NCBI GenBank assembly: GCA_016844745.1 | Contig: JAERMQ010000014.1 | Location: forward strand, 1 to 64,000 | DNA from: Ignavibacteria bacterium | GTDB lineage: Bacteria; Bacteroidota; Ignavibacteria; Kapaibacteriales; UBA2268 | Direction of reading: 5' to 3' | Length of the DNA stretch: 64,000 bases | Shown here: in pieces, positions 1 through 64,000 of the stretch | How positions within the stretch are numbered: the first letter of the stretch is position 1 | Layout: each line of letters begins with the position of its first letter | Notes under the pieces: model-generated | What the model was told of the DNA's origin: nothing | What the model saw: the letters and a program-made list of their open reading frames with translations, nothing else | The model's database searches: none | Made by a program: the position numbers and the translations under genes

Positions 1-3000
1 AGTTACACCGGAACCGGACGTAGAATATGTTTCGGTACTGCTTTGGCAAACCGATGTATTACCGGATATGCTTGGAGTCGGCAATGGATTAACCGTTGCT
101 ACTGCCGATGCACGCGTTGCGCTTTCGCAATTCGAATTATATTTCGATACATAGAACGTAGTCGAAGTAGTTATGGTCGGAGTTGCGAATGTACTGCCAT
201 CCGTTTGAAGTGGAGTTCCTCCCGTTGGTGCGCTGTACCATTTGTAATTCTCCCCTGCCTGAGCGCCGCTTACAGATAATGTTACCGAACCGCTGCCGCA
301 ACGAGAACCGCCTGTTGCTACAGGTTCGCTTAAGGTAGAATTAATCGTTGCTACTGCCGATGAACGCGTTGCGCTTTCGCAATTAGTTGTCGTATTGTAT
401 CTTGTTACGTAATAAGTAGTCGTTGTTGTCAGCGTTGGTGTAATGAATGTGCTTCCTCCGGTTTGCAATAATGTTCCTCCGGTCTGGGCTGAATACCATT
501 TGTAATCTTCACCTGTTATCGCGCCGCTTGCCGATAACGTCACCGAGCCGCTACCACAGCGCGATGCAGATATACCCGTTGCCGAACCCGGAAGTGTAAT
601 TAATGATACCGAAAGAGTAGCCGTATTGCTGCAGCCTGTTGTCGCTATTGTTTGGATTAATGTTACCACTCCTGTCGAGCCGGTTCCCCAAGTGATATTG
701 ACAGAGTTGGTTGTTGTGGAATTTATTGTTCCACCTGTTACAGACCATTGATTCGTTATTCCCGAACCTGATGTGCTGTATGTTTCTGTGCTGCTTTGGC
801 AAATTGATGAATTACCCGTAATACTCGGTATTGGTAGTGGATTAACCGTTGCTACTGCCGATGCACGTGTTGCGCTCTCGCAATTCGAATTGTATTTCGA
901 TACATAAAATGTAGTTGAGGTAGTTATTGTCGGAGTTGCGAATGTACTGCCATCTGTTTGAAGCGGAGTTCCTCCCGATGGTGCGCTGTACCATTTGTAA
1001 TTCTCTCCTGCCTGGGCGCCGCTTGCCGATAAAGTAACCGAACCGCTGCCGCAGCGTGAACCACCCGTTGCTACCGGTTCGCTCAAAGTTGAGTTAATCG
1101 TAGCTATTGCCGATGAACGAGTTGCGCTTTCGCAATTAGTTGTCGTGTTGTATCTTGTTACGTAATATGTTGTCGTTGTTGTCAGCGTTGGTGAAATGAA
1201 TGTGCTTCCTCCGGTTTGCAATAACGTGCCTCCAGTTAGGGCTGAATACCATTTGTAATCTTCACCTGTTACCGCGCCGCTTGCCGATAATGTTACCGAG
1301 CCGCTGCCGCAGCGCGATGCAGATATTCCAGTTGCAGAACCCGGAAGTGCTATTAGAGTCACAGATAAAGTAGCCGTATTGCTACAGCCGGTTGTCGCAA
1401 TTGTTTGGATTAATGTTACCACTCCTGTCGAGCCGGTTCCCCAAGTGATACTGACAGAGTTAGTAGTTGTAGAATTTATTGTTCCGCCTGTTACAAACCA
1501 TTCATTAGTTACACCCGAACCTGATGTTGAATATGTTCCTGTTGCGCTTTGGCAAACCGATGTATTACCTGTTATGCTCGGTGTTGGCAGCGGATTAACT
1601 GTTGCTACTGCAGAAGCTCGCGTTGCACTTTCGCAATTAGAATTATATTTCGATACATAGAATGTTGTCGATGTTGTAATTGTAGGAGTAGCAAAGGTAC
1701 TGCCGTCGGTTTGAAGAGGAGTGCCGCCCGATGGTGCGCTGTACCATTTGTAATTCTCCCCTGCCTGAGCGCCGCTTGCCGATAAAGTAACCGAACCGCT
1801 GCCGCAGCGTGAACCACCCGTTGCAATTGGTTCGCTTAATGTTGAGTTAATCGTAGCTATTGCCGATGAACGAGTTGCGCTTTCACAATTAGTTGTCGTA
1901 TTGTATCTTGTTACGTAATAAGTAGTCGTTGTTGTCAGCGTTGGTGTTATGAATGTGCTGCCTCCGGTTTGCAATAACGTGCCTCCGGTTGCGGCTGAAT
2001 ACCATTTGTAATCTTCACCTGTTACCGCTCCACTCGCTGATAACGTCACAGAACCGCTGCCACAGCGTGATGCCGCTATACCCGTTGCCGAACCCGGAAG
2101 AGTAATTAATGATACCGAAAGAGTTGCCGTATTACTGCAGCCGGTTGTCGCTATTGTTTGGATTAATGTTACAACTCCTGTCGAGCCTGTTCCCCATGTT
2201 ATGCTGACAGAATTTGTCGTTGTTGAATTTATCGTTCCACCGCTTACAGACCATTGATTAGTTACACCGGAACCGGACGTAGAATATGTTTCGGTACTGC
2301 TTTGGCAAACCGATGTATTACCGGATATGCTTGGAGTCGGCAATGGATTAACCGTTGCTGCAACTGCCGATGCACGTGTTGCGCTCTCGCAATTTGAATT
2401 ATATTTCGATACATAGAAAGTTGTCGATGTTGTAATTGTAGGAGTTGCGAATGTGCTTCCATCTGTTTGAAGAGAAGTTCCTCCCGTTGGTGCGCTGTAC
2501 CATTTGTAATTCTCCCCTGCCTGAGCGCCGCTTGCCGATAATGTTACCGAACCGCTGCCGCAACGTGAGCCGCCCGTTGCTACCGGTTCGCTCAAAGTTG
2601 AGTTAATCGTAGCTACTGCCGATGCTCTTGTTGCACTTTCGCAATTCGTTGTCGTATTGTATCTCGTGACGTAATAGGTCGTGGTTGTTGTCAGGGTTGG
2701 AGTAATGAATGTGCTGCCGCCGGTTTGCAATAAAGTTCCTCCGGTTGCGGCTGAATACCATTTGTAATCTTCACCCGTTATTGCTCCGCTTGCCGATAAG
2801 GTCACAGAGCCGCTGCCACAGCGCGATGCTGATATACCCGTTGCCGAACCCGGAAGTGTAATTAATGATACCGAAAGAGTAGCCGTATTACTGCAGCCTG
2901 TTGTAACTATTGTTTGGATTAATGTTACAACTCCTGTCGAGCCGGTTCCCCAGGTGATACTAACAGAATTAGTTGTTGTTGAATTAATCGTCCCGCCGGT

Positions 3001-6000
3001 TACAAACCATTGATTAGTTACACCGGAACCTGATGTTGAATATGTTTCAGTAGCGCTTTGGCAAATCGATGTACTACCTGTTATGCTCGGTGTTGGTAAT
3101 GAATTGATAGTCAAATTGTTTCCGTTATCAGAACCATTGACGGCCGGATTAGTCGAAACAACCCGAATTCTATAACCGCTGCCACTCGATTGATTTGACG
3201 GTATAGTTGCATTTATAGTTCCCTGGGATGCACCGTCAATGTAACCTATAGTGTTTGATGAAGCAAATGAACCTGCGGAATTGGAAAGCTGCGCTATGAA
3301 CCTGTTATTACTTTCGTATATACCTGAAATTGTAAATGGGATGGAAATATTCGCACCAGCACAAAATGATGAGGATGAAACTGTTCCGGTCGTTAAAACA
3401 GGCAATGTTGAGAATGTGGCTGATGCTGCAAATGTCGAACCTTTAAAACCATTATCTACAGCCTGGACACTCCACACGAAATTAGCGCTTGGAAGATTAT
3501 TTATAGTTATAAAGTTTCTTGAGAAAGCATTGCCTAATCCCGGGGCTGTCCTGAATCCGGTCGAGACGTTTGCCATTGGTGAAATAAATGAGGATGAATT
3601 AGCAGAAGTTCCCAAATAAACATTATACGACAATCCGTTTTGGGGAGTTTCAGTATCGGTGGAGCGTGCCCAACTCAAAGTGGCAGAGCTGCCGGATAAT
3701 GTAGCCGTTAAGCTCGATGGTGTAGTTGGAGCTGAATTTGTAGCATAAACATTATTGGAATACAATACAGTTTGAGGATTGAGGTCAACATCTTTTCCAT
3801 TGATTATAAGGTCAATTTTATTATCATTATTATAATCACCAAATTCGGCTCCTCCATAAGTAAGATTAGTCAGGGAAGTTTGTGATGAAGCGAAATTGCC
3901 GGAACCCTCGTTATAATAAATCTTTGAAAGCGGTACTTCCCCTCCCGTATAATCGCCGGATACGAATAAATCAAGGTCGCCGTCATTATCAACATCTCCC
4001 CAGATAGCTTTACCAAAATCGACACCGGTAAATTCAGCATTGCAATTCTCGAATATACCACCGGTTCCGGTATTATGATAAACTTTAGTATATCGATTTT
4101 GAAAATCAACCGAACCGGTGATAACAAGGTCTAAATAACCATCCGAATCATAATCACCAACCGAAATCGAAGCATATGAAACTCCCGTAAGAACAGTATT
4201 ATTTACTTCGGTAAAAGTACTTGTACCATTTCCAAGAAAGATTTTTGAAACGGAGGATGTTCCGTTATACCCGGCAATAACAACATCGAGTTTGCCATCA
4301 TTATTGAAATCAGCCCAATGTATTGATGAATTTGTAACTTGTGGCAAATTATTTGATAATTTGGTGAATACACCCCCTCCATCATTTCTGTATAGTGCAG
4401 TTGTAAATTGGGAAGAAGATGTTTCGCCTGTTATAAGTAAATCTTTATCACCGTCATTATCATAGTCACCCCAAGCAATTTTACCGTAAGCCAATGGCGT
4501 AAATGTTTGACTTATTTGTGAAAAGCTACCTGAGCCTATGTTTCTGTATAATTCAGTATGATAAGCGTTAAAGAAATCAATACCACAAACAGCTATATCG
4601 GTTTGACCATCGTTATCGTAATCACACCAGCCAATTTCCCCGAAATACAAACCGGTAATACCGGGGTCAGGATTTAATTCCTCGAAAGTTGAACTGTTAT
4701 TTCTATATATTTTTGAAAACTGTTCGAAATTAACATCTTCCCCCATTATTCCCAAATCGAGATAACCATCCCTGTCATAATCGCACATTTTTACACTGCC
4801 GATTGTTATCGAAATGATATCCGAAGAAACGGAACTATACAGGGGATTAATAGTTATAGCCTGAGTAGTAGTACCGGAACAGCTTCCGGAGGAAATAACT
4901 AATGTAAATGAAGCTGAACCGGGTGTAGTCCATTGAATAGAAACTGATTGTCCTGTTGAGGAACCGACAATACTTCCGGCTGAAGTAACGCTCCATTGAT
5001 AAGATGCTCCGGAGGTAGATGCAGTGTAAGTAATTCTATCATGTTCCGTTATACCCGATGTTCTTCCCGATATACTTGGAGATGCAGCGCCTGAGGTTGT
5101 AAAACTTCGCGATGATGACCAACTGCCGGTCAATAAGTCCTGCCTTGAAGCAGCCCTCCAATAGTAAACAGTGCTACAATTTAATGTACCGTTTGGAATT
5201 GAATAAGAAGTTGTTGAAGGAGTATTATTTATTATTATGGATTGTGCAGGAAAAGTTGATGAGGTCGATACCTGCAAGGCATAGCCATCAGCATTGGTAA
5301 CAGAGTTCCATGACAAAGTTGCCGTTGGAGAAACGTTGGTAGCGCCGTCCGATGGCGATGCTAATGTAGGGGCAGCTAAGGGCGTTGCCGAATAAACACG
5401 AGCGCATAAATCCCATTTACTATTGGCTGTCTGGTCTCCAATATCCGTCCAGTCGGTACCATTATAACTTATAGCACATTTGTTAGACTCAATAGTCGGA
5501 TTGGCATAACCTGAAGCTACCATTTCGACCGGTATAATACTGTAGTCGGTTCCAGGAGTATAATATTTTACTTTAAGATAAAAATTACTTCCGTTGGCAA
5601 TAGTTATAGGTGTAGTTAAATCAGCAGTATTGTATCCGGCATAGGATGCTGTGAAAGATGCCGAACCAAGCAAATTAGTTAATCCGGAATTACTATAAAC
5701 GCTTATTGTAACCTGAACACCGGGGCTTTTTGCCCATGAGCCTAATCTAATGATTTTCTGGTCTGCTGTTGCAGTATAAATTAATTTCCCATACGCTGTA
5801 TTTTGGCTATAAGAAGCCCAGCCAATTGCACCAAGTTCGTCATAGCGATAAATCCTTGCGTTTGAATTGTAAGGAATCCGGTGGGGCCAGACGGCTGTTT
5901 CGGTATTAACTCTGGTATCATTATAAGCAATATAAAAATATCCGCTTTCCCCCCAGCTTGTACCCCAGCTATTCTTGCAAATCCAGGCTCCAGTTGAGGT

Positions 6001-6867
6001 GGTACTGTTAACTGTTATTAACATATTATCATCCCACCCTACGATTGTAACTGCGTGATTAGCATTTGATGTACCTGTGTATCTGTAATGGTGATTTGTG
6101 GAATTATAAAATTGCGAGGTTTCAGTCATATTAAAAGCCGTATATATTCCTCCGTAAGTATAGATTGCTTCTTTAAGGGCTGTAGCTACTCCATTATCAG
6201 TTCTGACCGGAAGAAACCATGCTGTTTTAATATATGCCTGTGGTGTATATGTAGATGTACATTGAGCAGTTGTACTTGTATTATATGGGTCGTTGCTTTC
6301 TGATATAGGTCCGGCTATTCTTGTTAAATAGCTCGAAGCCAATTGAGCATTACCACCATCGCATGGACCCCAAACAAAACCATGACAGGTTCTGGCGTTT
6401 TGTTCGGATAAATCGTAAGTGCCATAGCCTTGCAAAAGCCAAGCGGATTCAATCGGACCATAAGTAGCAAAAGTCCAACAGGCGCCACATGTACTTTGAT
6501 TTTTAACCGAAGTTACATAAGACGTACCTCCGACATTTCTCAGGTCGTAGGAGCTCGGTAAGTCAATTAAGATTTTATTAATGTATTTTTTTGATGGTAA
6601 AGCTGTTGAATAAGTAAAAGGGGGTGGAATATAACCGAGACTATGACCTTCGGACGTATATTGTTCGGGTTGTACAGCCAATTTATTCAAATATTCAATA
6701 TAAGATTTGCTTACCGGTTGGACGGATACTGAAGGATGTCCTAATTTCTTAACAGTACTAACTGCTTTTAGTGCTTTTACACTTTTACCTTTTGTAATAG
6801 GCTTTGAAACTGATTCGATTGAGAAACCTAAAAGCAAGAATAGCGATAGTATGATTAGCTTTTTCAT
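1..6867 (-). CDS. Giant secreted papain-like (C1) cysteine protease with lectin-like, FN3, VCBS/FG-GAP and tandem Ig/PKD repeats; 3' end beyond window
   Basis: Reading the minus strand from an ATG at 6867 gives an open frame through to base 1 (2289 codons, no stop seen), so the C-terminus lies outside the window. AGGAG stands 7 nt before the ATG. Residues 1-22 are a signal peptide and about 25-110 a likely propeptide. A C1 peptidase domain follows with all three catalytic residues: Cys130 in CGACWTF, His271 in NHAVTIVGW and Asn299 in KNSWGTSWG. Next come a region resembling the lectin-like domain of C1 peptidases (about 350-480), an FN3-like domain (about 490-590), a PKD-like domain, seven DxDxDG-type VCBS/FG-GAP calcium loops (about 690-1020), and FN3/PKD-like domains (1044-1250). 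From about 1255 on it is tandem Ig modules with a 251-residue period. It is probably a surface or secreted protease. A T9SS sorting domain is expected at the missing C-terminus but is not seen. Confidence 0.9.
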   Translation of the reverse strand, partial: MKKLIILSLFLLLGFSIESVSKPITKGKSVKALKAVSTVKKLGHPSVSVQPVSKSYIEYLNKLAVQPEQYTSEGHSLGYIPPPFTYSTALPSKKYINKILIDLPSSYDLRNVGGTSYVTSVKNQSTCGACWTFATYGPIESAWLLQGYGTYDLSEQNARTCHGFVWGPCDGGNAQLASSYLTRIAGPISESNDPYNTSTTAQCTSTYTPQAYIKTAWFLPVRTDNGVATALKEAIYTYGGIYTAFNMTETSQFYNSTNHHYRYTGTSNANHAVTIVGWDDNMLITVNSTTSTGAWICKNSWGTSWGESGYFYIAYNDTRVNTETAVWPHRIPYNSNARIYRYDELGAIGWASYSQNTAYGKLIYTATADQKIIRLGSWAKSPGVQVTISVYSNSGLTNLLGSASFTASYAGYNTADLTTPITIANGSNFYLKVKYYTPGTDYSIIPVEMVASGYANPTIESNKCAISYNGTDWTDIGDQTANSKWDLCARVYSATPLAAPTLASPSDGATNVSPTATLSWNSVTNADGYALQVSTSSTFPAQSIIINNTPSTTSYSIPNGTLNCSTVYYWRAASRQDLLTGSWSSSRSFTTSGAASPSISGRTSGITEHDRITYTASTSGASYQWSVTSAGSIVGSSTGQSVSIQWTTPGSASFTLVISSGSCSGTTTQAITINPLYSSVSSDIISITIGSVKMCDYDRDGYLDLGIMGEDVNFEQFSKIYRNNSSTFEELNPDPGITGLYFGEIGWCDYDNDGQTDIAVCGIDFFNAYHTELYRNIGSGSFSQISQTFTPLAYGKIAWGDYDNDGDKDLLITGETSSSQFTTALYRNDGGGVFTKLSNNLPQVTNSSIHWADFNNDGKLDVVIAGYNGTSSVSKIFLGNGTSTFTEVNNTVLTGVSYASISVGDYDSDGYLDLVITGSVDFQNRYTKVYHNTGTGGIFENCNAEFTGVDFGKAIWGDVDNDGDLDLFVSGDYTGGEVPLSKIYYNEGSGNFASSQTSLTNLTYGGAEFGDYNNDNKIDLIINGKDVDLNPQTVLYSNNVYATNSAPTTPSSLTATLSGSSATLSWARSTDTETPQNGLSYNVYLGTSANSSSFISPMANVSTGFRTAPGLGNAFSRNFITINNLPSANFVWSVQAVDNGFKGSTFAASATFSTLPVLTTGTVSSSSFCAGANISIPFTISGIYESNNRFIAQLSNSAGSFASSNTIGYIDGASQGTINATIPSNQSSGSGYRIRVVSTNPAVNGSDNGNNLTINSLPTPSITGSTSICQSATETYSTSGSGVTNQWFVTGGTINSTTTNSVSITWGTGSTGVVTLIQTIVTTGCSNTATLSVSLITLPGSATGISASRCGSGSVTLSASGAITGEDYKWYSAATGGTLLQTGGSTFITPTLTTTTTYYVTRYNTTTNCESATRASAVATINSTLSEPVATGGSRCGSGSVTLSASGAQAGENYKWYSAPTGGTSLQTDGSTFATPTITTSTTFYVSKYNSNCESATRASAVAATVNPLPTPSISGNTSVCQSSTETYSTSGSGVTNQWSVSGGTINSTTTNSVSITWGTGSTGVVTLIQTIATTGCSNTATLSVSLITLPGSATGIAASRCGSGSVTLSASGAVTGEDYKWYSAATGGTLLQTGGSTFITPTLTTTTTYYVTRYNTTTNCESATRSSAIATINSTLSEPIATGGSRCGSGSVTLSASGAQAGENYKWYSAPSGGTPLQTDGSTFATPTITTSTTFYVSKYNSNCESATRASAVATVNPLPTPSITGNTSVCQSATGTYSTSGSGVTNEWFVTGGTINSTTTNSVSITWGTGSTGVVTLIQTIATTGCSNTATLSVTLIALPGSATGISASRCGSGSVTLSASGAVTGEDYKWYSALTGGTLLQTGGSTFISPTLTTTTTYYVTRYNTTTNCESATRSSAIATINSTLSEPVATGGSRCGSGSVTLSASGAQAGENYKWYSAPSGGTPLQTDGSTFATPTITTSTTFYVSKYNSNCESATRASAVATVNPLPIPSITGNSSICQSSTETYSTSGSGITNQWSVTGGTINSTTTNSVNITWGTGSTGVVTLIQTIATTGCSNTATLSVSLITLPGSATGISASRCGSGSVTLSASGAITGEDYKWYSAQTGGTLLQTGGSTFITPTLTTTTTYYVTRYNTTTNCESATRSSAVATINSTLSEPVATGGSRCGSGSVTLSVSGAQAGENYKWYSAPTGGTPLQTDGSTFATPTITTSTTFYVSKYNSNCESATRASAVATVNPLPTPSISGNTSVCQSSTETYSTSGSGVT
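91..3103 (-). repeat. Four exact 753-bp tandem repeats inside the giant protease gene
   Basis: The landmark AACCGTTGCT or its close variant recurs at 91, 844, 1597 and 2350, and the same boundary falls at 3103. The spacing is therefore exactly 753 bp (251 codons). Each unit encodes one PKD-like domain (VTNQW...SITWGTGSTG) and two Ig-like domains that begin RCGSGSVTLSASG and end TTTYYVTRY or TTFYVSKY. The series continues off the left edge. Copies are near-identical over long stretches but carry scattered, mostly silent changes. Confidence 0.93.
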
Positions 6868-7363
6868 AATAACTCCTACGATGAATAATTATAATTGATT
6901 TTTTACTATTTAAATAATTTTTTGTCTGAGAGATTGAAAATATTGGGTAAGCTATGTTTTAATATACTGTATTTGCTTGTTTTCATAATATTAAAGTAAA
7001 TAAAATAATATAAAATTTATAAGTCAATTCAAAGAACAGTTAGAAAGAAAAATAAAGTGAATTATTTTTCATATTACAATTTACAAAAATTATAATAAGT
7101 ACAAAATTAGTTAGTATTTTTAATAATATGTAAATATTATAATTTTTTAGGTGAGTTCTAAAATTTGTCATTCCTGCGAATGAGGTTATGTGAAAACATA
7201 GATAATGGGAAGAATGTCATTCAGAGCGAAGCGAAGAATCCAGTAGCGGCATTGGGGCTGGATTCTTCACTTCGTTCAGAATGACATTCTTCCTTTTTTG
7301 TTAGTTTTCACACAGCCTCATTCTCAGGATGACAATTTAATAATTTATTGAACCCCCATTTAA
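6868..7363. other. Intergenic region upstream of the giant protease gene
   Basis: I see no gene here. The part next to the protease start is very AT-rich and should hold its promoter; a TAATTTTG box reads on the minus strand near 7103-7110 but has no TTTG partner at the right distance. The part next to the FemAB-like gene is filled by palindrome A1 and its outer stem (7168-7337). Confidence 0.6.
7209..7293. repeat. Family A palindrome, copy A1 (nested in an outer stem 7168-7337)
   Basis: The left arm GAAGAATGTCATTC...GAAGAATCCAG and right arm CTGGATTCTTC...GAATGACATTCTTCC are separated by a short loop. The arms are of different subtypes: AGAGCGAAGCG on the left, TGAACGAAGTG type on the right. 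An outer pair of arms surrounds it: TTGTCATTCCTGCGAATGAG with a following ATGTGAAAAC on the left, and GTTTTCACACAGCCTCATTC with a following GATGACAA on the right. Confidence 0.85.
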
Positions 7364-8341
7364 TTAATCTATTTTCAGATGGTAAGTACTGCGAAGAACA
7401 CCCCGGGCATCAAATCTTTCCTTAAAATTAATCAAACCAAGCGAAGGAGTCATTGGGTCAACTGCTGATGTATCCTGCGACACTCCGATATCGACCCATT
7501 TATAATTATGCTCAACAGCCCATCTGATTGTTTCATACATGATTAAATAAATTGGTCGCAGTTGCTCATATTCGTATAACAGCATATTATAAAAACATAG
7601 CACTACATTTGGATTGCAGAGAAATAAAAGAGACCCGGCAATAGGTTTACCATTATATTCAACCATTAGAAGACGTAAATTTTCAGGCATAAGCTCCCGC
7701 AACCGCAGCATATCTTCCAAAGTATGAGTGGGTCGAACGTTATGACGAGCTTTATTTTCGATTAATATATCATTGAATGTTGCATAATCACTACTTTCGG
7801 AGATTGTTAGCTTTTTCTCGCGAAGAATTTTATGAATGGTTTTCCTTGCTGTTTTGTCAAAATTTAATAATGATTTATCGAAATTCCTCAAATCAATTGC
7901 ATGAGAAATATAATGCAATTCGAAATCAAACTTCCGATACAGCATAGCGTATTCAATGTGCTGCGAGAATTTTGTGCTATAAATCGAAGGCGGGGGTATT
8001 AAAAAAATATCTTTTACTTTTTCATTCCGGAAATGTTCCATCATAGCATCGACAATTGCGAGCGAATCCGAAAAAGGTAAATCATTAGTTACAATCCCGC
8101 CATAGCTTGCTCCGACCGGCGACCAGAACGTTTCACCTTTATTGGTCAATCCTCCCGGCAAAACAGCAATCAATTTGCCGTTTCTACGAAAGCATAAATG
8201 TTCAAATTCAAACTTACCTTCGGGATGATAATCCAAAAATGTTAGCATGTGAAACATAGTGCCGTTATTTGAATTAGCAACGAAAGCCTCCCATTCGTTG
8301 CGTTGGTTAGTTTCGAATTTATGTACTGTAATTTTATCCAT
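7364..8341 (-). CDS. FemAB-like / GNAT-fold acyltransferase
   Basis: This 325-residue protein resembles FemAB-type enzymes, whose members transfer aminoacyl or acyl groups to peptidoglycan precursors or cell-surface glycoconjugates. Supporting stretches are the N-terminal EWEAFVANSNNGTMFHM, the GLTNKGETFWSPVGASYGG segment and the C-terminal VDIGVSQDTS...GLINFKERFDA, which matches the second acetyltransferase-like half. No signal peptide or membrane segment is visible, so it should be cytoplasmic. I chose the ATG at 8341 because it overlaps the stop of the upstream YfhO-like gene in ATGGATAA, which implies translational coupling. A start 10 codons earlier (8371) is also open. The substrate is unknown; coupling to a membrane glycosyltransferase-like protein suggests a surface polymer. 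Confidence 0.72.
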   Translation of the reverse strand: MDKITVHKFETNQRNEWEAFVANSNNGTMFHMLTFLDYHPEGKFEFEHLCFRRNGKLIAVLPGGLTNKGETFWSPVGASYGGIVTNDLPFSDSLAIVDAMMEHFRNEKVKDIFLIPPPSIYSTKFSQHIEYAMLYRKFDFELHYISHAIDLRNFDKSLLNFDKTARKTIHKILREKKLTISESSDYATFNDILIENKARHNVRPTHTLEDMLRLRELMPENLRLLMVEYNGKPIAGSLLFLCNPNVVLCFYNMLLYEYEQLRPIYLIMYETIRWAVEHNYKWVDIGVSQDTSAVDPMTPSLGLINFKERFDARGVLRSTYHLKID

Positions 8342-10826
8342 TTTTGAGTTTCTTTTTTCGACGAAATTCAAATACTGCGCCGATGATTAATGCAAGGAAC
8401 AGGACGATATTAATGGGAAGACTTATTGCTTTACCTTGCTCGAATTTTTTAGAAACGAATTTGAATTCGACAGAATGTCTGCCTGCCGGAACAACAACCG
8501 AGCGAAATGCAAAGTTTGTTTTATAAGTCTTTGTCTCTTTTCCGTCGATATAAGCCTGCCAGCACACCGGATAATGAATTTCACTTACAAATAGCAAATT
8601 ACTTGCATCTGTATTTACATCTATTTTCAAATATTCGTTTCGTTTTGAAGAAATCAGTGCAGTTGATGTTTCGGAAACAGGTTGAATGATTTCAACAGGT
8701 TTTTCTTCAAGGAAAGAAATATGCCGCGGATTGAAATCTCCTTCTTTAAGGTGTTTTAAAATATCGATTTGAGGAGCAACCACAAAGCTATCAACAAAGA
8801 AAGCACGAGGTAAATAATTGTTATTCAAATAAATAAACTCGCCGGTCTGCTGTGATTGAAATAATGGTTGTGAGTTAGGTAATTCTTTATCAACAATCAG
8901 GTATTTTGCATTCATCAGATTCCATAAGAATGGATTTGTAACCTGTGATGTAGAGCCTTGGTCTGCAACATCTAACAAATCCTGAAATACTCTCATCTTG
9001 GCTGAATGATAACCGTTAATATTTTCCAGACCGAAATAAGCAGGCATGTTGGGAGACGGTTTTGCAAAATCGGCAATCCTGAAAACAGATTTGTCCTTTT
9101 CTAAGAAATCTATAACATCCGTTTTAGCAAAATATTCCTTCTCCATAGATTTCTTTGAATGTTCCATCGGTCGCCAGCCAACGCGCCATAAATCGAAGAG
9201 CAGCAAAAAAGTAATAACAGCGAATACGACGTTTTTACTTAACTTCCTTTTGCTAAAAAAGTAAAAAGCAAGCCATGCCAGAACACTCAATAGTGCAGTA
9301 AAATACCAATCGGAAATCATGTTTGAATATATAAAATCAGGGAATTCGGGAGGATACTGACTCATATTAGGATTTTGGTTAACTGCGCTAAGATAGCTGC
9401 TTTTAAAAGCGCCTGCAAATATTATTCCTATTAGGAAAAATGCAATCGAAAAGAAAAGAAAGTATAATATTTTTTTCTGCTTTGCCTGGTCGCTGTTTTT
9501 TCTTGCTTCAATTATCGAATGAATGCCATATCCGGCAAGAATAGGTACTGCAAATCCCATGATTGCAAGAACCATGCTGGGCGCCCGGAATTTGTTAAAA
9601 TTCGGAACGTAGTAAAAGAAGAAATCATAAAGCAGGGAAAAATTCTTACCAAATGATAAAAGCATAGCAAATAGACACAGTACGGCAAGAAATTGTACTG
9701 TTGGTTTCTTCCTGTTCAAAACGAAACCGAATATTGCAAGCCCTAACACAATAATACCCATATAAGGCGCTGCGTCCTCGAATTCCTTCTGCCCCCAATA
9801 AGCGTGAACCTTAATCTCCCTGCCATTATACTTATAATCAACTTTCCCGAAGCCATAATAATTGGGAACAAAAAAAGTAATGATTTCCTGCGGCGAAAAG
9901 GACCACATAGTAGAATAATTATAATCATTACCCCCGCTCTGGTCCTGGGTTTGATTTTTTGCATTGACAATCGGGGCAGAGCCTCTCGTCGAGTAAGGCA
10001 TATACTCCTGTGTACTGAAATACCTGTCTGCCGTCATTAAATAAACCATCCCGGTAGCAACGATAAATAATAATAAAGAACGCAATACATTCAGGGGTTT
10101 TGTTTTATTTTTTAAACGATAAATAAATTCTACCAAAAAGTAAATTCCTATAGCACAGAAAGAATAGAAAATCATTTGCAAATGCCCAGCCACAAACATC
10201 AGGTGTACGGCAACAACTAATAAAGCAGCATACATCAGGGAAAATCTTTCCCGCAGTTTTTCCAAAAGAATGAAAATGAATGGTAAAACAGCAAACACCA
10301 TTGGCTTGGTATTATGCCCAATCATAATCCAGACTACTACGGTCGTAGAAAAAACCGCAGCGAATGAGGTTACAAATGCAGCGAAACGGTGCAGTTTTAA
10401 AGTTCTTATGAAAATGTACATTCCAACTGCATAGAGGCAATAAAAGAAAAGAACACGTGCTACATCGCTGCCGAATATTTGACCTATAAAAACAGAGATA
10501 CCGGTGTAAATTTCCGGAATTATGTCCCACCAGCGGAATCCGGATGTCAACAGTGCAGCATAACCGGGAAGACCACAGAAAATATATGGAAGCCAAAGAG
10601 GAAAGTTGCCGCTTTTATTTGCCTGCTCAACATAAGGTCTGAAGCTAACAGAAGCAAGATTGTCCGATACAACAAAACCACCGCTGAATACAGCACCGCC
10701 AAAAAAAATAAATACGAATAAAACCAATAATCCTATAAATGCAAAATCCTGATATTTTTCTTTTATAAGTGGCGCAGTTTCTATTTCTTCACGCTTTGAA
10801 TCAACCTTTAATTTTGTCTTTGTCAT
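8334..10826 (-). CDS. YfhO-family polytopic membrane protein
   Basis: This 830-residue protein has an N-terminal hydrophilic stretch of about 25 residues, then a dozen or so hydrophobic segments through about residue 570, a soluble region (about 580-790), and a final membrane helix before a basic tail (FEFRRKKKLKNG). The segment YVPNFNKFRAPSMVLAIMGF is typical of YfhO-like proteins of Bacteroidota. The YfhO family is linked to glycosylation of lipoteichoic acid in Bacillus and belongs to the GT-C-like membrane proteins; the role here is inferred as transfer of a sugar to a surface polymer. AGGTG lies just before the ATG at 10826. Its stop overlaps the FemAB-like gene by 8 nt. Confidence 0.8.
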   Translation of the reverse strand: MTKTKLKVDSKREEIETAPLIKEKYQDFAFIGLLVLFVFIFFGGAVFSGGFVVSDNLASVSFRPYVEQANKSGNFPLWLPYIFCGLPGYAALLTSGFRWWDIIPEIYTGISVFIGQIFGSDVARVLFFYCLYAVGMYIFIRTLKLHRFAAFVTSFAAVFSTTVVVWIMIGHNTKPMVFAVLPFIFILLEKLRERFSLMYAALLVVAVHLMFVAGHLQMIFYSFCAIGIYFLVEFIYRLKNKTKPLNVLRSLLLFIVATGMVYLMTADRYFSTQEYMPYSTRGSAPIVNAKNQTQDQSGGNDYNYSTMWSFSPQEIITFFVPNYYGFGKVDYKYNGREIKVHAYWGQKEFEDAAPYMGIIVLGLAIFGFVLNRKKPTVQFLAVLCLFAMLLSFGKNFSLLYDFFFYYVPNFNKFRAPSMVLAIMGFAVPILAGYGIHSIIEARKNSDQAKQKKILYFLFFSIAFFLIGIIFAGAFKSSYLSAVNQNPNMSQYPPEFPDFIYSNMISDWYFTALLSVLAWLAFYFFSKRKLSKNVVFAVITFLLLFDLWRVGWRPMEHSKKSMEKEYFAKTDVIDFLEKDKSVFRIADFAKPSPNMPAYFGLENINGYHSAKMRVFQDLLDVADQGSTSQVTNPFLWNLMNAKYLIVDKELPNSQPLFQSQQTGEFIYLNNNYLPRAFFVDSFVVAPQIDILKHLKEGDFNPRHISFLEEKPVEIIQPVSETSTALISSKRNEYLKIDVNTDASNLLFVSEIHYPVCWQAYIDGKETKTYKTNFAFRSVVVPAGRHSVEFKFVSKKFEQGKAISLPINIVLFLALIIGAVFEFRRKKKLKNG

Positions 10827-10910
10827 TGAACACCTTTATATTTTTTGGAATTTCTTTTTTTCTATTATATACTTTGAATTTCAATTGTTAGGTGTAAGTT
10901 GATAAGTCAA

Positions 10911-10996
10911 GAAGAATGTCATTCGTAAGCGAAGTGAAGAATCCAGTAGCAACATTGAGACTGGATTCTTCACTTCGTTCAGAATGACATTCTTCC
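10911..10996. repeat. Family A palindrome, copy A2
   Basis: The left arm reads GAAGAATGTCATTCGTAAGCGAAGTGAAGAATCCAGT by position; the right arm is of the GTTCAGAATGACATTC type. It is therefore heterotypic like A1. Weak outer arms surround it (TTAGGTGTAAGTTGATAAG near 10889 and TTTTTCATCAGACTCCTAA near 11008). It lies between the divergent YfhO and tetR genes, which leaves about 100 bp for the tetR promoter. Confidence 0.85.
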
Positions 10997-11078
10997 ATTT
11001 TATTTGTTTTTCATCAGACTCCTAAATATAACCTTACAAATTAAGAAATTTTTTCAAAAAATCAGCTTTGGTCGGCAT

Positions 11079-11109
11079 TTTGTTATTTGAAAAATGTTCC
11101 GTAATTTTG
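11079..11109 (+). promoter_or_regulatory. Bacteroidota-type promoter of the tetR-efflux locus
   Basis: TTTG at 11079-11082, a 19-nt spacer, then TAATTTTG at 11102-11109. This is an exact match to the TTTG-N19-TAnnTTTG consensus of the Bacteroidota housekeeping sigma factor. Transcription should start near 11115, inside the adjoining palindrome. Confidence 0.75.
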
Positions 11110-11125
11110 AAACAAACGTTTGTTT
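11110..11125. promoter_or_regulatory. Candidate TetR operator (perfect 16-bp palindrome)
   Basis: AAACAAACGTTTGTTT is a perfect inverted repeat directly after the -7 box and 6 nt before the tetR ATG, covering the expected start of transcription. TetR-family regulators commonly bind such palindromes next to their own gene, so autorepression of tetR, and perhaps the efflux genes, is the natural reading. Confidence 0.75.
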
Positions 11126-11131
11126 GAGATT

Positions 11132-11758
11132 ATGAATGATATAAAAAATAAAGAACCGAAAAACCGGATTCTCGAAGCTGCTGCCGGATTAATTTCCCAA
11201 AAAGGTTATAGCGCCGTTGGTGTCAGGGAAATAGCAACTCGTGCCGATGTAAACGTATCGATGATTTCTTATTATTTCGGTGGGAAAATCGGAATACTGA
11301 AAGCTATTATCGAAGAATATTTTCTTAATCTTAAGGAAGTAATCGAGGACATTGCCACACGGAAACTCAGCACCGAAGAGAATACACGTGTATTTATTCA
11401 TAGCGTAGTCGATTTGATTCGCTCGAAACCGGATTTATGCAAGGTTGCAATAATTGAAATGCCTTATGATGTGCCTGAAGTTCGTGAGTTTAAAGTAGAA
11501 ATGCTACGCCAGCACATAAGTTTCATTAAAGAGAATTTTCACAGTATACCTATGAAATTGGCTCCTCAGGATAAGTATAGGCATACAATTGTTGGACCTG
11601 TCCTGATAAGTATGATATACTCTCATTTTTTATTCGGGAATTTTGCCCTGGAAGCCAACGGTATCAGCACCGGCGAAGATTTTTATTCGAATTATTCTGA
11701 AGTCATTGCAACTATATTTATTAGTGGCGTTAAGGGATTGGGGCATAAAAATATATAG
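11132..11758 (+). CDS. TetR/AcrR-family transcriptional repressor
   Basis: This 208-residue regulator has an N-terminal helix-turn-helix (RILEAAAGLISQKGYSAVGVREIATRADVNVSMISYYFGGK by features: the ILEAA, REIA and YYFGGK blocks of the TetR family) and an all-helical C-terminal ligand domain without obvious relatives. A TTG at 11120 in the same frame lies inside the operator palindrome, so the ATG at 11132 is the better start. It heads an RND efflux locus in the same direction, the classical arrangement for a local repressor that is released by a pump substrate. Which ligand it senses cannot be told from the sequence. Confidence 0.9.
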   Translation: MNDIKNKEPKNRILEAAAGLISQKGYSAVGVREIATRADVNVSMISYYFGGKIGILKAIIEEYFLNLKEVIEDIATRKLSTEENTRVFIHSVVDLIRSKPDLCKVAIIEMPYDVPEVREFKVEMLRQHISFIKENFHSIPMKLAPQDKYRHTIVGPVLISMIYSHFLFGNFALEANGISTGEDFYSNYSEVIATIFISGVKGLGHKNI

Positions 11759-11805
11759 ATTCTTTTCAAAACGGAAAAAATAATAAAATATACATGGGAG
11801 TTTAT

Positions 11806-13245
11806 ATGATTCTTGAAAGTAAAAAAAGAACCAAAAAAATTACAAGTGATATTGAATCAAATCAACGATACGGAAATGATTTTCATAAAATTGAACGATT
11901 AAAATTTAATTTCTTCATTGCACTATTCATTCTCTTATCGCTGAATTTGCCCTATTCATCATTCGCACAAGACAAGAAAGAACTGACTATCGATGACTGC
12001 CTGAAAATCGGAATGGAAAACAGCAAATTGCTTAAGATTTCCAGGTCGAAATTAAAGTCGGCAGAATCGAAATCAAAAGAGGCAAATGCTGCTGCACTAC
12101 CATCCCTGAAATTAAATGCCGGTTATTCAAGACTAAGCGAAATCGAAAGGGATTTTAGTTCATTTTCAAGTTCCACATTAACATCCGGAACTGCTTCGTT
12201 AATTAATACTTTCAGTCCCCTGATTTATAACAATTACAATGTAAGGTTAACACTTTCGCAACCTGTGTTTACCGGGTTCCGATTGTCGGCATCGAGCAAT
12301 TTGCAGAAACACTCAGCCGAAGCAACAACTAAAGATTTTGACAAAGATAAATCCCAGCTTGTTTTCGATATTAAAAATAATTTCTGGTCGTATTATAAAG
12401 CAAACGAGATGAGGAAATCCATCGAGGAAAATATAAGCCAAACCCAAGCCCACCTTGCAGATGTCGAAAGTTTTTATAAGAACGGCATGGCAACCAATAA
12501 TGAAGTATTAAAAGTAAAAGTGCAGTTATCAAATTTGCAGATTCTAAAAATCGATGCCGAAAATTTAGCACAGATTACAATGATGGCTTTGAATAATACT
12601 CTGGGTATGCCCGTTCTTACTAATACCGAATTGAAAGCATCAGTAGATTTTAAAGAATCCACTCAGGAAAATCTCAATCAATTAGTTAGCACTGCCGTAA
12701 CGGAAAGACCGGAAATTAACGCAATGAAATATCGTGTAAAGATGGGCGAAGACGGAATCAGGATTGCAAAGTCAGGTTGGTATCCACAGATTAACTTCCT
12801 TGCAAATTTTTATTACTTAAACCCAAACCAAAGAATATTTCCAATGAAGGATGAATTCAACGGAACATGGGATTTAGGCTTCAATTTGTCTTTTGATTTA
12901 TGGAACTGGCAAACTTACGAACACCAGACCCAGCAGGCGGTCGAAAATCTCAATCAAGCCACTCTTGGATTGGAGCAGTTAAAAGATGCCATCACTTTAG
13001 AAGTTGCTCAAAGTTATTCGAATTTATTTCGTTCAAAGGAAAAAATCAGCGTATCCCAGGATGCAGTCAAACAGGCTGAAGAGAATTACAGGGTAACAAA
13101 TGAAAAATTCAAATCGGGTGTAGCAATTAATTCCGATTTATTGGATGCGGAATCTGCTCTACTAAATGCAAAAATCAATCTCGCAACGGCAATAGCAGAC
13201 TATGAAATCTCATTAGCTAAATTAGAACGGACAATAGCTAAGTAA
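11806..13245 (+). CDS. TolC-family outer-membrane efflux protein
   Basis: This 479-residue protein carries two repeated TolC/OEP halves. Recognisable blocks are ELTIDDCLKIGMENS at the mature N-terminus, RLTLSQPVFTGFRL in the first half and the LEVAQSYSNLFRSKEKI...AEENYRVTNEKFKSGVA coil in the second. GGGAG sits 5 nt before the ATG at 11806, making it preferable to the ATG at 11794. The N-terminus is unusual: about 35 charged or polar residues precede the hydrophobic signal segment (FIALFILLSLNLPYSSFAQ), so the signal peptide is long. It should form the outer-membrane channel for the downstream fusion protein and pump. Confidence 0.9.
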   Translation: MILESKKRTKKITSDIESNQRYGNDFHKIERLKFNFFIALFILLSLNLPYSSFAQDKKELTIDDCLKIGMENSKLLKISRSKLKSAESKSKEANAAALPSLKLNAGYSRLSEIERDFSSFSSSTLTSGTASLINTFSPLIYNNYNVRLTLSQPVFTGFRLSASSNLQKHSAEATTKDFDKDKSQLVFDIKNNFWSYYKANEMRKSIEENISQTQAHLADVESFYKNGMATNNEVLKVKVQLSNLQILKIDAENLAQITMMALNNTLGMPVLTNTELKASVDFKESTQENLNQLVSTAVTERPEINAMKYRVKMGEDGIRIAKSGWYPQINFLANFYYLNPNQRIFPMKDEFNGTWDLGFNLSFDLWNWQTYEHQTQQAVENLNQATLGLEQLKDAITLEVAQSYSNLFRSKEKISVSQDAVKQAEENYRVTNEKFKSGVAINSDLLDAESALLNAKINLATAIADYEISLAKLERTIAK

Positions 13246-13280
13246 TATTATGAGAGTTCAGAAAAATGTTGGAATTTACA

Positions 13281-13357
13281 AGAATGTCATTCGTAAGCGT
13301 AGTGAAGAATCCAGAATCAACACTGGGACTGGATTCTTCACTACGCTACCAATGACA
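13281..13357. repeat. Family A palindrome, copy A3
   Basis: Left arm AGAATGTCATTCGTAAGCG with TAGTGAAGAATCCAG; right arm CTGGATTCTTCACTACGCT with ACCAATGACA. Both arms share the change to GCGTAGTG, unlike other copies, so the stem is kept by paired changes. It lies between tolC and the fusion-protein gene. Confidence 0.8.
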
Positions 13358-13431
13358 AATTTTTTTGCACTTTAATTTAAAGGACTTAAAGTATCAATTA
13401 GTAAACAAAAATTATGAAACAAATTCCGACA

Positions 13432-13513
13432 AAGAGAAACCCCCTAACCCCCTTTGAAAAAGGGGGGACAACCAATTCCCCCTTTTTCAAAGGGGGTTAG
13501 GGGGTTTCTCTTA
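13432..13513. repeat. Family B palindrome, copy B1, with GTCATT-type tail
   Basis: AAGAGAAACCCCCTAACCCC and its complement GGGGTTAGGGGGTTTCTCTT flank an inner stem of CCTTTGAAAAAGGGGG type. About 30 nt further right stands the tail TTCCATTATTTTGGGGTTCAGAATGACA (ending near 13566), also found beside copies B3 and B8. Together with A3 it fills the 420-bp gap between tolC and the membrane-fusion gene. No coding sequence is seen in that gap. Confidence 0.85.
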
Positions 13514-13665
13514 AATTTGTAATTGCATATTTTTATTAATTCCATTATTTTGGGGTTCAGAATGACAATTTTCCCTGTATTATAGTGCTGACACTATCAA
13601 TATCACTGGAAAAACAATAATAAATTTAGAATTTGAAAATTAAATAAATAAAACTAAGGTAGTCT

Positions 13666-14718
13666 ATGAAAAAAATAATTTTATCAATAATTATTATTAT
13701 TTCCCTTGCAGGAATAATTTTTCTTCTTTTCAGGAACAGAGCCGCCAACCTTGCAAAAGCAAAAAGTGCTGAAAAAATCTCAGAGTTTCCTGTTTCAACT
13801 GAGCATGCTTCCATGCAGAAATTATCCGAGAAACTATCTCTTGTCGGTACAATCAATGCAATCACCGAAGTATCGGTATTATCCGAAACTCAGGGTCGAA
13901 TTATTTCATTGAAGGTAGATGTAGGCTCGCATTTGAAGACTGGGGATGAAATTGCCAAAGTTGATGATGAAATTAAAAAAGCGGCATACTTAAATGCAGA
14001 AGCATCTTACGAAAAAGCAAAGAAAGATTTGGAACGCAACGAACAGTTGTATAAAGAAAAATCAATATCCGAAGCCCAGTTAGATGCCATCCGTTATGCA
14101 TATAAAGCTTCCGAATCGGCTTATCTTATATCTAAGCGACAATTGAACGATACGAGGATAACATCCCCGATTTCTGGTGTCGTATCAGCAAAATCAGTAG
14201 AATTAGGCTCAGTAATCAGTATAAATACACCCCTAGTTTACATTGTCGATATAAGCTCATTGAAGGTTAAAGTCAACGTATCGGAAAAAGATGTAGTTAA
14301 ATTGAAAACCGGCGACCAAGTCACTATTACAACGGATGTTTATAACGGTAAGGAAGTTACGGGAAAAATCAAGAGTATAAGCGATAAAGCCGATGAAGCC
14401 CATACATATCCTGTTGAAATCGTATTTCAGAATAATTCAAAAAATCCATTCCGGGCAGGGATGTTTGCTCGTGTTACATTTCAATCAGTCGAAAAAGAAG
14501 CCACACTCACTATTCCAAGAATGGCTCTCATCGGCAGCATTCGTCAACCGGAAGTTTATGTTGTTGAAAACGGAAAAGCGATGTTGAAAAAAATATCCAT
14601 CGGTGATGATGCCGGAAAACTCCTTGAAGTTACTCAGGGACTAAAAGATGGTGATGAAGTAGTTATTAACGGGCAAATGAATCTGAAAGACGGAATCGCC
14701 GTTAAGGTTATTAAATAA
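13666..14718 (+). CDS. RND efflux periplasmic adaptor (membrane fusion protein, HlyD/AcrA type)
   Basis: This 350-residue protein starts with a hydrophobic anchor (IILSIIIIISLAGIIFLLF). It then shows the lipoyl half-motifs typical of adaptors (GRIISLKVDVGSHLKTGDEIAKVD and later DTRITSPISGVVSAKSVELGSVI), a short alpha-helical hairpin between them (KAKKDLERNEQLYKEKSISEAQLDA), a beta-barrel, and a membrane-proximal domain. It should link the RND pump in the inner membrane to the TolC channel. The gene stops 26 nt before the pump gene, so the two are surely co-transcribed; whether tolC shares the transcript is uncertain because two palindromes intervene. Confidence 0.92.
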   Translation: MKKIILSIIIIISLAGIIFLLFRNRAANLAKAKSAEKISEFPVSTEHASMQKLSEKLSLVGTINAITEVSVLSETQGRIISLKVDVGSHLKTGDEIAKVDDEIKKAAYLNAEASYEKAKKDLERNEQLYKEKSISEAQLDAIRYAYKASESAYLISKRQLNDTRITSPISGVVSAKSVELGSVISINTPLVYIVDISSLKVKVNVSEKDVVKLKTGDQVTITTDVYNGKEVTGKIKSISDKADEAHTYPVEIVFQNNSKNPFRAGMFARVTFQSVEKEATLTIPRMALIGSIRQPEVYVVENGKAMLKKISIGDDAGKLLEVTQGLKDGDEVVINGQMNLKDGIAVKVIK

Positions 14719-14744
14719 AACTAAATTTAAAGAAAGGTAAAAAA

Positions 14745-17700
14745 ATGACCATAACGGAACTTGCAATAAAACGTCCAACCCTTGTCGTAGTTATATTTTC
14801 GGCGCTTGGTGTGCTTGGCATTTACGGATACTCACTGCTTAAATATGACCTGTTCCCGAAAATGACACCGCCTGTTATTCTTATTACAACTATGTATCCC
14901 GGGGGTTCGCCATCGGAAGTAGAAAACTCCGTAACCAAACCGATTGAAGATGCCATCACCGGATTGGAGAAAATTACAACGGTTCGCTCCAGTTCATCTG
15001 AAGGCAGGTCATTTATCAATCTGGAATTCGAGCAGAATATAGATATTAATTTAGCATTGCAGGATGCCCAAAGAAAAGTTAATCAGGTAACTGATTTATT
15101 GCCTATTACAGCAAAAAAACCGGTTGTTTCAAAGATTTCATTCGATGAAATACCCGTACTTCGAATGTCTGTTCGCAGTTCGCTTACCGAAACCGAATTT
15201 TTTCAATTTGTCAAAGACCGGGTTCATCCGAGGCTTTCCAAAATAGCCGGAGTCGGTATGATAGCTGTAATTGGTGGCGAGCAGCGCGAAATCAGGGTGA
15301 GTATAGATAATCAGAAAATAAAAAGCTACGGTTTATCACTTACCCAGGTCACTCAACTGATTAAAACCTCAAATATCGATTTCCCAACCGGGAATATTAT
15401 TGAGAAAGACAATCAGTATGTTGTCCGGGTCGCTGGAAAATTTATCAACCTCGAAGATTTACGCAATTTGGTTGTAGGTCGTTCCCGCCAGAATGGAGAT
15501 ATTTTTCTTCACGACATTGCGGAAATCATCGATGGAACCGTAGAAACACACAATATCAACAGATTGAACGGAATTGCCAGTATCGGTCTGATTGTCCAGA
15601 AAACCAGCGATGCCAACACAGTCGATGTTAGTAAAAAAATCCGGAATGAAATTGACTTAATGACAAAGGATTATAAAGATGTCAACCTGAAATTCGATAT
15701 TGCCCAGGATGCATCGGATTACATTATGGCTTCTGCCCATGCCGTTCAGGAGGATTTAGGTCTTGCGATTCTATTAGTTGGTTTGGTTATGTTGGTATTT
15801 TTACACAGCATTCGCAATTCACTAATTGTATTGGTAGCAATACCCTGTTCTCTCGTATCGGTTTTTTTAATGATGTATGTTTTCGATTTCTCGTTAAATA
15901 TGATGACACTCCTGGCAATGTCACTGGTTATTGGAATTTTGGTGGATGATTCGATTGTCGTCCTGGAAAATATACACCGGCACATGGATATGAAGAAAAG
16001 TCCATGGAAAGCTGCCCTGGACGGGAGAAATGAAATCGGATTCGCTGCGCTTTCTATTACGATGGTCGATATTGTTGTATTTCTTCCATTATCAATGATA
16101 ATAGGTATTATCGGTAATTTTTTGAGACAATATGCCCTCGTAGTAGTATTTACAACCCTTATGAGTTTGATTGTCTCATTTACGGTCACTCCTTTATTAG
16201 CATCAAGATTTACAAAAATTAAGCATCTTAGCGACAAATCATTGATGGGACGCTTTGGAATATGGTTTGAAAAATTATTCAAAAGAATTACCCAATTATA
16301 TTTACATGCTGTCAGATGGAGCCTAAGAAACGGTTGGAAAGTAGTTTTGGCTTCGACTATATTATTTATTATGTCACTCATGCTATTTCCATTCGGTTTT
16401 ATTGGAAGTGAATTTATTCCTGTCGTTGACCGAAGCGAACTTCTTGCAACAATAGAGCTTGAGCCGGGTGCATCCTTTGCAAATACAAATCAACTGACAA
16501 ATAAAGTAGAAAGAATGCTTTTCGATAAATTCCCGCAAATCGATAAAATCATGGTTAATGTGGGAGCTTCGAGTGAAGGTTTTATCGGAATGTATCAAAA
16601 CAATGCTGCTGAATTGGATATAACGTTAGTGGATAAAAAATTCCGCGATAAGGCATCAGACCTTATAGCAGAGGATATGAAACGGGAAATCATGAAAATC
16701 CCCGGTTTAAAAGTCAGGGTCAGCCCAATCGGATTATTTGGTGTTGCCAATCGCTCCCCTATTCAAATTTTGGTAAATCATCCCAGTATCGATTCAGCAA
16801 TGGTTGCCGCTAAAAAAGTAGCTGAGCTTGTTAAATCGATTGACGGAACCACAGATGTACGGCTTTCCACGGAAGAAGGCAAGCCCGAACTTAGAATCGA
16901 TATCGACAGAAAGAAAATGTCACAATTCGGATTAACAATTGGAGAAATAGGAGCTAACCTCAGAATAGCTTTAACCGGAGACAATGAATCCAAATTCCGC
17001 GAAGGAGCTAATGAATTTGACATTCGTGTTCAATTAGATAATTTCGACCGCTCTGATATTGATAATTTAGGCAGATTCACCTTTATGAATATGAAAGGGC
17101 AACAGATAGAACTGAAACAATTCGCTTCTGTTTATCAAACAACCGGGCCTACCAAATTGGAAAGGGAAAACAGAATATCGGCAGTCAATGTATTTTCGCA
17201 GATTTATGGCTCAACTTCGGGAAGCGTACGTACTGCAATTGAAAAGAAATTAAAAACCTTGAAGTTACCTGTCGGAACAGTGACAGGGTTTACCGGTGAG
17301 CAGAAATTTATGATGGAAGCATTCTTAAGCTTATTTATCGCCCTTTTGACAGGAATTTTGTTTGTGTATTTGATTATGGTAGCTTTATATAATTCATACA
17401 TGTATCCGTTTGTAGTGCTGTTCTCAATTCCTCTTGCAATGGTCGGCGCATTCTTAGCATTGGCACTATCGATGAAGGCAATCAATATTAATTCGATTCT
17501 TGGAATTATCATGCTTGTCGGATTGGTATCTAAAAACGCAATATTATTAGTTGACCGTACAAATCAAATGAGAACGGAACGAGGTTTATCCACATTCGAT
17601 GCATTGGTCGAAGCAGGTGAAACCAGGCTGCGCCCGATTCTTATGACAACATTTGCAATGATTATGGGTATGATGCCGATAGCATTATCCAAGTCTGCCG

Positions 17701-17876
17701 GTAGCGAGTCGAAATCAGCGCTTGCGGTAGTATTAATCGGCGGATTGACATCCTCGCTGTTTTTAACTTTGGTTCTAGTACCGGTTGTTTATCAATGGTT
17801 CGATAAATGGAAAGTTAAATTATCAGGTTATATACATAAGAATAAAGATAAGGAATTGAAGGCTGAAGGCTTTTAA
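14745..17876 (+). CDS. RND-family efflux pump, inner-membrane proton/drug antiporter
   Basis: At 1043 residues this is the normal length of an AcrB-like RND pump. The N-terminus MTITELAIKRPTLVVVIFSAL fits the family start. The proton relay is intact: Asp401-Asp402 in GILVDDSIVVLEN (TM4) and Lys930 in GLVSKNAILLVDRTNQMR (TM10). Two large periplasmic loops separate TM1/2 and TM7/8. AAAGG precedes the ATG. It is likely a hydrophobe/amphiphile (drug) rather than heavy-metal pump, because the sequence is closest to the HAE1 type; the substrate is inferred only. The last gene of the locus is followed by palindrome A4. Confidence 0.95.
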   Translation: MTITELAIKRPTLVVVIFSALGVLGIYGYSLLKYDLFPKMTPPVILITTMYPGGSPSEVENSVTKPIEDAITGLEKITTVRSSSSEGRSFINLEFEQNIDINLALQDAQRKVNQVTDLLPITAKKPVVSKISFDEIPVLRMSVRSSLTETEFFQFVKDRVHPRLSKIAGVGMIAVIGGEQREIRVSIDNQKIKSYGLSLTQVTQLIKTSNIDFPTGNIIEKDNQYVVRVAGKFINLEDLRNLVVGRSRQNGDIFLHDIAEIIDGTVETHNINRLNGIASIGLIVQKTSDANTVDVSKKIRNEIDLMTKDYKDVNLKFDIAQDASDYIMASAHAVQEDLGLAILLVGLVMLVFLHSIRNSLIVLVAIPCSLVSVFLMMYVFDFSLNMMTLLAMSLVIGILVDDSIVVLENIHRHMDMKKSPWKAALDGRNEIGFAALSITMVDIVVFLPLSMIIGIIGNFLRQYALVVVFTTLMSLIVSFTVTPLLASRFTKIKHLSDKSLMGRFGIWFEKLFKRITQLYLHAVRWSLRNGWKVVLASTILFIMSLMLFPFGFIGSEFIPVVDRSELLATIELEPGASFANTNQLTNKVERMLFDKFPQIDKIMVNVGASSEGFIGMYQNNAAELDITLVDKKFRDKASDLIAEDMKREIMKIPGLKVRVSPIGLFGVANRSPIQILVNHPSIDSAMVAAKKVAELVKSIDGTTDVRLSTEEGKPELRIDIDRKKMSQFGLTIGEIGANLRIALTGDNESKFREGANEFDIRVQLDNFDRSDIDNLGRFTFMNMKGQQIELKQFASVYQTTGPTKLERENRISAVNVFSQIYGSTSGSVRTAIEKKLKTLKLPVGTVTGFTGEQKFMMEAFLSLFIALLTGILFVYLIMVALYNSYMYPFVVLFSIPLAMVGAFLALALSMKAININSILGIIMLVGLVSKNAILLVDRTNQMRTERGLSTFDALVEAGETRLRPILMTTFAMIMGMMPIALSKSAGSESKSALAVVLIGGLTSSLFLTLVLVPVVYQWFDKWKVKLSGYIHKNKDKELKAEGF

Positions 17877-17960
17877 ATTAATATTTTTCATTGCATCAAG
17901 AGGAACTCTTGACGCAAGGAGAAATGTTATTCCAGATAAATAGCTATTTAACAATTTAAC

Positions 17961-18042
17961 AAGAATGTCATTTGTAAGCGAAGTGAAGAATCCAGTCCCA
18001 ATGCGGTTTCTGGATTCTTCATTTCGCTTACAAATGACATTC
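17961..18042. repeat. Family A palindrome, copy A4
   Basis: Left arm AAGAATGTCATTTGTAAGCG, right arm CGCTTACAAATGACATTCT. Both arms carry TTTGTAAG where other copies have TTCGTAAG: a paired change. It lies just past the RND pump gene, between convergent genes, with GGGACAGCCTC nearby on the right as a remnant of the outer stem. Confidence 0.82.
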
Positions 18043-18095
18043 TACTTTACTTTTGGGACAGCCTCGAAAGAGATTTAAAACGAATATTAAAAAAT

Positions 18096-18413
18096 TTAAA
18101 TAATCACAATCCCATTCTTTAATATTTCGTCCCTGACAAAGAAGCTATTTTCAAAGTCCTCCCGGCGAAATGGTAAAGGTGATACATCCCATTCTGCAAC
18201 GGCTTTGAATTTCCTCAACCTGCTTTTATCCTCAAATCTATCACCTGTGAAATCATCAGAAACAATTGCCAAATCTATATCACTCCATTCATCATTCGTC
18301 CCTTTTACATAAGAGTCAAATAAAATGGCTTTTTGAATATGGATTTGATTCCTTTCTAATTCCGATAGAAATTTATTTATTTTTTCATATATCAGAGCAG
18401 AGATTTCAACCAT
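18096..18413 (-). CDS. Orphan minimal nucleotidyltransferase (MNT) fold protein
   Basis: This 105-residue protein matches the small nucleotidyltransferase proteins that usually act as antitoxin partners of HEPN toxins (HEPN-MNT pairs). The key stretch is LFDSYVKGTNDEWSDIDLAIVS: the SDID acidic pair is present, but the usual GS of the GSYxxG motif is DS, so activity may be altered. No HEPN gene is adjacent. Upstream, GGAGG at 18467-18471 precedes an ATG (18458) that ends after five codons, followed by a 12-codon ORF that overlaps the MNT start; this could be the remnant of a deleted partner. The last residues are plain and no second domain is visible. Confidence 0.7.
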   Translation of the reverse strand: MVEISALIYEKINKFLSELERNQIHIQKAILFDSYVKGTNDEWSDIDLAIVSDDFTGDRFEDKSRLRKFKAVAEWDVSPLPFRREDFENSFFVRDEILKNGIVII

Positions 18414-18585
18414 TGGTAAAATTCCATAATTCCTGTTGATTCATAATATTTTTGTCATTACTAATTCCTCCAATGTAGCAAATTAATAAATTATTTATTT
18501 ACATGAAACAATAAGAATGCTATTTAGAACATTTGCAAAACTTCCTTCACAATATTGCGAAGTCATATTTATAAGCATATTTCCT

Positions 18586-18616
18586 TTTTTAAATCCCTGA
18601 CTTTGTCTTATTTTTG
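18586..18616 (+). promoter_or_regulatory. Candidate promoter of rfaE1
   Basis: TATTTTTG at 18609-18616 matches TAnnTTTG. The partner element 19 nt upstream is TTTT, three of four bases of TTTG. The predicted leader is about 26 nt. Confidence 0.45.
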
Positions 18617-18648
18617 CATATTATTTGGAAGACCTAAAATCAGGGATT

Positions 18649-19629
18649 ATGGTAAATGTTGAGTTAAATAGGGCAAAGGAAATTTTAACACTCTGCCAGG
18701 GTGCAACAGTAGCGGTTATCGGCGATGTAATGTTAGACCGTTTCTTTTGGGGTAATGTTTCGCGAATCTCACCCGAAGCACCCGTGCCGGTTGTGGATAT
18801 AGAATCTGAAACGGCTCATTTAGGAGGAGCAGCTAACGTTGCAAGCAATCTGAAATCCCTTGGGATTAATCCTTTGCTATGCGGGACCGTCGGCTCGGAT
18901 TTCTCCGGTAAAATATTCATCGATATAGCCAAGCAGGCAGGCATTCCGGATACCGGTATATATATTAACAACAAACGCCCGACTACAGTCAAAACAAGAA
19001 TAATCGGAAATAATCAGCATATAGTCCGCCTCGATAGAGAAGAACGTGAACGTATAGAATCCGACTGCGAAGATTTTATCCTAAATACTTTGAAAAACGC
19101 TACCGGACTTACTTCATTAATTTTTGAGGATTATAATAAAGGAGTGGTGACAGCTTCCCTTATCAGGCGAGTAACTAAATGGGCAAACCAAAACAATGTA
19201 CAGGTCTATATCGACCCGAAATTCGATAATTTTTTTGAATTTAAAAATACTACAGTCTTCAAACCGAATTTAAAGGAAGCCCAAAGGGCATTAGGATTCA
19301 CAATAAAAAGCCAGGAAGATGTTGTAAATGCCGGCAAAATGCTGCTCGAAAAATTATCATGTAAAAATGTACTGTTAACTCTTGGTAAAGACGGCATGGT
19401 TTTGTTCGAGGATAATGGCGATGTATCATCGGTCGAAACAAAAGCGCTTAAGGTAGCCGACGTATCCGGAGCCGGAGATACGGCAATTGCATCATTAGCC
19501 GCAGCTTTGGCAGGCGGCGCTACGGTTAAGGAAGCTGCCACTCTGGCAAATACTGCTGCCGGTATAGTTTGCGAGCAGCCCGGAATTGTTTCCGTCACGG
19601 TTAATGAAATTTTAGACAGGATTATTTAA
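18649..19629 (+). CDS. rfaE1: D-glycero-beta-D-manno-heptose-7-phosphate kinase (RfaE domain I)
   Basis: This 326-residue PfkB-family kinase makes heptose 1,7-bisphosphate on the way to ADP-heptose for the LPS inner core. Diagnostic features are GDVMLDRFFWGNVSRISPEAPVPVV at the N-terminus, LGGAANVASNLKSLG for sugar binding, and SGAGDT with the catalytic base Asp277. I prefer the ATG at 18649, which follows AGGGA, over an in-frame TTG at 18625. In E. coli this enzyme is fused to the adenylyltransferase as HldE; here it stands alone and the second half is a separate gene 238 nt downstream, with a palindrome in between. Confidence 0.93.
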   Translation: MVNVELNRAKEILTLCQGATVAVIGDVMLDRFFWGNVSRISPEAPVPVVDIESETAHLGGAANVASNLKSLGINPLLCGTVGSDFSGKIFIDIAKQAGIPDTGIYINNKRPTTVKTRIIGNNQHIVRLDREERERIESDCEDFILNTLKNATGLTSLIFEDYNKGVVTASLIRRVTKWANQNNVQVYIDPKFDNFFEFKNTTVFKPNLKEAQRALGFTIKSQEDVVNAGKMLLEKLSCKNVLLTLGKDGMVLFEDNGDVSSVETKALKVADVSGAGDTAIASLAAALAGGATVKEAATLANTAAGIVCEQPGIVSVTVNEILDRII

Positions 19630-19691
19630 TTAAATTTTTTTATAAAACAAATTTTCATTCTTTCCATGAGCTTGAGTGAAAAGTCAATATT

Positions 19692-19779
19692 AGAAGAATG
19701 TCATTCGTAAGCGAAGTGAAGAATCCAGTAGCAGTACTGGGACTGGATTCTTCACTTCGCTTACGAATGACATTCTTCT
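19692..19779. repeat. Family A palindrome, copy A5 (perfect 38-bp arms)
   Basis: The left arm (from 19692) and the right arm (to 19779) are perfectly complementary over 38 bp around a loop of about 12 nt. Both arms carry the GTAAGCGAAGTG subtype. It separates rfaE1 from rfaE2. Confidence 0.9.
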
Positions 19780-19866
19780 TGACTTGATAAACTGTTGTGC
19801 TTGCAGAAATGAAATTTTGGATAAATTAACAATAATGATGGATATTGAATAAAAAAAAGGATTTTT

Positions 19867-20334
19867 ATGCTAATAACCACGGAACGAGTTCTTACTCTTT
19901 CAAATTATTATCGCAGCTCAGGTAAAAAAATAGTTTTTACAAACGGATGCTTCGATGTGCTGCACGCAGGTCATGTGCGCTATCTCAACGAAGCGGCTAA
20001 ATTAGGTGACAGCCTGTTTATCGGATTAAACGACGATGCTTCTGTAAGAAAGCTTAAGGGAAACGGACGTCCGATTAATTCCCAGGATGATAGAGTTGAG
20101 GTTCTTTCAGCCTTGCGTGCAATAGATTTTATAGTATTATTTTCAGAAGATACGCCTCTCAACCTGATTGATTTAATCAAACCCGATGTTTTGGTAAAAG
20201 GTGGCGATTATAATGCCGACGACATAGTTGGCGCCGATATAGTCAGGAAAAATGGCGGCGAAGTAGTTGTTATCCCATTACTCGAAGGCAGGTCAACAAG
20301 TTCGCTTATTGATAAAATGTCAAAAGCAAAATAA
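19867..20334 (+). CDS. rfaE2: D-glycero-beta-D-manno-heptose-1-phosphate adenylyltransferase (RfaE domain II)
   Basis: This 155-residue nucleotidyltransferase of the cytidylyltransferase superfamily transfers AMP to heptose-1-phosphate, giving ADP-D,D-heptose. FTNGCFDVLHAGHVRYL holds the HxGH nucleotide-binding motif at residues 33-36, and the C-terminal GGEVVVIPLLEGRSTSSLIDK gives the second family signature (RSTS). It acts directly after RfaE1, whose gene lies upstream in the same direction. The stop is 4 nt before the start of the glutaminyl cyclase gene, so those two are likely co-translated. Confidence 0.93.
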   Translation: MLITTERVLTLSNYYRSSGKKIVFTNGCFDVLHAGHVRYLNEAAKLGDSLFIGLNDDASVRKLKGNGRPINSQDDRVEVLSALRAIDFIVLFSEDTPLNLIDLIKPDVLVKGGDYNADDIVGADIVRKNGGEVVVIPLLEGRSTSSLIDKMSKAK

Positions 20335-20338
20335 TTCT

Positions 20339-21226
20339 ATGTATATATTTTTAGTATTTTTATTGCTTTCTGCTTCTCAAATGCTTAGTTGTACGAGCGA
20401 AAGGAAAGATTTATCCGAAGGTAATCTCAAAACAAATAATTCAGTCAAGACATATTACGCAACAGATTCAACCAATTCAAACCAATCAATTAATAAGAAT
20501 ATTCCTACTATTTCTTCAACTAAACAAGTAAAAAATTATATAGTCAAAATTATTGCAAAGAATCCTCATGATAACAAGGCATATACACAAGGCTTGGTTT
20601 ATTACAAAGGCTACTTATATGAAAGCACGGGATTGCACAATCATTCCACTTTGCGAAAAGTCGATATCAAGACAGGAAAAGTGCTTCAATTAATAGGTCT
20701 GGAGCCGCGCTACTTTGCTGAAGGACTGACAATTTATAAAGATAAATTTTATCAATTGACATGGGAAACCCGAACAGGATTCGTTTATGATTTCCCAAGT
20801 ATGAAAATCTCCGATACATTCGTTTATCAAGGTGAAGGCTGGGGTTTGACTCATAATGGCGAAGAGCTTATTATGAGCGATGGTACGAATGTTATACGAT
20901 TTCTTTCCACGGAGGATTATTCAGTCAGAAGAATAATAGCGGTTCAGTCCGAAGGTAAACCTGTTATGTACCTGAATGAGTTGGAATATATAAATGGAAT
21001 GATTTGGTCTAATGTTTGGCAGTCGAATGAAATTATGATTATCGACCCCTATTCCGGCAACGTTACCGGAAAAATCGATGCATCATCTCTACTCCATGCT
21101 CTTGATAAAAGCTATGATATTGAAGTTCTGAACGGCATTGCTTATGATTCTGAAACCGGCAAAATTTATCTTACCGGCAAGAACTGGCCCAATGTTTTCG
21201 AAGTTGAATTGGAAGAAAAGAAGTAA
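20339..21226 (+). CDS. Glutaminyl-peptide cyclotransferase, lipoprotein
   Basis: This 295-residue protein begins with a lipoprotein signal (MYIFLVFLLLSASQMLSC; Cys18 lipidated). It then shows the plant/bacterial-type glutamine cyclotransferase beta-propeller signatures: YTQGLVYYKGYLYESTG, STLRKVDIKTGKV, FAEGLTIYKDKFYQLTW and the later LNELEYINGMIWSNVW. The enzyme turns N-terminal Gln into pyroglutamate on exported proteins, which in Bacteroidota protects secreted and periplasmic proteins whose signal peptides are cut before Gln. That fits this window, where several signal peptides end AQ (TolC, Skp, BamA and T9SS proteins). An upstream in-frame start at 20267 would lie inside rfaE2 and is rejected. 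Confidence 0.88.
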   Translation: MYIFLVFLLLSASQMLSCTSERKDLSEGNLKTNNSVKTYYATDSTNSNQSINKNIPTISSTKQVKNYIVKIIAKNPHDNKAYTQGLVYYKGYLYESTGLHNHSTLRKVDIKTGKVLQLIGLEPRYFAEGLTIYKDKFYQLTWETRTGFVYDFPSMKISDTFVYQGEGWGLTHNGEELIMSDGTNVIRFLSTEDYSVRRIIAVQSEGKPVMYLNELEYINGMIWSNVWQSNEIMIIDPYSGNVTGKIDASSLLHALDKSYDIEVLNGIAYDSETGKIYLTGKNWPNVFEVELEEKK

Positions 21227-21285
21227 AATTATTGAGAATTCTAATAAATGTTCTTTTTATTTTATGCTAATAAAATTAAGAAATA

Positions 21286-21370
21286 GAAGAAAGTCATTCT
21301 GAACGAAGTGAAGAATCCAGTCCCAATCCTGTTACTGGATTCTTCACTTCGTTCAGAATGACTTTCTTCT
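21286..21370. repeat. Family A palindrome, copy A6 (perfect 36-bp arms with paired variant)
   Basis: The left arm begins AGAAGAAAGTCATTCTGAAC and the right arm ends GTTCAGAATGACTTTCTTCT. Other copies have ATGTCATT/AATGACAT, so the same A-T change was made in both arms. Subtype TGAACGAAGTG in both arms. Confidence 0.9.
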
Positions 21371-21447
21371 TACTTTAAATACTACAACATTATTGATTTA
21401 CATTTTAAATTACTTATATAAAAAATATTTAAAATTGAGTTAAAATC

Positions 21448-22275
21448 ATGCTTTGCAGAATATGTAATTCGGGAAATACCGGGCAATTCAAGTTCGGAAA
21501 AACACAATTAATTCAATGTAATGACTGCAAAGCCGTTTATTTAAGCCAATTCCCTTCAAACGAATATCTCGATGAATACTATTCAAAGCAATATCAATTA
21601 AAGAAAGGCGATTCTCTTTTCCTTGAACAAAGACGCCTACACAGACTTCCCGAACAACTTTTTCTTATCAATAAAATCTCTCATTATATAAAGACACCTG
21701 CACGGTTGCTGGATTTCGGCTGTGACAGAGGATATTTTATTGATGAAGCGCGCAGACATGGCTTTGATTGCTGCGGAACGGAGCAATCCATTTCAGCAGT
21801 GGAATATTGCCATCAAACCGGATTAAATGTCAGGAAGGATATTGATGATTTCGATGGGAAGTTTGATGTAATTACAATGTGGCACTGCTTAGAACATCTC
21901 CCAAATCCGAATGAAATAATATTTGAACTGAAAAGCCGCCTCAATCCAAATGGAATGCTTTTCGTTCGTGTTCCGGCTTTTGATTCATTTTGGGCTCAAA
22001 CCTTGAAGGAACGCTGGATTTGGTTCCAACACGAGAATCACCTTTTTCATTATACTTGCGATTCATTAAATAATTTATTTCATCAGAATGGCTTCCGAAC
22101 TGAATTTATTTATAAAACCAGACCTAATACCAGATTAACCACACATGCATACAAAATGAGCAGAAGCGCATTCCGCCAATTCTTCGGATTATCATTACCG
22201 TTACGAAAAAGAATCGGCAGAATTGTGGAGAGGATTACGGGAGTTGAGGTTTTCTCAGGCTTTAAAATGGATTAG
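21448..22275 (+). CDS. SAM-dependent methyltransferase with N-terminal zinc-ribbon-like Cys pairs
   Basis: This 275-residue protein begins with two Cys pairs (CRIC at residues 3-6 and CNDC about 20 residues later) that should bind zinc. A class I methyltransferase domain follows: motif I is LLDFGCDRGYFIDEA, the acidic motif II region is CCGTEQS, and the post-motif block is FDVITMWHCLEHLPNP, typical of the Methyltransf_23 type. The same architecture is common in surface-polysaccharide clusters, where the target is a nucleotide sugar or O-antigen. Here the neighbours are heptose genes upstream and repeats downstream, so the target is unknown. No signal peptide. Confidence 0.82.
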   Translation: MLCRICNSGNTGQFKFGKTQLIQCNDCKAVYLSQFPSNEYLDEYYSKQYQLKKGDSLFLEQRRLHRLPEQLFLINKISHYIKTPARLLDFGCDRGYFIDEARRHGFDCCGTEQSISAVEYCHQTGLNVRKDIDDFDGKFDVITMWHCLEHLPNPNEIIFELKSRLNPNGMLFVRVPAFDSFWAQTLKERWIWFQHENHLFHYTCDSLNNLFHQNGFRTEFIYKTRPNTRLTTHAYKMSRSAFRQFFGLSLPLRKRIGRIVERITGVEVFSGFKMD

Positions 22276-22605
22276 CTATGAATAACAATAGTACAGAATA
22301 AAGTGAGAATCCTGACTTAAAAGAGAATTTGCTTTGCGACTTTGCTCCTTTGCGGGCTTTGCGAACTTTGCGAGAAAAATTTTCACGCAAAGCCGCAAAG
22401 AGAGTAATTTTATAACAACTTTCTTTAGTATTTTTTCACGCAAAGCCGCAAAGAAAAAAAACTAAGATGAAAGAATTTTTCTTTTTTCAAAAGTTACATT
22501 AAATTGTATTTAAAACACTTTACCTCATATCGAAATAATTATCTCCAGCAATACAAACCTCCAATCAATAGATCCTTTACGTGAAAGGTATAATTGCAAA
22601 TTGGA
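22276..22605. other. Intergenic region with CGCAAAGCCGCAAAG repeats
   Basis: I see no gene here. From 22332 to 22401 TTTGCG words form a stem-loop (GGGCTTTGCG pairing with CGCAAAGCC), and a second copy of CACGCAAAGCCGCAAAGA lies at 22437-22454. The rest is AT-rich. Confidence 0.6.
22332..22457. repeat. Family F repeat (CACGCAAAGCCGCAAAG), copy F1
   Basis: Two direct copies of CACGCAAAGCCGCAAAGA (near 22384 and 22437); the first is preceded by complementary TTTGCGGGCTTTGCG words that can form a hairpin. The same unit recurs at 62012-62055. Confidence 0.75.
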
Positions 22606-22773
22606 TTAATGATTCTCTTTACTTTCTTTAGAGAAGTCTATTTTTTTAATAATACCATTCTCAGAAATAACAAGTTCCCTGCCATCCTTTTTGCTTTGAA
22701 TTATTAATTTATCAATTGCCCTTTGAGTTCCCCTCATGACTTTATCTCTTAATATTTCATGTTCTTTTTCCAT
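22606..22773 (-). CDS. Small hypothetical protein, 55 residues
   Basis: ATG at 22773 and TAA at 22606 frame a 55-residue, highly charged protein: MEKEHEILRDKVMRGTQRA at the start, then an amphipathic helix and a short beta-like tail (ELVISENGIIKKIDF). There is only a weak GGA upstream. It resembles no family I can name; the charge pattern (helix followed by a beta-hairpin) recalls small regulatory or antitoxin-like proteins, but that is a guess. It is too short to be certain as a gene, though the composition looks coding. Confidence 0.45.
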   Translation of the reverse strand: MEKEHEILRDKVMRGTQRAIDKLIIQSKKDGRELVISENGIIKKIDFSKESKENH

Positions 22774-22850
22774 ATTCTTTTTCCATGTTCTTCTTTCAAT
22801 TTATTCCAAATCACTTTCCTACAGTCAATAGGAACTTCTGACTTTAGGTA

Positions 22851-23291
22851 TCATTGCTTGCAAGTAAGGATTTCAAATGCTATAGCCATGCTGTTGGGAG
22901 AATGAGATTGCATTCGCAGACTTTTCACCCAATCAATATAAATACGTTGACGAATTGATATTAAATTGGCTTTAGTGTATTGATAACTATTTTTATTACA
23001 TATAGAAAGACCAACCAATAATGCAACATTTTCATTAATTAATAATTGTTTATTTGGGCTTTCGGCTTTATGATGGATAGGTTTTAATTTTCTAATCCAA
23101 AAGACTATAATACCGGCAATTTTTGCCTCATTAGGTTCTGATTGAAAACTTTTTAGACTATTCTGAGCCTGCTTATAAATTTCTCCGACAATATCCGCAT
23201 CTATATTTGTTTGGATTTTAAATGATTTTTCACAATAATTTGTTACATATAGTATCAGTCGCAATAAATCTACCTGTGACAGACTATCCAT
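22851..23291 (-). CDS. Hypothetical protein, 146 residues, second gene of an overlapping pair
   Basis: I do not recognise this protein. It is mostly helical and soluble, with few glycines; it contains Cys residues near positions 20, 96 and the C-terminus, and several Trp/Lys-rich segments (FWIRKLKPIHHKAESPNKQ). I chose the ATG at 23291 because AGGG lies 8 nt before it and because ATGGATAG overlaps the stop of the preceding 66-residue gene by 8 nt; the ATG at 23297 is too close to the Shine-Dalgarno. The tight overlap suggests that the two proteins work as a pair in fixed ratio, as in toxin-antitoxin or subunit pairs. Confidence 0.65.
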   Translation of the reverse strand: MDSLSQVDLLRLILYVTNYCEKSFKIQTNIDADIVGEIYKQAQNSLKSFQSEPNEAKIAGIIVFWIRKLKPIHHKAESPNKQLLINENVALLVGLSICNKNSYQYTKANLISIRQRIYIDWVKSLRMQSHSPNSMAIAFEILTCKQ

Positions 23292-23484
23292 GAACATTTC
23301 CCTTAATGTAATACGGAGGTACTTTCATTTCTTCAAAAAAATCTGCATCTAAAGTTTTAATTAGATTATCAAACCCCTCAATAATACCTTCGGTTGTCAG
23401 TTCAACCCCTTCGTTTTTACTAAAAACAGAACCAAAAAGTTCAGGATTAAAATCAGAATCTTTAACTTGAATAATATCTGCCAT
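23284..23484 (-). CDS. Hypothetical protein, 66 residues, first gene of an overlapping pair
   Basis: A 66-residue acidic protein (MADIIQVKDSDFNPELFGS... ending PPYYIKGNVHG) with no recognisable family. GAGG stands 6-7 nt before the ATG at 23484, and a Bacteroidota-like promoter lies upstream in the gap after recG. Its stop overlaps the start of the 146-residue gene. Small acidic first gene plus larger, more basic second gene is the layout often seen for antitoxin-toxin pairs, but no toxin fold can be read from either sequence. Confidence 0.65.
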   Translation of the reverse strand: MADIIQVKDSDFNPELFGSVFSKNEGVELTTEGIIEGFDNLIKTLDADFFEEMKVPPYYIKGNVHG

Positions 23485-23530
23485 CGTAAACCTCGCCCCT
23501 CATAGGTTATACAATATTAATTATTTAATA

Positions 23531-23561
23531 CAAAAATATATTGTTTTTTCATTAAAAGCAA
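23531..23561 (-). promoter_or_regulatory. Candidate promoter of the overlapping 66/146-residue gene pair
   Basis: On the minus strand, TTG (23561-23559), a 20-nt spacer and TATTTTTG (23538-23531) match the Bacteroidota promoter form. Leader about 40 nt to the ATG at 23484. It lies after the recG stop, so the pair need not depend on recG transcription. Confidence 0.45.
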
Positions 23562-23592
23562 CGTTTTTCTTTAATATTTATTATACCACACC

Positions 23593-25821
23593 CTACGCCA
23601 CATCAAAATAATTATCACCCGAACCATAAGTTTTCTTATAATTCAATTTGATTATTTCATTCTCCGGCTTGCGCAGATGCGGGTCAGCATCGATAATTGA
23701 AAATACTTCACGTCTGGCAGCAGTGATTATATCGCCGTCAGTCACCAAATCAGCATATTTGAATTCCGGCAGCCCTGCCTGACGTGTTCCCAATATATCA
23801 CCGGGTCCCCTCAATTTCAAATCAATCTCGGAAATTTTAAAGCCATCTGTCGTTTCTTCCATCGTTTTTAAGCGAACAAATACTGCTTTCCTGTCCTCCT
23901 GGGCAATGGATTTGTTCTTGAGGGGATATTGGAACTTGTCTTTGGTAGCAAGGTAGCAATAAGACTGCTCAGAGCCGCGCCCCACCCTGCCGCGTAATTG
24001 ATGCAACTGCGATAATCCGAAGCGCTCGGCATTTTCAATCAGCATTACAGTAGCATTGGGAATATCAATTCCCACTTCGATTACGGTAGTTGCAACGAGA
24101 ATGGAAAATTCCTTATTCAAAAATTTGAGCATCGTTTCGTCTTTCTCATACCAGAACAATTGCCCATGCAACAAACCACAAGGTATTGAGGGAAAAATCT
24201 CAGTCCTCAATGTCTCGAAATGCTCCGTAGCAGCTTTCAATTCAAGCTTTTCACTTTTTTCAACCAATGGATAAACGATAAATGCCTGTCTGCCTAATTG
24301 AATTTGTGATTTGATAAAATCATGAACCGAAGGCAATTGACTCTCGAATGTTATCACAGTCCTGATTGGCTTTCGATTTGCCGGCATTTCCCGAATTATA
24401 GATACATCCAAATCGCCGTAAACCGTCATAGAAAGCGTTCGTGGTATTGGGGTAGCCGTCATTACCAAAACATGTGGCGAAGAGCCGTCTCCTAAAGAAT
24501 TTGAGGCTAATTTACGCAATTCTGCGCGCTGTGCAACCCCGAAACGATGCTGCTCATCTATAATTACGTAACCCAGCATGTTATATTCGATTTCGGATTG
24601 GAACATTGCATGAGTTCCGACAATAACATTGGTTTTACCGCTTTGAATATCTTCAAGTGCCTGCCGGCGAACCTTCACACGCTGGGCTCCAACTAATTGG
24701 GTTATATGCAATCCTAATGGTTCTAAGTAGTTTTTCAGATTTTTGTAATGCTGCTCGGCTAATAATTCAGTCGGAGCCATGAAAGCAGTCTGCAAGCCGT
24801 TATCAATTGCCATTAATATTGTTAATATCGCAACTATGGTTTTACCCGAACCTACATCTCCTTGCAGGAGACGATTCATCGGACTTCCCGAATTAAAATC
24901 TTCATCAATCTCTTTGAGGACTTTTTTCTGGTCGCCGGTTAATTTGAATGGAAGAGTATCGAATAGTTTTCGTGCTAAAGAGCTTCTGTTCGGTAATTTG
25001 ATACCGGCTTCCTTTATTTTCATTCCTTTGTAACGCAATCCGATAAATAATTGGAAGTAAAATAGTTCTTCAAATTTTATCCTGTATTTTGCTCGTTCGA
25101 TTTCATGAGGATTCTGAGGGAAATGCAACTGGCTTATAGCGCTTTTCGCCGATGGTAATTCAAATTTTTTAATTATAAATTCCGGTAGGGTTTCCATGAT
25201 TTCAGTTTCCAATTCCTCGAAAGCCTTTGCTACCACACTACTCATGAGTTTTTTGGAAATACCGGCGCTTTTCATTTTATCGGTAATCCGGTATTTAGGC
25301 AGAATTGCTCCTTCCCGATAGAGTTTTTCATCTTCGGATTCGATTACCTCAATATCAGGATGATTGAAAACTACTTTTCCATAATCAAATTCAGGTCTGC
25401 CGCTGACAGCAACGAAATCACCCTCTTTATAAACTTTATCGAAATATTCGGACCGGTTCCAAAACACTACCTTTGCAATAGCGCCACTGCCGTCATTCAG
25501 GGTTAAAGAGAGCATTTTCCTTTTACCACCGAGTTGACGGACGTTTTTAAGAGTAATATTTGCAAGGATAGTAATTTCAGAATAAAACTTAATATTTTCG
25601 GGTTTTGAGTCGGAAGTAAATAAATCGTCCTTCTGGAGGCTCATCGTTAATTCACGAATGGAAGATGCCGTATTCCTGTCGATATATGAGCGTGGAAAAT
25701 AATAAATAAAGTCTCTTAAAGTAAGAAGTCCTTCTGCAGCAAAAGCCTCTGCACGATGTGGTCCAATTCCTTTAGTGAATTGAAGAGGACTTATTTCTTT
25801 AGTAATTTTTGCGTCTGGCAT
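23593..25821 (-). CDS. recG: ATP-dependent DNA helicase RecG
   Basis: This 742-residue protein is a little longer than E. coli RecG (693). It has the N-terminal wedge/OB region (ISPLQFTKGIGPHRAEAF; later MLSLTLNDGSGAIAKVVFWN), then the helicase core: Walker A GDVGSGKT at about 321-328, DEQH box in VIIDEQHRFGVAQR, motif III VMTATPIPRTL, and motif VI QLRGRVGRG. The C-terminal RecG signature SEIDLKLRGPGDILGTRQAG is present. It remodels stalled forks and branched DNA. The ATG at 25821 is followed by the conserved N-terminus, and upstream lies only a low-complexity tract, so its promoter is not clear. Confidence 0.96.
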   Translation of the reverse strand: MPDAKITKEISPLQFTKGIGPHRAEAFAAEGLLTLRDFIYYFPRSYIDRNTASSIRELTMSLQKDDLFTSDSKPENIKFYSEITILANITLKNVRQLGGKRKMLSLTLNDGSGAIAKVVFWNRSEYFDKVYKEGDFVAVSGRPEFDYGKVVFNHPDIEVIESEDEKLYREGAILPKYRITDKMKSAGISKKLMSSVVAKAFEELETEIMETLPEFIIKKFELPSAKSAISQLHFPQNPHEIERAKYRIKFEELFYFQLFIGLRYKGMKIKEAGIKLPNRSSLARKLFDTLPFKLTGDQKKVLKEIDEDFNSGSPMNRLLQGDVGSGKTIVAILTILMAIDNGLQTAFMAPTELLAEQHYKNLKNYLEPLGLHITQLVGAQRVKVRRQALEDIQSGKTNVIVGTHAMFQSEIEYNMLGYVIIDEQHRFGVAQRAELRKLASNSLGDGSSPHVLVMTATPIPRTLSMTVYGDLDVSIIREMPANRKPIRTVITFESQLPSVHDFIKSQIQLGRQAFIVYPLVEKSEKLELKAATEHFETLRTEIFPSIPCGLLHGQLFWYEKDETMLKFLNKEFSILVATTVIEVGIDIPNATVMLIENAERFGLSQLHQLRGRVGRGSEQSYCYLATKDKFQYPLKNKSIAQEDRKAVFVRLKTMEETTDGFKISEIDLKLRGPGDILGTRQAGLPEFKYADLVTDGDIITAARREVFSIIDADPHLRKPENEIIKLNYKKTYGSGDNYFDVA

Positions 25822-25875
25822 TATTTTGGAATAGTATATGGTGGGATTATCCGAACTATTCTCTAATTATTTTTT

Positions 25876-26080
25876 CACTTTCACTTTTCACTTTCACTTT
25901 CACTTTTCACTTTCCACTTTCACTTTTCACTTTCACTTTTCACTTTCCACTTTCACTTTTCACTTTCACTTTCCACTTTCCACTTTCACTTTCACTTTTC
26001 ACTTTTCACTTTCCACTTTCCACTTTCCACTTTCCACTTTCCACTTTCACTTTCACTTTTCACTTTCACTTTTCACTTTC
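25876..26080. repeat. Low-complexity tract of CACTTT/CACTTTT/CACTTTC words
   Basis: About 205 bp made almost only of the words CACTTT, CACTTTT and CACTTTC in irregular order (AAAGTG on the minus strand). It lies between the recG start and the stop of a lipoprotein gene; long apparent ORFs over it are artefacts of composition. Confidence 0.9.
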
Positions 26081-26081
26081 A

Positions 26082-26849
26082 CTAATAGTACGTGTATTCG
26101 TATTTTATTTTCTTAAGAATTTTGCCGGATATATCGAAAATACTTTCGTATAAAATAAATCCATAAGTATTATAACTGTACGTTGATATAGTCTGAATGG
26201 AGCCACTCGAATTGAAAGTAAAGACTTTAATAGATGTCAGTTTATCATTAGTATAAGTAAGGCTATCACGCACAGAATATTTGCCGTCGGGTTCCAGGTT
26301 TGTAATTCTCTCATTCAGGTAGCCATTATTGTTATAAACATAAGAGTATTTTGTTTCGCTCTTAACATTTTCACTGTAATTAATAATGGTTTCTTTAACT
26401 ACATTGCCTTTATTATCATAATCGAAAACCTTGCAGGTTAGGGTATCGCCTTTTGATGAAGTTTTTGTTTCTTTTTCAACTTTTCCGTTATTGTTTAATA
26501 TGTGGGTTAATTTATATGAGGAATCAACTTGTCCGGCAGAACCAAAAAAAGTTACCGCCTCGAATTTAGCATTATTATCATAAGAAAAGTCTGATTGTGA
26601 TTTTAAAATCCCGTCATTGGAATAATTTTCCGAATGTAATAGTTTTCCGGTTTTATCATATTCTTTAAAATTGATTTTTGTCAGTTTATTTTGTGTAAGT
26701 GTATCAACATACCATTGAGCGACAGTCCTTATCTTTGGAACCTGAAAGTCGGAACTAAGTGGTGAATTTTGCATGCCACAGCTATTAATCAATACTATTA
26801 AGATTGTATTAATTAAAATTGCTGCTATATTTACCTTTTTAACTTTCAT
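26082..26849 (-). CDS. Putative lipoprotein with YD/RHS-like sequence repeats
   Basis: The 255-residue protein begins with a lipoprotein signal ending INSC (Cys24). The rest is a run of short beta-hairpin units of the form YDNNGKVEKETKT, YDNKGNVVKETI, YNNNGYLNERIT, YTNDKLTSIKVF, YNTYGFILYESI, resembling the YD (RHS-type) repeats of cell-surface proteins. It is far too short for a toxin-delivering RHS protein. It is likely exposed at the outer membrane or in the periplasm. Its stop codon directly touches the low-complexity tract. Function unknown; it belongs, by direction, with the envelope genes downstream of the ECF sigma factor. Confidence 0.68.
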   Translation of the reverse strand: MKVKKVNIAAILINTILIVLINSCGMQNSPLSSDFQVPKIRTVAQWYVDTLTQNKLTKINFKEYDKTGKLLHSENYSNDGILKSQSDFSYDNNAKFEAVTFFGSAGQVDSSYKLTHILNNNGKVEKETKTSSKGDTLTCKVFDYDNKGNVVKETIINYSENVKSETKYSYVYNNNGYLNERITNLEPDGKYSVRDSLTYTNDKLTSIKVFTFNSSGSIQTISTYSYNTYGFILYESIFDISGKILKKIKYEYTYY

Positions 26850-26947
26850 TTCTCAAATTCTGTTACCAAAAACTTATAAACTTATTGATTTATTTTTAAA
26901 TAAAAAAATTTATTATTGTTGAGTCCAATCGAAATAATCAAAAATTG

Positions 26948-26972
26948 AATTCCAAAGTACAACTTTGGAATT
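26948..26972 (-). terminator. Candidate terminator after the 209-residue lipoprotein gene
   Basis: AATTCCAAAGT and ACTTTGGAATT form perfect 11-bp arms around ACA, about 80 nt past the stop of the gene at 27053; on the minus strand a TTTTT run follows after three bases. Confidence 0.45.
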
Positions 26973-27052
26973 AGTAAGTCCTTGATATATCTCATTCCAA
27001 AATTCCGATTTTTGAAATGTAATTTTCATATTATATGCTTTTTAGAGTTGAC

Positions 27053-27682
27053 TCATTGTTTATAATTAAAAAGTTCCCAGGTTATTTTTATTTTTTCTAA
27101 TTTATTATTTTTTTTGATATTGAACAAGTTCTCATATTTTATAATACCGAAAAGGACGGATATGTAATAATTCTCCTCGTTGAAGGAACTATTTAATTGA
27201 TTTTTAAAAGAATACTTAATACAAACATATTTACCGCGGGGTACTTCAATAGAATTATTCAAGCCATTGACATCGACTAATATCGAATCATAAATCTTAT
27301 AGCTCGCTCCATCTTCAACTGGATATTTAAAGTATAAAGCAGGAGAAGATGAGCCAAGAGAAGATTGTTGAAAAACCCTGATACCATCATTTTGATTATT
27401 ATAAAAGCAGTAAGTCCCCCTTTCGGTAAATGAAGGCATGCCATACCACCACACACCGTTTATGCTGGTATCCTTATCAATTATCATAGTAAATAAAGAA
27501 CCGGAATCGGAAATGTCATCATAAGCTATTTTTTTACCGGTAGAATCCGTTGCTTCGACTGTATAGGTCCAGGATTTCCCCAATTCCATCGGGAAGAACT
27601 GTTCAGGTTCATTATCTATAATTACATCGGAAGAACATGCAAAAGTTAAAATAAATATAATTATGGAAATTCGCATTAGCAT
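27053..27682 (-). CDS. Hypothetical lipoprotein, 209 residues
   Basis: It opens with a short hydrophobic segment ending TFAC-SS, a plausible lipobox (Cys at about position 16). The mature part begins PEQFFPMELGKSWTYTV, resembling the start of the 272-residue lipoprotein two genes upstream (NNYFPLTMDNYWIYQTS). This motif, in which a secreted lipoprotein opens with FPL/FPM...W.Y, is common among hypothetical proteins of Bacteroidota and Chlorobiota. The rest looks beta-rich. Only 6 nt separate it from the preceding gene, so they share an operon. Start may be 27682 or 27676; no clear Shine-Dalgarno. Confidence 0.65.
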   Translation of the reverse strand: MLMRISIIIFILTFACSSDVIIDNEPEQFFPMELGKSWTYTVEATDSTGKKIAYDDISDSGSLFTMIIDKDTSINGVWWYGMPSFTERGTYCFYNNQNDGIRVFQQSSLGSSSPALYFKYPVEDGASYKIYDSILVDVNGLNNSIEVPRGKYVCIKYSFKNQLNSSFNEENYYISVLFGIIKYENLFNIKKNNKLEKIKITWELFNYKQ

Positions 27683-27688
27683 ATCACA

Positions 27689-28726
27689 TTAAAAGAATGA
27701 GCCGCCCGAGCCGAAATATATTTCCAGGTTTAATACCAAACCATGTGGAAAGGATTTATCAGGCTTTTTTTGAGGATTCTCGTTGTAATATCCACCGGTA
27801 TATCCTTTCATATTATGAATACCAAAGAAGTATTTTGCATGAATCCTGAGGGATACAGATGAAGTTCTTCCAAAAATATAACCACCACCAAGAATTAGCA
27901 TTAATCCATCCCCGGTATAATCCGGGTCTGAAAATACCGAGTTATTCTCCGAACTATCATAAGATGTATGCCCTAAACCTAATCCTCCACCAATAAAAAA
28001 TGAATTAGCGAGAGATTCCAATGGTTTATATGCTTCAATGCTAATGTTTGTCATATATGAATTCCCTGTAAAATACATTTGCCCGTGAATTTCAAACAAT
28101 AGGGTTCGGGCATCATATAACCAAAAAATACCTCCGCCTGCAGAAAATGGGTCTTCGGTAAAGGCATCCGACATGAAAACCGTACCACCCAATGCCATAC
28201 CAAAAGAATTAATGGATTTCATTTGTTTTAGCTGGCGGGATTCATAATCGGTAACGCTATAAATATCACCATCAGCGCCAGCCTTTTTTTCGGTACCAAT
28301 CTGACGTGCAATTTTTTGCAAAATTGGGTCCATATCATCCGGGGATGAAGCTTTCAATCTGTCTTTCCATCTTTGAGATGCATCGCTTGTATTGTATAAC
28401 GTTATAGAAATAATAACGGTTTCGCCCATACGATTCAAATCGCCTACCAGGAAATACGGGCAATCGGCGGCTTTGGCTAATTCCTGTATTTGATTGATTG
28501 GAAGCTGGCTCAAAGTTGAATCGTTTTTTTGAGACATTACGATAGTAAATGAGCCTTGTTCATCTACGTAGTTTTTTAATAATTTGGATGTGGAATAACG
28601 ATAATCCGAATGTACATTAATGAGTTCGAATTGTGGAAAGTAAACTTTCTCTGCAGCCAGGATAACAGAACCTGAAGTGACTAATAATCCGAGCAGGAGT
28701 ATCCCAAGGTTAATTGTTCTTTTCAT
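27689..28726 (-). CDS. Secreted protein with TolB/CsgG-like N-terminal part and outer-membrane beta-barrel-like C-terminal part
   Basis: This 345-residue protein has a signal peptide (residues 1-25, ending ILAAE). Residues about 28-145 contain FTIVMSQKN...IQELAKAADCPYFLVGDLNRMGETVIISITLYN, the pattern of TolB-N/FlgO-like domains that bind other envelope components. Residues about 170-345 are amphipathic beta strands rich in Gly and aromatics (GMALGGTVFMSD, SFFIGGGLGLGH, LMLILGGGYIFG) and the chain ends in Phe, as outer-membrane barrels often do. Function unknown; likely a periplasm-facing sensor or an envelope structural protein made with the sigma/anti-sigma pair upstream. Confidence 0.6.
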   Translation of the reverse strand: MKRTINLGILLLGLLVTSGSVILAAEKVYFPQFELINVHSDYRYSTSKLLKNYVDEQGSFTIVMSQKNDSTLSQLPINQIQELAKAADCPYFLVGDLNRMGETVIISITLYNTSDASQRWKDRLKASSPDDMDPILQKIARQIGTEKKAGADGDIYSVTDYESRQLKQMKSINSFGMALGGTVFMSDAFTEDPFSAGGGIFWLYDARTLLFEIHGQMYFTGNSYMTNISIEAYKPLESLANSFFIGGGLGLGHTSYDSSENNSVFSDPDYTGDGLMLILGGGYIFGRTSSVSLRIHAKYFFGIHNMKGYTGGYYNENPQKKPDKSFPHGLVLNLEIYFGSGGSFF

Positions 28727-28875
28727 AAAATTATTTGAATGAGTGAATAAATTTTTAATTATATCAAAAATGTTTGCACCTCTTTAAAGATAATGATAAG
28801 TTCAATGTACGGAATTTTTGATTTCCCTCAATTAATTCAAATACATTTATTTAAAGAACAAATATAATAAATTTT

Positions 28876-29694
28876 TTAATTAATTCTACACCTCAATAAT
28901 TTTCTAATATAATTATGAGGTTGATTATGTTCATCGATGATAGTGCCTGATGCTTGGGTTAATCCGATATTTCTTTCAAAAGTAACTTCGAAATTCAATT
29001 CCTGCCTGATAATAGTCTGGTCATTCAAATATCTTAAACTTCTGTCTTTATAAAAAGTCACGTAATCAGGTGCAATGAGTTTGTAAAGCCATTTAATTGA
29101 AAAATTATAAGTAAATATTGTTGTAATACCTGCATTATCGTAAGTATGAGGGTTTGAACTTTTTACGGTTTCATTTGAATTATTGCCCGATACACTAAGT
29201 TCATTTTTCACTTTAGCGTTACTATTTAACCAATTTCCAATTGAATCTAAATAAGGTATCACTTCTCCGGATGTAGAATCAATAACCGACCAGTTATTTT
29301 TAAAATTTGCTAACATTCGCCAGGCAGGTTTCAAACTATTAGTAAAATTATTTGGAATTGTATCGATAAAAGGTTCCATTAGTTTAGAATATAATAAGAT
29401 TTTACTGTTATCAAACAGGAAGTATGCCAAAAGATATAGGCTGCCATTGCGGTAAACGGTTATTTCAGTAGCCTTTTTCCCATCGATAATTTTATTTCCG
29501 GTTACTACCAAAGAATCAATAGAGGTTTTAGAATCCAATGATGTTTGGTAAATCCAGTAATTATCCATTGTTAATGGAAAATAATTGTTCGGTTCGGTTG
29601 AAACATCAGCAGGAGCAAGATTCATCGGGCTTTCGCAACCGGTGAATAATACAATCAGCAAAGTTACAAGAATTGCTATAATATAAATTTTCAT
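28876..29694 (-). CDS. Hypothetical lipoprotein, 272 residues
   Basis: The lipoprotein signal MKIYIIAILVTLLIVLFTGC ends in a good lipobox (LFTGC). I chose the ATG at 29694, with GAGGG about 5 nt before it, rather than an upstream in-frame start at 29709. The mature protein begins with a region like that of the 209-residue lipoprotein (NNYFPLTMDNYWIYQTS) and is otherwise unknown, with many Asn/Ser and no other Cys except one near the end (RKLLRCRIN). It follows the anti-sigma-like gene closely. Confidence 0.65.
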   Translation of the reverse strand: MKIYIIAILVTLLIVLFTGCESPMNLAPADVSTEPNNYFPLTMDNYWIYQTSLDSKTSIDSLVVTGNKIIDGKKATEITVYRNGSLYLLAYFLFDNSKILLYSKLMEPFIDTIPNNFTNSLKPAWRMLANFKNNWSVIDSTSGEVIPYLDSIGNWLNSNAKVKNELSVSGNNSNETVKSSNPHTYDNAGITTIFTYNFSIKWLYKLIAPDYVTFYKDRSLRYLNDQTIIRQELNFEVTFERNIGLTQASGTIIDEHNQPHNYIRKLLRCRIN

Positions 29695-29728
29695 TTTACC
29701 CTCATACAATCAGTTTAATCTATAAAAA

Positions 29729-30961
29729 TTAATAATAAAAAGCAATACCGTAATTAAGTCCGATTTTCGGTGAATTGAAAATCTGCTTCTGGTATTGATA
29801 TGTTAAATTATGAAATTCGATGCCAAGCAATAATTTTATATCTTTATAAGGTGAATAGGAAATACCTGTCATTGCCCTTGTTACTAATCCGACAACATTT
29901 CCCCCAATTGATAATTGTCCGAATGGCCTGATTGTACTGCCTTCATTCAATTGAAATCTAACTGAAGCCGAATATGTCCTGAAATTAGGTTGCTGTTGAT
30001 AAATATTATTCAAACCCAAATCATCAACGCCTTTGTAAACCTGGAAAAAAGTTTCCTGGCGTATATCAAGTCCGAAAGAAAATTTTTCAGAAAGATTGTA
30101 GAATACCGCTAATCCCGTATTGTTGAATTTTGCATATTCATCGGGTGCAATAGTCGCAGCAGGTAAATTCCAAACAGTTTGATTCCGTACTTCAAGAGTA
30201 ATTCCAAATGATTTATCGGATGCTACCGTATTTTTAGAAATAATTTCAGGAGAATGTTGGTAATTATTAATTTGAGCTATTTCAGAACGGTGATTGCTCA
30301 ATTGTTCCATTGTCAATTTATTACTTACATTAACAGGTGATTTTAACAATTCAATTTCTTTTGCATCAGCTACCTCATTTGAAAATTCTTCTTTTATTTG
30401 ACCTGTCTGAATATGAACCATATTTTTCAAAGGAGCATTATTTTTTAATTCTTCATTAACAATACCAACAACTGCTTCATTGGTTTTGTTAATTGAATTA
30501 TCATTTTTTATTACAGATTTTTGTTCGGGTATATCACGAGGGGTATTTTCCATACTCTGAAGAATACCCTTTTCGTTTAAATTCGGATTGTAACCCTGTC
30601 TTGGAAAAATTGCAAAGTTGAGCGCTGTAACAATAATTGCTGTGGCAAGGCTCGACATGACAGCCAATCCGTATTTACCAAAGAGTCTGCTCTTCATCGG
30701 TGATTTGGAATTAGCCTGGATTGGATTAAAGGGTAATGATACCGGCATACCAATTCCCAAAGTCGAGAAAATAGACGCAGTCGATGCAATTGACGGGTCA
30801 AAATAACGGGAATTGCTCATTACGGAATTTTTTATAGCTAATAATTGACGAAATTTGCCTCTCAATTCTTCATTTGCCGATAGTTCGAGAAACAAACTTT
30901 CTTCATTTTCCGGAGCAATTTCACCGTTAGAAAAGTCGTTTAATATTTGGTTGTAATCCAT
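29729..30961 (-). CDS. Anti-sigma-like membrane protein with C-terminal outer-membrane beta-barrel-like domain
   Basis: A 410-residue protein of unusual build. Residues 1-60 (YNQILNDFSNGEIAPENEESLFLELSANEELRGKFRQL) are like the cytoplasmic part of anti-sigma factors and zinc-finger-less receptors; a single membrane segment follows at about residues 98-118 (GLAVMSSLATAIIVTALNFAIF). A polar linker of about 130 residues leads to a domain of about 150 residues built of alternating amphipathic strands (ITLEVRNQTVWNLPAA, GLAVFYNLSEKFSFGLDIR, ASVRFQLNEGSTIRPFGQLSIGG) ending ...GIAFYY, like small outer-membrane barrels. It lies 42 nt after the ECF sigma gene, the standard place for the cognate anti-sigma factor. 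How one chain could span both membranes is unclear. Confidence 0.68.
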   Translation of the reverse strand: MDYNQILNDFSNGEIAPENEESLFLELSANEELRGKFRQLLAIKNSVMSNSRYFDPSIASTASIFSTLGIGMPVSLPFNPIQANSKSPMKSRLFGKYGLAVMSSLATAIIVTALNFAIFPRQGYNPNLNEKGILQSMENTPRDIPEQKSVIKNDNSINKTNEAVVGIVNEELKNNAPLKNMVHIQTGQIKEEFSNEVADAKEIELLKSPVNVSNKLTMEQLSNHRSEIAQINNYQHSPEIISKNTVASDKSFGITLEVRNQTVWNLPAATIAPDEYAKFNNTGLAVFYNLSEKFSFGLDIRQETFFQVYKGVDDLGLNNIYQQQPNFRTYSASVRFQLNEGSTIRPFGQLSIGGNVVGLVTRAMTGISYSPYKDIKLLLGIEFHNLTYQYQKQIFNSPKIGLNYGIAFYY

Positions 30962-31003
30962 TTGGGTAATCCCTTTATATCATTTTATTATTTAATTTCA
31001 TAA

Positions 31004-31564
31004 TTATTTACATAGGTCCTTGACGTAAGGTTCCAATATACTCATCATCTTATCCCTTGCACGGTCAACACGTGATTTGGCATTGGAAAGCGTTATCCCG
31101 CAAATTTCTGCAATTTCCTGGTATGGCAAACAGTCCAATTCCCGCAGGATGTATGCTTCGCGATATTTGTCATCCAATAAATCAAGCGATGTTAGAATCA
31201 GTTTGAATAGTTCGTTTTTGTCGTAATCCCGTGAATAGTCGGAAATAATATCATGTCCGTCGAATGGAACAGTCATGTGCTTCCTGTTGAAGTAATTCAT
31301 GCAAAGATTCCGGGCAATAGTATAAATCAGTCCTCCGAGATTCCCTGCATGAGTTCTGCCGCTAACACTATTATAAAATTTGACAAAAGTTTCCTGGAAA
31401 ATATCCTGTGCATCGTCACGGTCGGCAATCATTCCAATGCAGTACGTATTAATCCTACGTGCATACCGGTTATAAATTTCGGTAAAAGCAGCGTCTGCCT
31501 TGGGCTTTGAGCCTTGCATCATTTCCAGCAATCCCTGGTCGGTATATGTTTCAAGCTTTTGCAT
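31004..31564 (-). CDS. ECF-type RNA polymerase sigma factor
   Basis: A 186-residue sigma-70 family protein of group 4. The sigma-2 region is IYNRYARRINTYCIGMIADRDDAQDIFQETFVKFY (DAQDIFQETF is the family hallmark), with the GLIYTIARNLCMNYFNRK promoter-melting segment. Sigma-4 is LDDKYREAYILRELDCLPYQEIAEICGITLSNAKSRVDRARDKM with a helix-turn-helix. A linker holds GHDIISDYSRDYD. It likely responds to an envelope signal through the downstream anti-sigma-like protein and may drive the lipoprotein/barrel genes that follow. No self-promoter could be assigned. Confidence 0.92.
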   Translation of the reverse strand: MQKLETYTDQGLLEMMQGSKPKADAAFTEIYNRYARRINTYCIGMIADRDDAQDIFQETFVKFYNSVSGRTHAGNLGGLIYTIARNLCMNYFNRKHMTVPFDGHDIISDYSRDYDKNELFKLILTSLDLLDDKYREAYILRELDCLPYQEIAEICGITLSNAKSRVDRARDKMMSILEPYVKDLCK

Positions 31565-31648
31565 TATTATATAATTATCTCTTCGTCAATTATATAAACA
31601 AGTAAGACAGGAAAAAGATGCAAATTATTTTGGTGAAGTATGAATTTA

Positions 31649-31903
31649 CTACTTATACTTTAATTTCAGGTAGATTATCATCAGGTTAAATAAGAAAGCA
31701 ACGATATTGGCGATAATTATTGGTAACTCTCCCAATAGGATTCCGTATAAAAGCCACATAAGTATTCCCGCTGAAAAGATAATATACATAACCAAAGAAA
31801 TATCTTTCGTACTGCGGGTTTTCCATGCTCTCAGGAATTGAGGCAGAAATGAAAATGTAGTGAGGGCGCCTGCTAACAAGCCTATTATTGTCGTATAATT
31901 CAT
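31649..31903 (-). CDS. SemiSWEET-family sugar transporter
   Basis: This 84-residue protein has three predicted membrane helices (residues about 4-22, 36-58, 62-80), the size of a SemiSWEET half-transporter. The conserved TFSFLPQFLRAWKTRSTKDISLVMY stretch contains the PQ-loop motif (LPQ) and a following KTKS-like basic region. Known relatives dimerise in the inner membrane and carry mono- or disaccharides by facilitated diffusion. It lies between unrelated genes and looks like a single transcription unit. Confidence 0.88.
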   Translation of the reverse strand: MNYTTIIGLLAGALTTFSFLPQFLRAWKTRSTKDISLVMYIIFSAGILMWLLYGILLGELPIIIANIVAFLFNLMIIYLKLKYK

Positions 31904-31973
31904 TTAATTAAATTTATGTTTTTTATTCATGGTATTTCTGATATTATTGTTAGGTCAAAAATAAATTCAAACA

Positions 31974-32061
31974 TAGAAAAACCCCCTAACCCCCGGTTAT
32001 AGAAGTAGAACATAGAAGTAGAAAATTCCCTCTTTTTCAAAGGGGTTAGGGGGTTTTTCTT
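31974..32061. repeat. Family B palindrome, copy B2
   Basis: Arms AGAAAAACCCCCTAACCCCC and AGGGGTTAGGGGGTTTTTCTT; the middle has a direct duplication AGAAGTAGAACATAGAAGTAGAA not present in other copies. Confidence 0.82.
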
Positions 32062-32079
32062 GAATAGTCATTCTTTTTA

Positions 32080-32535
32080 TTATTTAAAAGGCTTTAGCGA
32101 AGCAAAATCTTTTCCTATGATTATGCTCGTTCGCAGGAATAAAGCCGAATCAATTTTAGTTGTTACCAATGTATCACCAATACCCAAAGCATAAGCTACC
32201 TTCAAAGCAGAATTAACATCGCCTACTTTATCAATTATTATAGAATTTTCCGATGATTCCGGATAGTTGCCGATTTCCACAACATCGAATCCCCTGGCTC
32301 GCAGGAAATTCCTTACTCTTGCTGCCAAACCCTGTACACCCGAAGCATTCAAAACATTGACCTGAATTACTTCTTCCACGGTATTTTTCTGGATGTTATC
32401 GTCTAAATTCGGGTCAACGGGTGGAGATATAACCGTCCGGAATAAAAACGATGATAGCATCAGCACTACTGTTACAGATAATCCTGCCAACAAAATCGAG
32501 ACGAACAAATTCTTTCTTTTTAACGTTTCTTCCAT
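32080..32535 (-). CDS. LytR_C domain protein with an N-terminal membrane anchor
   Basis: A 151-residue protein with one membrane helix (residues about 11-33) and a periplasmic LytR/CpsA/Psr C-terminal-like domain: VIQVNVLNASGVQGLAARVRNFLRARGFDVVEIGN and later NSALKVAYALGIG. In full-length LCP enzymes this small domain follows a phosphotransferase, which is missing here; stand-alone copies are known but of unclear role. Possibly linked to cell-wall or surface-polymer attachment. The next gene downstream in the same direction is SemiSWEET, beyond a family B palindrome. Confidence 0.75.
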   Translation of the reverse strand: MEETLKRKNLFVSILLAGLSVTVVLMLSSFLFRTVISPPVDPNLDDNIQKNTVEEVIQVNVLNASGVQGLAARVRNFLRARGFDVVEIGNYPESSENSIIIDKVGDVNSALKVAYALGIGDTLVTTKIDSALFLRTSIIIGKDFASLKPFK

Positions 32536-32608
32536 AGCTTTTCTATTAAATTTTTACTAATTGAATTTTAGCAAGAATTGTGCCATGGGGTAGGTTCCTG
32601 ATAAGAAT

Positions 32609-32959
32609 TTATTTCCTCGAACTGAATTTATCACTTTCTTCCCGAAAAATGAAATTGAATGAAGTTAGCGAGCCATAGCAGCGGGTTATATAACCCTGGA
32701 GCTTAAGCTTTTCGCCTTCCGATAAGCTTTCTGAGGAGTTTATATTTTGTTCTAGTACCCGGAGGTTATCCCGAATCATAACAATTTTGTGCATCAAAGT
32801 ATCAATCGGCAATTCATGGTCTTTCGATGAGCTGTCGCGGGGAATAAAAAATATGGAACCACCCTCCCACTTTGGGGCTAATTCGGCGGAATGACGCTTA
32901 TCCATTTCATCTAAGAGCGCCATTGCTAATTTTTTAATATCTTCTTTTTCCATATCCAT
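32609..32959 (-). CDS. Hypothetical protein, 116 residues
   Basis: I do not recognise it. The sequence is soluble and helical, with an acidic N-terminus (MEKEDIKKLAMALLDEMDKRH), a central loop KWEGGSIFFIPRDSSSKDHELPID, then two helices with the heptad look of a coiled coil (IDTLMHKIVMIRDNLRVLEQNIN and EKLKLQGYITRCYGSLTSFNFIF). GAG precedes the ATG by about 9 nt. It lies 73 nt before the LytR_C gene and probably shares its transcript. Confidence 0.6.
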   Translation of the reverse strand: MDMEKEDIKKLAMALLDEMDKRHSAELAPKWEGGSIFFIPRDSSSKDHELPIDTLMHKIVMIRDNLRVLEQNINSSESLSEGEKLKLQGYITRCYGSLTSFNFIFREESDKFSSRK

Positions 32960-33026
32960 TGTAAATCACTCAATGAAATTCAACATATTTATTTTTTAAT
33001 TTTGGGAGGTTCTAATGTCAAAGAAA

Positions 33027-33923
33027 TTATTTTTTCAAATTATAATTTCTATACTCGAAAAGCCTCATCCCCGTTAACTTTTCGAAAAAATAGAATAATT
33101 TATTCAGCCAATTCATATTTTTCATTTTGATATCGAAATTAAATTCCCAATTTTGATTTTCTACTCTTTTCTGCATTACTGAAGGATGAGTACCTTCAAA
33201 TAATTTTATTGAATCTATACCAGAATAATCATACTTTTCCGAAGGAGTTACTTTTGTTTTAAGCCACTCGTCAGGATGCCAGAATCTATGAAATGACCTC
33301 TGTTTCTGCTGCTGTTTATCCGGGCTCTTCACCCATCCATAATGGTAGATACATGCATCGATCAGCTTAACATTCAATTTCCTCCCGTTTTTCCTGAAGC
33401 CCTGAGCATCGCCCCATGAACGAATTTCTTTATCGTTCTTAATTATTCTTATTTCCCGTCTGTACCACTTACGGGAATCACAAACATAATTATATGAACC
33501 GTAAAAATGTTCGTATTTCAGCAACAATCCTTCAATCAGCTTATCATCAACATTCCGAATCATCTGCTTTCGAATTTCATCTAAATATTTCTCGTGGACA
33601 ACCTCATCTGCCTGAATGTAAAATGCCCAATCATATTCATCAGGAATTGCATCGAGGGCTTTATTTGTTTCTACTGCAAGCACCCGCCCGCCTTCCCTAA
33701 GATTATCATCCCAAACGGTTTCCATGATAATAATTTTCTTTGAATCAATAGATTTTATCATTTCAAGCGTTCGGTCGCTGCTGTTGCCAACCGATACAAT
33801 AAAACAATCGCAAACCGGCAGGATGGATTTGATTGATTCAACCACCGGATAATCGAATTTTTCAGCATTTCGAACAATCGTAAACCCGCAAACTTTGATG
33901 TCTTTATTTTTTATTTCGGTCAT
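33027..33923 (-). CDS. Family 2 (GT-A) glycosyltransferase
   Basis: A 298-residue enzyme without signal peptide. The fold start is VCGFTIVRNAEKFDYPVVESIKSI, with CDCFIVSVGNSSDRTLEMIKSI as the nucleotide-binding region. The metal-binding acid motif is the YIQADEVVHEKYL stretch (QADE instead of DxD, as in many relatives). GWVKSP and the later charged tail match surface-sugar glycosyltransferases. It stands alone between a hypothetical gene and a family B palindrome; its acceptor cannot be told. Probably acts on LPS core or an exopolysaccharide. Confidence 0.8.
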   Translation of the reverse strand: MTEIKNKDIKVCGFTIVRNAEKFDYPVVESIKSILPVCDCFIVSVGNSSDRTLEMIKSIDSKKIIIMETVWDDNLREGGRVLAVETNKALDAIPDEYDWAFYIQADEVVHEKYLDEIRKQMIRNVDDKLIEGLLLKYEHFYGSYNYVCDSRKWYRREIRIIKNDKEIRSWGDAQGFRKNGRKLNVKLIDACIYHYGWVKSPDKQQQKQRSFHRFWHPDEWLKTKVTPSEKYDYSGIDSIKLFEGTHPSVMQKRVENQNWEFNFDIKMKNMNWLNKLFYFFEKLTGMRLFEYRNYNLKK

Positions 33924-34031
33924 TTAAAGGCTTGATTCTTATGCTACAAGATTTTCTTTATAAGACTTCTGAAAAATGTCATTCTGAACTCCAAAATAAG
34001 GAATTTAATAAAAATATTCAATGACAAATTC

Positions 34032-34125
34032 AAGAGAAATCCCCCCTACCCCCTTTTTCAAAAGGGGATTAAAGAATTTTTTCTTATCCCCCTTTGAAAA
34101 AGGGGGGTAGGGGGGATTTCTCTTA
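34032..34125. repeat. Family B palindrome, copy B3, with GTCATT-type tail
   Basis: Arms AGAGAAATCCCCCCTACCCCC and GGGGGTAGGGGGGATTTCTCT with inner stems. To the left at about 33977-34003 is the tail GTCATTCTGAACTCCAAAAT AAGG in reverse orientation, as beside B1 and B8. Confidence 0.85.
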
Positions 34126-34189
34126 TTGTTATTTGTTGCATCTATTTAATAAACTATAAGTTCTTCAAAATAAAGGGTAGAAAAATCTG

Positions 34190-35191
34190 TTATTTGACTT
34201 TCAAAAAATAATCACTTTCGTGCATAGCATTTTTCCCATCAGAATATAAAGCATATTCGAAACCTTTTTGAAGACTGAATGCTCCAATTTCACCGCTTGT
34301 ATTAACAGCAAGAAATCCAACCTGGAATTGGGAATAATCACGTTGTTTAGCAGCAATTCGTAAAACAGCCGTTTCGCAGGCTTTTTGAGGTGATATTCCA
34401 TTTCGCATCAATTCGACGATGAGAAAACTACCACATATTTTTATTACAGCCTCCCCTTTACCGGTAGCACACGCCGCTCCGACATCGTTATCAACATACA
34501 AACCTGCTCCGATAATAGGCGAATCGCCTACCCTGCCATGATATTTCCATGCCAATCCACTCGTAGTACATGCACCCGACAAATTCCCTGCCTTATCAAT
34601 AGCCAACATACCTATTGTATCATGTATTTCATTTATATCAGGCTTATAATTATTCTCCTTCATCCAGTCTTCCCATCTTTTTTTTGATTCATCGGTCAGC
34701 AGATTCTCTTTCTTAAAACCGTTTGCCAGGGCAAATTTTAATGCCCCTTTGCCCGTAATCATACAATGTGGTGTTTTTTCCATTACTAATCTGGCTACAG
34801 ATATAGGATGCATTATATGCTCTATAAAAGCAACGGAGCCGCAATTGCCCTTTTCATCCATAATCGAAGCATCCAGAGTAACCCTACCGTCTCTATCCGG
34901 TAATCCGCCATATCCTACACTCGTTACCTTTGGGTCGGCTTCCGAAACCATGACACCCGATTCGACAGCATCCAAAGAACTGCCGCCATTTTCGATTTTT
35001 TTTCGTGCTGCTTCATTGGCAGCTAATCCGTGTTTCCAGGTGGAAATTACAAGTCCTTTAGTGTATCTTGGTTGTGAGGGAATTACAGGTTCTTTTTTCT
35101 CAGGTTCGACTTGTGATAGCAGCTTATTAGAAGTAATCAGTCCTGCGCCTGCCGCTACGGTGTTTATGATGAATTTTCTGCGATTTATCAT
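34190..35191 (-). CDS. N4-(beta-N-acetylglucosaminyl)-L-asparaginase (glycosylasparaginase), exported
   Basis: A 333-residue Ntn-hydrolase that cleaves the GlcNAc-Asn bond of glycoasparagines. The precursor is cut itself before the nucleophile, here Thr192 in HDTIGMLAID. Other family parts are present: SVGYGGLPDRDG near the N-terminus, GRVGDSPIIGAGLYVDNDVGAACATGKGEA after the nucleophile. The N-terminus MINRRKFIINTVAAGAGLI looks like a Tat signal (RRKF) although a Sec route cannot be excluded. The enzyme should act in the periplasm on glycopeptides scavenged from outside. AGGG precedes the ATG. Confidence 0.9.
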   Translation of the reverse strand: MINRRKFIINTVAAGAGLITSNKLLSQVEPEKKEPVIPSQPRYTKGLVISTWKHGLAANEAARKKIENGGSSLDAVESGVMVSEADPKVTSVGYGGLPDRDGRVTLDASIMDEKGNCGSVAFIEHIMHPISVARLVMEKTPHCMITGKGALKFALANGFKKENLLTDESKKRWEDWMKENNYKPDINEIHDTIGMLAIDKAGNLSGACTTSGLAWKYHGRVGDSPIIGAGLYVDNDVGAACATGKGEAVIKICGSFLIVELMRNGISPQKACETAVLRIAAKQRDYSQFQVGFLAVNTSGEIGAFSLQKGFEYALYSDGKNAMHESDYFLKVK

Positions 35192-35506
35192 TCTAAGCCC
35201 TAATTAAAATTAGCAAATGGTGATTAAATTACTAAACAGTACTCAAAGAAAAAGATTTATTACATTAAATGGTATTTACCCCAAATCAAGTTCTGGAAAC
35301 ATTAACGCTGCAAACTGCGGAGTATTTGCCCATTCTAAATGAAAAGAAAAACCCCCTAACCCACTTTAAAAAAGGGGGAATTATAAATTCCCCCTTTTTT
35401 AAAGGGGGTTAGGGGGTTTTTCTTTATTTCAATTATTATTTAAATTAATAAACCATAAAAAAGTGAATTAATTTTTAGAAAATAAATAATTTATCCTATT
35501 AAAATA
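35192..35506. other. Intergenic region with family B palindrome
   Basis: No gene is visible between glycosylasparaginase and the T9SS PKD protein; the only structure is copy B4 at 35343-35426. Confidence 0.6.
35343..35426. repeat. Family B palindrome, copy B4
   Basis: Near-perfect arms AAGAAAAACCCCCTAACCC and GGGTTAGGGGGTTTTTCTTT with an inner stem (TTTAAAAAAGGGGGAATT / AATTCCCCCTTTTTTAAA). Confidence 0.85.
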
Positions 35507-37612
35507 TTAATGCTTTACTATTATTTTCATGAAATATTTCTGTTCCCCGGTTTTTATAATAATTATATAAAAACCTTCGGCAAAGCCACTGGTATTTAAA
35601 TTCAATCTTCTTACATTACGTGAAGCAAAATCGTAATCATAAACCGTTTCACCAAGTATATCCTTAATTTGAATGGAAAGTCCGTCAGGTAATAAATCAC
35701 CTAAATCAACATTCAATTCTGCATCCACAGGATTCGGGAAAAGGTTTAAATTATTAATTATATCCGGATTTGGGACATTTGTTTCAAAATCATAATTATT
35801 TGATATTGGCGATGAACAACCGTTTGAATCGGTGATTTGCAGTGTATAAACAGCTTTTAATTTAGGAATATAAAAATACTGCCCCTTGGCTTCAGTTAAT
35901 TCCACACCTCCGATAAACCACTGACAACCGAAGGTGGAACTTGAAAATAATGTATCACCACTGCGGCTAATTGTGGGTTGAGGAGGCTTATCAAAAACAG
36001 TAACCGGTAAGAAAATTGTATCCCTTGTATTTATTTGTTTGGTTATTTCTACTAAATTTACAGTACCGGAACCCGATGCAGACCATAAGACATTTATTAT
36101 TTCACCGGTTGAATCGCCTATGATACTCCCATTTGTACCATTAATAAACCATTCATGGTTTTTACCTTCTTTTTTCTGGGTAGAATAAACTTTGGAATCC
36201 CCCGCACAAACCTTCTCTGAACCTGTAATAACAAGGCTTGAGCCTTTTTTAATTGTGATTGGAATCTTGCTTGAATCTTTGCATTGTGTGACTAAATTAA
36301 CCTGATTAACCTGCAAACTTCCAACTCCAGCCACTCCCCAAAGAATGACTACAGTAGATTGATTGGAACTTCCCTGAATGGAACCGCCTGTAACTGACCA
36401 AATATTTGATATGTTTGAAGGAGTATTAACAGTATAAACCGAAATTTCATTATTAAACGGTTCTTTAGTACCACTAATAGCCGGAGCCGGTAGAGGATTG
36501 ACATTAACTTTCAGTAAAAATGAATCACTACAACCGGTTTGGGAAATTACTTTTATTAATTTTACTTCACCGATAGGAAAATTTTTCACCCATTGAATTG
36601 TTATTTCGGTTTCTGTTTCTTTAAGTCTTATTCCGTATTTCGGTTCCCAGTAATTTATTATTCCAGGTGTTTTAACGGTAGTATATTTTATTATCTCCCC
36701 AGGGCACGCATTAAGAGGACCATTTACTTCAACCTTAGGGATTGCAAGCACCCTAACGGGAATCGTATAAGTGGCACTGCATCCTGTTGCCGTTTTGGTT
36801 TGAATAAGCGTAACGGTATAAGTTCCTGAATTTTCCCATGATATTGGAACTTTAGTTAAAGTATTTGAATATGGTGATGTGCCTCCGGGGAAAAGCCAAA
36901 GGTTTGCATATCCTGCCGGTACGGACGTTGAATATGTGTGGCTCGTTCGAGCACATACCAAAGTGTCGCCTGCAGCCATAATCATTGGTTTGGAATTAAT
37001 TACAACATTGTAATAAGCCATCTTTTCACATAAACCCGACGGTATTCTTTGTTTTAAAGTAACTATTCCACTACTAAAGGATTCCCAGACAACTGTTACT
37101 GTTCCACCTGTACTTGAACTAACTATATGACCGCTTGTAACCGACCACTCATTAACAAAGCCTGTTGGAACTGATGATGCAGTGTAATTTGCAGGTGTAC
37201 CTTCGCATACAGTTGCGCTTCCTTGTGTTATTTGAGTATTTGGTAAATTGGCAATGGTAATATCAACACCGTTATCACTTCCCGTAACTGTAGGCACACT
37301 TCCGGTAACACGAACCCGGTATTGAGTTCCCGGAGTTGCGTTAGCAGGAATATTCGCATCAATCACTGCGGATGTGTTTCCGGGCCACTGTCCTATATTC
37401 ACAGGACTTGTAAATGTACCGAAAGGACCTGAAAGCTGTGCGGTAAATATATTTCCGGCATTAAAATAATCGCTCGTTGTAAAAGTAATGCTGAAATTTG
37501 CTCCGGGGCATAACATAATATCCGACACCGGACCCGTTGTAATGGTCGGCTGAGCGTAAATTTTAGCGATAAATAGTAACATTAAAACACAAAGTTTTAA
37601 AGTAATTCTCAT
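35507..37612 (-). CDS. Secreted protein of PKD/Ig-like domains with T9SS sorting domain
   Basis: A 701-residue protein with a signal peptide (MRITLKLCVLMLLFIAKIYAQ) and six or seven PKD/Ig-like domains of the same sort as the giant protease at the left edge (VSDIMLCPGANFSITFTTSD; VTGSDNGVDITIANLPNTQITQGSATVCEG; NPLPAPAISG; SGTGTVNLVEI). The C-terminal 80 residues are a T9SS sorting domain: NLFPNPVDAELNV ... GFYIIIIKTGEQKYFMKIIVKH. It should be exported by Sec, then moved to the surface by T9SS and probably anchored. I chose the ATG at 37612 instead of 37639 because the signal peptide starts there. No enzyme domain is visible. Confidence 0.88.
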   Translation of the reverse strand: MRITLKLCVLMLLFIAKIYAQPTITTGPVSDIMLCPGANFSITFTTSDYFNAGNIFTAQLSGPFGTFTSPVNIGQWPGNTSAVIDANIPANATPGTQYRVRVTGSVPTVTGSDNGVDITIANLPNTQITQGSATVCEGTPANYTASSVPTGFVNEWSVTSGHIVSSSTGGTVTVVWESFSSGIVTLKQRIPSGLCEKMAYYNVVINSKPMIMAAGDTLVCARTSHTYSTSVPAGYANLWLFPGGTSPYSNTLTKVPISWENSGTYTVTLIQTKTATGCSATYTIPVRVLAIPKVEVNGPLNACPGEIIKYTTVKTPGIINYWEPKYGIRLKETETEITIQWVKNFPIGEVKLIKVISQTGCSDSFLLKVNVNPLPAPAISGTKEPFNNEISVYTVNTPSNISNIWSVTGGSIQGSSNQSTVVILWGVAGVGSLQVNQVNLVTQCKDSSKIPITIKKGSSLVITGSEKVCAGDSKVYSTQKKEGKNHEWFINGTNGSIIGDSTGEIINVLWSASGSGTVNLVEITKQINTRDTIFLPVTVFDKPPQPTISRSGDTLFSSSTFGCQWFIGGVELTEAKGQYFYIPKLKAVYTLQITDSNGCSSPISNNYDFETNVPNPDIINNLNLFPNPVDAELNVDLGDLLPDGLSIQIKDILGETVYDYDFASRNVRRLNLNTSGFAEGFYIIIIKTGEQKYFMKIIVKH

Positions 37613-37684
37613 TTTAATACCCAAAATATTTATTAACATTAAACTTACAAATATGCAACTTTTTTTTATAAAAACAGTAACATT

Positions 37685-38443
37685 TCAATCCAAAAATTTT
37701 ATATTATTATAGTACACTTTCTCAAGAATTAATCCTGATGGCGGCATCAGTGCAGCAATTGGTTTTCTTTTATTTTCCATAAATGATTCCTGAATTTCTT
37801 TTTTTTTGAGTTTTCCGGCAGCTAAACCCAGCATAACGGAAGTTAAACTGCGTACCATTCCGTAGACGAACCTGTCGGATTTTATTTTCAATCTAAAAGA
37901 GTTATCATCCATTTTTTCCCATTTACATATCTCTACTTTACAAATATAGTTTTTAACATCAGGATTTTTTTTTGAAAATGCAGTAAAATCATGCTTACCT
38001 AAAAACATTTCAGCCGACGAAAACAAACTTTCTTCATCCATCTTATGGGTGTAATAAGCAGAAAATCGTCTTCTGAAAACATCTTCCTTATTAATAACAG
38101 TATATGAGTATTCTCTTGCAACAGCATCAAAACGTGCATGAAAGGGAAAATTGAAAAACTTACCTTCAATTATTCTTATATCTTTTGGTAATTCGGAATT
38201 TAACGCCAATTTTATTTTGTTTTCCGGTATGGGAAAATCGTCGTCAATGAGAGCAGAAGCCACCTGACCGCGTGCATGAACACCGGAATCAGTCCTTCCG
38301 GCTCCTATTATTGATATCGATTTATTGATAAGTTTTTCTAAAGCAATTTCCACTCGTTCCTGTATTGTAATTGAATTAGCCTGCCTTTGCCACCCGCAAT
38401 AATCCGTACCGTCATATTCTATTTTAAGTCCGAGTGTCGCCAT
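37685..38443 (-). CDS. truA: tRNA pseudouridine(38-40) synthase TruA
   Basis: A 252-residue enzyme making pseudouridine in the anticodon stem-loop (positions 38-40) of many tRNAs. The catalytic Asp52 lies in GAGRTDSGVHARGQV. Other family blocks are LKIEYDGTDYCGWQRQ at the N-terminus, PFHARFDAVAREYSYTV and RFVYGMVRSLTSVML. It stands alone between the T9SS PKD gene and an octamer repeat tract; start ATG 38443 gives the family N-terminus (MATLGLKIEYDG). Confidence 0.95.
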   Translation of the reverse strand: MATLGLKIEYDGTDYCGWQRQANSITIQERVEIALEKLINKSISIIGAGRTDSGVHARGQVASALIDDDFPIPENKIKLALNSELPKDIRIIEGKFFNFPFHARFDAVAREYSYTVINKEDVFRRRFSAYYTHKMDEESLFSSAEMFLGKHDFTAFSKKNPDVKNYICKVEICKWEKMDDNSFRLKIKSDRFVYGMVRSLTSVMLGLAAGKLKKKEIQESFMENKRKPIAALMPPSGLILEKVYYNNIKFLD

Positions 38444-38474
38444 ATTTTCGTAACTATTTTGATTATTTTATCTA

Positions 38475-38615
38475 TAAGGCTTTTAGGCTTTTAGACTTTT
38501 AGGCTTTTAGACTTTTAGGCTTTTTGACTTTTAGGCTTTTAGACTTTTAGGCTTTTAGACTTTTAGGCTTTTAGGCTTTTAGCCGGTTAGACTTTTAGGC
38601 TTTAGGCTATAGGCT
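38475..38615. repeat. Octamer repeat tract (AGGCTTTT/AGACTTTT)
   Basis: About 140 bp of tandem 8-mers that alternate AGGCTTTT and AGACTTTT, followed by shorter CCTAATT and CCTAATAG repeats to about 38680. It fills the gap between truA and the S9 peptidase gene, right at the latter's stop; no gene lies in it. Confidence 0.88.
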
Positions 38616-38677
38616 TTGAGTTTCCTAATTCCTAATTCCTAAATACTTACAGCCTAAACCCCTAATAGCCTAATAGC

Positions 38678-40702
38678 CTACTTTTTACAATATTTATTCA
38701 GGAAACCGAAAAATTCTTTGTTCCAAACTAATGCATTTTGTGGTTTTAAAATCCAATGATTCTCTTCCGGGAAAATTATAAATTTAGAAGGAATCCCCTT
38801 AGACTGGGCAACTGTATAAGCTTCTAAACTTTGGGTAAAAGGAACCCTGTAGTCGCGCTCTCCGGTGGAAATCATTATTGGTGTATCCCAATTCTGGGAA
38901 AAACGATGGGGTGAATTTTTATCATAAGATTCCCTCAAATCCAAATCCCAGTAAGGACCTCCGTATTCCCAGTTAGGAAACCATAATTCTTCGGTCGCAC
39001 CGTACATGCTTTCCAAATTGAATACGCCGCAATGCGATACAAAAGCAGAAAATCGCTTATTATGATTGCCTGCAAGCCAGAATACTGCATAACCACCGGC
39101 GCTTGCCCCGACTGCTGCAACTCCCTTTGGATTAATATAGCTTTCTTTCAGCATTGCATCGTTAGCCGATAAAATATCCTGCATCGGTTTGCCTGCCCAA
39201 TCCCGGCTAATTGCATTATTCCATGCCTGACCGAATCCCGGTACACCGCGTCTGTTCGGCATCAATAGCACATACCCTTGTGAAGCCATCAAACAATAAT
39301 TCCAGCGAAAACTGAAATATTGGCTGATTGTAGATTGCGGACCTCCCTGGCAGTAGGTAATCATTGGATATTTTTTTGTCGAATCGAAGTCGGGCGGGAA
39401 CAGCACCCATCCCTGGACATTGGCTCCGTCCGTGCTTTTGAATATTCGTTCGGTAATTGTCGGTAATTTCAGCTTTGAATAAATATCGCCGTTAACATCC
39501 GTGATTTGTTTAATATTCTCTCCACTCACCGATAATGTATAAATTTCAACCGGGCGCAGCATATTTCTTCTGCCTGCTACAAATGTTAATCCATTGTGAG
39601 TTATTTGCAACCCGGAATCATAATTTTCCCACCCGTTAGTAATAATTATCCAATCAAAATTAATGACAGATACTTTATATATCCTCACGACAGCTTTTTC
39701 TTCTGCGGAAAAATAAATCCACCGGCTATCCGGCGACCAGACCATTTGACCTACCCATTGGTCGATTTTTTTTGAGACTTCTTCAATTTCACCGGTTTTT
39801 CTGTTGAAAGCCATTAATCTTACCCGGTCGGATTCAAAGCCGTCATGTTCCTGGCTATGGAAAGCTATCCATTTACCATCGGGAGAATACAGCGGCGATT
39901 TATCGAATCCCATCAATCCATTACTTATATTTTTTGTTGCCCCGGTTTCAATATTTACTGTGTATATATCGGAATTTGTCGATGAAACAAAGTTGTCAAC
40001 TTTTTTACAGGTATATGCGATTTCTTTGCTGTCGGGAGACCAGCAGATTTCATCGTCCCCTCCGAATGGCTTCAAAGGTGTATCGAAATGTTCACCTGCC
40101 ATAAGGTCTCTCGGAGTTCCGCCGGACACGGGAATAATAAAAAGATGGGAATATGATTCGTCCCTCCACTCGTCCCAATGGCGAACGGGAAGTTTATCGT
40201 ATATACGAATATTTACTTTCGGACAGCAAGGATTTTTTTCTGCAACGGTTTGTTCCATTTTTACATCGGAAGTAAAACTAAAATATTTACCATCCGGCGA
40301 CCAGGCAAGGTTTTCCACACCATTTAAAATATTGGTAACCTGAAGGGGTTTTCCATCAGGAAAATCCATAATCCAGATTTGGGCTTTTCCGGAAGCAGTA
40401 GAGATATATGCAATTTGTTTCCCATCGGGCGACCAGCAAGCGTTGAAATCCGATGCAGGGTCGTCTGTCAGGCGTATTGTTTCTTTGCCGTCGAATGAAA
40501 CGGCATAGATATCTTTATAGACCTTATTTTCATTAATGTTAGGCGTTCCCAAGTTATAAGCGACCCATTTCCCATTAGGCGATAATTTTATCTCGCTGAC
40601 TCTTTTAAGTGAAAGCAGTATTTCAGGAGTCATGTATTGAGCTGATAAATCAACCGTTAATATGAAAATAATTGCTGTTACTACTTTAATTATATTCTTC
40701 AT
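38678..40702 (-). CDS. S9-family serine peptidase (prolyl oligopeptidase / dipeptidyl-peptidase-like), exported
   Basis: A 674-residue protein with a signal peptide (MKNIIKVVTAIIFILTVDLSAQ). Residues about 30-390 form a beta-propeller of WD40-like PD40 repeats (CWSPDGKQIAYIS, AWSPDGKYFSFTS, CWSPDSKEIAYTC, YSPDGKWIAFHS, VWSPDSRWIYFS). Then comes an alpha/beta-hydrolase domain with nucleophile Ser534 in GASAGGYAV, an Asp in GERDYRVP and a His in EENHW: the complete triad. It removes short peptides from the N-terminus of periplasmic oligopeptides in most relatives; the exact cleavage rule is unknown. GxSxGG and length fit peptidases of Bacteroidota that help growth on peptides. Confidence 0.93.
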   Translation of the reverse strand: MKNIIKVVTAIIFILTVDLSAQYMTPEILLSLKRVSEIKLSPNGKWVAYNLGTPNINENKVYKDIYAVSFDGKETIRLTDDPASDFNACWSPDGKQIAYISTASGKAQIWIMDFPDGKPLQVTNILNGVENLAWSPDGKYFSFTSDVKMEQTVAEKNPCCPKVNIRIYDKLPVRHWDEWRDESYSHLFIIPVSGGTPRDLMAGEHFDTPLKPFGGDDEICWSPDSKEIAYTCKKVDNFVSSTNSDIYTVNIETGATKNISNGLMGFDKSPLYSPDGKWIAFHSQEHDGFESDRVRLMAFNRKTGEIEEVSKKIDQWVGQMVWSPDSRWIYFSAEEKAVVRIYKVSVINFDWIIITNGWENYDSGLQITHNGLTFVAGRRNMLRPVEIYTLSVSGENIKQITDVNGDIYSKLKLPTITERIFKSTDGANVQGWVLFPPDFDSTKKYPMITYCQGGPQSTISQYFSFRWNYCLMASQGYVLLMPNRRGVPGFGQAWNNAISRDWAGKPMQDILSANDAMLKESYINPKGVAAVGASAGGYAVFWLAGNHNKRFSAFVSHCGVFNLESMYGATEELWFPNWEYGGPYWDLDLRESYDKNSPHRFSQNWDTPIMISTGERDYRVPFTQSLEAYTVAQSKGIPSKFIIFPEENHWILKPQNALVWNKEFFGFLNKYCKK

Positions 40703-40756
40703 TTTATAACCAAAAAATTTGTAAAAATTGATATTATCAAAAAATTGTTCTCATTA

Positions 40757-41743
40757 TTAATTTTGGGATTTCAATAATCTTATATTTATACCGGCAGTTG
40801 GATGGTTGGGATTGATGGAAAGAGCCTTTTCAAAACTGGCTCTTGCTTTTGCTTTATCATTTTTTCGCATGTAAGCAATGCCGAGATTGCTGAAAATATC
40901 AGGATTTGCCGGATTCAAAGCTCCGGCTTTATTGAAGGAATCTATAGCTTCATCGATATTATTTTTCATCAGGTCATTATTACCTTTAGAATACAGTATA
41001 TTCGAAAAATTCTTTTTTATATGTTCCTGTTCGGGATTGATTCTAAGCGACCTGTCATAATATACCTCAGCGCTGTCGAAAACTCCCAGATTATGATAAA
41101 CCAAAGCACATTGATTATAAAATTCGAAATTCTGTGAGATATAAGGCTTACATTCGGAAAGTAATTTTAAAGCCAACCCGTATTGTCCTTTTTTAAGATA
41201 ATCGTTATTGAGATTAGCAACACATAATGCAAGGTGATTTTGTGCGTCGAGCCAAACGGGATTGATTGTCGAGCCGCTATCCAACTGTATTGCAATTTTC
41301 TCATGTATCATTGCCGAATCAAATTTCTGAGCTGTTATATAATAGTAGCCTAAAAGGAAATGTACACGGGCATGTTTGGGATATTTTGCAATTAATTCGC
41401 GAAGCTGATTGCCGCCGGTTTCGAGTAATCTTGATTTCTCTGCAGGGTCCTGCACACGTCTGGACGAATCAACCAACTTGACTGCCCTGAACCATGGGTC
41501 CATAACTACAACACCTGGCTCTGTCCAAATTGTAAAAAAAATGATTATACCGATAAAATAGGGAATTAATACTCTAACTTGCGGATTTTTTAAATTCCAT
41601 TCGAATTTCGGCTTTGGCTCCTGCTTTTTAGGTTCGGTATGTTTAATCTCCTTAGCAATATGCTGTTCCGAACCTTGCGCTGAAACGGGCTTTTTTGTAT
41701 TTTTATTATCGTATCTTTTTTGCTGTGGTTTTCCTTTTCCCAT
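40757..41743 (-). CDS. Membrane-anchored TPR repeat protein
   Basis: A 328-residue protein whose N-terminal 55 residues are charged (KPQQKRYDNKNTKKP) and cytoplasmic, followed by one membrane helix (VRVLIPYFIGIIIFFTIW). The periplasmic part has four or more TPRs (VHFLLGYYYITAQKFDSAMIHEKIA; YNQCALVYHNLGVFDSAEVYYDRSL; PDIFSNLGIAYMRKNDKAKARASFEKALSINPNHP). TPRs bind protein partners; the client is unknown. I chose the ATG at 41743, with GGATTTGG before it, over an in-frame TTG at 41770. It is divergent from the M15 peptidase gene, so the 104 bp between them likely hold two promoters. Confidence 0.8.
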   Translation of the reverse strand: MGKGKPQQKRYDNKNTKKPVSAQGSEQHIAKEIKHTEPKKQEPKPKFEWNLKNPQVRVLIPYFIGIIIFFTIWTEPGVVVMDPWFRAVKLVDSSRRVQDPAEKSRLLETGGNQLRELIAKYPKHARVHFLLGYYYITAQKFDSAMIHEKIAIQLDSGSTINPVWLDAQNHLALCVANLNNDYLKKGQYGLALKLLSECKPYISQNFEFYNQCALVYHNLGVFDSAEVYYDRSLRINPEQEHIKKNFSNILYSKGNNDLMKNNIDEAIDSFNKAGALNPANPDIFSNLGIAYMRKNDKAKARASFEKALSINPNHPTAGINIRLLKSQN

Positions 41744-41847
41744 ACCAAATCCAAAATTATTTAACTTCAAAATTAATCATTTTTTTATAAAATATAATTG
41801 TAAATTCACTAAATTTATATTTTTTAAAAATTCGGATATTAACTTTT

Positions 41848-42456
41848 ATGCTCAAATACTTATCATTTATTACTCTTATTATGGTTGTTTTTATTATTAC
41901 TACTATTGCTGCCGTCACTCCTCTGGTTGATAGCAATATGAGTTTGGAAGAAGCTCTGAAAGACTCTAAAGCGCCTAAAAACATTCTCGACTCCCAGTGT
42001 ATCGTTTCTGTTAAATATATATCATTCGACGGCAAGCTGCATCAGGGGCAGCTTATAGTAAATATTGCAGTTAAGGCAGATATCGAAGAAATTTTCAAAA
42101 TAATACTGAAAGCAAAATTTCCCATTTCAAAAGTAATTCCAATTGTTAAGTACGACTGGTTGGACGAAGTTTCTATGGATGATGACAATACATCTGCCTT
42201 TAATTTTCGATTTGTTGCCAATACTACACGCTTATCAAATCATGCACGCGGCAAGGCTATCGATATTAATCCTTACGAGAATCCGGCAGTTTATTCCGAT
42301 GGTAAAATCTCTCCAAATGGTGCTAAATATAACGTTTCAAAGCCTGGAACAATTAAAGCAAACAGTTTTATCGTTAAGGAATTCCTGAAAAGGGGATGGC
42401 GTTGGGGAGGTAATTTCACTTCACTAAAGGATTATCAGCATTTTGATAAAGAATAG
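41848..42456 (+). CDS. M15-family D-Ala-D-Ala carboxypeptidase/endopeptidase
   Basis: A 202-residue peptidase with an N-terminal hydrophobic signal or anchor (residues 1-28). The zinc ligands His132, Asp139 and His198 lie in SNHARGKAIDINPYEN and in KDYQHFDK; GWRWGGNF just before the last His is typical of the M15C (VanY/CwlK-like) branch, which cuts cell-wall stem peptides. The N-terminal half (residues 30-75) has no catalytic motif. It acts in the periplasm on peptidoglycan. A family A palindrome directly follows the stop codon. Confidence 0.88.
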   Translation: MLKYLSFITLIMVVFIITTIAAVTPLVDSNMSLEEALKDSKAPKNILDSQCIVSVKYISFDGKLHQGQLIVNIAVKADIEEIFKIILKAKFPISKVIPIVKYDWLDEVSMDDDNTSAFNFRFVANTTRLSNHARGKAIDINPYENPAVYSDGKISPNGAKYNVSKPGTIKANSFIVKEFLKRGWRWGGNFTSLKDYQHFDKE

Positions 42457-42482
42457 GGGATGTCTCAGAAGTCTATAAAAAT

Positions 42483-42568
42483 GGAAGAATGTCATTCAGA
42501 GCGAAGCGAAGAATCCAGACCCAATGCCGCTTCTGGATTCTTCGCTTCGCTCTGAATGACATTCTTCC
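42483..42568. repeat. Family A palindrome, copy A7 (perfect 37-bp arms)
   Basis: Left arm from GGAAGAATGTCATTCAGAGC, right arm to GCTCTGAATGACATTCTTCC, perfectly complementary, both of the AGAGCGAAGCG subtype. It lies in the 129-bp gap between convergent M15 and lpxD genes; outer arms GGGGATGTCTCAGAAG and CTTTTGAGATAGCCTC partly pair. Confidence 0.9.
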
Positions 42569-42585
42569 TAGCTTTTGAGATAGCC

Positions 42586-43641
42586 TCATTTCTCTATTCC
42601 CAATTTTTCGATTACCTTCTTTTTTAAATCCTGGAAATCGGCAAAGAATTGCGGTAATTGCCGCATTACAGCTTCGATTTTGAATGCCTGCAATCGTTCT
42701 TTTAACGGTGAACCAAAATATACACCTTTTGACGGAACAGACTTTGCAACCCCGGACTGTGCCATTATCGTTACGTCATCTGCAGTATCCAAATGTCCTG
42801 CAAATCCGACTTGCCCGCCAATCCTGTTTCGCTTGCCTATCCTGACGCTGCCTGCTATGCCAACTTGCGCTGCCATAGCTGAGTTCTCACAAATAACGAC
42901 GCTATGAGCTACCTGAACCAGATTATCTATTTTTACTCCATCTTCAATTATTGTACTTCCCACCATCGAGCAGTCAATAGTTGTATTAGCGCCTATTTCA
43001 ACATTATTCCCTATCACTACATTACCAAGCTGTGGTATTTTACTATATGAACCATCTTTATTCTCTATATTTCCGAATCCGTCCGAGCCAACTACAGCTC
43101 CCGGATGAATTATACAATTTTCACCGATAATGGTATCCTCGCAACAAACAACATTAGCATGAAGTTTTGTGCCGCGTCCTATTTTCACATTGTCATACAG
43201 AATGACTCCGGGATAAAGAACAACATCATCGGCTATTTCGCAATTATCTCCTACGACGCACCATTCCGCAATACTTGAATTTTCTCCGATTTTAGCAGTT
43301 GGTGAAATCTCTGCCGAAGCATGGAAAAATGATGGTTTTATGGGTTGTTGAGATTGTATTAAAATTAAAAGTGAAACGAATTTCTCATAAGGATTGCTCA
43401 TTGCAATGAAAACCTGGTTTTCGCGGGGTAATTTTGTAATTCGCTCATCGATAATAACACAGGCTGCGGGACAATCTTCGAGATATTTTTCATAATCCTG
43501 GTTCATACATAACGTAAGGTCGTTTTCCCCTGCATATTCAATGCGATTTATATTATCGAAAATCTTTGTAGTAGAACCAATAATATTTCCTCCGGTTATA
43601 TCGGCTATATCCTTTGGTGCTAATGATATTTGATACTTCAT
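42586..43641 (-). CDS. lpxD: UDP-3-O-acylglucosamine N-acyltransferase LpxD
   Basis: A 351-residue enzyme of lipid A synthesis that adds the N-linked acyl chain from acyl-ACP to UDP-3-O-acyl-GlcN. The N-terminal uridine-binding domain (ISLAPKDIADITGGNIIG...) is followed by many left-handed beta-helix hexapeptides (residues about 110-310) and a C-terminal helical tail (FKIEAVMRQLPQFFADFQDLKKK). The catalytic His246 is in VAHSVVICENSAMAAQVGIAGS. It ends the uppS-bamA-skp-skp series in the same direction, a common grouping in Gram-negative bacteria, and begins 18 nt after skp. Confidence 0.95.
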   Translation of the reverse strand: MKYQISLAPKDIADITGGNIIGSTTKIFDNINRIEYAGENDLTLCMNQDYEKYLEDCPAACVIIDERITKLPRENQVFIAMSNPYEKFVSLLILIQSQQPIKPSFFHASAEISPTAKIGENSSIAEWCVVGDNCEIADDVVLYPGVILYDNVKIGRGTKLHANVVCCEDTIIGENCIIHPGAVVGSDGFGNIENKDGSYSKIPQLGNVVIGNNVEIGANTTIDCSMVGSTIIEDGVKIDNLVQVAHSVVICENSAMAAQVGIAGSVRIGKRNRIGGQVGFAGHLDTADDVTIMAQSGVAKSVPSKGVYFGSPLKERLQAFKIEAVMRQLPQFFADFQDLKKKVIEKLGIEK

Positions 43642-43659
43642 ATAAGCCTAACTAAAAAC

Positions 43660-44439
43660 TCATTTATTAGGTTTTTCAAAATCCACCTTTGGTTTACTTG
43701 TATCCTGCTTAAGATTATCCGATGGATTGGATTGTGGCATTGCAGGCATGACTGTACCGGGTACTGTACCGGGAGGAGGTGGCGGTACTTGCTCGAATTC
43801 CTTTTCTTCGGTTCCTGAGCGGGATTTTTTCCGTTTACTTGCCGGCGTGGCTGATTCTTTCTTTTGATTTCTCGGGTCGCGGTCAATTTTTTCTTTTTGT
43901 TCTTTTTCCAACTGCTCAACGTCAACACCGAGTTTTCTTAACACCTTTACAGTAATATCATATTTAAAATTCTGGTAAGCAAGTGGTTGAACGCTTAAAT
44001 CCCAAATTATATCGTACCCATCCTCGGTTGAAACTTCCTGGATAGCTGCATAGATTTTGTCTTCGATAGGCTGCATCAACATTCTTGCGGTATTATCATA
44101 TTCACCACCCGAACCGAATTTCATCTTAGCCATATCGCGACGCTTAGAACGCTTTCCTTCAAGGTCTTTTTCTTTTTCAATTTTCTCGTCATCACTCCAA
44201 ACGAGGCGGTTTTTCTGGATTTCGAATTCAAGAGCAGAAATCTCTTTTTCCAGAGCATCTATTTCCCTTTTCCACTCTTCGACCATAGAATTGATGCGCT
44301 GGTCGGTTTGCTTTGCTTCAGGGAATTTATCGCGTATTGTTTCAGATGATATAAAACCGACTTTTTGAGCAAAAGTATCAGGTATGGCAAGATAGAAAAA
44401 TGCTATTATTGCCGCTGCAAAAAAAAGTTTATTGAACAT
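43660..44439 (-). CDS. Skp/OmpH-family periplasmic chaperone with proline-rich tail
   Basis: A 259-residue protein, longer than the usual 160-180. A signal peptide (MFNKLFFAAAIIAFFYLAIPDTFAQ) precedes KVGFISSETIRDKFPEAKQTDQRI, a long charged coiled coil (residues about 45-130) and the DGYDIIWDLSVQPLAYQNFKYDITVKVL strand, the Skp core. It then adds about 80 residues of basic and Pro-rich sequence (KRKKSRSG, VPPPPPGTVPGTVMP) that Skp normally lacks. It should hold unfolded outer-membrane proteins on the way to BamA. The ATG at 44439 starts the signal peptide; an upstream in-frame start at 44469 is rejected. Confidence 0.86.
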   Translation of the reverse strand: MFNKLFFAAAIIAFFYLAIPDTFAQKVGFISSETIRDKFPEAKQTDQRINSMVEEWKREIDALEKEISALEFEIQKNRLVWSDDEKIEKEKDLEGKRSKRRDMAKMKFGSGGEYDNTARMLMQPIEDKIYAAIQEVSTEDGYDIIWDLSVQPLAYQNFKYDITVKVLRKLGVDVEQLEKEQKEKIDRDPRNQKKESATPASKRKKSRSGTEEKEFEQVPPPPPGTVPGTVMPAMPQSNPSDNLKQDTSKPKVDFEKPNK

Positions 44440-44557
44440 TATGCTTCCATAATTAATTAAAATTACCAATTAGCTCAAAGCCGGCACAAATTCACATATA
44501 TTTGAATAGCTATTAATTTTACGAAATTTGTTAATCCCTGATTTATCGATAAATAAC

Positions 44558-44636
44558 AGGAAAATCCCCCTAACACCTTTTTTCAAAAGGGGATAAGAAA
44601 TTCCCCCTTTGAAAAAGGGGGTTAGGGGGATTTTCT
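44558..44636. repeat. Family B palindrome, copy B5
   Basis: GGAAAATCCCCCTAACACC pairs with GGTTAGGGGGATTTTC around an inner stem. It sits within the 309-bp gap between the two skp genes, the only long break in the bamA operon. No gene is seen in the gap. Confidence 0.85.
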
Positions 44637-44748
44637 TCATCTTTATAATTTTTATGATTTTTTAGCAGTTTAAAGTTATTACTCATTATACTTACTAACA
44701 AATCCTTACTCTTAATTTCAGCCAAACATTAAACTATCAAAATTCCGA

Positions 44749-45288
44749 TTACTTAGTATTTCTTTTCATTCTATCCAGGATTTTAAATGTAATATCTAAT
44801 TTTTCTTCGACATAAAGCACCGATGATGAATTGCTTTTATCGACAACCAGACTAATATTTTCTTCTTTGGCTACTTCGCGAATCGTTTTCAATAACTTAT
44901 CCTGAATTGGCTCTAACAGCATCATTTGAAATTTGAGCAAATCACCCTGCTGTCCGAAAATCTGTTCGCGGTATTGCATCATTTGCATATTTGCGCTTTG
45001 CAAAGCTTCCTCTTCTTTCTTTTGCTTATCGGCATCCATCAGGCTTTTCTGCTTTTCGTATTGCTTTAAGCGTGCTTCCAGATCTTGCTTCATCTGCAAT
45101 AATGTATCCTGGTATTTCTGCCCTGTTTCCTGCAATTTCTTCTCCGCCTCGGCATATTCCGGCATTTCTTTCATTACTTTTTTAATGTCCACGGCAGCAA
45201 CCGGTACTCCGGATTCTTTTTTCTGGGCATAAGAATTTGCCGAAAATAATAGCACAACTGCTATTGCTAAGAGAAAAATTTTTGTCAT
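44749..45288 (-). CDS. skp: Skp/OmpH-family periplasmic chaperone
   Basis: A 179-residue protein with signal peptide MTKIFLLAIAVVLLFSANSYAQ, then VAAVDIKKVMKEMPEYAEAEKKL, a coiled coil of about 70 residues (LQMKQDLEARLKQYEKQKSLMDADKQKKEEEAL) and the tail VAKEENISLVVDKSNSSSVLYVEEKLDITFKIL, the standard Skp pattern and length. It protects outer-membrane proteins in the periplasm and hands them to BamA. AAGGTG lies 5 nt before the ATG at 45288; a GTG two codons upstream is less likely. The gene lies 117 nt after bamA. Confidence 0.93.
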   Translation of the reverse strand: MTKIFLLAIAVVLLFSANSYAQKKESGVPVAAVDIKKVMKEMPEYAEAEKKLQETGQKYQDTLLQMKQDLEARLKQYEKQKSLMDADKQKKEEEALQSANMQMMQYREQIFGQQGDLLKFQMMLLEPIQDKLLKTIREVAKEENISLVVDKSNSSSVLYVEEKLDITFKILDRMKRNTK

Positions 45289-45405
45289 ATTCACACCTTA
45301 AATTAAATTAGTATATAAACTGTTATTTTCTAAGTTATATTAAATAAATATAAAAATGTCATTCGTAAGTTTTGCATTTTAACCATATAATTTCTAAATT
45401 CCATG

Positions 45406-47766
45406 TTATTGCTGTCCCAAATGGAATAAGAAGCGCCAACCGGAAATAGCTCCGGTATAATCTTTGTCGAATCCGTAACCATAAGAAAATCCTACAACCC
45501 CGATAGGATTAATCATTAATTGTACCCCAAATCCCGCTGAGCGCTTTAAATCAAATGGGTCGGTAATTTTCAGGCTCTTCCATACATTTCCTGCTTCCAT
45601 AAACCCATAAATGTAAATTGGCATCGGAGCCAATGTAACTGCAAATCGTAGCTCGGCAGTATATTTTGAAAGCACCCTGCCTGCATCGACTGCGCCGACC
45701 CGTGGGTCCTGATATCCCCGAAGGGGGGTTACTCCAAATCCTCCAAGTCCATTACCGCCTATCATATATAATTCAATCGGTGAGATTGCCGTATCGGATT
45801 TAAAACCCGTAATATAGCCGGCTTTGGTTCCTAAATAAAGCACCAGACGGTCATTGCCGTCAATCTGAAATAATGGATTATACATATCGAATGTGATTTC
45901 ATTCTTAAAGTAATCAGTCGTGCTTAGCCCCAATGCACCCAAAGCCACACTCGTTGAAAATGCAAATCGCGAACCAACTGTCGGGAAAAATATATTATTT
46001 AAACTGATACGGGAAAAAGCCTGGGCAATTGTAAATTCTGTGCTGATACCCGGTCTCCAATATGCGCTTCCGGAAGTACCGACGTCGTTTCTTGAGAAGC
46101 GCAAACTCCAATCACCACGGAAATAATCATCGGGCCAATGAAAGCGCCTGCCTAAGTTAATAGCTGTACCTGTCCGGCGAATATTGTATATATAATTCTG
46201 GCGGGTATCGAAAATATTAAATCCAACGGTAGTTGGCTCATCGAGAAGCCAAGGTTCGGTAAATCCGATTGATATTGTCTGATAGCGGTTTGCCTGTCCG
46301 AATTCCCAGTTAAAATTAAAAATCTGTCCTGAACCCCCTTTGAACGGTTCAGTTAAAGAGAAATTATTGAACGTAAATCCGATTGCTCCCGTCAGTCCGA
46401 AAGTACCTGCAAATCCTATAGAAGCATTAAATGTATCGGTTGAACGCTCTTCGACTTTATAGACTACATCTACCTTAGTATTATCCTGTTCGACAGGTTT
46501 AATATCGGGCTTGAGGGTTTCCTGATTGAAATAATTAAGCACTCCGAGCGCACGAACGCTTTTAATGACCGCAGATTTATCGAAATAATCACCGGGACGA
46601 GTATATAATTCCCTTCTTATAACTTTATCTTTTGTTTTGGAATTGCCTACAATATCTACTTTCCTTATTGTTATACGTGTTCCTTCGATTACTTTTATTG
46701 TTACATCTATCGAATCCTGACCAACAGCGCGTTCTTCTTTCTCCAAAAAACTAGTCAAATATCCATTATCCATATATAGAGAGCGAATATCGGTTTGGTC
46801 TTCGTTACCGTTCATGTTCATATCGAACCGCTCGACATTGTATTCGACTCCCTCTTTAAAATCCAATCTCTTGCGGAGCAAATCCGATGGGAATACGATA
46901 TTCCCTTTGAATGCGATTTTCCTGATATAAAATTTTGGACCTTCATTGACCGTTATCCTGATAGTGACATTCTTCTTATCATTATCATAAATAACTGTGT
47001 CTTTAACCATTTCGCCGTATATAAATCCTTTTTGTTTAAAGTATTTACGCAGCAATTCCTTGTCCTTTTCATATTTATTTTTATCGAATTTCCCTGAAGA
47101 CCAGAATTTCCACCAAACATTTTCTTTAGTATCCTCGAAAGATGATGCTAATTCACTTCCGGTGAATAGTTTATTTCCGGAGAATTCTATTGCTTCAACC
47201 TTGAATTGTGCGCCTTCGTCAATATTTAAAATTAATTTCGAATAATTTGCAGTATCGGTAGGTACAACTTTGGATTCGATATTGGCAAACATCAATCCTT
47301 CGCCTTCGTAAAGTTTTTTTAACTTCTGTTTGATTAAATAAACATCGTAAGGTGAAATAATGTCGCCCCTCATTTTCGATGCAGTTTTATTCAGTTCGGT
47401 TTGAGATAATTTATCATTATTTTCAAATATAATTTGAGATAATCGCTGATTTTCCTGTACTTTTATAACAAGAAAGACACCGGCTGTAGTAATTTTTTCA
47501 GCTTTAATTTCAATATTTGAGAATTGTTTTCGTTTCCAAAGATTTCTAAGTGCTGTCTGCAGCTTTGCATCAGCCTGGAGATTGATTTTATCGCCGATTT
47601 GAAGACCTGAAATAGCAACTATTGTTTCAGCATCGGAAAACTTTGTTCCCTCTACCCTGACGTTTGCGATAATGTATGTTTTGCCATCCGGTTGAGAAAA
47701 CAATTGGAAAGCAGAAATAAAAAATATAAAAAACAAGCAAAAGTATTTACGACATGTTGATAGCAT
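45406..47766 (-). CDS. bamA: Outer-membrane protein assembly factor BamA
   Basis: A 786-residue Omp85 protein. After the signal peptide (ending LFSQ) come five POTRA domains (residues about 30-445; e.g. VRVEGTKFSDAETIVAISGLQIGD, EAIEFSGNKLFTGSEL, IRKVDIVGNSKTKDKVIRREL) and a 16-strand barrel with the conserved RGY-type motif in GFGVTPLRGYQDPRVG. The chain ends GWRFLFHLGQQ. It folds and inserts beta-barrel proteins in the outer membrane. The start ATG overlaps the end of uppS by 20 nt in another frame, so the two genes are coupled; skp, skp and lpxD follow. Confidence 0.97.
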   Translation of the reverse strand: MLSTCRKYFCLFFIFFISAFQLFSQPDGKTYIIANVRVEGTKFSDAETIVAISGLQIGDKINLQADAKLQTALRNLWKRKQFSNIEIKAEKITTAGVFLVIKVQENQRLSQIIFENNDKLSQTELNKTASKMRGDIISPYDVYLIKQKLKKLYEGEGLMFANIESKVVPTDTANYSKLILNIDEGAQFKVEAIEFSGNKLFTGSELASSFEDTKENVWWKFWSSGKFDKNKYEKDKELLRKYFKQKGFIYGEMVKDTVIYDNDKKNVTIRITVNEGPKFYIRKIAFKGNIVFPSDLLRKRLDFKEGVEYNVERFDMNMNGNEDQTDIRSLYMDNGYLTSFLEKEERAVGQDSIDVTIKVIEGTRITIRKVDIVGNSKTKDKVIRRELYTRPGDYFDKSAVIKSVRALGVLNYFNQETLKPDIKPVEQDNTKVDVVYKVEERSTDTFNASIGFAGTFGLTGAIGFTFNNFSLTEPFKGGSGQIFNFNWEFGQANRYQTISIGFTEPWLLDEPTTVGFNIFDTRQNYIYNIRRTGTAINLGRRFHWPDDYFRGDWSLRFSRNDVGTSGSAYWRPGISTEFTIAQAFSRISLNNIFFPTVGSRFAFSTSVALGALGLSTTDYFKNEITFDMYNPLFQIDGNDRLVLYLGTKAGYITGFKSDTAISPIELYMIGGNGLGGFGVTPLRGYQDPRVGAVDAGRVLSKYTAELRFAVTLAPMPIYIYGFMEAGNVWKSLKITDPFDLKRSAGFGVQLMINPIGVVGFSYGYGFDKDYTGAISGWRFLFHLGQQ

Positions 47767-48586
47767 TAAGGATTCTCTTTAAGTAAGTATTCTGGTCCTC
47801 TATTTCTTTATTTGTAATTTGCTCAGATGTTTTACCGAAACGGCGCTCACGATGCTGGAACTCTGCTAATGCCTTATATAGTTCGTTCCTCCTGAATTCG
47901 GGCCAATACTTTTCGGTAATATAAAATTCGCTGTAAGCATTTTCCCAAAGTAAAAAATTGGAGAGCCTCATTTCACCGCTGGTACGAATTACGAAATCCG
48001 GGTCAGGCAATGGATTAGTCTGCAAATAACCGGCAAAAAATTCTTCATTAATATCTTCAGGTGAAATTTTTCCACGCCTGACATCCAAGGAAAGCATCTG
48101 GACAGCCCTGACTATATCCCATCTTCCGCTATAACTAAGCGCTAACGTCAGGGTTAATCCGTCGTTATCCTTAGTAGTATCAATAGCTCTGTGCAGCAGC
48201 TTCTGAACTGATTTAGGCAGTGAGCTTACTTTACCGATAGAGAACATTTTTACCTTGTTTTCATTCAATTCTTTAAGTTCACGGCGAAGGTAGAATTCAA
48301 GCAATCTCATTAATCCTCCCACCTCGGAGGTAGGTCGTTTCCAATTTTCAATTGAGAAGGCATACAAAGTAAGATATTTTATTCCAAGCTGCGAACAGGC
48401 TTTGACGATATCGCGAACGGTTTCGATACCTTCACGGTGACCGGCAATTCTATTTAGGTTTTGCTTCACTGCCCAACGTCCGTTACCGTCCATAATCATA
48501 GCAATATGTTTGGGCAGGTTGCCGTTTTTCAATAACTCCTGCTGAATATTCTTATCTTCGCTGCCTTGTTGCTCGTTCCAGGACAA
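47747..48586 (-). CDS. uppS: Isoprenyl transferase (undecaprenyl diphosphate synthase)
   Basis: A 279-residue enzyme making the C55 isoprenoid carrier used for peptidoglycan and LPS sugars. The catalytic Asp33 is in HIAMIMDGNGRWA; other conserved parts are GHREGIETVRDIVKAC, YLTLYAFSIENWKRPTSEV, and DFVIRTSGEMRLSNFLLWENAYSEFYITEKYWPEF. The start is a TTG at 48586, preceded by GGGAG 7 nt away; no ATG occurs before the conserved block, so a non-ATG start is required. It heads the bamA operon, downstream of a good Bacteroidota promoter. Confidence 0.94.
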   Translation of the reverse strand: MSWNEQQGSEDKNIQQELLKNGNLPKHIAMIMDGNGRWAVKQNLNRIAGHREGIETVRDIVKACSQLGIKYLTLYAFSIENWKRPTSEVGGLMRLLEFYLRRELKELNENKVKMFSIGKVSSLPKSVQKLLHRAIDTTKDNDGLTLTLALSYSGRWDIVRAVQMLSLDVRRGKISPEDINEEFFAGYLQTNPLPDPDFVIRTSGEMRLSNFLLWENAYSEFYITEKYWPEFRRNELYKALAEFQHRERRFGKTSEQITNKEIEDQNTYLKRILNAINMS

Positions 48587-48616
48587 ATCAAGCTCCCGTT
48601 AAATTTATACAAGTTA

Positions 48617-48648
48617 CAAAATTACTATTTATTTTAGTCATTAGCAAA
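48617..48648 (-). promoter_or_regulatory. Bacteroidota-type promoter of the uppS-bamA-skp-lpxD operon
   Basis: Minus strand TTTG (48648-48645), a 20-nt spacer and TAATTTTG (48624-48617). The expected leader to the TTG start is about 25 nt. Confidence 0.65.
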
Positions 48649-48776
48649 ATTCAGGATTCATGCCTTTTTTACTTTTTGATTATAAATATAGAAGTTTTTA
48701 TTACGAATTTATTTGATTTGATGAGAAAATTCCGTTAAATTGAAAATTCATGTTTTGTACAAAAAAAAAGTTGAAT

Positions 48777-48998
48777 ATGGATTATCAAAATCTAAGTTTT
48801 GAAGAAAAATTAAAATTATTAGAAGATATTGTCGAAACACTCGACAAAGGGGAAGCCCCTTTGGATGAACTTATTGCTAAGTACGAAGAAGGAATGGAGC
48901 TTGCCCGTTTATGCCGTCGTTATTTATCAGCAGCCGAAATGAAGGTTATTGAAATCCGTAAAAATAATGAAGCAGAATTAATAAATCCCGATATGTAA
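48777..48998 (+). CDS. xseB: Exonuclease VII small subunit
   Basis: A 73-residue helical protein with the typical XseB layout: NLSFEEKLKLLEDIVETLDKGEAPLDELIAKYEEGMELARLCRRYLSAAEMKVIEI by order of its conserved blocks (LxxIVxxLExGxxxLxxxxxxYExG, then CxxxLxxAExKV-like). It pairs with XseA to degrade single-stranded DNA. The large subunit gene is not next to it. I chose the ATG at 48777; the in-frame ATG at 48750 adds nine residues that do not fit the family. Confidence 0.88.
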   Translation: MDYQNLSFEEKLKLLEDIVETLDKGEAPLDELIAKYEEGMELARLCRRYLSAAEMKVIEIRKNNEAELINPDM

Positions 48999-49015
48999 TG
49001 ATAAGTCATTCTAAA

Positions 49016-49110
49016 AAGAGAAATCCCCCCTACCCCCCTTTTTCAAAGGGGGATTGAAGAATATTTTTCTTATCCCCCTTTGAAAAAGGGGGGTAGGGGG
49101 GATTTCTCTT
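49016..49110. repeat. Family B palindrome, copy B6
   Basis: AGAGAAATCCCCCCTACCCCC pairs with GGGGGTAGGGGGGATTTCTCT, with two inner AT-rich and C/G stems. It is close to B3 in sequence and length, and GTCATTCT stands just before the left arm. Between convergent xseB and recX it could serve as a terminator. Confidence 0.85.
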
Positions 49111-49146
49111 GATGATATCGTTTACTAATTCCTTTTCTAATCATTC

Positions 49147-49776
49147 TTAGTACTCTTCAATTTTCATTTCCGACATTACCTGCTTGATTAAATTGTATGA
49201 ATATCCTTCGCGAATCAGGTGAGTCCTCAATAGTTCGATTTGTTTTTTTGCCGGTTTGTATTTGACTTTCGAAAGCTTTTTTTCTGCCGAACGGCGAACA
49301 ATATCAAATGCAGAATCAGCCGGGTAATGCTCCGTCACTGCTTTTTCAGCAATTTCCTTTGTAATACCTTTGTTCCTAAGTTCCATAATCAGTTTCTGCT
49401 TCGAAGCCGTTTTTCGTTTTAAATAATCAAGGATAAATAAAGTTGCAAATTTTTCATCATTGTATAGATTGAATTCTCCGGCAAATTCCATAGCAATATT
49501 AATCTCTTCGGGTAGGAAACCTTTTCTCTTTAATTGACCGGCAATTTGATTAAACGTTCTTGGTTTGTAAGAGACAAAAGAATAAACAGAATTCTTAGCA
49601 TCATAAATTCTTTTTTCCTGTGATAATTTTTGATATGTTTCCGGAACGAGATTCATACCGGAACTGATATTATACTTAAAAGCCAAATCCATAGGGATTT
49701 CCATGGTTTCGCCATCATTGAAAATCAATAAGTAAGTTGACTTTTTATTTTTAGCAATGATTTTTTTAATTTTCAT
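49147..49776 (-). CDS. recX: RecX regulatory protein
   Basis: A 209-residue protein with three-helix RecX repeats: SFVSYKPRTFNQIAGQLKRKGFLPEEINIAMEFAGEFNLYNDEKFATLFILDYLKRKTASKQKLIMELRNKGI by its conserved order (R.....L..KL..KG, D..FA). RecX binds RecA filaments and restrains them. It is shorter in its N-terminal part than some relatives but complete. It follows recA in the same direction, with a family B palindrome in the gap. Confidence 0.88.
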   Translation of the reverse strand: MKIKKIIAKNKKSTYLLIFNDGETMEIPMDLAFKYNISSGMNLVPETYQKLSQEKRIYDAKNSVYSFVSYKPRTFNQIAGQLKRKGFLPEEINIAMEFAGEFNLYNDEKFATLFILDYLKRKTASKQKLIMELRNKGITKEIAEKAVTEHYPADSAFDIVRRSAEKKLSKVKYKPAKKQIELLRTHLIREGYSYNLIKQVMSEMKIEEY

Positions 49777-49885
49777 TTAAAATTTATTGGTAAGAAGAAG
49801 CTTGAAAAAAAGTATTTTTCAATGGCAAGACCCTTTTGTAAATGAGACGTGTGAAAAACCAAAATTACTTACAATTTCAACAAAA

Positions 49886-49988
49886 TGAAGAACCCCTCCC
49901 TAACCCTCCCCAAAGGAGAGGGAATATATTACTGACTAATTTTTAAATTCCCTCCCCTCTGGGGAGGGTTAGGGAGGGGTTCTTCATT
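49886..49988. repeat. Family B palindrome, copy B7 (CCCTCCC variant) with outer GTGTGAAAA stem
   Basis: Arms GAAGAACCCCTCCCTAACCC and GGGTTAGGGAGGGGTTCTTC, an altered form in which both arms show CCCTCCC/GGGAGGG. An outer stem ACGTGTGAAAAACCAAAA (about 49846-49863) pairs with TTTTGACTTTTCACACGG (about 50012-50029). It lies between recA and recX. Confidence 0.87.
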
Positions 49989-50071
49989 TTCCTTATTTTC
50001 ATTACTGTTTTGACTTTTCACACGGACTTGAATGCAGGAATGAAATTTTTTAAGTTTCAATATTTCTTTAT

Positions 50072-51130
50072 TTATTCTTCCGTTTCATTCGGCTCATCAA
50101 CAATGTCCATTTTAAGGGCATTTCGAATTTCAGCCTCGAGCGAAGCCATAATTTTGGGGTCATCAGTAAACAACTTGCGTAGTCCTTCCCTACCCTGCAC
50201 CCGGTCGGCTTTGTAGGCATACCAGGAACCGGTTTTCTGGATAATACCGTATTCAGTACCGACATCAATCATATCACCGATTTTCGAAATTCCTTCATTG
50301 TACATAATATCGAATTCCACTTCTTTGAAAGGAGGTGCAACCTTATTCTTAACGACTTTTACTTTAACACGATTGCCAACAATATCCTGCCCCTCTTTAA
50401 TGTGGTCTTTGCGCCTTATATCCAAGCGAACGGAAGCATAAAATTTCAATGCATTGCCGCCGGTCGTCGTTTCGGGATTACCGTAAACAACACCAATCTT
50501 ACTTCGCAACTGATTAGTAAAAATCACGGTTGTATTCGATTTGCTTATTGCAGCATTTAATTTGCGCATAGCCTGGGACATTAGTCTTGCCTGAGAGCCC
50601 ATTTGCGAATCGCCCATTTCACCTTCAATTTCAGCGCGAGGCGTCAGGGCGGCTACGGAATCGATTACCACAACATCGATAGCGCCGCTTCGGACAAGCT
50701 TTTCAACAATTTCCAATGCCTGCTCACCGAACTCCGGTTGAGATAATAATAAATGATTTAAGTCGATGCCGATTCTCTGGGCATAATTAATATCGAGTGC
50801 ATGTTCGGTATCAACAAATGCCGCAATACCTCCGCGTTTCTGGGCTTCGGCTATAACATGCAGACATACCGTTGTTTTTCCGGAAGATTCCGGTCCGAAG
50901 ATTTCCACTATTCTCCCGCGCGGCACACCGCCAATGCCGATTGCAGCATCTAACGACAGGCAACCCGTTGGTATGCAATCTATGGCAACAACTCTTTTAT
51001 CGCTCAACATCATTATGGAACCCTTTCCGTGGGCTTTTTCGATTTGTTCCATTGCAAATTTCAGGGCTTTCATCCTTTCTTCGCCTATTTTAGGAGTGAC
51101 CTTTTCCATTGGTTTTTCTTTTTCTGCCAT
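50072..51130 (-). CDS. recA: Recombinase RecA
   Basis: A 352-residue protein with the whole RecA core: Walker A GPESSGKT at residues 79-86, [10 protein letters not shown], the Walker B region [24 protein letters not shown], the L2 loop [30 protein letters not shown] and the C-terminal acidic tail (DEPNETEE). It catalyses strand exchange and SOS induction. The ATG at 51130 is preceded by AAGAGA. A -7-like box TAAATTTG lies about 45 nt upstream. No SOS box (LexA operator) could be recognised. Confidence 0.98.
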
Positions 51131-51175
51131 TTTTTTTCTCTTATAGTATAAATTTTAAATTATGATATTATCGTA

Positions 51176-51206
51176 CAAATTTAATTAATTGTTTTTGATT
51201 TTCATA
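51176..51206 (-). promoter_or_regulatory. Candidate recA promoter
   Basis: Minus strand TAAATTTG (51183-51176) with TATG 19 nt upstream (three of four bases of TTTG). Leader about 40 nt. Confidence 0.4.
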
Positions 51207-51238
51207 AAAATTAAAAAATTATGTTAATTTACTTTAGG

Positions 51239-51565
51239 ATTGTCATTCCTGCGAATGAGGCTGTGTAAAAAGTCAGGAAGAATGTCATTCTGAACGAAGT
51301 GAAGAATCTTCTTCAATAAATGATGAATGTAATTTTGAGTTTGGTAAATATTGTTAATCTTTCGAGAACCGCATCATTACTATATTCATAAAATATGTAT
51401 TGAACTGTTTTGGAAATCATTAATAATTAATTAATCAGAATTTATGGGAAGATTCTTCGCTTCGCTCAGAATGATATTCTTGCAGACTTTTTACACAGAC
51501 TTTAAACCGGGAATCCACTCCCAGAACGATTTTATGGATTCACGCATTCGCGGGAATGACAATTT
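51239..51565. repeat. Large composite family A palindrome, copy A8, with 130-bp insert
   Basis: The outer arms are GTCATTCCTGCGAATGAGG with CTGTGTAAAAAGTC on the left and GACTTTTTACACAG on the right, with GCATTCGCGGGAATGAC further right. Inner family A arms GAAGAATGTCATTCTGAAC... (51278-51313) and ...GCTCAGAATGATATTCTTG (51448-51482) enclose about 130 bp of AT-rich, unrelated DNA instead of a short loop. The remainder of the gap to the VWA gene (51566-51809) has no gene; TTGCAT-N17-TATAAA (51717-51745) and an AAGTGAT/ATCACTT hairpin lie there. Confidence 0.75.
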
Positions 51566-51809
51566 ATAGAACTACCCTTAAATAAAAAAGCCGAAAATAA
51601 TTTCAGGGATTCATTAACAGGAAAATTTAAGGAAAAAAATAATAAATATTTAATTCTTAGTAATCACTAATAATTAAATTGGTTTTTAATGTAACTTTTA
51701 TTAATTTGTAATGATATTGCATTTAATGTGTTAATATAGTATAAATAAGTGATGAATTATTATCACTTTAAATATGACAAAAAAGAATTATAAAATAAAA
51801 GGTGAAAAA

Positions 51810-54800
51810 ATGAAGACTCAACATTCAAACCCCGGAATGAGCCATCGATTCCTGAAGAAATCGATATTTACTTTATTTCTTACACTGCCGTTATTATTTA
51901 TCAGCAGTAATTTATTCAGCCAGAGTTTCGATTGTTCTCCCGTTTCATCGAGTACATTCCCGAAGGTCGGCGTTACGGTATCGGCAACCGACGCCGGAGG
52001 TAATGCTTATGAAGGATTAACCCTGGATGACTTTACCGTTCTCGAGAATGGTATTAATATGTCTGCATCAATGTCTATGTCATGCCGTAAGGACACGGTT
52101 GACCCGGAACTAAGTGTTATTCTACTCATAGACAATACAGCATCAATGGGTTGGCCCGATAGTATGGGTGGTAAACGTTTTGAATGGGCATTGGAAGGAG
52201 CAAAAGCTTTTATCAATACCATTAAATTTGTCGGAAGAACAAAACTTGCAATTATGACCTTTAATAATTCACCCTCCGTCAAATGTAAATTCACTAACAA
52301 TAAACAAGAATTACTTGATTCATTAAAATACATAAAATGGGTGGGTCAAACATGGTATACTGAAGCCTTTTGTAATCCATTACCTGATACAGCTGCAGCA
52401 TTTTATTTCGATATAGGAAATCAACCACCCGGTATAAAAAGGGTAATTGTATTCCTGACGGATGGGGAACCAACAAGGGAGCCTGATGCGGATAGAATAA
52501 TAAAAGACTGCAATGACCATTTTATCAATGTATATTGTATAACAATGGCATTTCCTATGCATGATTCTCTTACCAAGGTTTCTATGAATACCGGGGGAAA
52601 GGCTTATGCCGTTTATACAAAAGAAGAATTAAGAGAAATATATCACTTAATTGCCTTAGACCTGATGACAAAAAGGGTTTGTGATTTAACATGGATATCG
52701 CAATTCGGCTGCAAAGAACTGGACAGGATTAGAGATGTTTCGGTAACCTTCAAAAAATTGATGGAAACTAAAAAACGCAGATATACGGCTCCACCGAAAA
52801 GCACTGCCCGTATCGAACTTTCTAATACTATTATTTCTTTTGGAGACCCGCCCGCAACTACATCTGTAAAAATGACGGTTGTAATAACTGCTCGCGAACA
52901 AAAAGCTATAATTACCGGCATGGATTTCAAACCACCGGGATATTATCAGGTTTTTGACTGGGGTGGTTCGCCGCCTCCTATTGTATTGGATACAAATCAG
53001 TCAAGAACTATTACATTACAGTTCAATCAAGGGGTAGAAAGAATTTACAGGTATTGTACCGCAACAATTCAGGCATCGCCCTGCGACCAGGAAATAACAT
53101 TAGTTGGTGGTTTAACAAAGGTTATGCTTGTTGAACCCCAGAGCGGTATGGTATATTCCAGTTGCGATGAAGGTATCGATATCAAATGGGCTGGCGTTGA
53201 ATCAACTACTGCTATAACTATTTCATATTCAACCGATTCCGGTAACAACTGGAAGCTACTGCGGAACAACGCTACCGGTTTATCGTTCTTCTGGTCTAAG
53301 AATTACAATCCGCCTCCGCCTAAGGGTAAGAACTTAAGAGTAAAAGTTTCCGTCCAGCCGCAACCGTCTTATATGGCAGCGGTCGGATTCGGTGACTCAC
53401 TTGCGGAAAAAGGTTTGAGTTTGGCTTTGACCAAGGACGGACACTTTGTCTATGCTGCAGGATACTTCGATTCTACTTTCAATGTCGGTACTCAACAATT
53501 AGAACCGGTCAAATACAGGGATGGCTTTATTGTACAGTATGATGAAGACCTTAATTTCAGATGGGCAACAAAAATTGGTAGTCCCGGTAGAGACAGCATA
53601 ACAGGCGTATGTGTCGATGCGGAAGGAAATGCATTAGTTACGGGAGTGTGTTATAATGGCGTTGTTTTTGGTACAGCCATGCCAAGTAACCTTCTCGATG
53701 ATAGACCCTACTGTTTCGTTGCAAAATTCAGGAAGAGTGACGGTTGGCCCATGAATTACAATACATTCGGAGCCGATAAACTAAATCCTAATTTTGAAAT
53801 GTGGGGAAATAGGATTAAGCATGATGAAGTAAGCGGTAAAACCTTTATTTATGGGGCTTATAGATACAAATTCAGCAGTAAAAATCCCAACAGGGACCCA
53901 TCTCTTAACCTGACATACGCTCCTATAAAACCTTTAGATAGTATACTTTTTTGGGGAGTTGTGAAACCAAATTTTGATTGGGATACTCTTACCAAAATCA
54001 CTTTCCCGAATTATGCAGGTTATTCCACAAATAACGACAGGGACGCTAATGGTAATTTGTATGGCACCGGCGGGTTTAGAAGGGATACTTCTTTCGGAAA
54101 TATCAGGCTTACAAACCATGGTTCATCTGATGCATATATTTATAAATTCGGAGGTCCTCCCGGCAGCAGCGATGAATGTACCGGGGATTTCTCACTCATT
54201 GCTCCAACACTGACAGTATCGGCAACGAACGAAGCATTCGGCAATTGTACACTTGGTAATTCTGCAAGCATGACTACTCCTATAACGGTAACTTATTTGG
54301 GTCCTCCAAAAAGAATTAGCTTCATTAGCGATGCGGTTACAGGCAACAATGCAGCCGATTTTATTTCCGAATGGCCTTTAAGGGGAACAACCATTGATTC
54401 AGGTCAAACAAAACAGCTCCAACTCAGCTTTGCTCCTACAGATGTAGGGCTTAGAACCGCTGTATATACTATAAAAACCGATTGTGCCCTTGAAGCTAAG
54501 GTTGATTTAACCGGTACGGGCATTTGTACTTCGCAGATAATATCGGGTGTCGATATGGGCAGCGTAGAATTAAACCGCAGGAGAGATACGAGTATAACAT
54601 GCATTATCAAAAATATCAATCCGCCACCAAGCCTAATGACTTTCAGCCCAAAAGTAGTACCATCGAACTCCGATTTTCATATTTTCGATTTACAGGGAAA
54701 TCAAATCACCCAAAAAACATTAGTATCCGGCGATTGCATGGCGATTATGATTAAATTTATTCCGACAGCAATAGGCATACGAACAGCACAAATTGATTTC

Positions 54801-56519
54801 CAATTACCCGAAGGTTGTATCAAAGAATTTACTACGCTTACCGGCAACGGAATATCTTCGGATGTAGCCATATATCCTGTTCATTTCCCGAATCAAAGAG
54901 TACTTTCCGATAAAGATACCAATGTTGTGGTATCAAATAACGGTACTTTCGATGCTACAATTGAATACATTGAATTGGAAAATAAGAACGACCCGAATTT
55001 CAAATTGACCGCTGCTCCCATCAGCGTAAAAATCAATTCAAAACAATCCAGTACATTTACAAATATTTTAAGATTTACTCCCCAGGGAGAGGGTACATAT
55101 ACCAATACCCTTGTTATGAAGGTGGATAATAACGATTCCTTAGTTAAAGCGCCTATAAGCGGTACCGGCATTCTGCCTAAAATAGCTGTCGATTGGCGAT
55201 GTCCAGTCAGGGATATAAGACCCGGCGACTCCGATAAAGGGACCATCACAGTATCCAATCCGAGCAAGTCGATGGACTTATTTGTCTCCTCAGTTGATTT
55301 CAAACAACCGAATTCCGGGGAATTTCTATGGACCGGCGCTAATCCTAAAAATTTCGTTGTTCCGATTGATTCTTTCATGACTTTCGACGTTATTTTTAAA
55401 CCTACAGGACCTGGATATCGAAACATTCAATTTAATATAACCCACGATGCCGCCCCGGGTAATGACCCTGTAAGAAAAGATACCGTTACCGATGCAAAAT
55501 GTGATGGAGTAGAGTTCTTTTCCAAAACACCCATAGATTGGGGAACCATATTAATTTGTGACGAACTTCCAATGGCTGTTACGGTTAACAATAACGCAGA
55601 TGAAGCATCGATTAGTATAAAAAGATATTATTTTGATGGTGCTGATTCATCGGCATTTGATGTTCAAATGGCTGCTAATTTCACTATTCAACCTAAAGAT
55701 TCCAAAATATTTTATATAATATTCAAACCTAAGGAATACCGGAAATATAGTACTGTCCTGCACTTGGTTAATTCAATCGGACAGGATGTTGCTATTACTT
55801 TGAATGGTTCGACAGAGATTATTCATCTTTATACGACCCAAGAATATTTCAGTGAAAAACCCGGTCAGAATGTAACTATTCCTGTAAAAGCAAAAATCGA
55901 TAACCTGACAAATCAGTTCGTTGATACAATTGAAGTACAGATTACTTATGACCCAAAGATGCAACGACCATTATCAAATACAAATTTTGTTAACAAATTA
56001 GGTGATACCTGGCAATGGGATGTTCCTGTTGAAGAACTTGGAAAGTTCCAGGTTAAAGGCTACTCAAATTTGAAAACACCTTTCGATGGTGAATTATTTA
56101 CTTTGGTTTGGGAAGTATTTTTAGCCGGGGATACAATTGCACCCTTCTATTTCAAACCAATAATGCGTACCTGTAATACGGTTGACACACTAGGTGCGAG
56201 AATCATCGTTAGTGATTTTTGTGGCAAATATCTCAGATTAGTTACTTTCGGGAAGACGCATTTCTCGCTCTCGCAGCCGAATCCTAATCCTATAGATGCC
56301 AATTTTGAGGTTAATTTCGGTATCGGCTTTGAATGTAACACCAAATTAGAAGTTTATGATTCATTTGGTAATAAAGTGGCTACTTTGGTGGATGAAGTCC
56401 TTAAATCTGCGGATTATAATTATTCATTCTCAGCTAACAGTATGCCATCAGGGGTGTATTTCTTAAGAATGACTGCCGGAGTCAATACCTTCGTTCAGAA
56501 GATGGTTGTTGCAAGGTAA
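51810..56519 (+). CDS. Secreted VWA / choice-of-anchor D protein with T9SS sorting domain
   Basis: A 1569-residue protein with a signal peptide near residues 20-50 (ending NLFSQ). Residues about 50-280 form a von Willebrand A domain with a MIDAS-type DNTAS and a later FLTDGEP. A stretch of SBBP-like beta-propeller sequence follows (GDSLAEKGLSLALTKDGHFVYAAGYFDS; about 510-790), then several choice-of-anchor D/ASPM-like Ig domains (about 800-1320; e.g. NLGNSASMTTPITV, FTPTDVGLRTAVY), a cohesin-like region, and a type A sorting domain (PNPNPIDANFEVNF ... GVYFLRMTAGVNTFVQKMVVAR). AAAGGTG precedes the ATG at 51810. It is likely a large adhesin or surface-layer part displayed by T9SS; its ligand is unknown. 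Confidence 0.88.
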   Translation: MKTQHSNPGMSHRFLKKSIFTLFLTLPLLFISSNLFSQSFDCSPVSSSTFPKVGVTVSATDAGGNAYEGLTLDDFTVLENGINMSASMSMSCRKDTVDPELSVILLIDNTASMGWPDSMGGKRFEWALEGAKAFINTIKFVGRTKLAIMTFNNSPSVKCKFTNNKQELLDSLKYIKWVGQTWYTEAFCNPLPDTAAAFYFDIGNQPPGIKRVIVFLTDGEPTREPDADRIIKDCNDHFINVYCITMAFPMHDSLTKVSMNTGGKAYAVYTKEELREIYHLIALDLMTKRVCDLTWISQFGCKELDRIRDVSVTFKKLMETKKRRYTAPPKSTARIELSNTIISFGDPPATTSVKMTVVITAREQKAIITGMDFKPPGYYQVFDWGGSPPPIVLDTNQSRTITLQFNQGVERIYRYCTATIQASPCDQEITLVGGLTKVMLVEPQSGMVYSSCDEGIDIKWAGVESTTAITISYSTDSGNNWKLLRNNATGLSFFWSKNYNPPPPKGKNLRVKVSVQPQPSYMAAVGFGDSLAEKGLSLALTKDGHFVYAAGYFDSTFNVGTQQLEPVKYRDGFIVQYDEDLNFRWATKIGSPGRDSITGVCVDAEGNALVTGVCYNGVVFGTAMPSNLLDDRPYCFVAKFRKSDGWPMNYNTFGADKLNPNFEMWGNRIKHDEVSGKTFIYGAYRYKFSSKNPNRDPSLNLTYAPIKPLDSILFWGVVKPNFDWDTLTKITFPNYAGYSTNNDRDANGNLYGTGGFRRDTSFGNIRLTNHGSSDAYIYKFGGPPGSSDECTGDFSLIAPTLTVSATNEAFGNCTLGNSASMTTPITVTYLGPPKRISFISDAVTGNNAADFISEWPLRGTTIDSGQTKQLQLSFAPTDVGLRTAVYTIKTDCALEAKVDLTGTGICTSQIISGVDMGSVELNRRRDTSITCIIKNINPPPSLMTFSPKVVPSNSDFHIFDLQGNQITQKTLVSGDCMAIMIKFIPTAIGIRTAQIDFQLPEGCIKEFTTLTGNGISSDVAIYPVHFPNQRVLSDKDTNVVVSNNGTFDATIEYIELENKNDPNFKLTAAPISVKINSKQSSTFTNILRFTPQGEGTYTNTLVMKVDNNDSLVKAPISGTGILPKIAVDWRCPVRDIRPGDSDKGTITVSNPSKSMDLFVSSVDFKQPNSGEFLWTGANPKNFVVPIDSFMTFDVIFKPTGPGYRNIQFNITHDAAPGNDPVRKDTVTDAKCDGVEFFSKTPIDWGTILICDELPMAVTVNNNADEASISIKRYYFDGADSSAFDVQMAANFTIQPKDSKIFYIIFKPKEYRKYSTVLHLVNSIGQDVAITLNGSTEIIHLYTTQEYFSEKPGQNVTIPVKAKIDNLTNQFVDTIEVQITYDPKMQRPLSNTNFVNKLGDTWQWDVPVEELGKFQVKGYSNLKTPFDGELFTLVWEVFLAGDTIAPFYFKPIMRTCNTVDTLGARIIVSDFCGKYLRLVTFGKTHFSLSQPNPNPIDANFEVNFGIGFECNTKLEVYDSFGNKVATLVDEVLKSADYNYSFSANSMPSGVYFLRMTAGVNTFVQKMVVAR

Positions 56520-56632
56520 AAAAAAATTTTTTTTAAATGAAACGAATGAAAAATTGGTGTGTTATTTATATTGTTGAAGAAATCAGATAATAAAAAGATA
56601 TAATATAAATAATTTTGAACAAAGGAGAAAAG

Positions 56633-59176
56633 ATGAAAAAAATGTTAAAGAATTTAATAGCTGTGTTACCAATAATAGTAATATTAGTTTTATTTTCTTG
56701 CCAGGACACAAACGTAAATACACCGCAAACGAAATCATTAAATGGTGTAGTTTCCGACCCACAGGATGTTCCTGTACCGCTCGCTCAATTGAAAGCAGTC
56801 GATTCTAAATCCAATAATGTTATCGCAACAACATCATCGGATGAGGATGGGAATTTTACCTTTTCAAATTTACCCCAGGACAATAAAGAAATTGGCTTAA
56901 GCGTTGAGCATAGTGATTTTAAAGCTTTTGATGCTCCACTTTCCAATGTTATGTCATTATCCGTCGATGGTAAAAAGACTCCCATACGTCTGCAAAACAG
57001 CGATAGCTGCTGGGGAACCGTAATTATTTCATTAACCCAGAATTCCACAAATCTTGCTTTAGGCAATGCAGAAGTGCGAATGAATCGCGGTACTAAACTA
57101 ATCAGGAAATCATTCACAAACACTGATGGCAGATTAGTCTTCGAGCGTGTTTGCCCTGGTAGCTACTGGGTTCGTATAGCAAAAGCCGGATTTAAAGTAT
57201 TAGAAAGAGAATTTGTTCTTGCCGGTACGGATACAACATTTATCAATTATTCAGCCATATCAAATGGTCCTCAGGACGATAGCTGCTGCAACGGCGTAGT
57301 AGAATTTACTATACGCGATTCCACAAACAATGACTTATTACCGGGCGTTAATGTTGACCTTTGGCAGGGTGATACGCGGTTAAACAGCTATCAGACCAAC
57401 GGGGACGGTAAGATTATATTCCGCGGATTATGCCCCGGACAATATAAGATATCATTTAACAAGGACAGGTATCGCGCTCAGGAATTTTTCTTCAATATTG
57501 AATGTAATGATACCCTCCGAATTACAAAAAGAATGCTATACGAAGGAACTTCGTCTGACTCCTGCTGCGACGGCTCTCTGACCATTATACCAAGAAATAG
57601 AAACCAGGAAGTATTAAACGGTGCTACCGTAAGAATATGGAAAGACGGACAGCTATTCAGGACCGTTACTGTTACTAATGGAGTCGCTTTTATATCAGGC
57701 TTGTGTCAAGGCGTGTATGGTGTCGATATTACAAAAGAAGGTTATAGAGGAGTTGAGTTCCAGGTTGAAATTGGATGCAACGAAAACAAGGAAGTAACAA
57801 AACTGCTTGACAATTCAAATCCACAGGATACATGCTGCAAAGGCATTATCCATGTTATTCCCAAAAATGCCAACGGTGAAGTATTAAATGGTGCAACCGT
57901 TAAACTCTGGAAGAATGGTACTCTTATCAGAACGACAACTGTAACAAATGGTAAAGCAGGTTTCGATGGTCTTTGCGAAGGTTCCTACAGCATCTCGATT
58001 TCAAAAGAAGGATACAAAGGAATCGAATTCAGCGTTTCTATGGAATGTAACCAGCGTTTAGAATTCGTTAAAAAATTAGAAGGTAACTCTACAAAAGACA
58101 CCTGCTGCAAAGGGGTAATAACAATAATTCCAAAAAATATGGAGAATACTCTCTACCTAAATGGTGCTGTTGTTAAAATCTACAAAAACGGCGCTGTATT
58201 CCGTACCGGAACGGTTGCTAATAATAAAGTAGTTTTCGATGGTCTTTGCGAAGGTACATATAACTTTGTGATAATGAAGGAAGGTTATAAGAGTATTGAG
58301 TTCAGCATTACAATGGAATGCAACCAGAAATTGGAAGTTGTGAAGAAATTGGAAGGCAACAATACATCCGATTCATGCTGCAAAGGCATAATACACGTTA
58401 TTACTAAAAATAAAGCCAACAATGAAATTATTAACGGCGCTACGGTTAAACTCTGGAAAGGTGATAAATTAATCGGTACTTCCACTGTTACTAACGGTAA
58501 AGCCGGTTTCGACGGTTTATGCAAAGGTTTATATGTTATTGAAATTATAACCGACAGATACAAAAGAATTGAATTCAAGGTTGAAGTTGGATGCAACCAA
58601 AAGCAGGAAATTGTAAAGTATCTCGAATTATTGGAAACTAAGGATACATGCTGCAAAGGCGTAATTTTCGTCATTCCGAAGAATAAGGAAAATACGGTTT
58701 ACCTGAATGGCGCTACCGTTAAATTATGGAAAGATGGTAAACTCATCGGTACTGCAACCGTCACCAACAACAAAGCGGGATTCGACGGACTTTGCGCAGG
58801 TAAATATAGCATATCCATAACAAAAGAAGGTTATAAAGGTATTGAATTCTATCATGTTGTTGTTTGCAATCAAAGGTATGAAATCGTAAAAAATCTCGAA
58901 TCAACTACCTGCTGCACAGCAGCTCTGAAACTTTATATTCGTAATCGTGGAGATGAGGAAATAGTAACCGGTGCAAACATTGTGATCAAGCATAATGGTA
59001 CGGTTATTGCCGAAGGCAGGTCGAATGAAGAAGGCAAATTCTCTAAATCAGGGCTTTGCGCACCTGCTACATATAATATCAGGGTAGTTAAAGATGGATT
59101 TACCGTATTCGAAGGAACAATTCAATTTACCGAATGTAATACTAAAATTGAAACAATTTGGCTATTAAGGGAATAA
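56633..59176 (+). CDS. Lipoprotein with eight Cys-Cys carboxypeptidase-regulatory-like repeats
   Basis: An 847-residue lipoprotein (signal ending LVLFSC; Cys23). Residues about 30-120 are a carboxypeptidase-regulatory-like domain (GVVSDPQDVPVPLAQLKAVD...). Eight repeats of 88-95 residues follow, starting near 124, 215, 310, 399, 490, 581, 671 and 759. Nearly all have a double Cys at the start (SCCNG, TCCKG), a GATVKLWK...TVTNGKAGFDGLC middle and GYKGIEF...CN near the end; the first repeat has CWG in place of CCxG. The AAAGGAG 6 nt before the ATG at 56633 decides this start. The fold is probably a string of transthyretin/CnaB-like beta-sandwiches crosslinked by disulfides. It follows the VWA protein by 113 nt in the same direction and may be its outer-membrane partner. 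Confidence 0.85.
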   Translation: MKKMLKNLIAVLPIIVILVLFSCQDTNVNTPQTKSLNGVVSDPQDVPVPLAQLKAVDSKSNNVIATTSSDEDGNFTFSNLPQDNKEIGLSVEHSDFKAFDAPLSNVMSLSVDGKKTPIRLQNSDSCWGTVIISLTQNSTNLALGNAEVRMNRGTKLIRKSFTNTDGRLVFERVCPGSYWVRIAKAGFKVLEREFVLAGTDTTFINYSAISNGPQDDSCCNGVVEFTIRDSTNNDLLPGVNVDLWQGDTRLNSYQTNGDGKIIFRGLCPGQYKISFNKDRYRAQEFFFNIECNDTLRITKRMLYEGTSSDSCCDGSLTIIPRNRNQEVLNGATVRIWKDGQLFRTVTVTNGVAFISGLCQGVYGVDITKEGYRGVEFQVEIGCNENKEVTKLLDNSNPQDTCCKGIIHVIPKNANGEVLNGATVKLWKNGTLIRTTTVTNGKAGFDGLCEGSYSISISKEGYKGIEFSVSMECNQRLEFVKKLEGNSTKDTCCKGVITIIPKNMENTLYLNGAVVKIYKNGAVFRTGTVANNKVVFDGLCEGTYNFVIMKEGYKSIEFSITMECNQKLEVVKKLEGNNTSDSCCKGIIHVITKNKANNEIINGATVKLWKGDKLIGTSTVTNGKAGFDGLCKGLYVIEIITDRYKRIEFKVEVGCNQKQEIVKYLELLETKDTCCKGVIFVIPKNKENTVYLNGATVKLWKDGKLIGTATVTNNKAGFDGLCAGKYSISITKEGYKGIEFYHVVVCNQRYEIVKNLESTTCCTAALKLYIRNRGDEEIVTGANIVIKHNGTVIAEGRSNEEGKFSKSGLCAPATYNIRVVKDGFTVFEGTIQFTECNTKIETIWLLRE

Positions 59177-59196
59177 TACAGGTCATTGAATTATAG

Positions 59197-59237
59197 AAAA
59201 AAAAATCCCGAATGGCTCAACCGTTCGGGATTTTTTT
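59197..59237. terminator. Bidirectional rho-independent terminator
   Basis: AAAAAATCCCGAATGG and CCGTTCGGGATTTTTTT form a strong stem (ATCCCGAA/TTCGGGAT) with A- and T-runs on both sides, between convergent genes. It ends the repeat lipoprotein gene and may also end the SBBP/lectin gene from the other side. Confidence 0.9.
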
Positions 59238-59268
59238 GTAAATAGTATTATAAAGACCACAGAAAAAT

Positions 59269-59339
59269 CTGTCATTGGTAACTTGATTCAGAATCCATGC
59301 AAATATAGAGTGAATCTTCTAAGTCAAGCAGAATGACAC
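59269..59339. repeat. Degenerate family A palindrome, copy A9
   Basis: GTCATTGGTAACTTGATTCAG and TTCTAAGTCAAGCAGAATGAC keep the family A ends, but the middle has diverged and the stem is broken. Confidence 0.55.
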
Positions 59340-59353
59340 TTTTTTATATCACA

Positions 59354-61756
59354 TCACCTTTGAATCACAAATGGAGCAACCTTAATATCATTCATCGTTT
59401 TTACCGAACCATAATAAATTCCCACCGGAATGCTTCTGCAATCCACTGCTTTGGAATTTTGTCCGACATTCAAATTACTCTCATGGCTTGTGTACAACGT
59501 ATTTCCTAATATATCAAAGATTGAGATTTCCGCATCTCCGCCGGTTGGTATATAAAAACTTAGATATGCAATATTATCGACAGGATTGGGATTGAGCATT
59601 AGCTGCGGCTGTCCGCTTTGGAGTTCTTTGTTTTCAGGAACTCCTGTAATTAGAAAAGCATTTGAGCAGTACTTCCAGCTTTGGATTTCATGAATTTGGT
59701 ATGAATCGCCGGTTGCTGAGGTAAAGCCAATATAAGCCCTGCCGTTGTCTAAGTTTATAGCTTTTGCCAATTCGAACTTATCAATAGTAAGAGCAGGATT
59801 GCCATCGAATTTGTCTGTATTATCGAGCCATACGCGGAGCTTGCCCGGCTCCATGTTGTAATCAATTTTTGCATAATAAAGTGTGTTATCGGCTCTCAGT
59901 TGAGGGATATTGGAGCTTGTGCCAAGGCAGAATTGTGGATTGTGGAATGCATAGTTACCCTTAATTCCATTGCTAAAAACAGCCACATGGTTGCCATCGG
60001 GGTCGTACATATCGGTTTTATTATTATAAGTATCAAATTCAATAGCAACGGAATTCGGAATGCCTGCGAAACCTATATTCCCTGCCGGAAAACCGAGAGC
60101 ACTAAGAGATGAATTCTGGATAACGAATGCAATACCTTCGGCGCCGGGAGATGAGCCGTCATCTGTGGCATTGAACCCCTGACTCATACGAAAGCTGAAT
60201 ACGGTTTCGAATCCTTTGCCGGCATTAACTAAATCGCCATACCAAATTGCGGATTGAGTCATTGGAGTTGCTTCTGTCAGGCGAATGGCTTTACCGGCTT
60301 GCCTGGCATTGGAGACGAATTTAAGGTTATCGATTGAAGAAAAATTGGGATATTCAAAGTTATCATCTGTACATGAACCGGTGGATGTGAGTTTCAGAAC
60401 GAATATATCATTATTGGATTTTGCAGTAATAATATTGCCGTTTCCAAAATCTACAGTTCCGGAGAAGGAACCTGTAATATAAATACTGCCGTCATTGCCG
60501 TTGCATATACTCGAGCCTTCAGCCTTACCGTTTGATAAACTATTCGAGGAATAGTATTCCTGGCAGACTCCCTGCAAATCATATATTGCCATGAATACAT
60601 TTCTGCCGATATTTGTTGTAGAGTTGGAATTACCGAAATCCGAAGGTCCGATTGTATATCCCGTAGCATAAATATTGTTTAAATGGTCGGAATTTATGTA
60701 CATCATGCTTTCGGTCGAGTTGATTGTCTTTGCCCATTGGCATGAACCATTTGTGTTATATTTTATTAAGTATCCATGAGCCGAATTATTTGTTGCTTTC
60801 AATATTTGACCATTTCCAAAATCGGATTGAATTTGATACATTCCGGCAAAATAACTATAATCGAAATTATCATAAGTGCAAGTTGTAGCCCAATCATTTG
60901 AAGTGGAACCAATTCCATATCCCCAAAGTATATCTCCGTTTTTATTTAATTTTGCATGAAATCCATCTATAGTATTAGTTGCCCCATGATTTTTTAATCT
61001 TGTTGTTTGAAATTCTGTAAATGAACCATAACAATATGCACCGCTTAAAATAATATTATCATTAATATCTAACGATAAATTAACGCTATAATCCTCACCG
61101 TCTCCACCATAAGTTTTACCCCAAAGCGGATTGCCATCGGTATCAAGCTTAACGATTGCTATGTCCTGAACACTATTAATTGGATTTAAAATTAAATTTT
61201 CAAACCTTACCTGACGTAAAAAGGATACGAAAGCATATAAAAAATGTTCCTTTATTGCTAATGCTGTTGCTCCTTCGAAACCATCAGTAGCACTTCTTGG
61301 ATGATTCATCCAAATGAATTTTCCTGAACTGTCCAATTTTGCAATAAACATATCATCATAACCATCAGCGGTTATTGATTGATTATCAAAATATATTGTA
61401 CTAAAGAAATATCCGCTGATATAAATATTACCATCTTTGTCGGCAACAATCGAAAATCCTGCATCATCTTGCGTGCCCCCAAGTTGTTTAACCCATTTTA
61501 ATGTTCCATCAGTATCAAATTTAATAACAAATATGTCTTCAGTTCCTTTAGCTTTTAGAATATTTCCATTGCCAAAATCAGCAGTATTCCGGAAATCGCC
61601 TATAACATAAATATTGGATGAACTATCCTTACACAATCTCGGAACTGTTAATTCGAATTCACTTTGCCAGTTATGCACCCATTCAACCTTATACTCCTGA
61701 CCAGCTAAACATGATAATGAAGAAATAATTAGAAAAATAATAATGATTGTTCTCAT
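59354..61756 (-). CDS. Secreted SBBP beta-propeller / legume-lectin-like protein with T9SS sorting domain
   Basis: An 800-residue protein with a signal peptide (MRTIIIIFLIISSLSCLAGQ). Residues about 45-470 are SBBP-type propeller repeats (SSNIYVIGDFRNTADFGNGNI, GNIYISGYFFSTIYFDNQ, GSIYITGSFSGTVDFGNGNI). Residues about 480-700 show an L-type lectin fold (AIWYGDLVNAGKGFETVFSFRMSQ, GIAFVIQNSS, SVAIEFDTYNN, DGNHVAVFSNG). The last 80 residues are a type A sorting domain (MLNPNPVDNIAYLSFY ... GIYYGSVKTMNDIKVAPFVIQR). Probable role: a surface sugar-binding protein. Its convergent neighbour is the repeat lipoprotein, on the far side of the shared terminator. Confidence 0.9.
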   Translation of the reverse strand: MRTIIIIFLIISSLSCLAGQEYKVEWVHNWQSEFELTVPRLCKDSSSNIYVIGDFRNTADFGNGNILKAKGTEDIFVIKFDTDGTLKWVKQLGGTQDDAGFSIVADKDGNIYISGYFFSTIYFDNQSITADGYDDMFIAKLDSSGKFIWMNHPRSATDGFEGATALAIKEHFLYAFVSFLRQVRFENLILNPINSVQDIAIVKLDTDGNPLWGKTYGGDGEDYSVNLSLDINDNIILSGAYCYGSFTEFQTTRLKNHGATNTIDGFHAKLNKNGDILWGYGIGSTSNDWATTCTYDNFDYSYFAGMYQIQSDFGNGQILKATNNSAHGYLIKYNTNGSCQWAKTINSTESMMYINSDHLNNIYATGYTIGPSDFGNSNSTTNIGRNVFMAIYDLQGVCQEYYSSNSLSNGKAEGSSICNGNDGSIYITGSFSGTVDFGNGNIITAKSNNDIFVLKLTSTGSCTDDNFEYPNFSSIDNLKFVSNARQAGKAIRLTEATPMTQSAIWYGDLVNAGKGFETVFSFRMSQGFNATDDGSSPGAEGIAFVIQNSSLSALGFPAGNIGFAGIPNSVAIEFDTYNNKTDMYDPDGNHVAVFSNGIKGNYAFHNPQFCLGTSSNIPQLRADNTLYYAKIDYNMEPGKLRVWLDNTDKFDGNPALTIDKFELAKAINLDNGRAYIGFTSATGDSYQIHEIQSWKYCSNAFLITGVPENKELQSGQPQLMLNPNPVDNIAYLSFYIPTGGDAEISIFDILGNTLYTSHESNLNVGQNSKAVDCRSIPVGIYYGSVKTMNDIKVAPFVIQR

Positions 61757-62077
61757 GTTGGCTCCAATAAGTTTATTTACAATTTATTATGGAAAAATTT
61801 ATTTCCTGAAAATACCTAAACTAAAGCAAAAATAAGTTAAAAATTCTATTTATACTAATTTGTTGACAGAGTTGAAAATATTTTATTGTAAGGGATTTTA
61901 ATAGTGTGGAACATTTTGTATTGTCATTCTGGTCATTTTACTTAATTCGGATGGAAGAATGATGTAATTAGAACACTCTTTATTTTCTATTTGCGAACTT
62001 TGCGTGTTTTTCTTTGCGAGCTTTGCGTGAAAAATATTCACGCAAAGCCGCAAAGATAAATTAATTTTATTAAATGA
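61757..62077. other. Intergenic region with family F hairpin
   Basis: No gene is seen. A degenerate family A fragment (GTCATTCTGG...GAAGAATGATG, 61921-61965) precedes hairpin F2 at 62012-62055. Confidence 0.55.
62012..62055. repeat. Family F hairpin, copy F2 (CTTTGCG...CGCAAAG)
   Basis: CTTTGCGAGCTTTGCGTGAA and TTCACGCAAAGCCGCAAAG form a 19-20 bp stem with one mismatch around a short AT loop, close after the stop of wecB. It matches the unit at 22384-22401 and could act as a terminator. Confidence 0.78.
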
Positions 62078-63175
62078 TTATTTGATAAACCTATTTGATA
62101 TGATTTCCACTATTTCGCCGGCTGCATCTCCTTTTCCGTAGAAGTATTGATAATCCCTCTGAACAAAATTCAATGACTTTCTTATTTCTTCAACAACGAA
62201 ATTAATATCTTTCGGAGGAACTATTTTATTCCAACCCGATTCAACCAATTCCACCCATTCCGTTTCGGTTCTAAGCGAGATACAAGGTACTTTGTAGAAA
62301 TAAGCTTCTTTCTGCACGCCACCGGAGTCGGTTGCAATTAGTTTTGCATTCTTCTCCAACTGTATCATATCTAAATATCCCACCGGGTCGATGATTTTCA
62401 GGTTATTGCCAAAATCATTCATACCGATTCTCTGCAAATTCTTTTTCGTTCGTGGATGCAAGGGCAGGATAACAGGTATTTGAGATGAAATTTCAATAAA
62501 TGCCGAGAAGATTATTCTTAAATTTTCATTGTCATCCGTATTTTCCTGACGATGCACGGTAGCTAAGATATAATTATTATTTTCAAGATTCAGCGTATTG
62601 CAAATAGTACTTTTCGTATCCGAGAGTTTGCCGAAAAACAAAGCGCTATCGTACATAACATCGCCTGTCAGGAAAATTTTATTTTCTGAAATTGCTTCAT
62701 TTTTTAGATTATTTACTGCTGTTTGGGTTGGAGCCATCAGAAACTCCGCGCAATGGTCTGCAACAATTCTATTTATTTCTTCCGGCATTTTTTTATTAAA
62801 TGAGCGCAAACCTGCTTCGATATGAGCAATCGGAATATGTAGTTTCGCAGAGGCAAGAGCTCCCGCTAATGTTGAATTAGTATCGCCATATATAACAAGC
62901 AAATCAGGCTTCAATTCAAGCAATAAACTTTCAATTTTCTCTAACATTTTTCCGGTTTGTTCGCCCTGTTTTCCTGAACCTATATTTAAATTGTAATCGG
63001 GATGGGGGATTTCCAATTCATCGAAAAAAACCTCCGACATGCCATAATCATAATGCTGTCCGGTATGAATAATAATTTCTTTTAAATCAGCGTATTCTTT
63101 AATCTTTTTTGATACTACTGATGCTTTGATAAATTGAGGTCTTGCTCCGACAATTGTTGCTATGACAGTGGACAA
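62078..63175 (-). CDS. wecB: UDP-N-acetylglucosamine 2-epimerase (non-hydrolysing)
   Basis: A 365-residue GT-B-fold enzyme that converts UDP-GlcNAc and UDP-ManNAc into each other, supplying surface polysaccharide synthesis. Recognisable blocks: TIVGARPQFIKASVVSKK, HTGQHYDYGMSEVFFDEL, VYGDTNSTLAGALASAKL, HIEAGLRSFNKKMPEEINR and TDSGGVQKEAYFYKVPCISLR. The start is TTG at 63175, with GGAG 7 nt upstream; the first usable ATG lies too far into the domain. The upstream gene encodes another sugar-nucleotide enzyme, so the two should belong to a surface-sugar cluster that extends beyond the right edge. Confidence 0.93.
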   Translation of the reverse strand: MSTVIATIVGARPQFIKASVVSKKIKEYADLKEIIIHTGQHYDYGMSEVFFDELEIPHPDYNLNIGSGKQGEQTGKMLEKIESLLLELKPDLLVIYGDTNSTLAGALASAKLHIPIAHIEAGLRSFNKKMPEEINRIVADHCAEFLMAPTQTAVNNLKNEAISENKIFLTGDVMYDSALFFGKLSDTKSTICNTLNLENNNYILATVHRQENTDDNENLRIIFSAFIEISSQIPVILPLHPRTKKNLQRIGMNDFGNNLKIIDPVGYLDMIQLEKNAKLIATDSGGVQKEAYFYKVPCISLRTETEWVELVESGWNKIVPPKDINFVVEEIRKSLNFVQRDYQYFYGKGDAAGEIVEIISNRFIK

Positions 63176-63237
63176 TGGTTTGCTCCGTTATTTAATTATT
63201 TGTTTTGATTAAAAAAAATATCTAAAACTTAAGAAAA

Positions 63238-63292
63238 GAGAAACCCCCTAACCCCCTTTGAAAAAGGGGGAATATATATTCCCCCTTTTTCA
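63238..63292. repeat. Family B palindrome, copy B8 (right arm truncated), with GTCATT-type tail
   Basis: AAGAGAAACCCCCTAACCCC and an inner stem ending ATTCCCCCTTTTT are present, but the closing GGGGTTAGGGGGTTTCTC is missing. The tail TTCCTTATTTTGGAGTTCAAAATGACA follows at about 63318-63343, as beside B1. Confidence 0.82.
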
Positions 63293-63356
63293 AATTAATT
63301 TTATCATTCATTAAGTTCCTTATTTTGGAGTTCAAAATGACAAGACATCCAAGTAA

Positions 63357-64000
63357 TTATTTTCCCATTTTATCTTTATGCTTATCAATATTCTTATTGA
63401 TAATATCTAAATTATCCTTAGTCCAATTAATTGTGGTTTCAAGACCTGTACGAATATCGATTTTAGCCTGAAATCCAAGCTGTGTTCGTGATTTTTCACC
63501 GCTTGCAAATCTTTTGCCGGAATTATCCCAGGGTCTTTTCGGTAAATGTTCGAAGCCTGCTGTATTACCGGAAATCTCATTAATCATTTCCGCTAATTGC
63601 CTGATTGAGGTTTCAACGCTGCTTGCAAGATTGTAAACATCTCCAGGAGTCCCGTGAAGCGCGCACGCAATTAGTCCGCGGCAAATATCCTCAACGAAAA
63701 TAAAATCCCGTGTGGCTATTCCATCGTTTTCCAAAGGTAACTGCATATTATTCAGCGCTTTGTAAATAAATGTTGGGGTAACATTTCTCCAAACGGTTGC
63801 AGGTGTACCTCGCCATTTGCCTGCGCCTAATATTTCGCCGGGACCATAAACATTCTGGAATCGTGCCCTGACGGTTGGAAGTTTATGCTGATTAAAATAA
63901 TAAACTGAATAAAACTCGCCAATTATTTTTGAAATGGAATAAGGGCTATCCTGCTTCAATTCAATCGGGTTGTCTTCAATCGTAGGCACAGCCGTATCGA
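63357..64000 (-). CDS. NAD-dependent sugar-nucleotide epimerase/dehydratase, 5' end beyond window
   Basis: The frame is open to the right edge; the N-terminal nucleotide-binding domain (GxxGxxG) lies outside. The visible 214 codons contain YSISK (the Tyr-x-x-x-Lys catalytic pair of short-chain dehydrogenases), RFQNVYGPGEILGAGKWRGTPATV, LPLENDGIATRDFIFVEDICRGLIACALHG and PGDVYNLASSVETSIRQLAEMI. These fit the extended SDR family that includes dTDP-glucose dehydratase and UDP-glucose epimerase; the exact substrate cannot be said. A GTG at 63989 could be mistaken for the start, but the frame goes on upstream. It ends 181 nt before wecB starts. Confidence 0.88.
   Translation of the reverse strand, partial: DTAVPTIEDNPIELKQDSPYSISKIIGEFYSVYYFNQHKLPTVRARFQNVYGPGEILGAGKWRGTPATVWRNVTPTFIYKALNNMQLPLENDGIATRDFIFVEDICRGLIACALHGTPGDVYNLASSVETSIRQLAEMINEISGNTAGFEHLPKRPWDNSGKRFASGEKSRTQLGFQAKIDIRTGLETTINWTKDNLDIINKNIDKHKDKMGK

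Follow-up and report, generated by a model that had tools for sequence, protein, structure and literature searches.

Inverted hairpin pairs in an Ignavibacteria genome are back-to-back copies of a TGTC-tagged repeat related in design to CGTC-type REPs

GTAG REPs and REPINs are hairpins with a 5' tetranucleotide tag that occur as inverted dimers in intergenic positions. In the RAYT REPtron, the tag is GTAG or GTGG and the Y1 transposase gene is flanked by the repeats. A further class, the CGTC-tagged REPs, was described in a 2013 survey whose available text assigns them to five phyla, gives stems of 8-9 bp and loops of 4-5, records CGTC-4 REPs in Wolbachia and reports that no transposase was found for them (Di Nocera et al., PMC3733652). 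In Bacteroidetes, TnpA proteins of subclass 2.6 are flanked by atypical structures, according to the part of the source that was available (PMC6006769). Here, we describe a repeat of an Ignavibacteria bacterium (GCA_016844745.1) that is like the GTAG REPs in its tagged hairpin, its inverted dimers and its intergenic position, but carries the tag TGTC.

The window, i.e. the whole stretch of 64,000 nt that was analysed (contig JAERMQ010000014.1), had been said in a sequence-only reading to contain eight inverted pairs and a degenerate ninth copy at 59269, all of them intergenic and with at least three arm subtypes. All eight pairs were recovered at their positions, the copy at 59269 was indeed degenerate, three arm subtypes were present among the window copies, and 0/9 copies overlapped the flanking ORFs (>=80 aa) that were checked. 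Each inverted pair consists of two back-to-back copies of a small repeat (the arm), which appears to fold by itself and in an uncommon manner. The window copies are as follows:

7172..7329, strand (.): MITE-like unit with a dimer; arms 7216-7240 (+) and 7261-7285 (-) of two subtypes, 20-nt spacer; outer ends of the unit GAGGTTATGTGAAAA and GAGGCTGTGTGAAAA
10911..10995, strand (.): dimer with arms of two subtypes (GTAAGCGAAGT / TGAACGAAGT)
13281..13356, strand (.): dimer with an A to T change (CGTAG) matched in both arms, which are non-identical elsewhere
17953..18052, strand (.): dimer with both arms of the GTAAGC subtype, differing once
19692..19779, strand (.): dimer of the GTAAGC subtype; arms identical, 95% complementary over 44
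21285..21370, strand (.): dimer of the TGAACGAAGT subtype; arms identical, 37/37 complementary, both with T to A before the tag
42483..42568, strand (.): dimer of the AGAGCGAAGC subtype; arms identical, 37/37 complementary
51258..51501, strand (.): dimer with a long spacer of 142 nt; arms of two subtypes at 51284-51308 (+) and 51451-51475 (-)
59269..59338, strand (.): degenerate dimer copy

The two arms of a copy had been described as changing together. Not all pairs match, however: the arms are identical in the copies at 19700, 21293 and 42491 (3/8) and non-identical in the remaining 5/8, and the copies at 7216, 10918 and 51284 combine arms of different subtypes within one dimer. We then counted arms in the whole 5.0-Mb host genome (128 contigs), where the pattern GTCATTCN{4,7}CGAAGYGAAGAATC matched 246 + 250 = 496 arms and the reversed control matched none; chance is therefore excluded. 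Over 357 kb, made up of the window and 20 further host stretches, inverted dimers predominated (61 dimers vs 19 single arms), whereas in other genomes many arms are single; the dimer spacer was 20 nt in 36/61 and otherwise 14-39, 72 or 134-145 nt.

The arm begins with TGTC as an unpaired tag; a stem of five base pairs follows, then two G·A mismatches, two further base pairs and a three-base GNA loop, and the arm ends in a tail, as summarized by the formula TGTC-ATTCT-GA-GC(GNA)GC-GA-AGAAT-C. With the CGTC-tagged REPs, as presented in the available text of PMC3733652, it shares the unpaired CGTC/TGTC at one end, an A-T and then a T-A pair at the foot of the stem, inverted dimers, intergenic sites, a high copy number and the lack of a known transposase; a short CCA tail may be a further common trait. 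By eye, the CCA tail was found in most short-spacer host dimers and in most of the listed arms of two other genomes (G375 and G271), and in viral contigs the tail was C in 99/105 sites and then T in 77 or C in 20 of 105. Stem and loop differ from those given for the CGTC REPs: tandem G·A separates 5 bp from 2 bp, the loop has 3 nt, and nine stem steps are reached only if the G·A are counted as pairs. The arm also occurs in about 15 phyla rather than five. In our reading, it probably forms a structural class of its own, new but near the CGTC REPs, set apart by the stem and loop sizes described in the available text of the survey; it may still overlap with one of the consensus lines in Figure 2 of that survey.

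Scans of IMG/VR viral contigs in which the tested positions were left free were run to the end and returned 75, 87 and 106 stretches. With three pairs free on both sides (82 sites), the first tested pair was T-A in 80 and C-G in 2, the next was T-A in 44, C-G in 30, G-C in 5, A-T in 2 and T·G in 1 (Watson-Crick in 81/82), and the cap pair was G-C in 68, A-T in 12 and another combination in 2. When the mismatch positions were free (NN/NN), GA/GA was retained in 94/99 sites. A free loop was GNA in 105/121 sites, and with the feet left free the unpaired tag was kept as T 89, G 101, T 99 and C 97 of 105 sites.

We also collected 419 non-host loci (3.3 Mb), which held 497 sites with <=5 mismatches, vs 0 in the reversed control. 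Pair 6/22 was Watson-Crick in 482/497 sites vs a shuffled mean of 292, a comparison that is inflated because most non-host sites fit the patterns by which they were fetched. Two-sided changes were present at pairs 5/23, 6/22, 7/21, 8/20 and 11/17; G·A was found at 9/19 in 487 and A·G at 10/18 in 488 sites, base 14 was free to vary, and positions 13-15 were GNA in 439 and ANA in 31. When the partner positions were slid, the Watson-Crick share dropped from 91% to 46% or less. The first two stem pairs were A-T in 482 and T-A in 480 of 497 sites, most of them fetched with these letters.

The freer tests are the free-position IMG/VR scans and the 83 incidental non-host sites (<=5 mismatches) that fit no fetch pattern. 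In these 83 sites, the first two stem pairs were A-T in 67 and T-A in 70, and two-sided changes were Watson-Crick in 61/64 cases over the five pairs (5/5, 33/36, 6/6, 14/14 and 3/3, in the order above). One-sided changes at the same pairs (8, 11, 12, 21 and 8 = 60, some of them wobble) count against the pairing. G·A was retained in 78 and A·G in 76 of the incidental sites, and the loop was GNA in 50 and ANA in 16. At <=7 mismatches, 175 incidental sites vs 4 in the reversed control gave the same trend in weaker form. Furthermore, the frame GTCA(4)GA(7)GA(4)TC had complementary stems in 433/451 matches (the fetch patterns inflate this count), and the complementary stems in this frame included 45 other than TTCT and TCCT. 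Longer arms carry a second GA/GA layer, e.g. GGGAGCGAAGCGACC between the outer GA steps.

The host arms allow intra-arm and inter-arm pairing to be told apart. Among 161 host 25-mers, positions 11/17 were G-C in 79 and A-T in 78, and 4 had another combination. A wider host set comprised 89 dimers, namely 67 with two 25-nt arms, 9 with two 26-nt arms and 13 mixed, and 9/67 differed between their arms at 11/17. In 7/9 of these, one arm was G-C and the other A-T, so that inter-arm pairing was broken and intra-arm pairing kept; in 2/9, one arm lacked the 11/17 pairing. Paired changes in copies elsewhere, which the sequence-only reading had put forward as the test of its hairpins, were found beyond chance, and compensatory changes lie inside the single arm in non-host and host copies alike. 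These results indicate that the covarying unit is the single arm rather than the long two-arm stem. We think that the arm is probably a REP-like mobile unit recognized as a single-stranded DNA hairpin, whose dimers were amplified in MITEs of the host.

The matching between the arms of a dimer is real, yet mixed dimers are common. Identical arms were found in 35/61 host dimers, where random pairing would give 13 (at most 22 in 2000 shuffles), and non-identical arms in the other 26/61. In the 67 dimers of the wider host set whose arms both measure 25 nt, five private changes were matched in both arms, whereas 0.39 would be expected and the maximum was 3. Outside the arm hairpin, the base that precedes the tag was A in both arms of 4/61 dimers vs 0.48 expected (P 0.0006) and in one arm of 3/61; this T to A change had been taken as unique to the copy at 21286, which it is not. 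Such matching, including that outside the arm hairpin, would fit a transcribed RNA element (3' end protection of mRNA, a terminator or an sRNA) in which the long two-arm hairpin is selected and paired changes keep the stem, as would the intergenic position of the window copies and the location of 105/110 host arms outside ORFs >=110 aa, where the non-coding share is 18%. Arms also lay slightly more often on the same strand as tandem genes (cellular 53:39, viral 66:47), but none of three sets showed a significant strand bias (p 0.175, 0.09 and 0.9). An RNA element is further opposed by the seven dimers that lost inter-arm and kept intra-arm pairing at 11/17, by the many non-host arms that, by eye, are single or lack a like arm in inverted orientation as partner, and by the absence of any Rfam family at the gathering score in the window; we consider it unlikely. 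The earlier reading had offered selection on a structure or copying between arms as reasons for a maintained stem. The matching beyond chance stands, but pairing along the whole two-arm stem does not explain the covariation best. Because intra-arm pairing holds where inter-arm pairing fails, the arm matching is best read as arm copying or dimer amplification.

The sequence-only reading knew of no named family with this sequence, and 0 Rfam families reached the gathering score in the window. Permissive Rfam searches with single copies returned sub-threshold matches only, three in one search and 13 in the other, and 12/13 of the latter were miRNA precursor models. No description of the arm sequence was found in the open-licence literature, including the available parts of PMC12306157 and PMC5896051, and searches of that literature with arm substrings and their translations returned only papers that were unrelated by title and abstract. 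The best sub-threshold Rfam match was the Wolbachia sRNA WsnRNA46 at 7191-7311 of the window (31.2 bits vs 65.3 needed, E 1e-4). Because Wolbachia carries CGTC-4 REPs, as stated in the available text of PMC3733652, this RNA family may contain a CGTC-type dimer.

The exact 25-mer GTCATTCTGARCGAAGYGAAGAATC was present in 14/40 genomes including the host, all 14 within the host's family, and in 0/16 genomes from other families of the host's order. It was also present in 53/395 genomes drawn from the host's phylum, host included, and in at least 117 stretches of named genomes, the titles of 80 listed ones spanning, as we take it from the strain names, about 15 phyla. The listed strains include Sulfurihydrogenibium, Helicobacter, Butyricicoccus, Mucilaginibacter and Chlorobaculum; about 0.002 chance matches would be expected in the named-genome collection (an estimate for even base composition). 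Arms were rare in named plasmids (12/72,556 records) and in phages (24/50,697 records, one covering 80% of the query). This letter-for-letter occurrence in many distant bacteria suggests an old mobile DNA element.

Two relatives carry tandem head-to-tail arrays of the arm, one with 13 exact copies at a mostly regular 32-nt step with two gaps (G016:C15:44356-44927) and one with 4 copies at a 37-nt step (G012:C220:3059-3194). At two viral loci (L318 and L420), predicted ORFs read through apparent arms, and their translations there are spurious, among them HSEHSEES and ILSERSESKNL; a literature search with such peptides gave nothing relevant.

The sequence-only reading had compared the hairpins with REP elements and pointed to Y1 transposases. 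The comparison itself is sound, and the host has six Y1_Tnp matches; a further 27 occur in 10/13 other arm-bearing genomes. If the arms were REPs moved by the host's cognate Y1 enzyme (RAYT/TnpA-REP), these matches and the REP-like tag plus hairpin would be accounted for, and the subclass 2.6 TnpA with its atypical flanking structures, mentioned above, would be a precedent in Bacteroidetes. However, arms on both sides of the Y1 gene were found at 0/33 loci within 1.5 kb, several of which end at contig ends; the tag is TGTC, not GTAG; and 3/13 arm-bearing genomes had no Y1 match, one of them a single contig at 99% completeness. We regard this explanation as distinctly unlikely, and the Y1 transposase was rejected as partner since none of the 6 host and 27 other loci is flanked on both sides. 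At L469, an arm-like site lies about 1.4 kb from the Y1 gene, on one side. Y1 domain matches also lie inside long open frames at L005 (G000:C33, 1258 codons) and L464 (G059:C76, 1273 codons).

No transposase recurred beside the arms among the first 25 of 199 families (104 neighbour ORFs, 80 named loci), and within the same 25 families the neighbours had ordinary functions, no Pfam family occurring in more than 4/104. In the wider set, recurrent neighbours were mainly apparent phage structural genes (labelled by eye), as expected of viral contigs.

By eye, at least three MITE-like frames can be told apart around the host dimers:

Host frame 1: GAGRCTGTSTSAAAA-type ends, 20-nt spacer
Host frame 2: GGGTTCTAAAAATT ends, 26-nt spacer
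Host frame 3: spacer of roughly 140 nt

Like MITEs, these host units are, by eye, short, non-coding and multicopy with terminal inverted repeats, many ends being degenerate; possible target site duplications were seen by eye in single cases, e.g. at L498, and no autonomous copy with host MITE ends was present in nine loci examined. Terminal repeats of the GAGRCTGTSTSAAAA type (and variants) and of the GGGTTCTAAAAATT type bracket the dimers, as they would if the hairpin were merely the interior of ordinary non-autonomous DDE transposons and its sequence had no role. Against this, conservation seems much stronger in the arm than in the ends (496 arms vs 32 exact ends of each type in the host, counted with patterns that differ in strictness), covariation is not expected in filler DNA, and the inner arms, unlike MITE interiors, occur alone, in other frames and outside any single MITE frame across phyla. 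We regard ordinary MITEs as a very improbable explanation. Elsewhere, genome G239 has a dimer with a 33-nt spacer, and ATTCT/AGAAT arms of G375 and G271 are often paired, by eye, with an ATGCT/AGCAT arm. At the host locus L509, frame 2 carries classic GTCATTCCCGCG arms where the present arms would be, and this one case suggests exchange with CGTC-type REPs.

Several GGGTTCTAAAAATT-frame copies among the host loci L506-L535 have an intact first arm and a second arm broken at varying points (e.g. L513, L515, L525, L528 and L530), for which we propose palindrome-driven deletion or assembly error as alternatives. In addition, GTGTG-type MITE units were seen by eye beside or within split GTCATTCCTGC...GCAGGAAT palindromes (window 7167-7340 and 51242-51560; L498), which look as if a MITE unit had inserted into the loop of another REP.

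We return to the preferred reading, a REP-like unit recognized as a single-stranded hairpin. Because they are seen in the sequence itself, its architecture, covariation, multi-phylum spread, dimers and host MITE-like frames can be stated as observations. In this architecture, the stem of five pairs, the tandem G·A/A·G step and the two-pair cap with its GNA triloop lie between TGTC, unpaired at the 5' end, and the tail at the 3' end. The following steps are proposed on top of these observations. By analogy with HUH (Y1) enzymes, an enzyme that processes single-stranded DNA may recognize tag plus hairpin and copy or move the unit. In the host, DDE-type transposases that recognize the MITE ends would then have multiplied the dimers within MITEs, and the arm matching could result from this dimer amplification together with template-switch copying between arms. 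Counting against this reading are the Y1 loci, none with arms on both sides, the nine loci that contained no autonomous copy, the one-sided changes, the folding predictions given below and the rarity of arms in plasmid and phage records; moreover, no insertion event was seen. More tentatively, it is possible that the arm represents a mobile hairpin of single-stranded DNA in which short stems alternate like a ladder with tandem sheared G·A pairs, topped by a DNA-type GNA loop; some 15 phyla would share it in almost identical letters, and a novel enzyme would move it. CGTC-type REPs are a large class, and a recognition structure as sharply defined as this one, with its TGTC tag, its tandem G·A and its GNA cap, offers a bait for the enzyme, while the covariation indicates which letters to alter in a binding test. 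The repeat also suggests that a 25-bp sequence can remain nearly fixed across phyla as a structured DNA unit and not as a gene.

The centre of the arm is GCGAAGC or ACGAAGT, and GNA loops have a DNA preference. The former has the same letters as d(GCGAAGC), an extraordinarily stable DNA mini-hairpin, which is a chemical motif and not a repeat family. Solved single-stranded DNA structures include GCGAAGC (1KR8 and 1PQT) and ACGAAGTGCGAAGC (1L0R), as listed in the available part of PMC5430850. The available text of PMC10527192 gives 76.5 degrees for an example of a 2-bp DNA mini-hairpin, which we infer to be GCGAAGC. In nearest-neighbour folding, the TGAGC arm was no stabler than shuffles (z 0.19 DNA, -0.28 RNA), and folding energy was dropped as support for the single arm because it was not above shuffles. 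The predicted fold of TGAGC arms is the proposed one; the TGAAC arm takes the proposed fold in the RNA model and does not form the cap in the DNA model, and the host GTAAGC subtype is predicted to fold otherwise (z -3.44).

The window also contains a second family of intergenic palindromes, e.g. AAACCCCCTAACCCCC...GGGGGTTAGGGGG, with up to 39/39 paired positions, at the following sites:

13432-13512: palindrome of the second family
34032-34124: palindrome of the second family
35343-35425: palindrome of the second family
44549-44646: palindrome of the second family
49016-49110: palindrome of the second family
49882-49990: palindrome of the second family

Follow-up and report, generated by a model that had tools for sequence, protein, structure and literature searches.

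We propose that a three-gene locus of an Ignavibacteria bacterium encodes an envelope sensor, in which an ECF sigma factor would be held inside the cell while an outer-membrane barrel and a lipoprotein stand outside. We infer the binding and the signalling, and consider this reading reasonably likely. The locus lies in the window, the whole 64,000-nucleotide stretch of DNA analysed here. The preliminary description of this DNA had paired the sigma factor gene with an anti-sigma-like gene, and that pair stands; it had overlooked the lipoprotein gene at 28876-29694. As a lipoprotein gene follows in nearly every related locus, the probable unit is three genes, not two:

31004-31564, minus strand: ECF sigma factor, 186 residues (Pfam and NCBIfam; in the clade of Dma-linked sigma factors of Kapaibacteria)
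29729-30961, minus strand: putative Dma-like dual-membrane anti-sigma protein, 410 residues (model, family conservation)
30698-30961, minus strand: residues 1-88 of this protein, helical cytoplasmic anti-sigma-like domain (helices 3-67, Pfam matches in the family, co-variation with sigma)
30608-30694, minus strand: residues 90-118, predicted single inner-membrane helix (model; hydropathy across the family)
30206-30607, minus strand: residues 119-252, predicted disordered periplasmic tether (pLDDT 38-53; family lengths; composition)
29732-30205, minus strand: residues 253-410, predicted eight-stranded outer-membrane barrel with a C-terminal aromatic residue (model, Foldseek, strand pattern)
28876-29694, minus strand: lipoprotein, 272 residues, lipobox LFTG/CESPMNLAP, proposed partner (predicted LolA/LolB-like half-barrel; position after the Dma-like gene conserved in relatives)

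Pairing of the sigma factor and barrel protein genes

The 186-residue product matches Sigma70_r2 (5e-9) and Sigma70_r4_2 (7e-15) in Pfam, and sigma70-ECF in NCBIfam above the cut-off. It is small and has sigma-70 regions 2 and 4 only; judged by its sequence, it is an ordinary ECF-type sigma factor, and the two databases agree with its first assignment. Its closest named relatives come from Candidatus Kapaibacterium, which NCBI places in Bacteroidota, from similar MAGs and from two entries labelled Chloroherpeton; the window's genome is accordingly taken to be that of a Kapaibacteria-type Bacteroidota.

The sigma gene ends 42 nt before the start of the 410-residue gene, both on the minus strand and both located where the preliminary description had put them. 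In all 85 loci of the non-redundant, full-length members of the 410-residue protein's family, the gene directly upstream encodes an ECF sigma factor, with a median gap of 17 nt. Such conservation excludes a chance pairing of the sigma factor and the barrel protein. Searching with sigma alone gave the same picture: all 53 loci with E below about 1e-21 have the barrel protein as next gene, and the more distant ECF factors found in this way do not.

Architecture of the 410-residue protein

An AlphaFold2 model, built on an alignment of 35 relatives, contains helices at residues 3-67, one helix at 90-118, a tether at 119-252 (pLDDT 38-53) and a barrel at 253-409 (pLDDT 92-98). These are exactly the four parts first read from the sequence: an anti-sigma-like N-terminus, one inner-membrane helix, a long linker and a barrel-like domain, the last now predicted as an eight-stranded barrel of outer-membrane type. 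With the model as query, Foldseek placed NspA first (E 7e-7), then OmpA, Ail and further outer-membrane proteins including OprF. Hydrophobic and polar residues alternate along the strands above the level of shuffles (p 0.0008). Charged or polar side chains, among them E382, R362, Q349 and K399, are retained on the inward face, and the outward face is hydrophobic. The last residue is aromatic in 66/85 family members versus 74/583 other ORFs. Model, Foldseek and strand pattern thus describe an amphipathic antiparallel barrel with a known outer-membrane protein fold, and the modelled domain is very likely inserted in the outer membrane.

The N-terminal domain carries the motif LIxDFxDGxLDxxxExxLFxxLAxNxELR. 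Pfam and NCBIfam searches returned no family match for the window protein. Among single relatives, the best matches are to RseA_N at 8.8e-5 and to OMP_b-brl at 9.4e-5; RseA_N is matched by 2/35 members and zf-HC2 by 4/35, the window protein being in neither group. The tether, estimated at 115-254 residues across the family, has at least 115 in all measured members and is therefore long enough to span the periplasm. It is rich in Asn and Ser and free of Cys in 84/85 members.

One chain thus probably binds sigma inside the cell with its N-terminal end, while its other end forms a small barrel in the outer membrane. The preliminary description had suggested such a single path; the predicted barrel speaks for it, as do sigma distances that track the N-terminus and not the barrel (see below). 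A soluble periplasmic sandwich at the C-terminus, which it had named as the opposing outcome, was not predicted: AlphaFold2 and Foldseek, run as the test, gave no support for it. The model, the Foldseek matches, the strand alternation and the C-terminal aromatic residue rule against that fold, which we regard as extremely improbable. In all likelihood the 410-residue protein inhibits its sigma factor. Were it a positive regulator of the FecR kind, or an outer-membrane protein whose N-terminus is vestigial, the lack of a curated family match in the window protein would be understandable, and co-variation reveals a partnership, not the sign of it. That possibility is nonetheless improbable in view of the RseA_N matches among relatives and the strict pairing with the sigma gene; moreover, all tested proteins with such an architecture are repressors (PMC13088901, PMC9308784).

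A lipoprotein gene in third position

The gene after the anti-sigma gene encodes a lipoprotein, recognised by its lipobox, in 67/75 loci, against 48/468 other ORFs of the same stretches (Fisher 7e-45); at least 7 of these 48 are additional lipoproteins of those very operons. The lipoprotein is a new and probable third component of the Dma-like system.

In most linked lipoproteins a short, distinctive motif follows the lipid cysteine, typically as C-x-D-S-L-G-[IL]-E-x-N-V or C-x-S-P-L-D-[IL]-D-x-P-R. Its leave-one-out score has a median of 10 in linked and -11 in other lipoproteins (p 3e-16). The window lipoprotein scores weakly at -1.6, versus this linked median and a control 95th percentile of -2.9. 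We rejected the motif as a general signal of Kapaibacteria: it is absent from other lipoproteins of these loci and from most stand-alone ones with the same domain.

The remainder of the lipoprotein is highly variable among loci, with Ig-like, META or unassigned domains. In the window it is modelled as a half-barrel, best matched by LolA/LolB-like lipoproteins of the Bacteroides type and weakly by RseB and MucB. Relatives of this domain are also found apart from any anti-sigma gene, and most such copies have other post-cysteine sequences, often S-D-D-D.

In Bacteroidia, a lipoprotein comes next in about 7 of 17 inspected loci (DUF4943, NigD-like and others), without the motif of Kapaibacteria. 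A NigD-like lipoprotein, identified by eye, directly follows the Dma-like gene in the Bacteroidia loci L151, L153 and L154; this ties NigD proteins, as they occur in the Dma1/Reo regulons, to the third-gene position.

Downstream of the window lipoprotein, 27689-28726 (minus strand) encodes 345 residues with, by eye, a CsgG/LppC-type periplasmic-like N-terminal region and barrel-like C-terminal strands. Another lipoprotein, at 27053-27682, comes 6 nt after it, and both genes possibly share one transcription unit with the window lipoprotein. Elsewhere in the window, 25809-26153 is a low-complexity repeat stretch, TTTCACTTTC-like, which results in spurious overlapping ORFs, and 35507-37639 (minus strand) encodes a secreted protein of 710 residues whose C-terminal end resembles a type IX secretion sorting domain.

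Co-variation between the parts

In Mantel tests on 67-69 triples of sigma factor, Dma-like protein and lipoprotein, whose permutations do not model the tree, sigma distances follow those of the N-terminus (0.56; 0.55 given the barrel) and not those of the barrel (-0.08 given the N-terminus). This is as expected if residues 1-90 bind sigma. The lipoprotein motif follows the barrel in the same tests: 0.42 overall, 0.38 given sigma, N-terminus and helix, and 0.36 (p 5e-4) given sigma, N-terminus and the lipoprotein remainder. With the N-terminus, given barrel and sigma, it reaches 0.03. The motif-barrel link also holds for distant pairs. It concerns mainly the extracellular half of the barrel given the periplasmic half (0.35), the reverse giving 0.11; a weaker link joins the barrel to the lipoprotein remainder (0.18). 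At the level of residues, 24 of the 40 top motif-barrel pairs fall in the extracellular half (background 45%), a figure that is at most suggestive, as the sequences are too few to rely on. Together, the sigma-N-terminus and motif-barrel links form the pattern that two separate contacts would give.

Two other explanations have to be weighed against a contact between motif and barrel. On the DNA, sigma adjoins the N-terminal half and the lipoprotein adjoins the barrel half, so recombination in the tether can imitate both co-varying blocks. The link could then be a by-product of block inheritance with tether breakpoints, and the motif a sorting signal in place of a docking site. The two blocks do match the gene order. 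S-D-D-D after the cysteine occurs in many stand-alone lipoproteins of this domain family and resembles known Bacteroidota surface-export signals, so the post-cysteine region holds sorting information. However, a sorting signal fits poorly with the absences of the motif described above, nor would block inheritance explain why the motif, compared with the lipoprotein remainder, is the closer match to the barrel's variation; we find this explanation somewhat unlikely. It is also unlikely, in our judgement, that the lipoprotein serves simply as an output of sigma and that the barrel alone senses, for instance, its own assembly by BAM or outer-membrane damage. ECF factors usually transcribe their own operon, and bt_1557 (DUF4943), which stands third in the dma2 operon in Bacteroides thetaiotaomicron, is up by log2 6 in a dma2 mutant (PMC13088901). 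A Reo pair of similar build from Phocaeicola vulgatus answers envelope stress (PMC9308784), and the aromatic end of our barrel resembles that of a BAM substrate. Yet a mere output leaves unexplained why the motif should mark Dma-linked lipoproteins specifically and follow the barrel, not sigma, and why the remaining lipoprotein domain varies so much. Deletion of bt_1557 in the dma2 mutant left vesiculation unchanged (PMC13088901); the result is silent on signalling upstream of Dma2.

Proposed mechanism

In the three-gene sensor that we favour, the ECF sigma factor would be retained at the inner membrane by the N-terminal domain of the 410-residue protein, whose disordered tether would span the periplasm and whose C-terminal barrel would sit in the outer membrane. 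The lipoprotein encoded by the next gene would dock on the barrel via the stretch right after its lipidated cysteine, probably on the outer face; we give this contact an even chance. Its variable domain would decide which signal is felt. The trigger would be a disturbed barrel-lipoprotein unit, be it by a ligand, failed barrel assembly or envelope damage. The disturbance would alter the tether or the N-terminus, most likely by periplasmic and then RseP-type cleavage, and the released sigma factor would transcribe its own operon. Proteolytic release is a tentative element, taken over by analogy from RseA-type systems. RseP is encoded in the window's genome, which is uninformative because RseP is nearly universal.

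More speculatively, these proteins may be dual-membrane anti-sigma factors of a second, possibly independent lineage and act in a modular three-part sensor: interchangeable lipoproteins would attach to the barrel from outside via their conserved N-terminal motif, so that one chassis, repeated in many copies per genome, could lead different surface signals directly to different sigma factors. If this is true, it would account for how information passes along a flexible tether, with the signal entering via the lipoprotein-barrel unit at the surface, and nature would have arrived at one two-membrane design with other components. The question bears on how Dma-type proteins sense, in Bacteroides too.

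Distribution across genomes

Sigma/anti-sigma matches occur in 56/60 relatives. The window's genome holds eight Dma-like pairs and one relative up to 24 matches, nearly all lipoprotein-linked; the family offers a natural experiment, in which co-variation assigns each protein half to its partner and points to short segments. The eighth pair of the window's genome (locus L169 on contig C9, 639-1202 and 1192-2718, plus strand) is divergent, its anti-sigma protein having 508 residues, and has no lipoprotein gene downstream. In locus L073, a second, shorter pair (916-2389, minus strand; anti-sigma of 322 residues) lies close to the main pair on the opposite strand. Two MAGs labelled Desulfobulbaceae and Bradyrhizobiaceae (L049 and L066) also encode the Kapaibacteria-type system; these bins are probably mislabelled or contaminated.

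Comparison with known systems

The dual-membrane anti-sigma architecture and the general idea are already known from Bacteroides Dma and Reo. In B. thetaiotaomicron, Dma anti-sigma factors share this four-part build and repress the neighbouring sigma factor (PMC13088901); when Dma/Reo-type factors are lost, vesiculation or protection against envelope stress increases (PMC13088901, PMC9308784). The preliminary description was right that such hybrids exist in Bacteroidota. It had also held that their mechanism was not worked out, whereas this has been partly explored, Dma factors being known to repress sigma (PMC13088901, PMC9308784).

The window protein has both the four-part architecture of Dma and a sigma gene as its neighbour. 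As in Dma, the sigma gene is directly upstream, an N-terminal sigma-binding domain (here putative) is followed by one helix, a long disordered tether and a C-terminal barrel, and each genome holds several copies. A third gene likewise belongs to the dma2 operon, and relatives of bt_1557 (L145, L146) have a lipobox. In contrast to Dma, about 88 residues precede the helix here, versus about 45, and the lipoprotein motif differs.

For a comparison of sequences, 16 Bacteroidia members were found by synteny with DUF4943 and further searching from those loci. A PF13568 search yielded mostly other barrels; the B. thetaiotaomicron proteins themselves lie outside this set. Against these 16, hhalign found no homology to our family alignment (probability 5% overall, 0.2% for the N-terminus, 9% for the barrel). 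The cognate sigma factors of Dma belong to group ECF21. In the tree, sigma factors of Kapaibacteria form a clade (99/87) separate from the Das-like sigmas of Bacteroidia (100/98). Membership in the Bacteroides Dma family by descent is thus unsupported. Judging from profiles and tree, the proteins of Kapaibacteria are perhaps a Dma-like variant of independent origin; they may also be very deeply diverged Dma relatives. On present evidence they probably work like Dma, in a version that is distinct, expanded and apparently unrelated to that of Bacteroides.

EcfO-Reo of Bacteroides fragilis and P. vulgatus likewise joins an ECF sigma factor to an anti-sigma factor with a C-terminal barrel; it is tied to envelope stress and has NigD lipoproteins in its regulon (PMC9308784, PMC13114119). 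It differs from our system as Dma does, Reo itself lying outside the sequence comparison.

The order of sigma, anti-sigma and a third envelope protein recalls RpoE-RseA-RseB and AlgU-MucA-MucB, and some relatives of the 410-residue protein match RseA_N. The LolA/LolB-type half-barrel of the window lipoprotein weakly matches RseB and MucB, although lipoprotein domains at other loci are unrelated. RseA lacks the outer-membrane barrel predicted here, and RseB is a periplasmic protein, whereas the proposed third component here is a putative outer-membrane lipoprotein. FecA-FecR-FecI also places an outer-membrane barrel, an inner-membrane regulator and an ECF sigma factor in one signalling path. 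There, however, barrel and anti-sigma are separate proteins and FecA is TonB-dependent; here both are parts of one chain, and the barrel is small, without TonB-receptor features.
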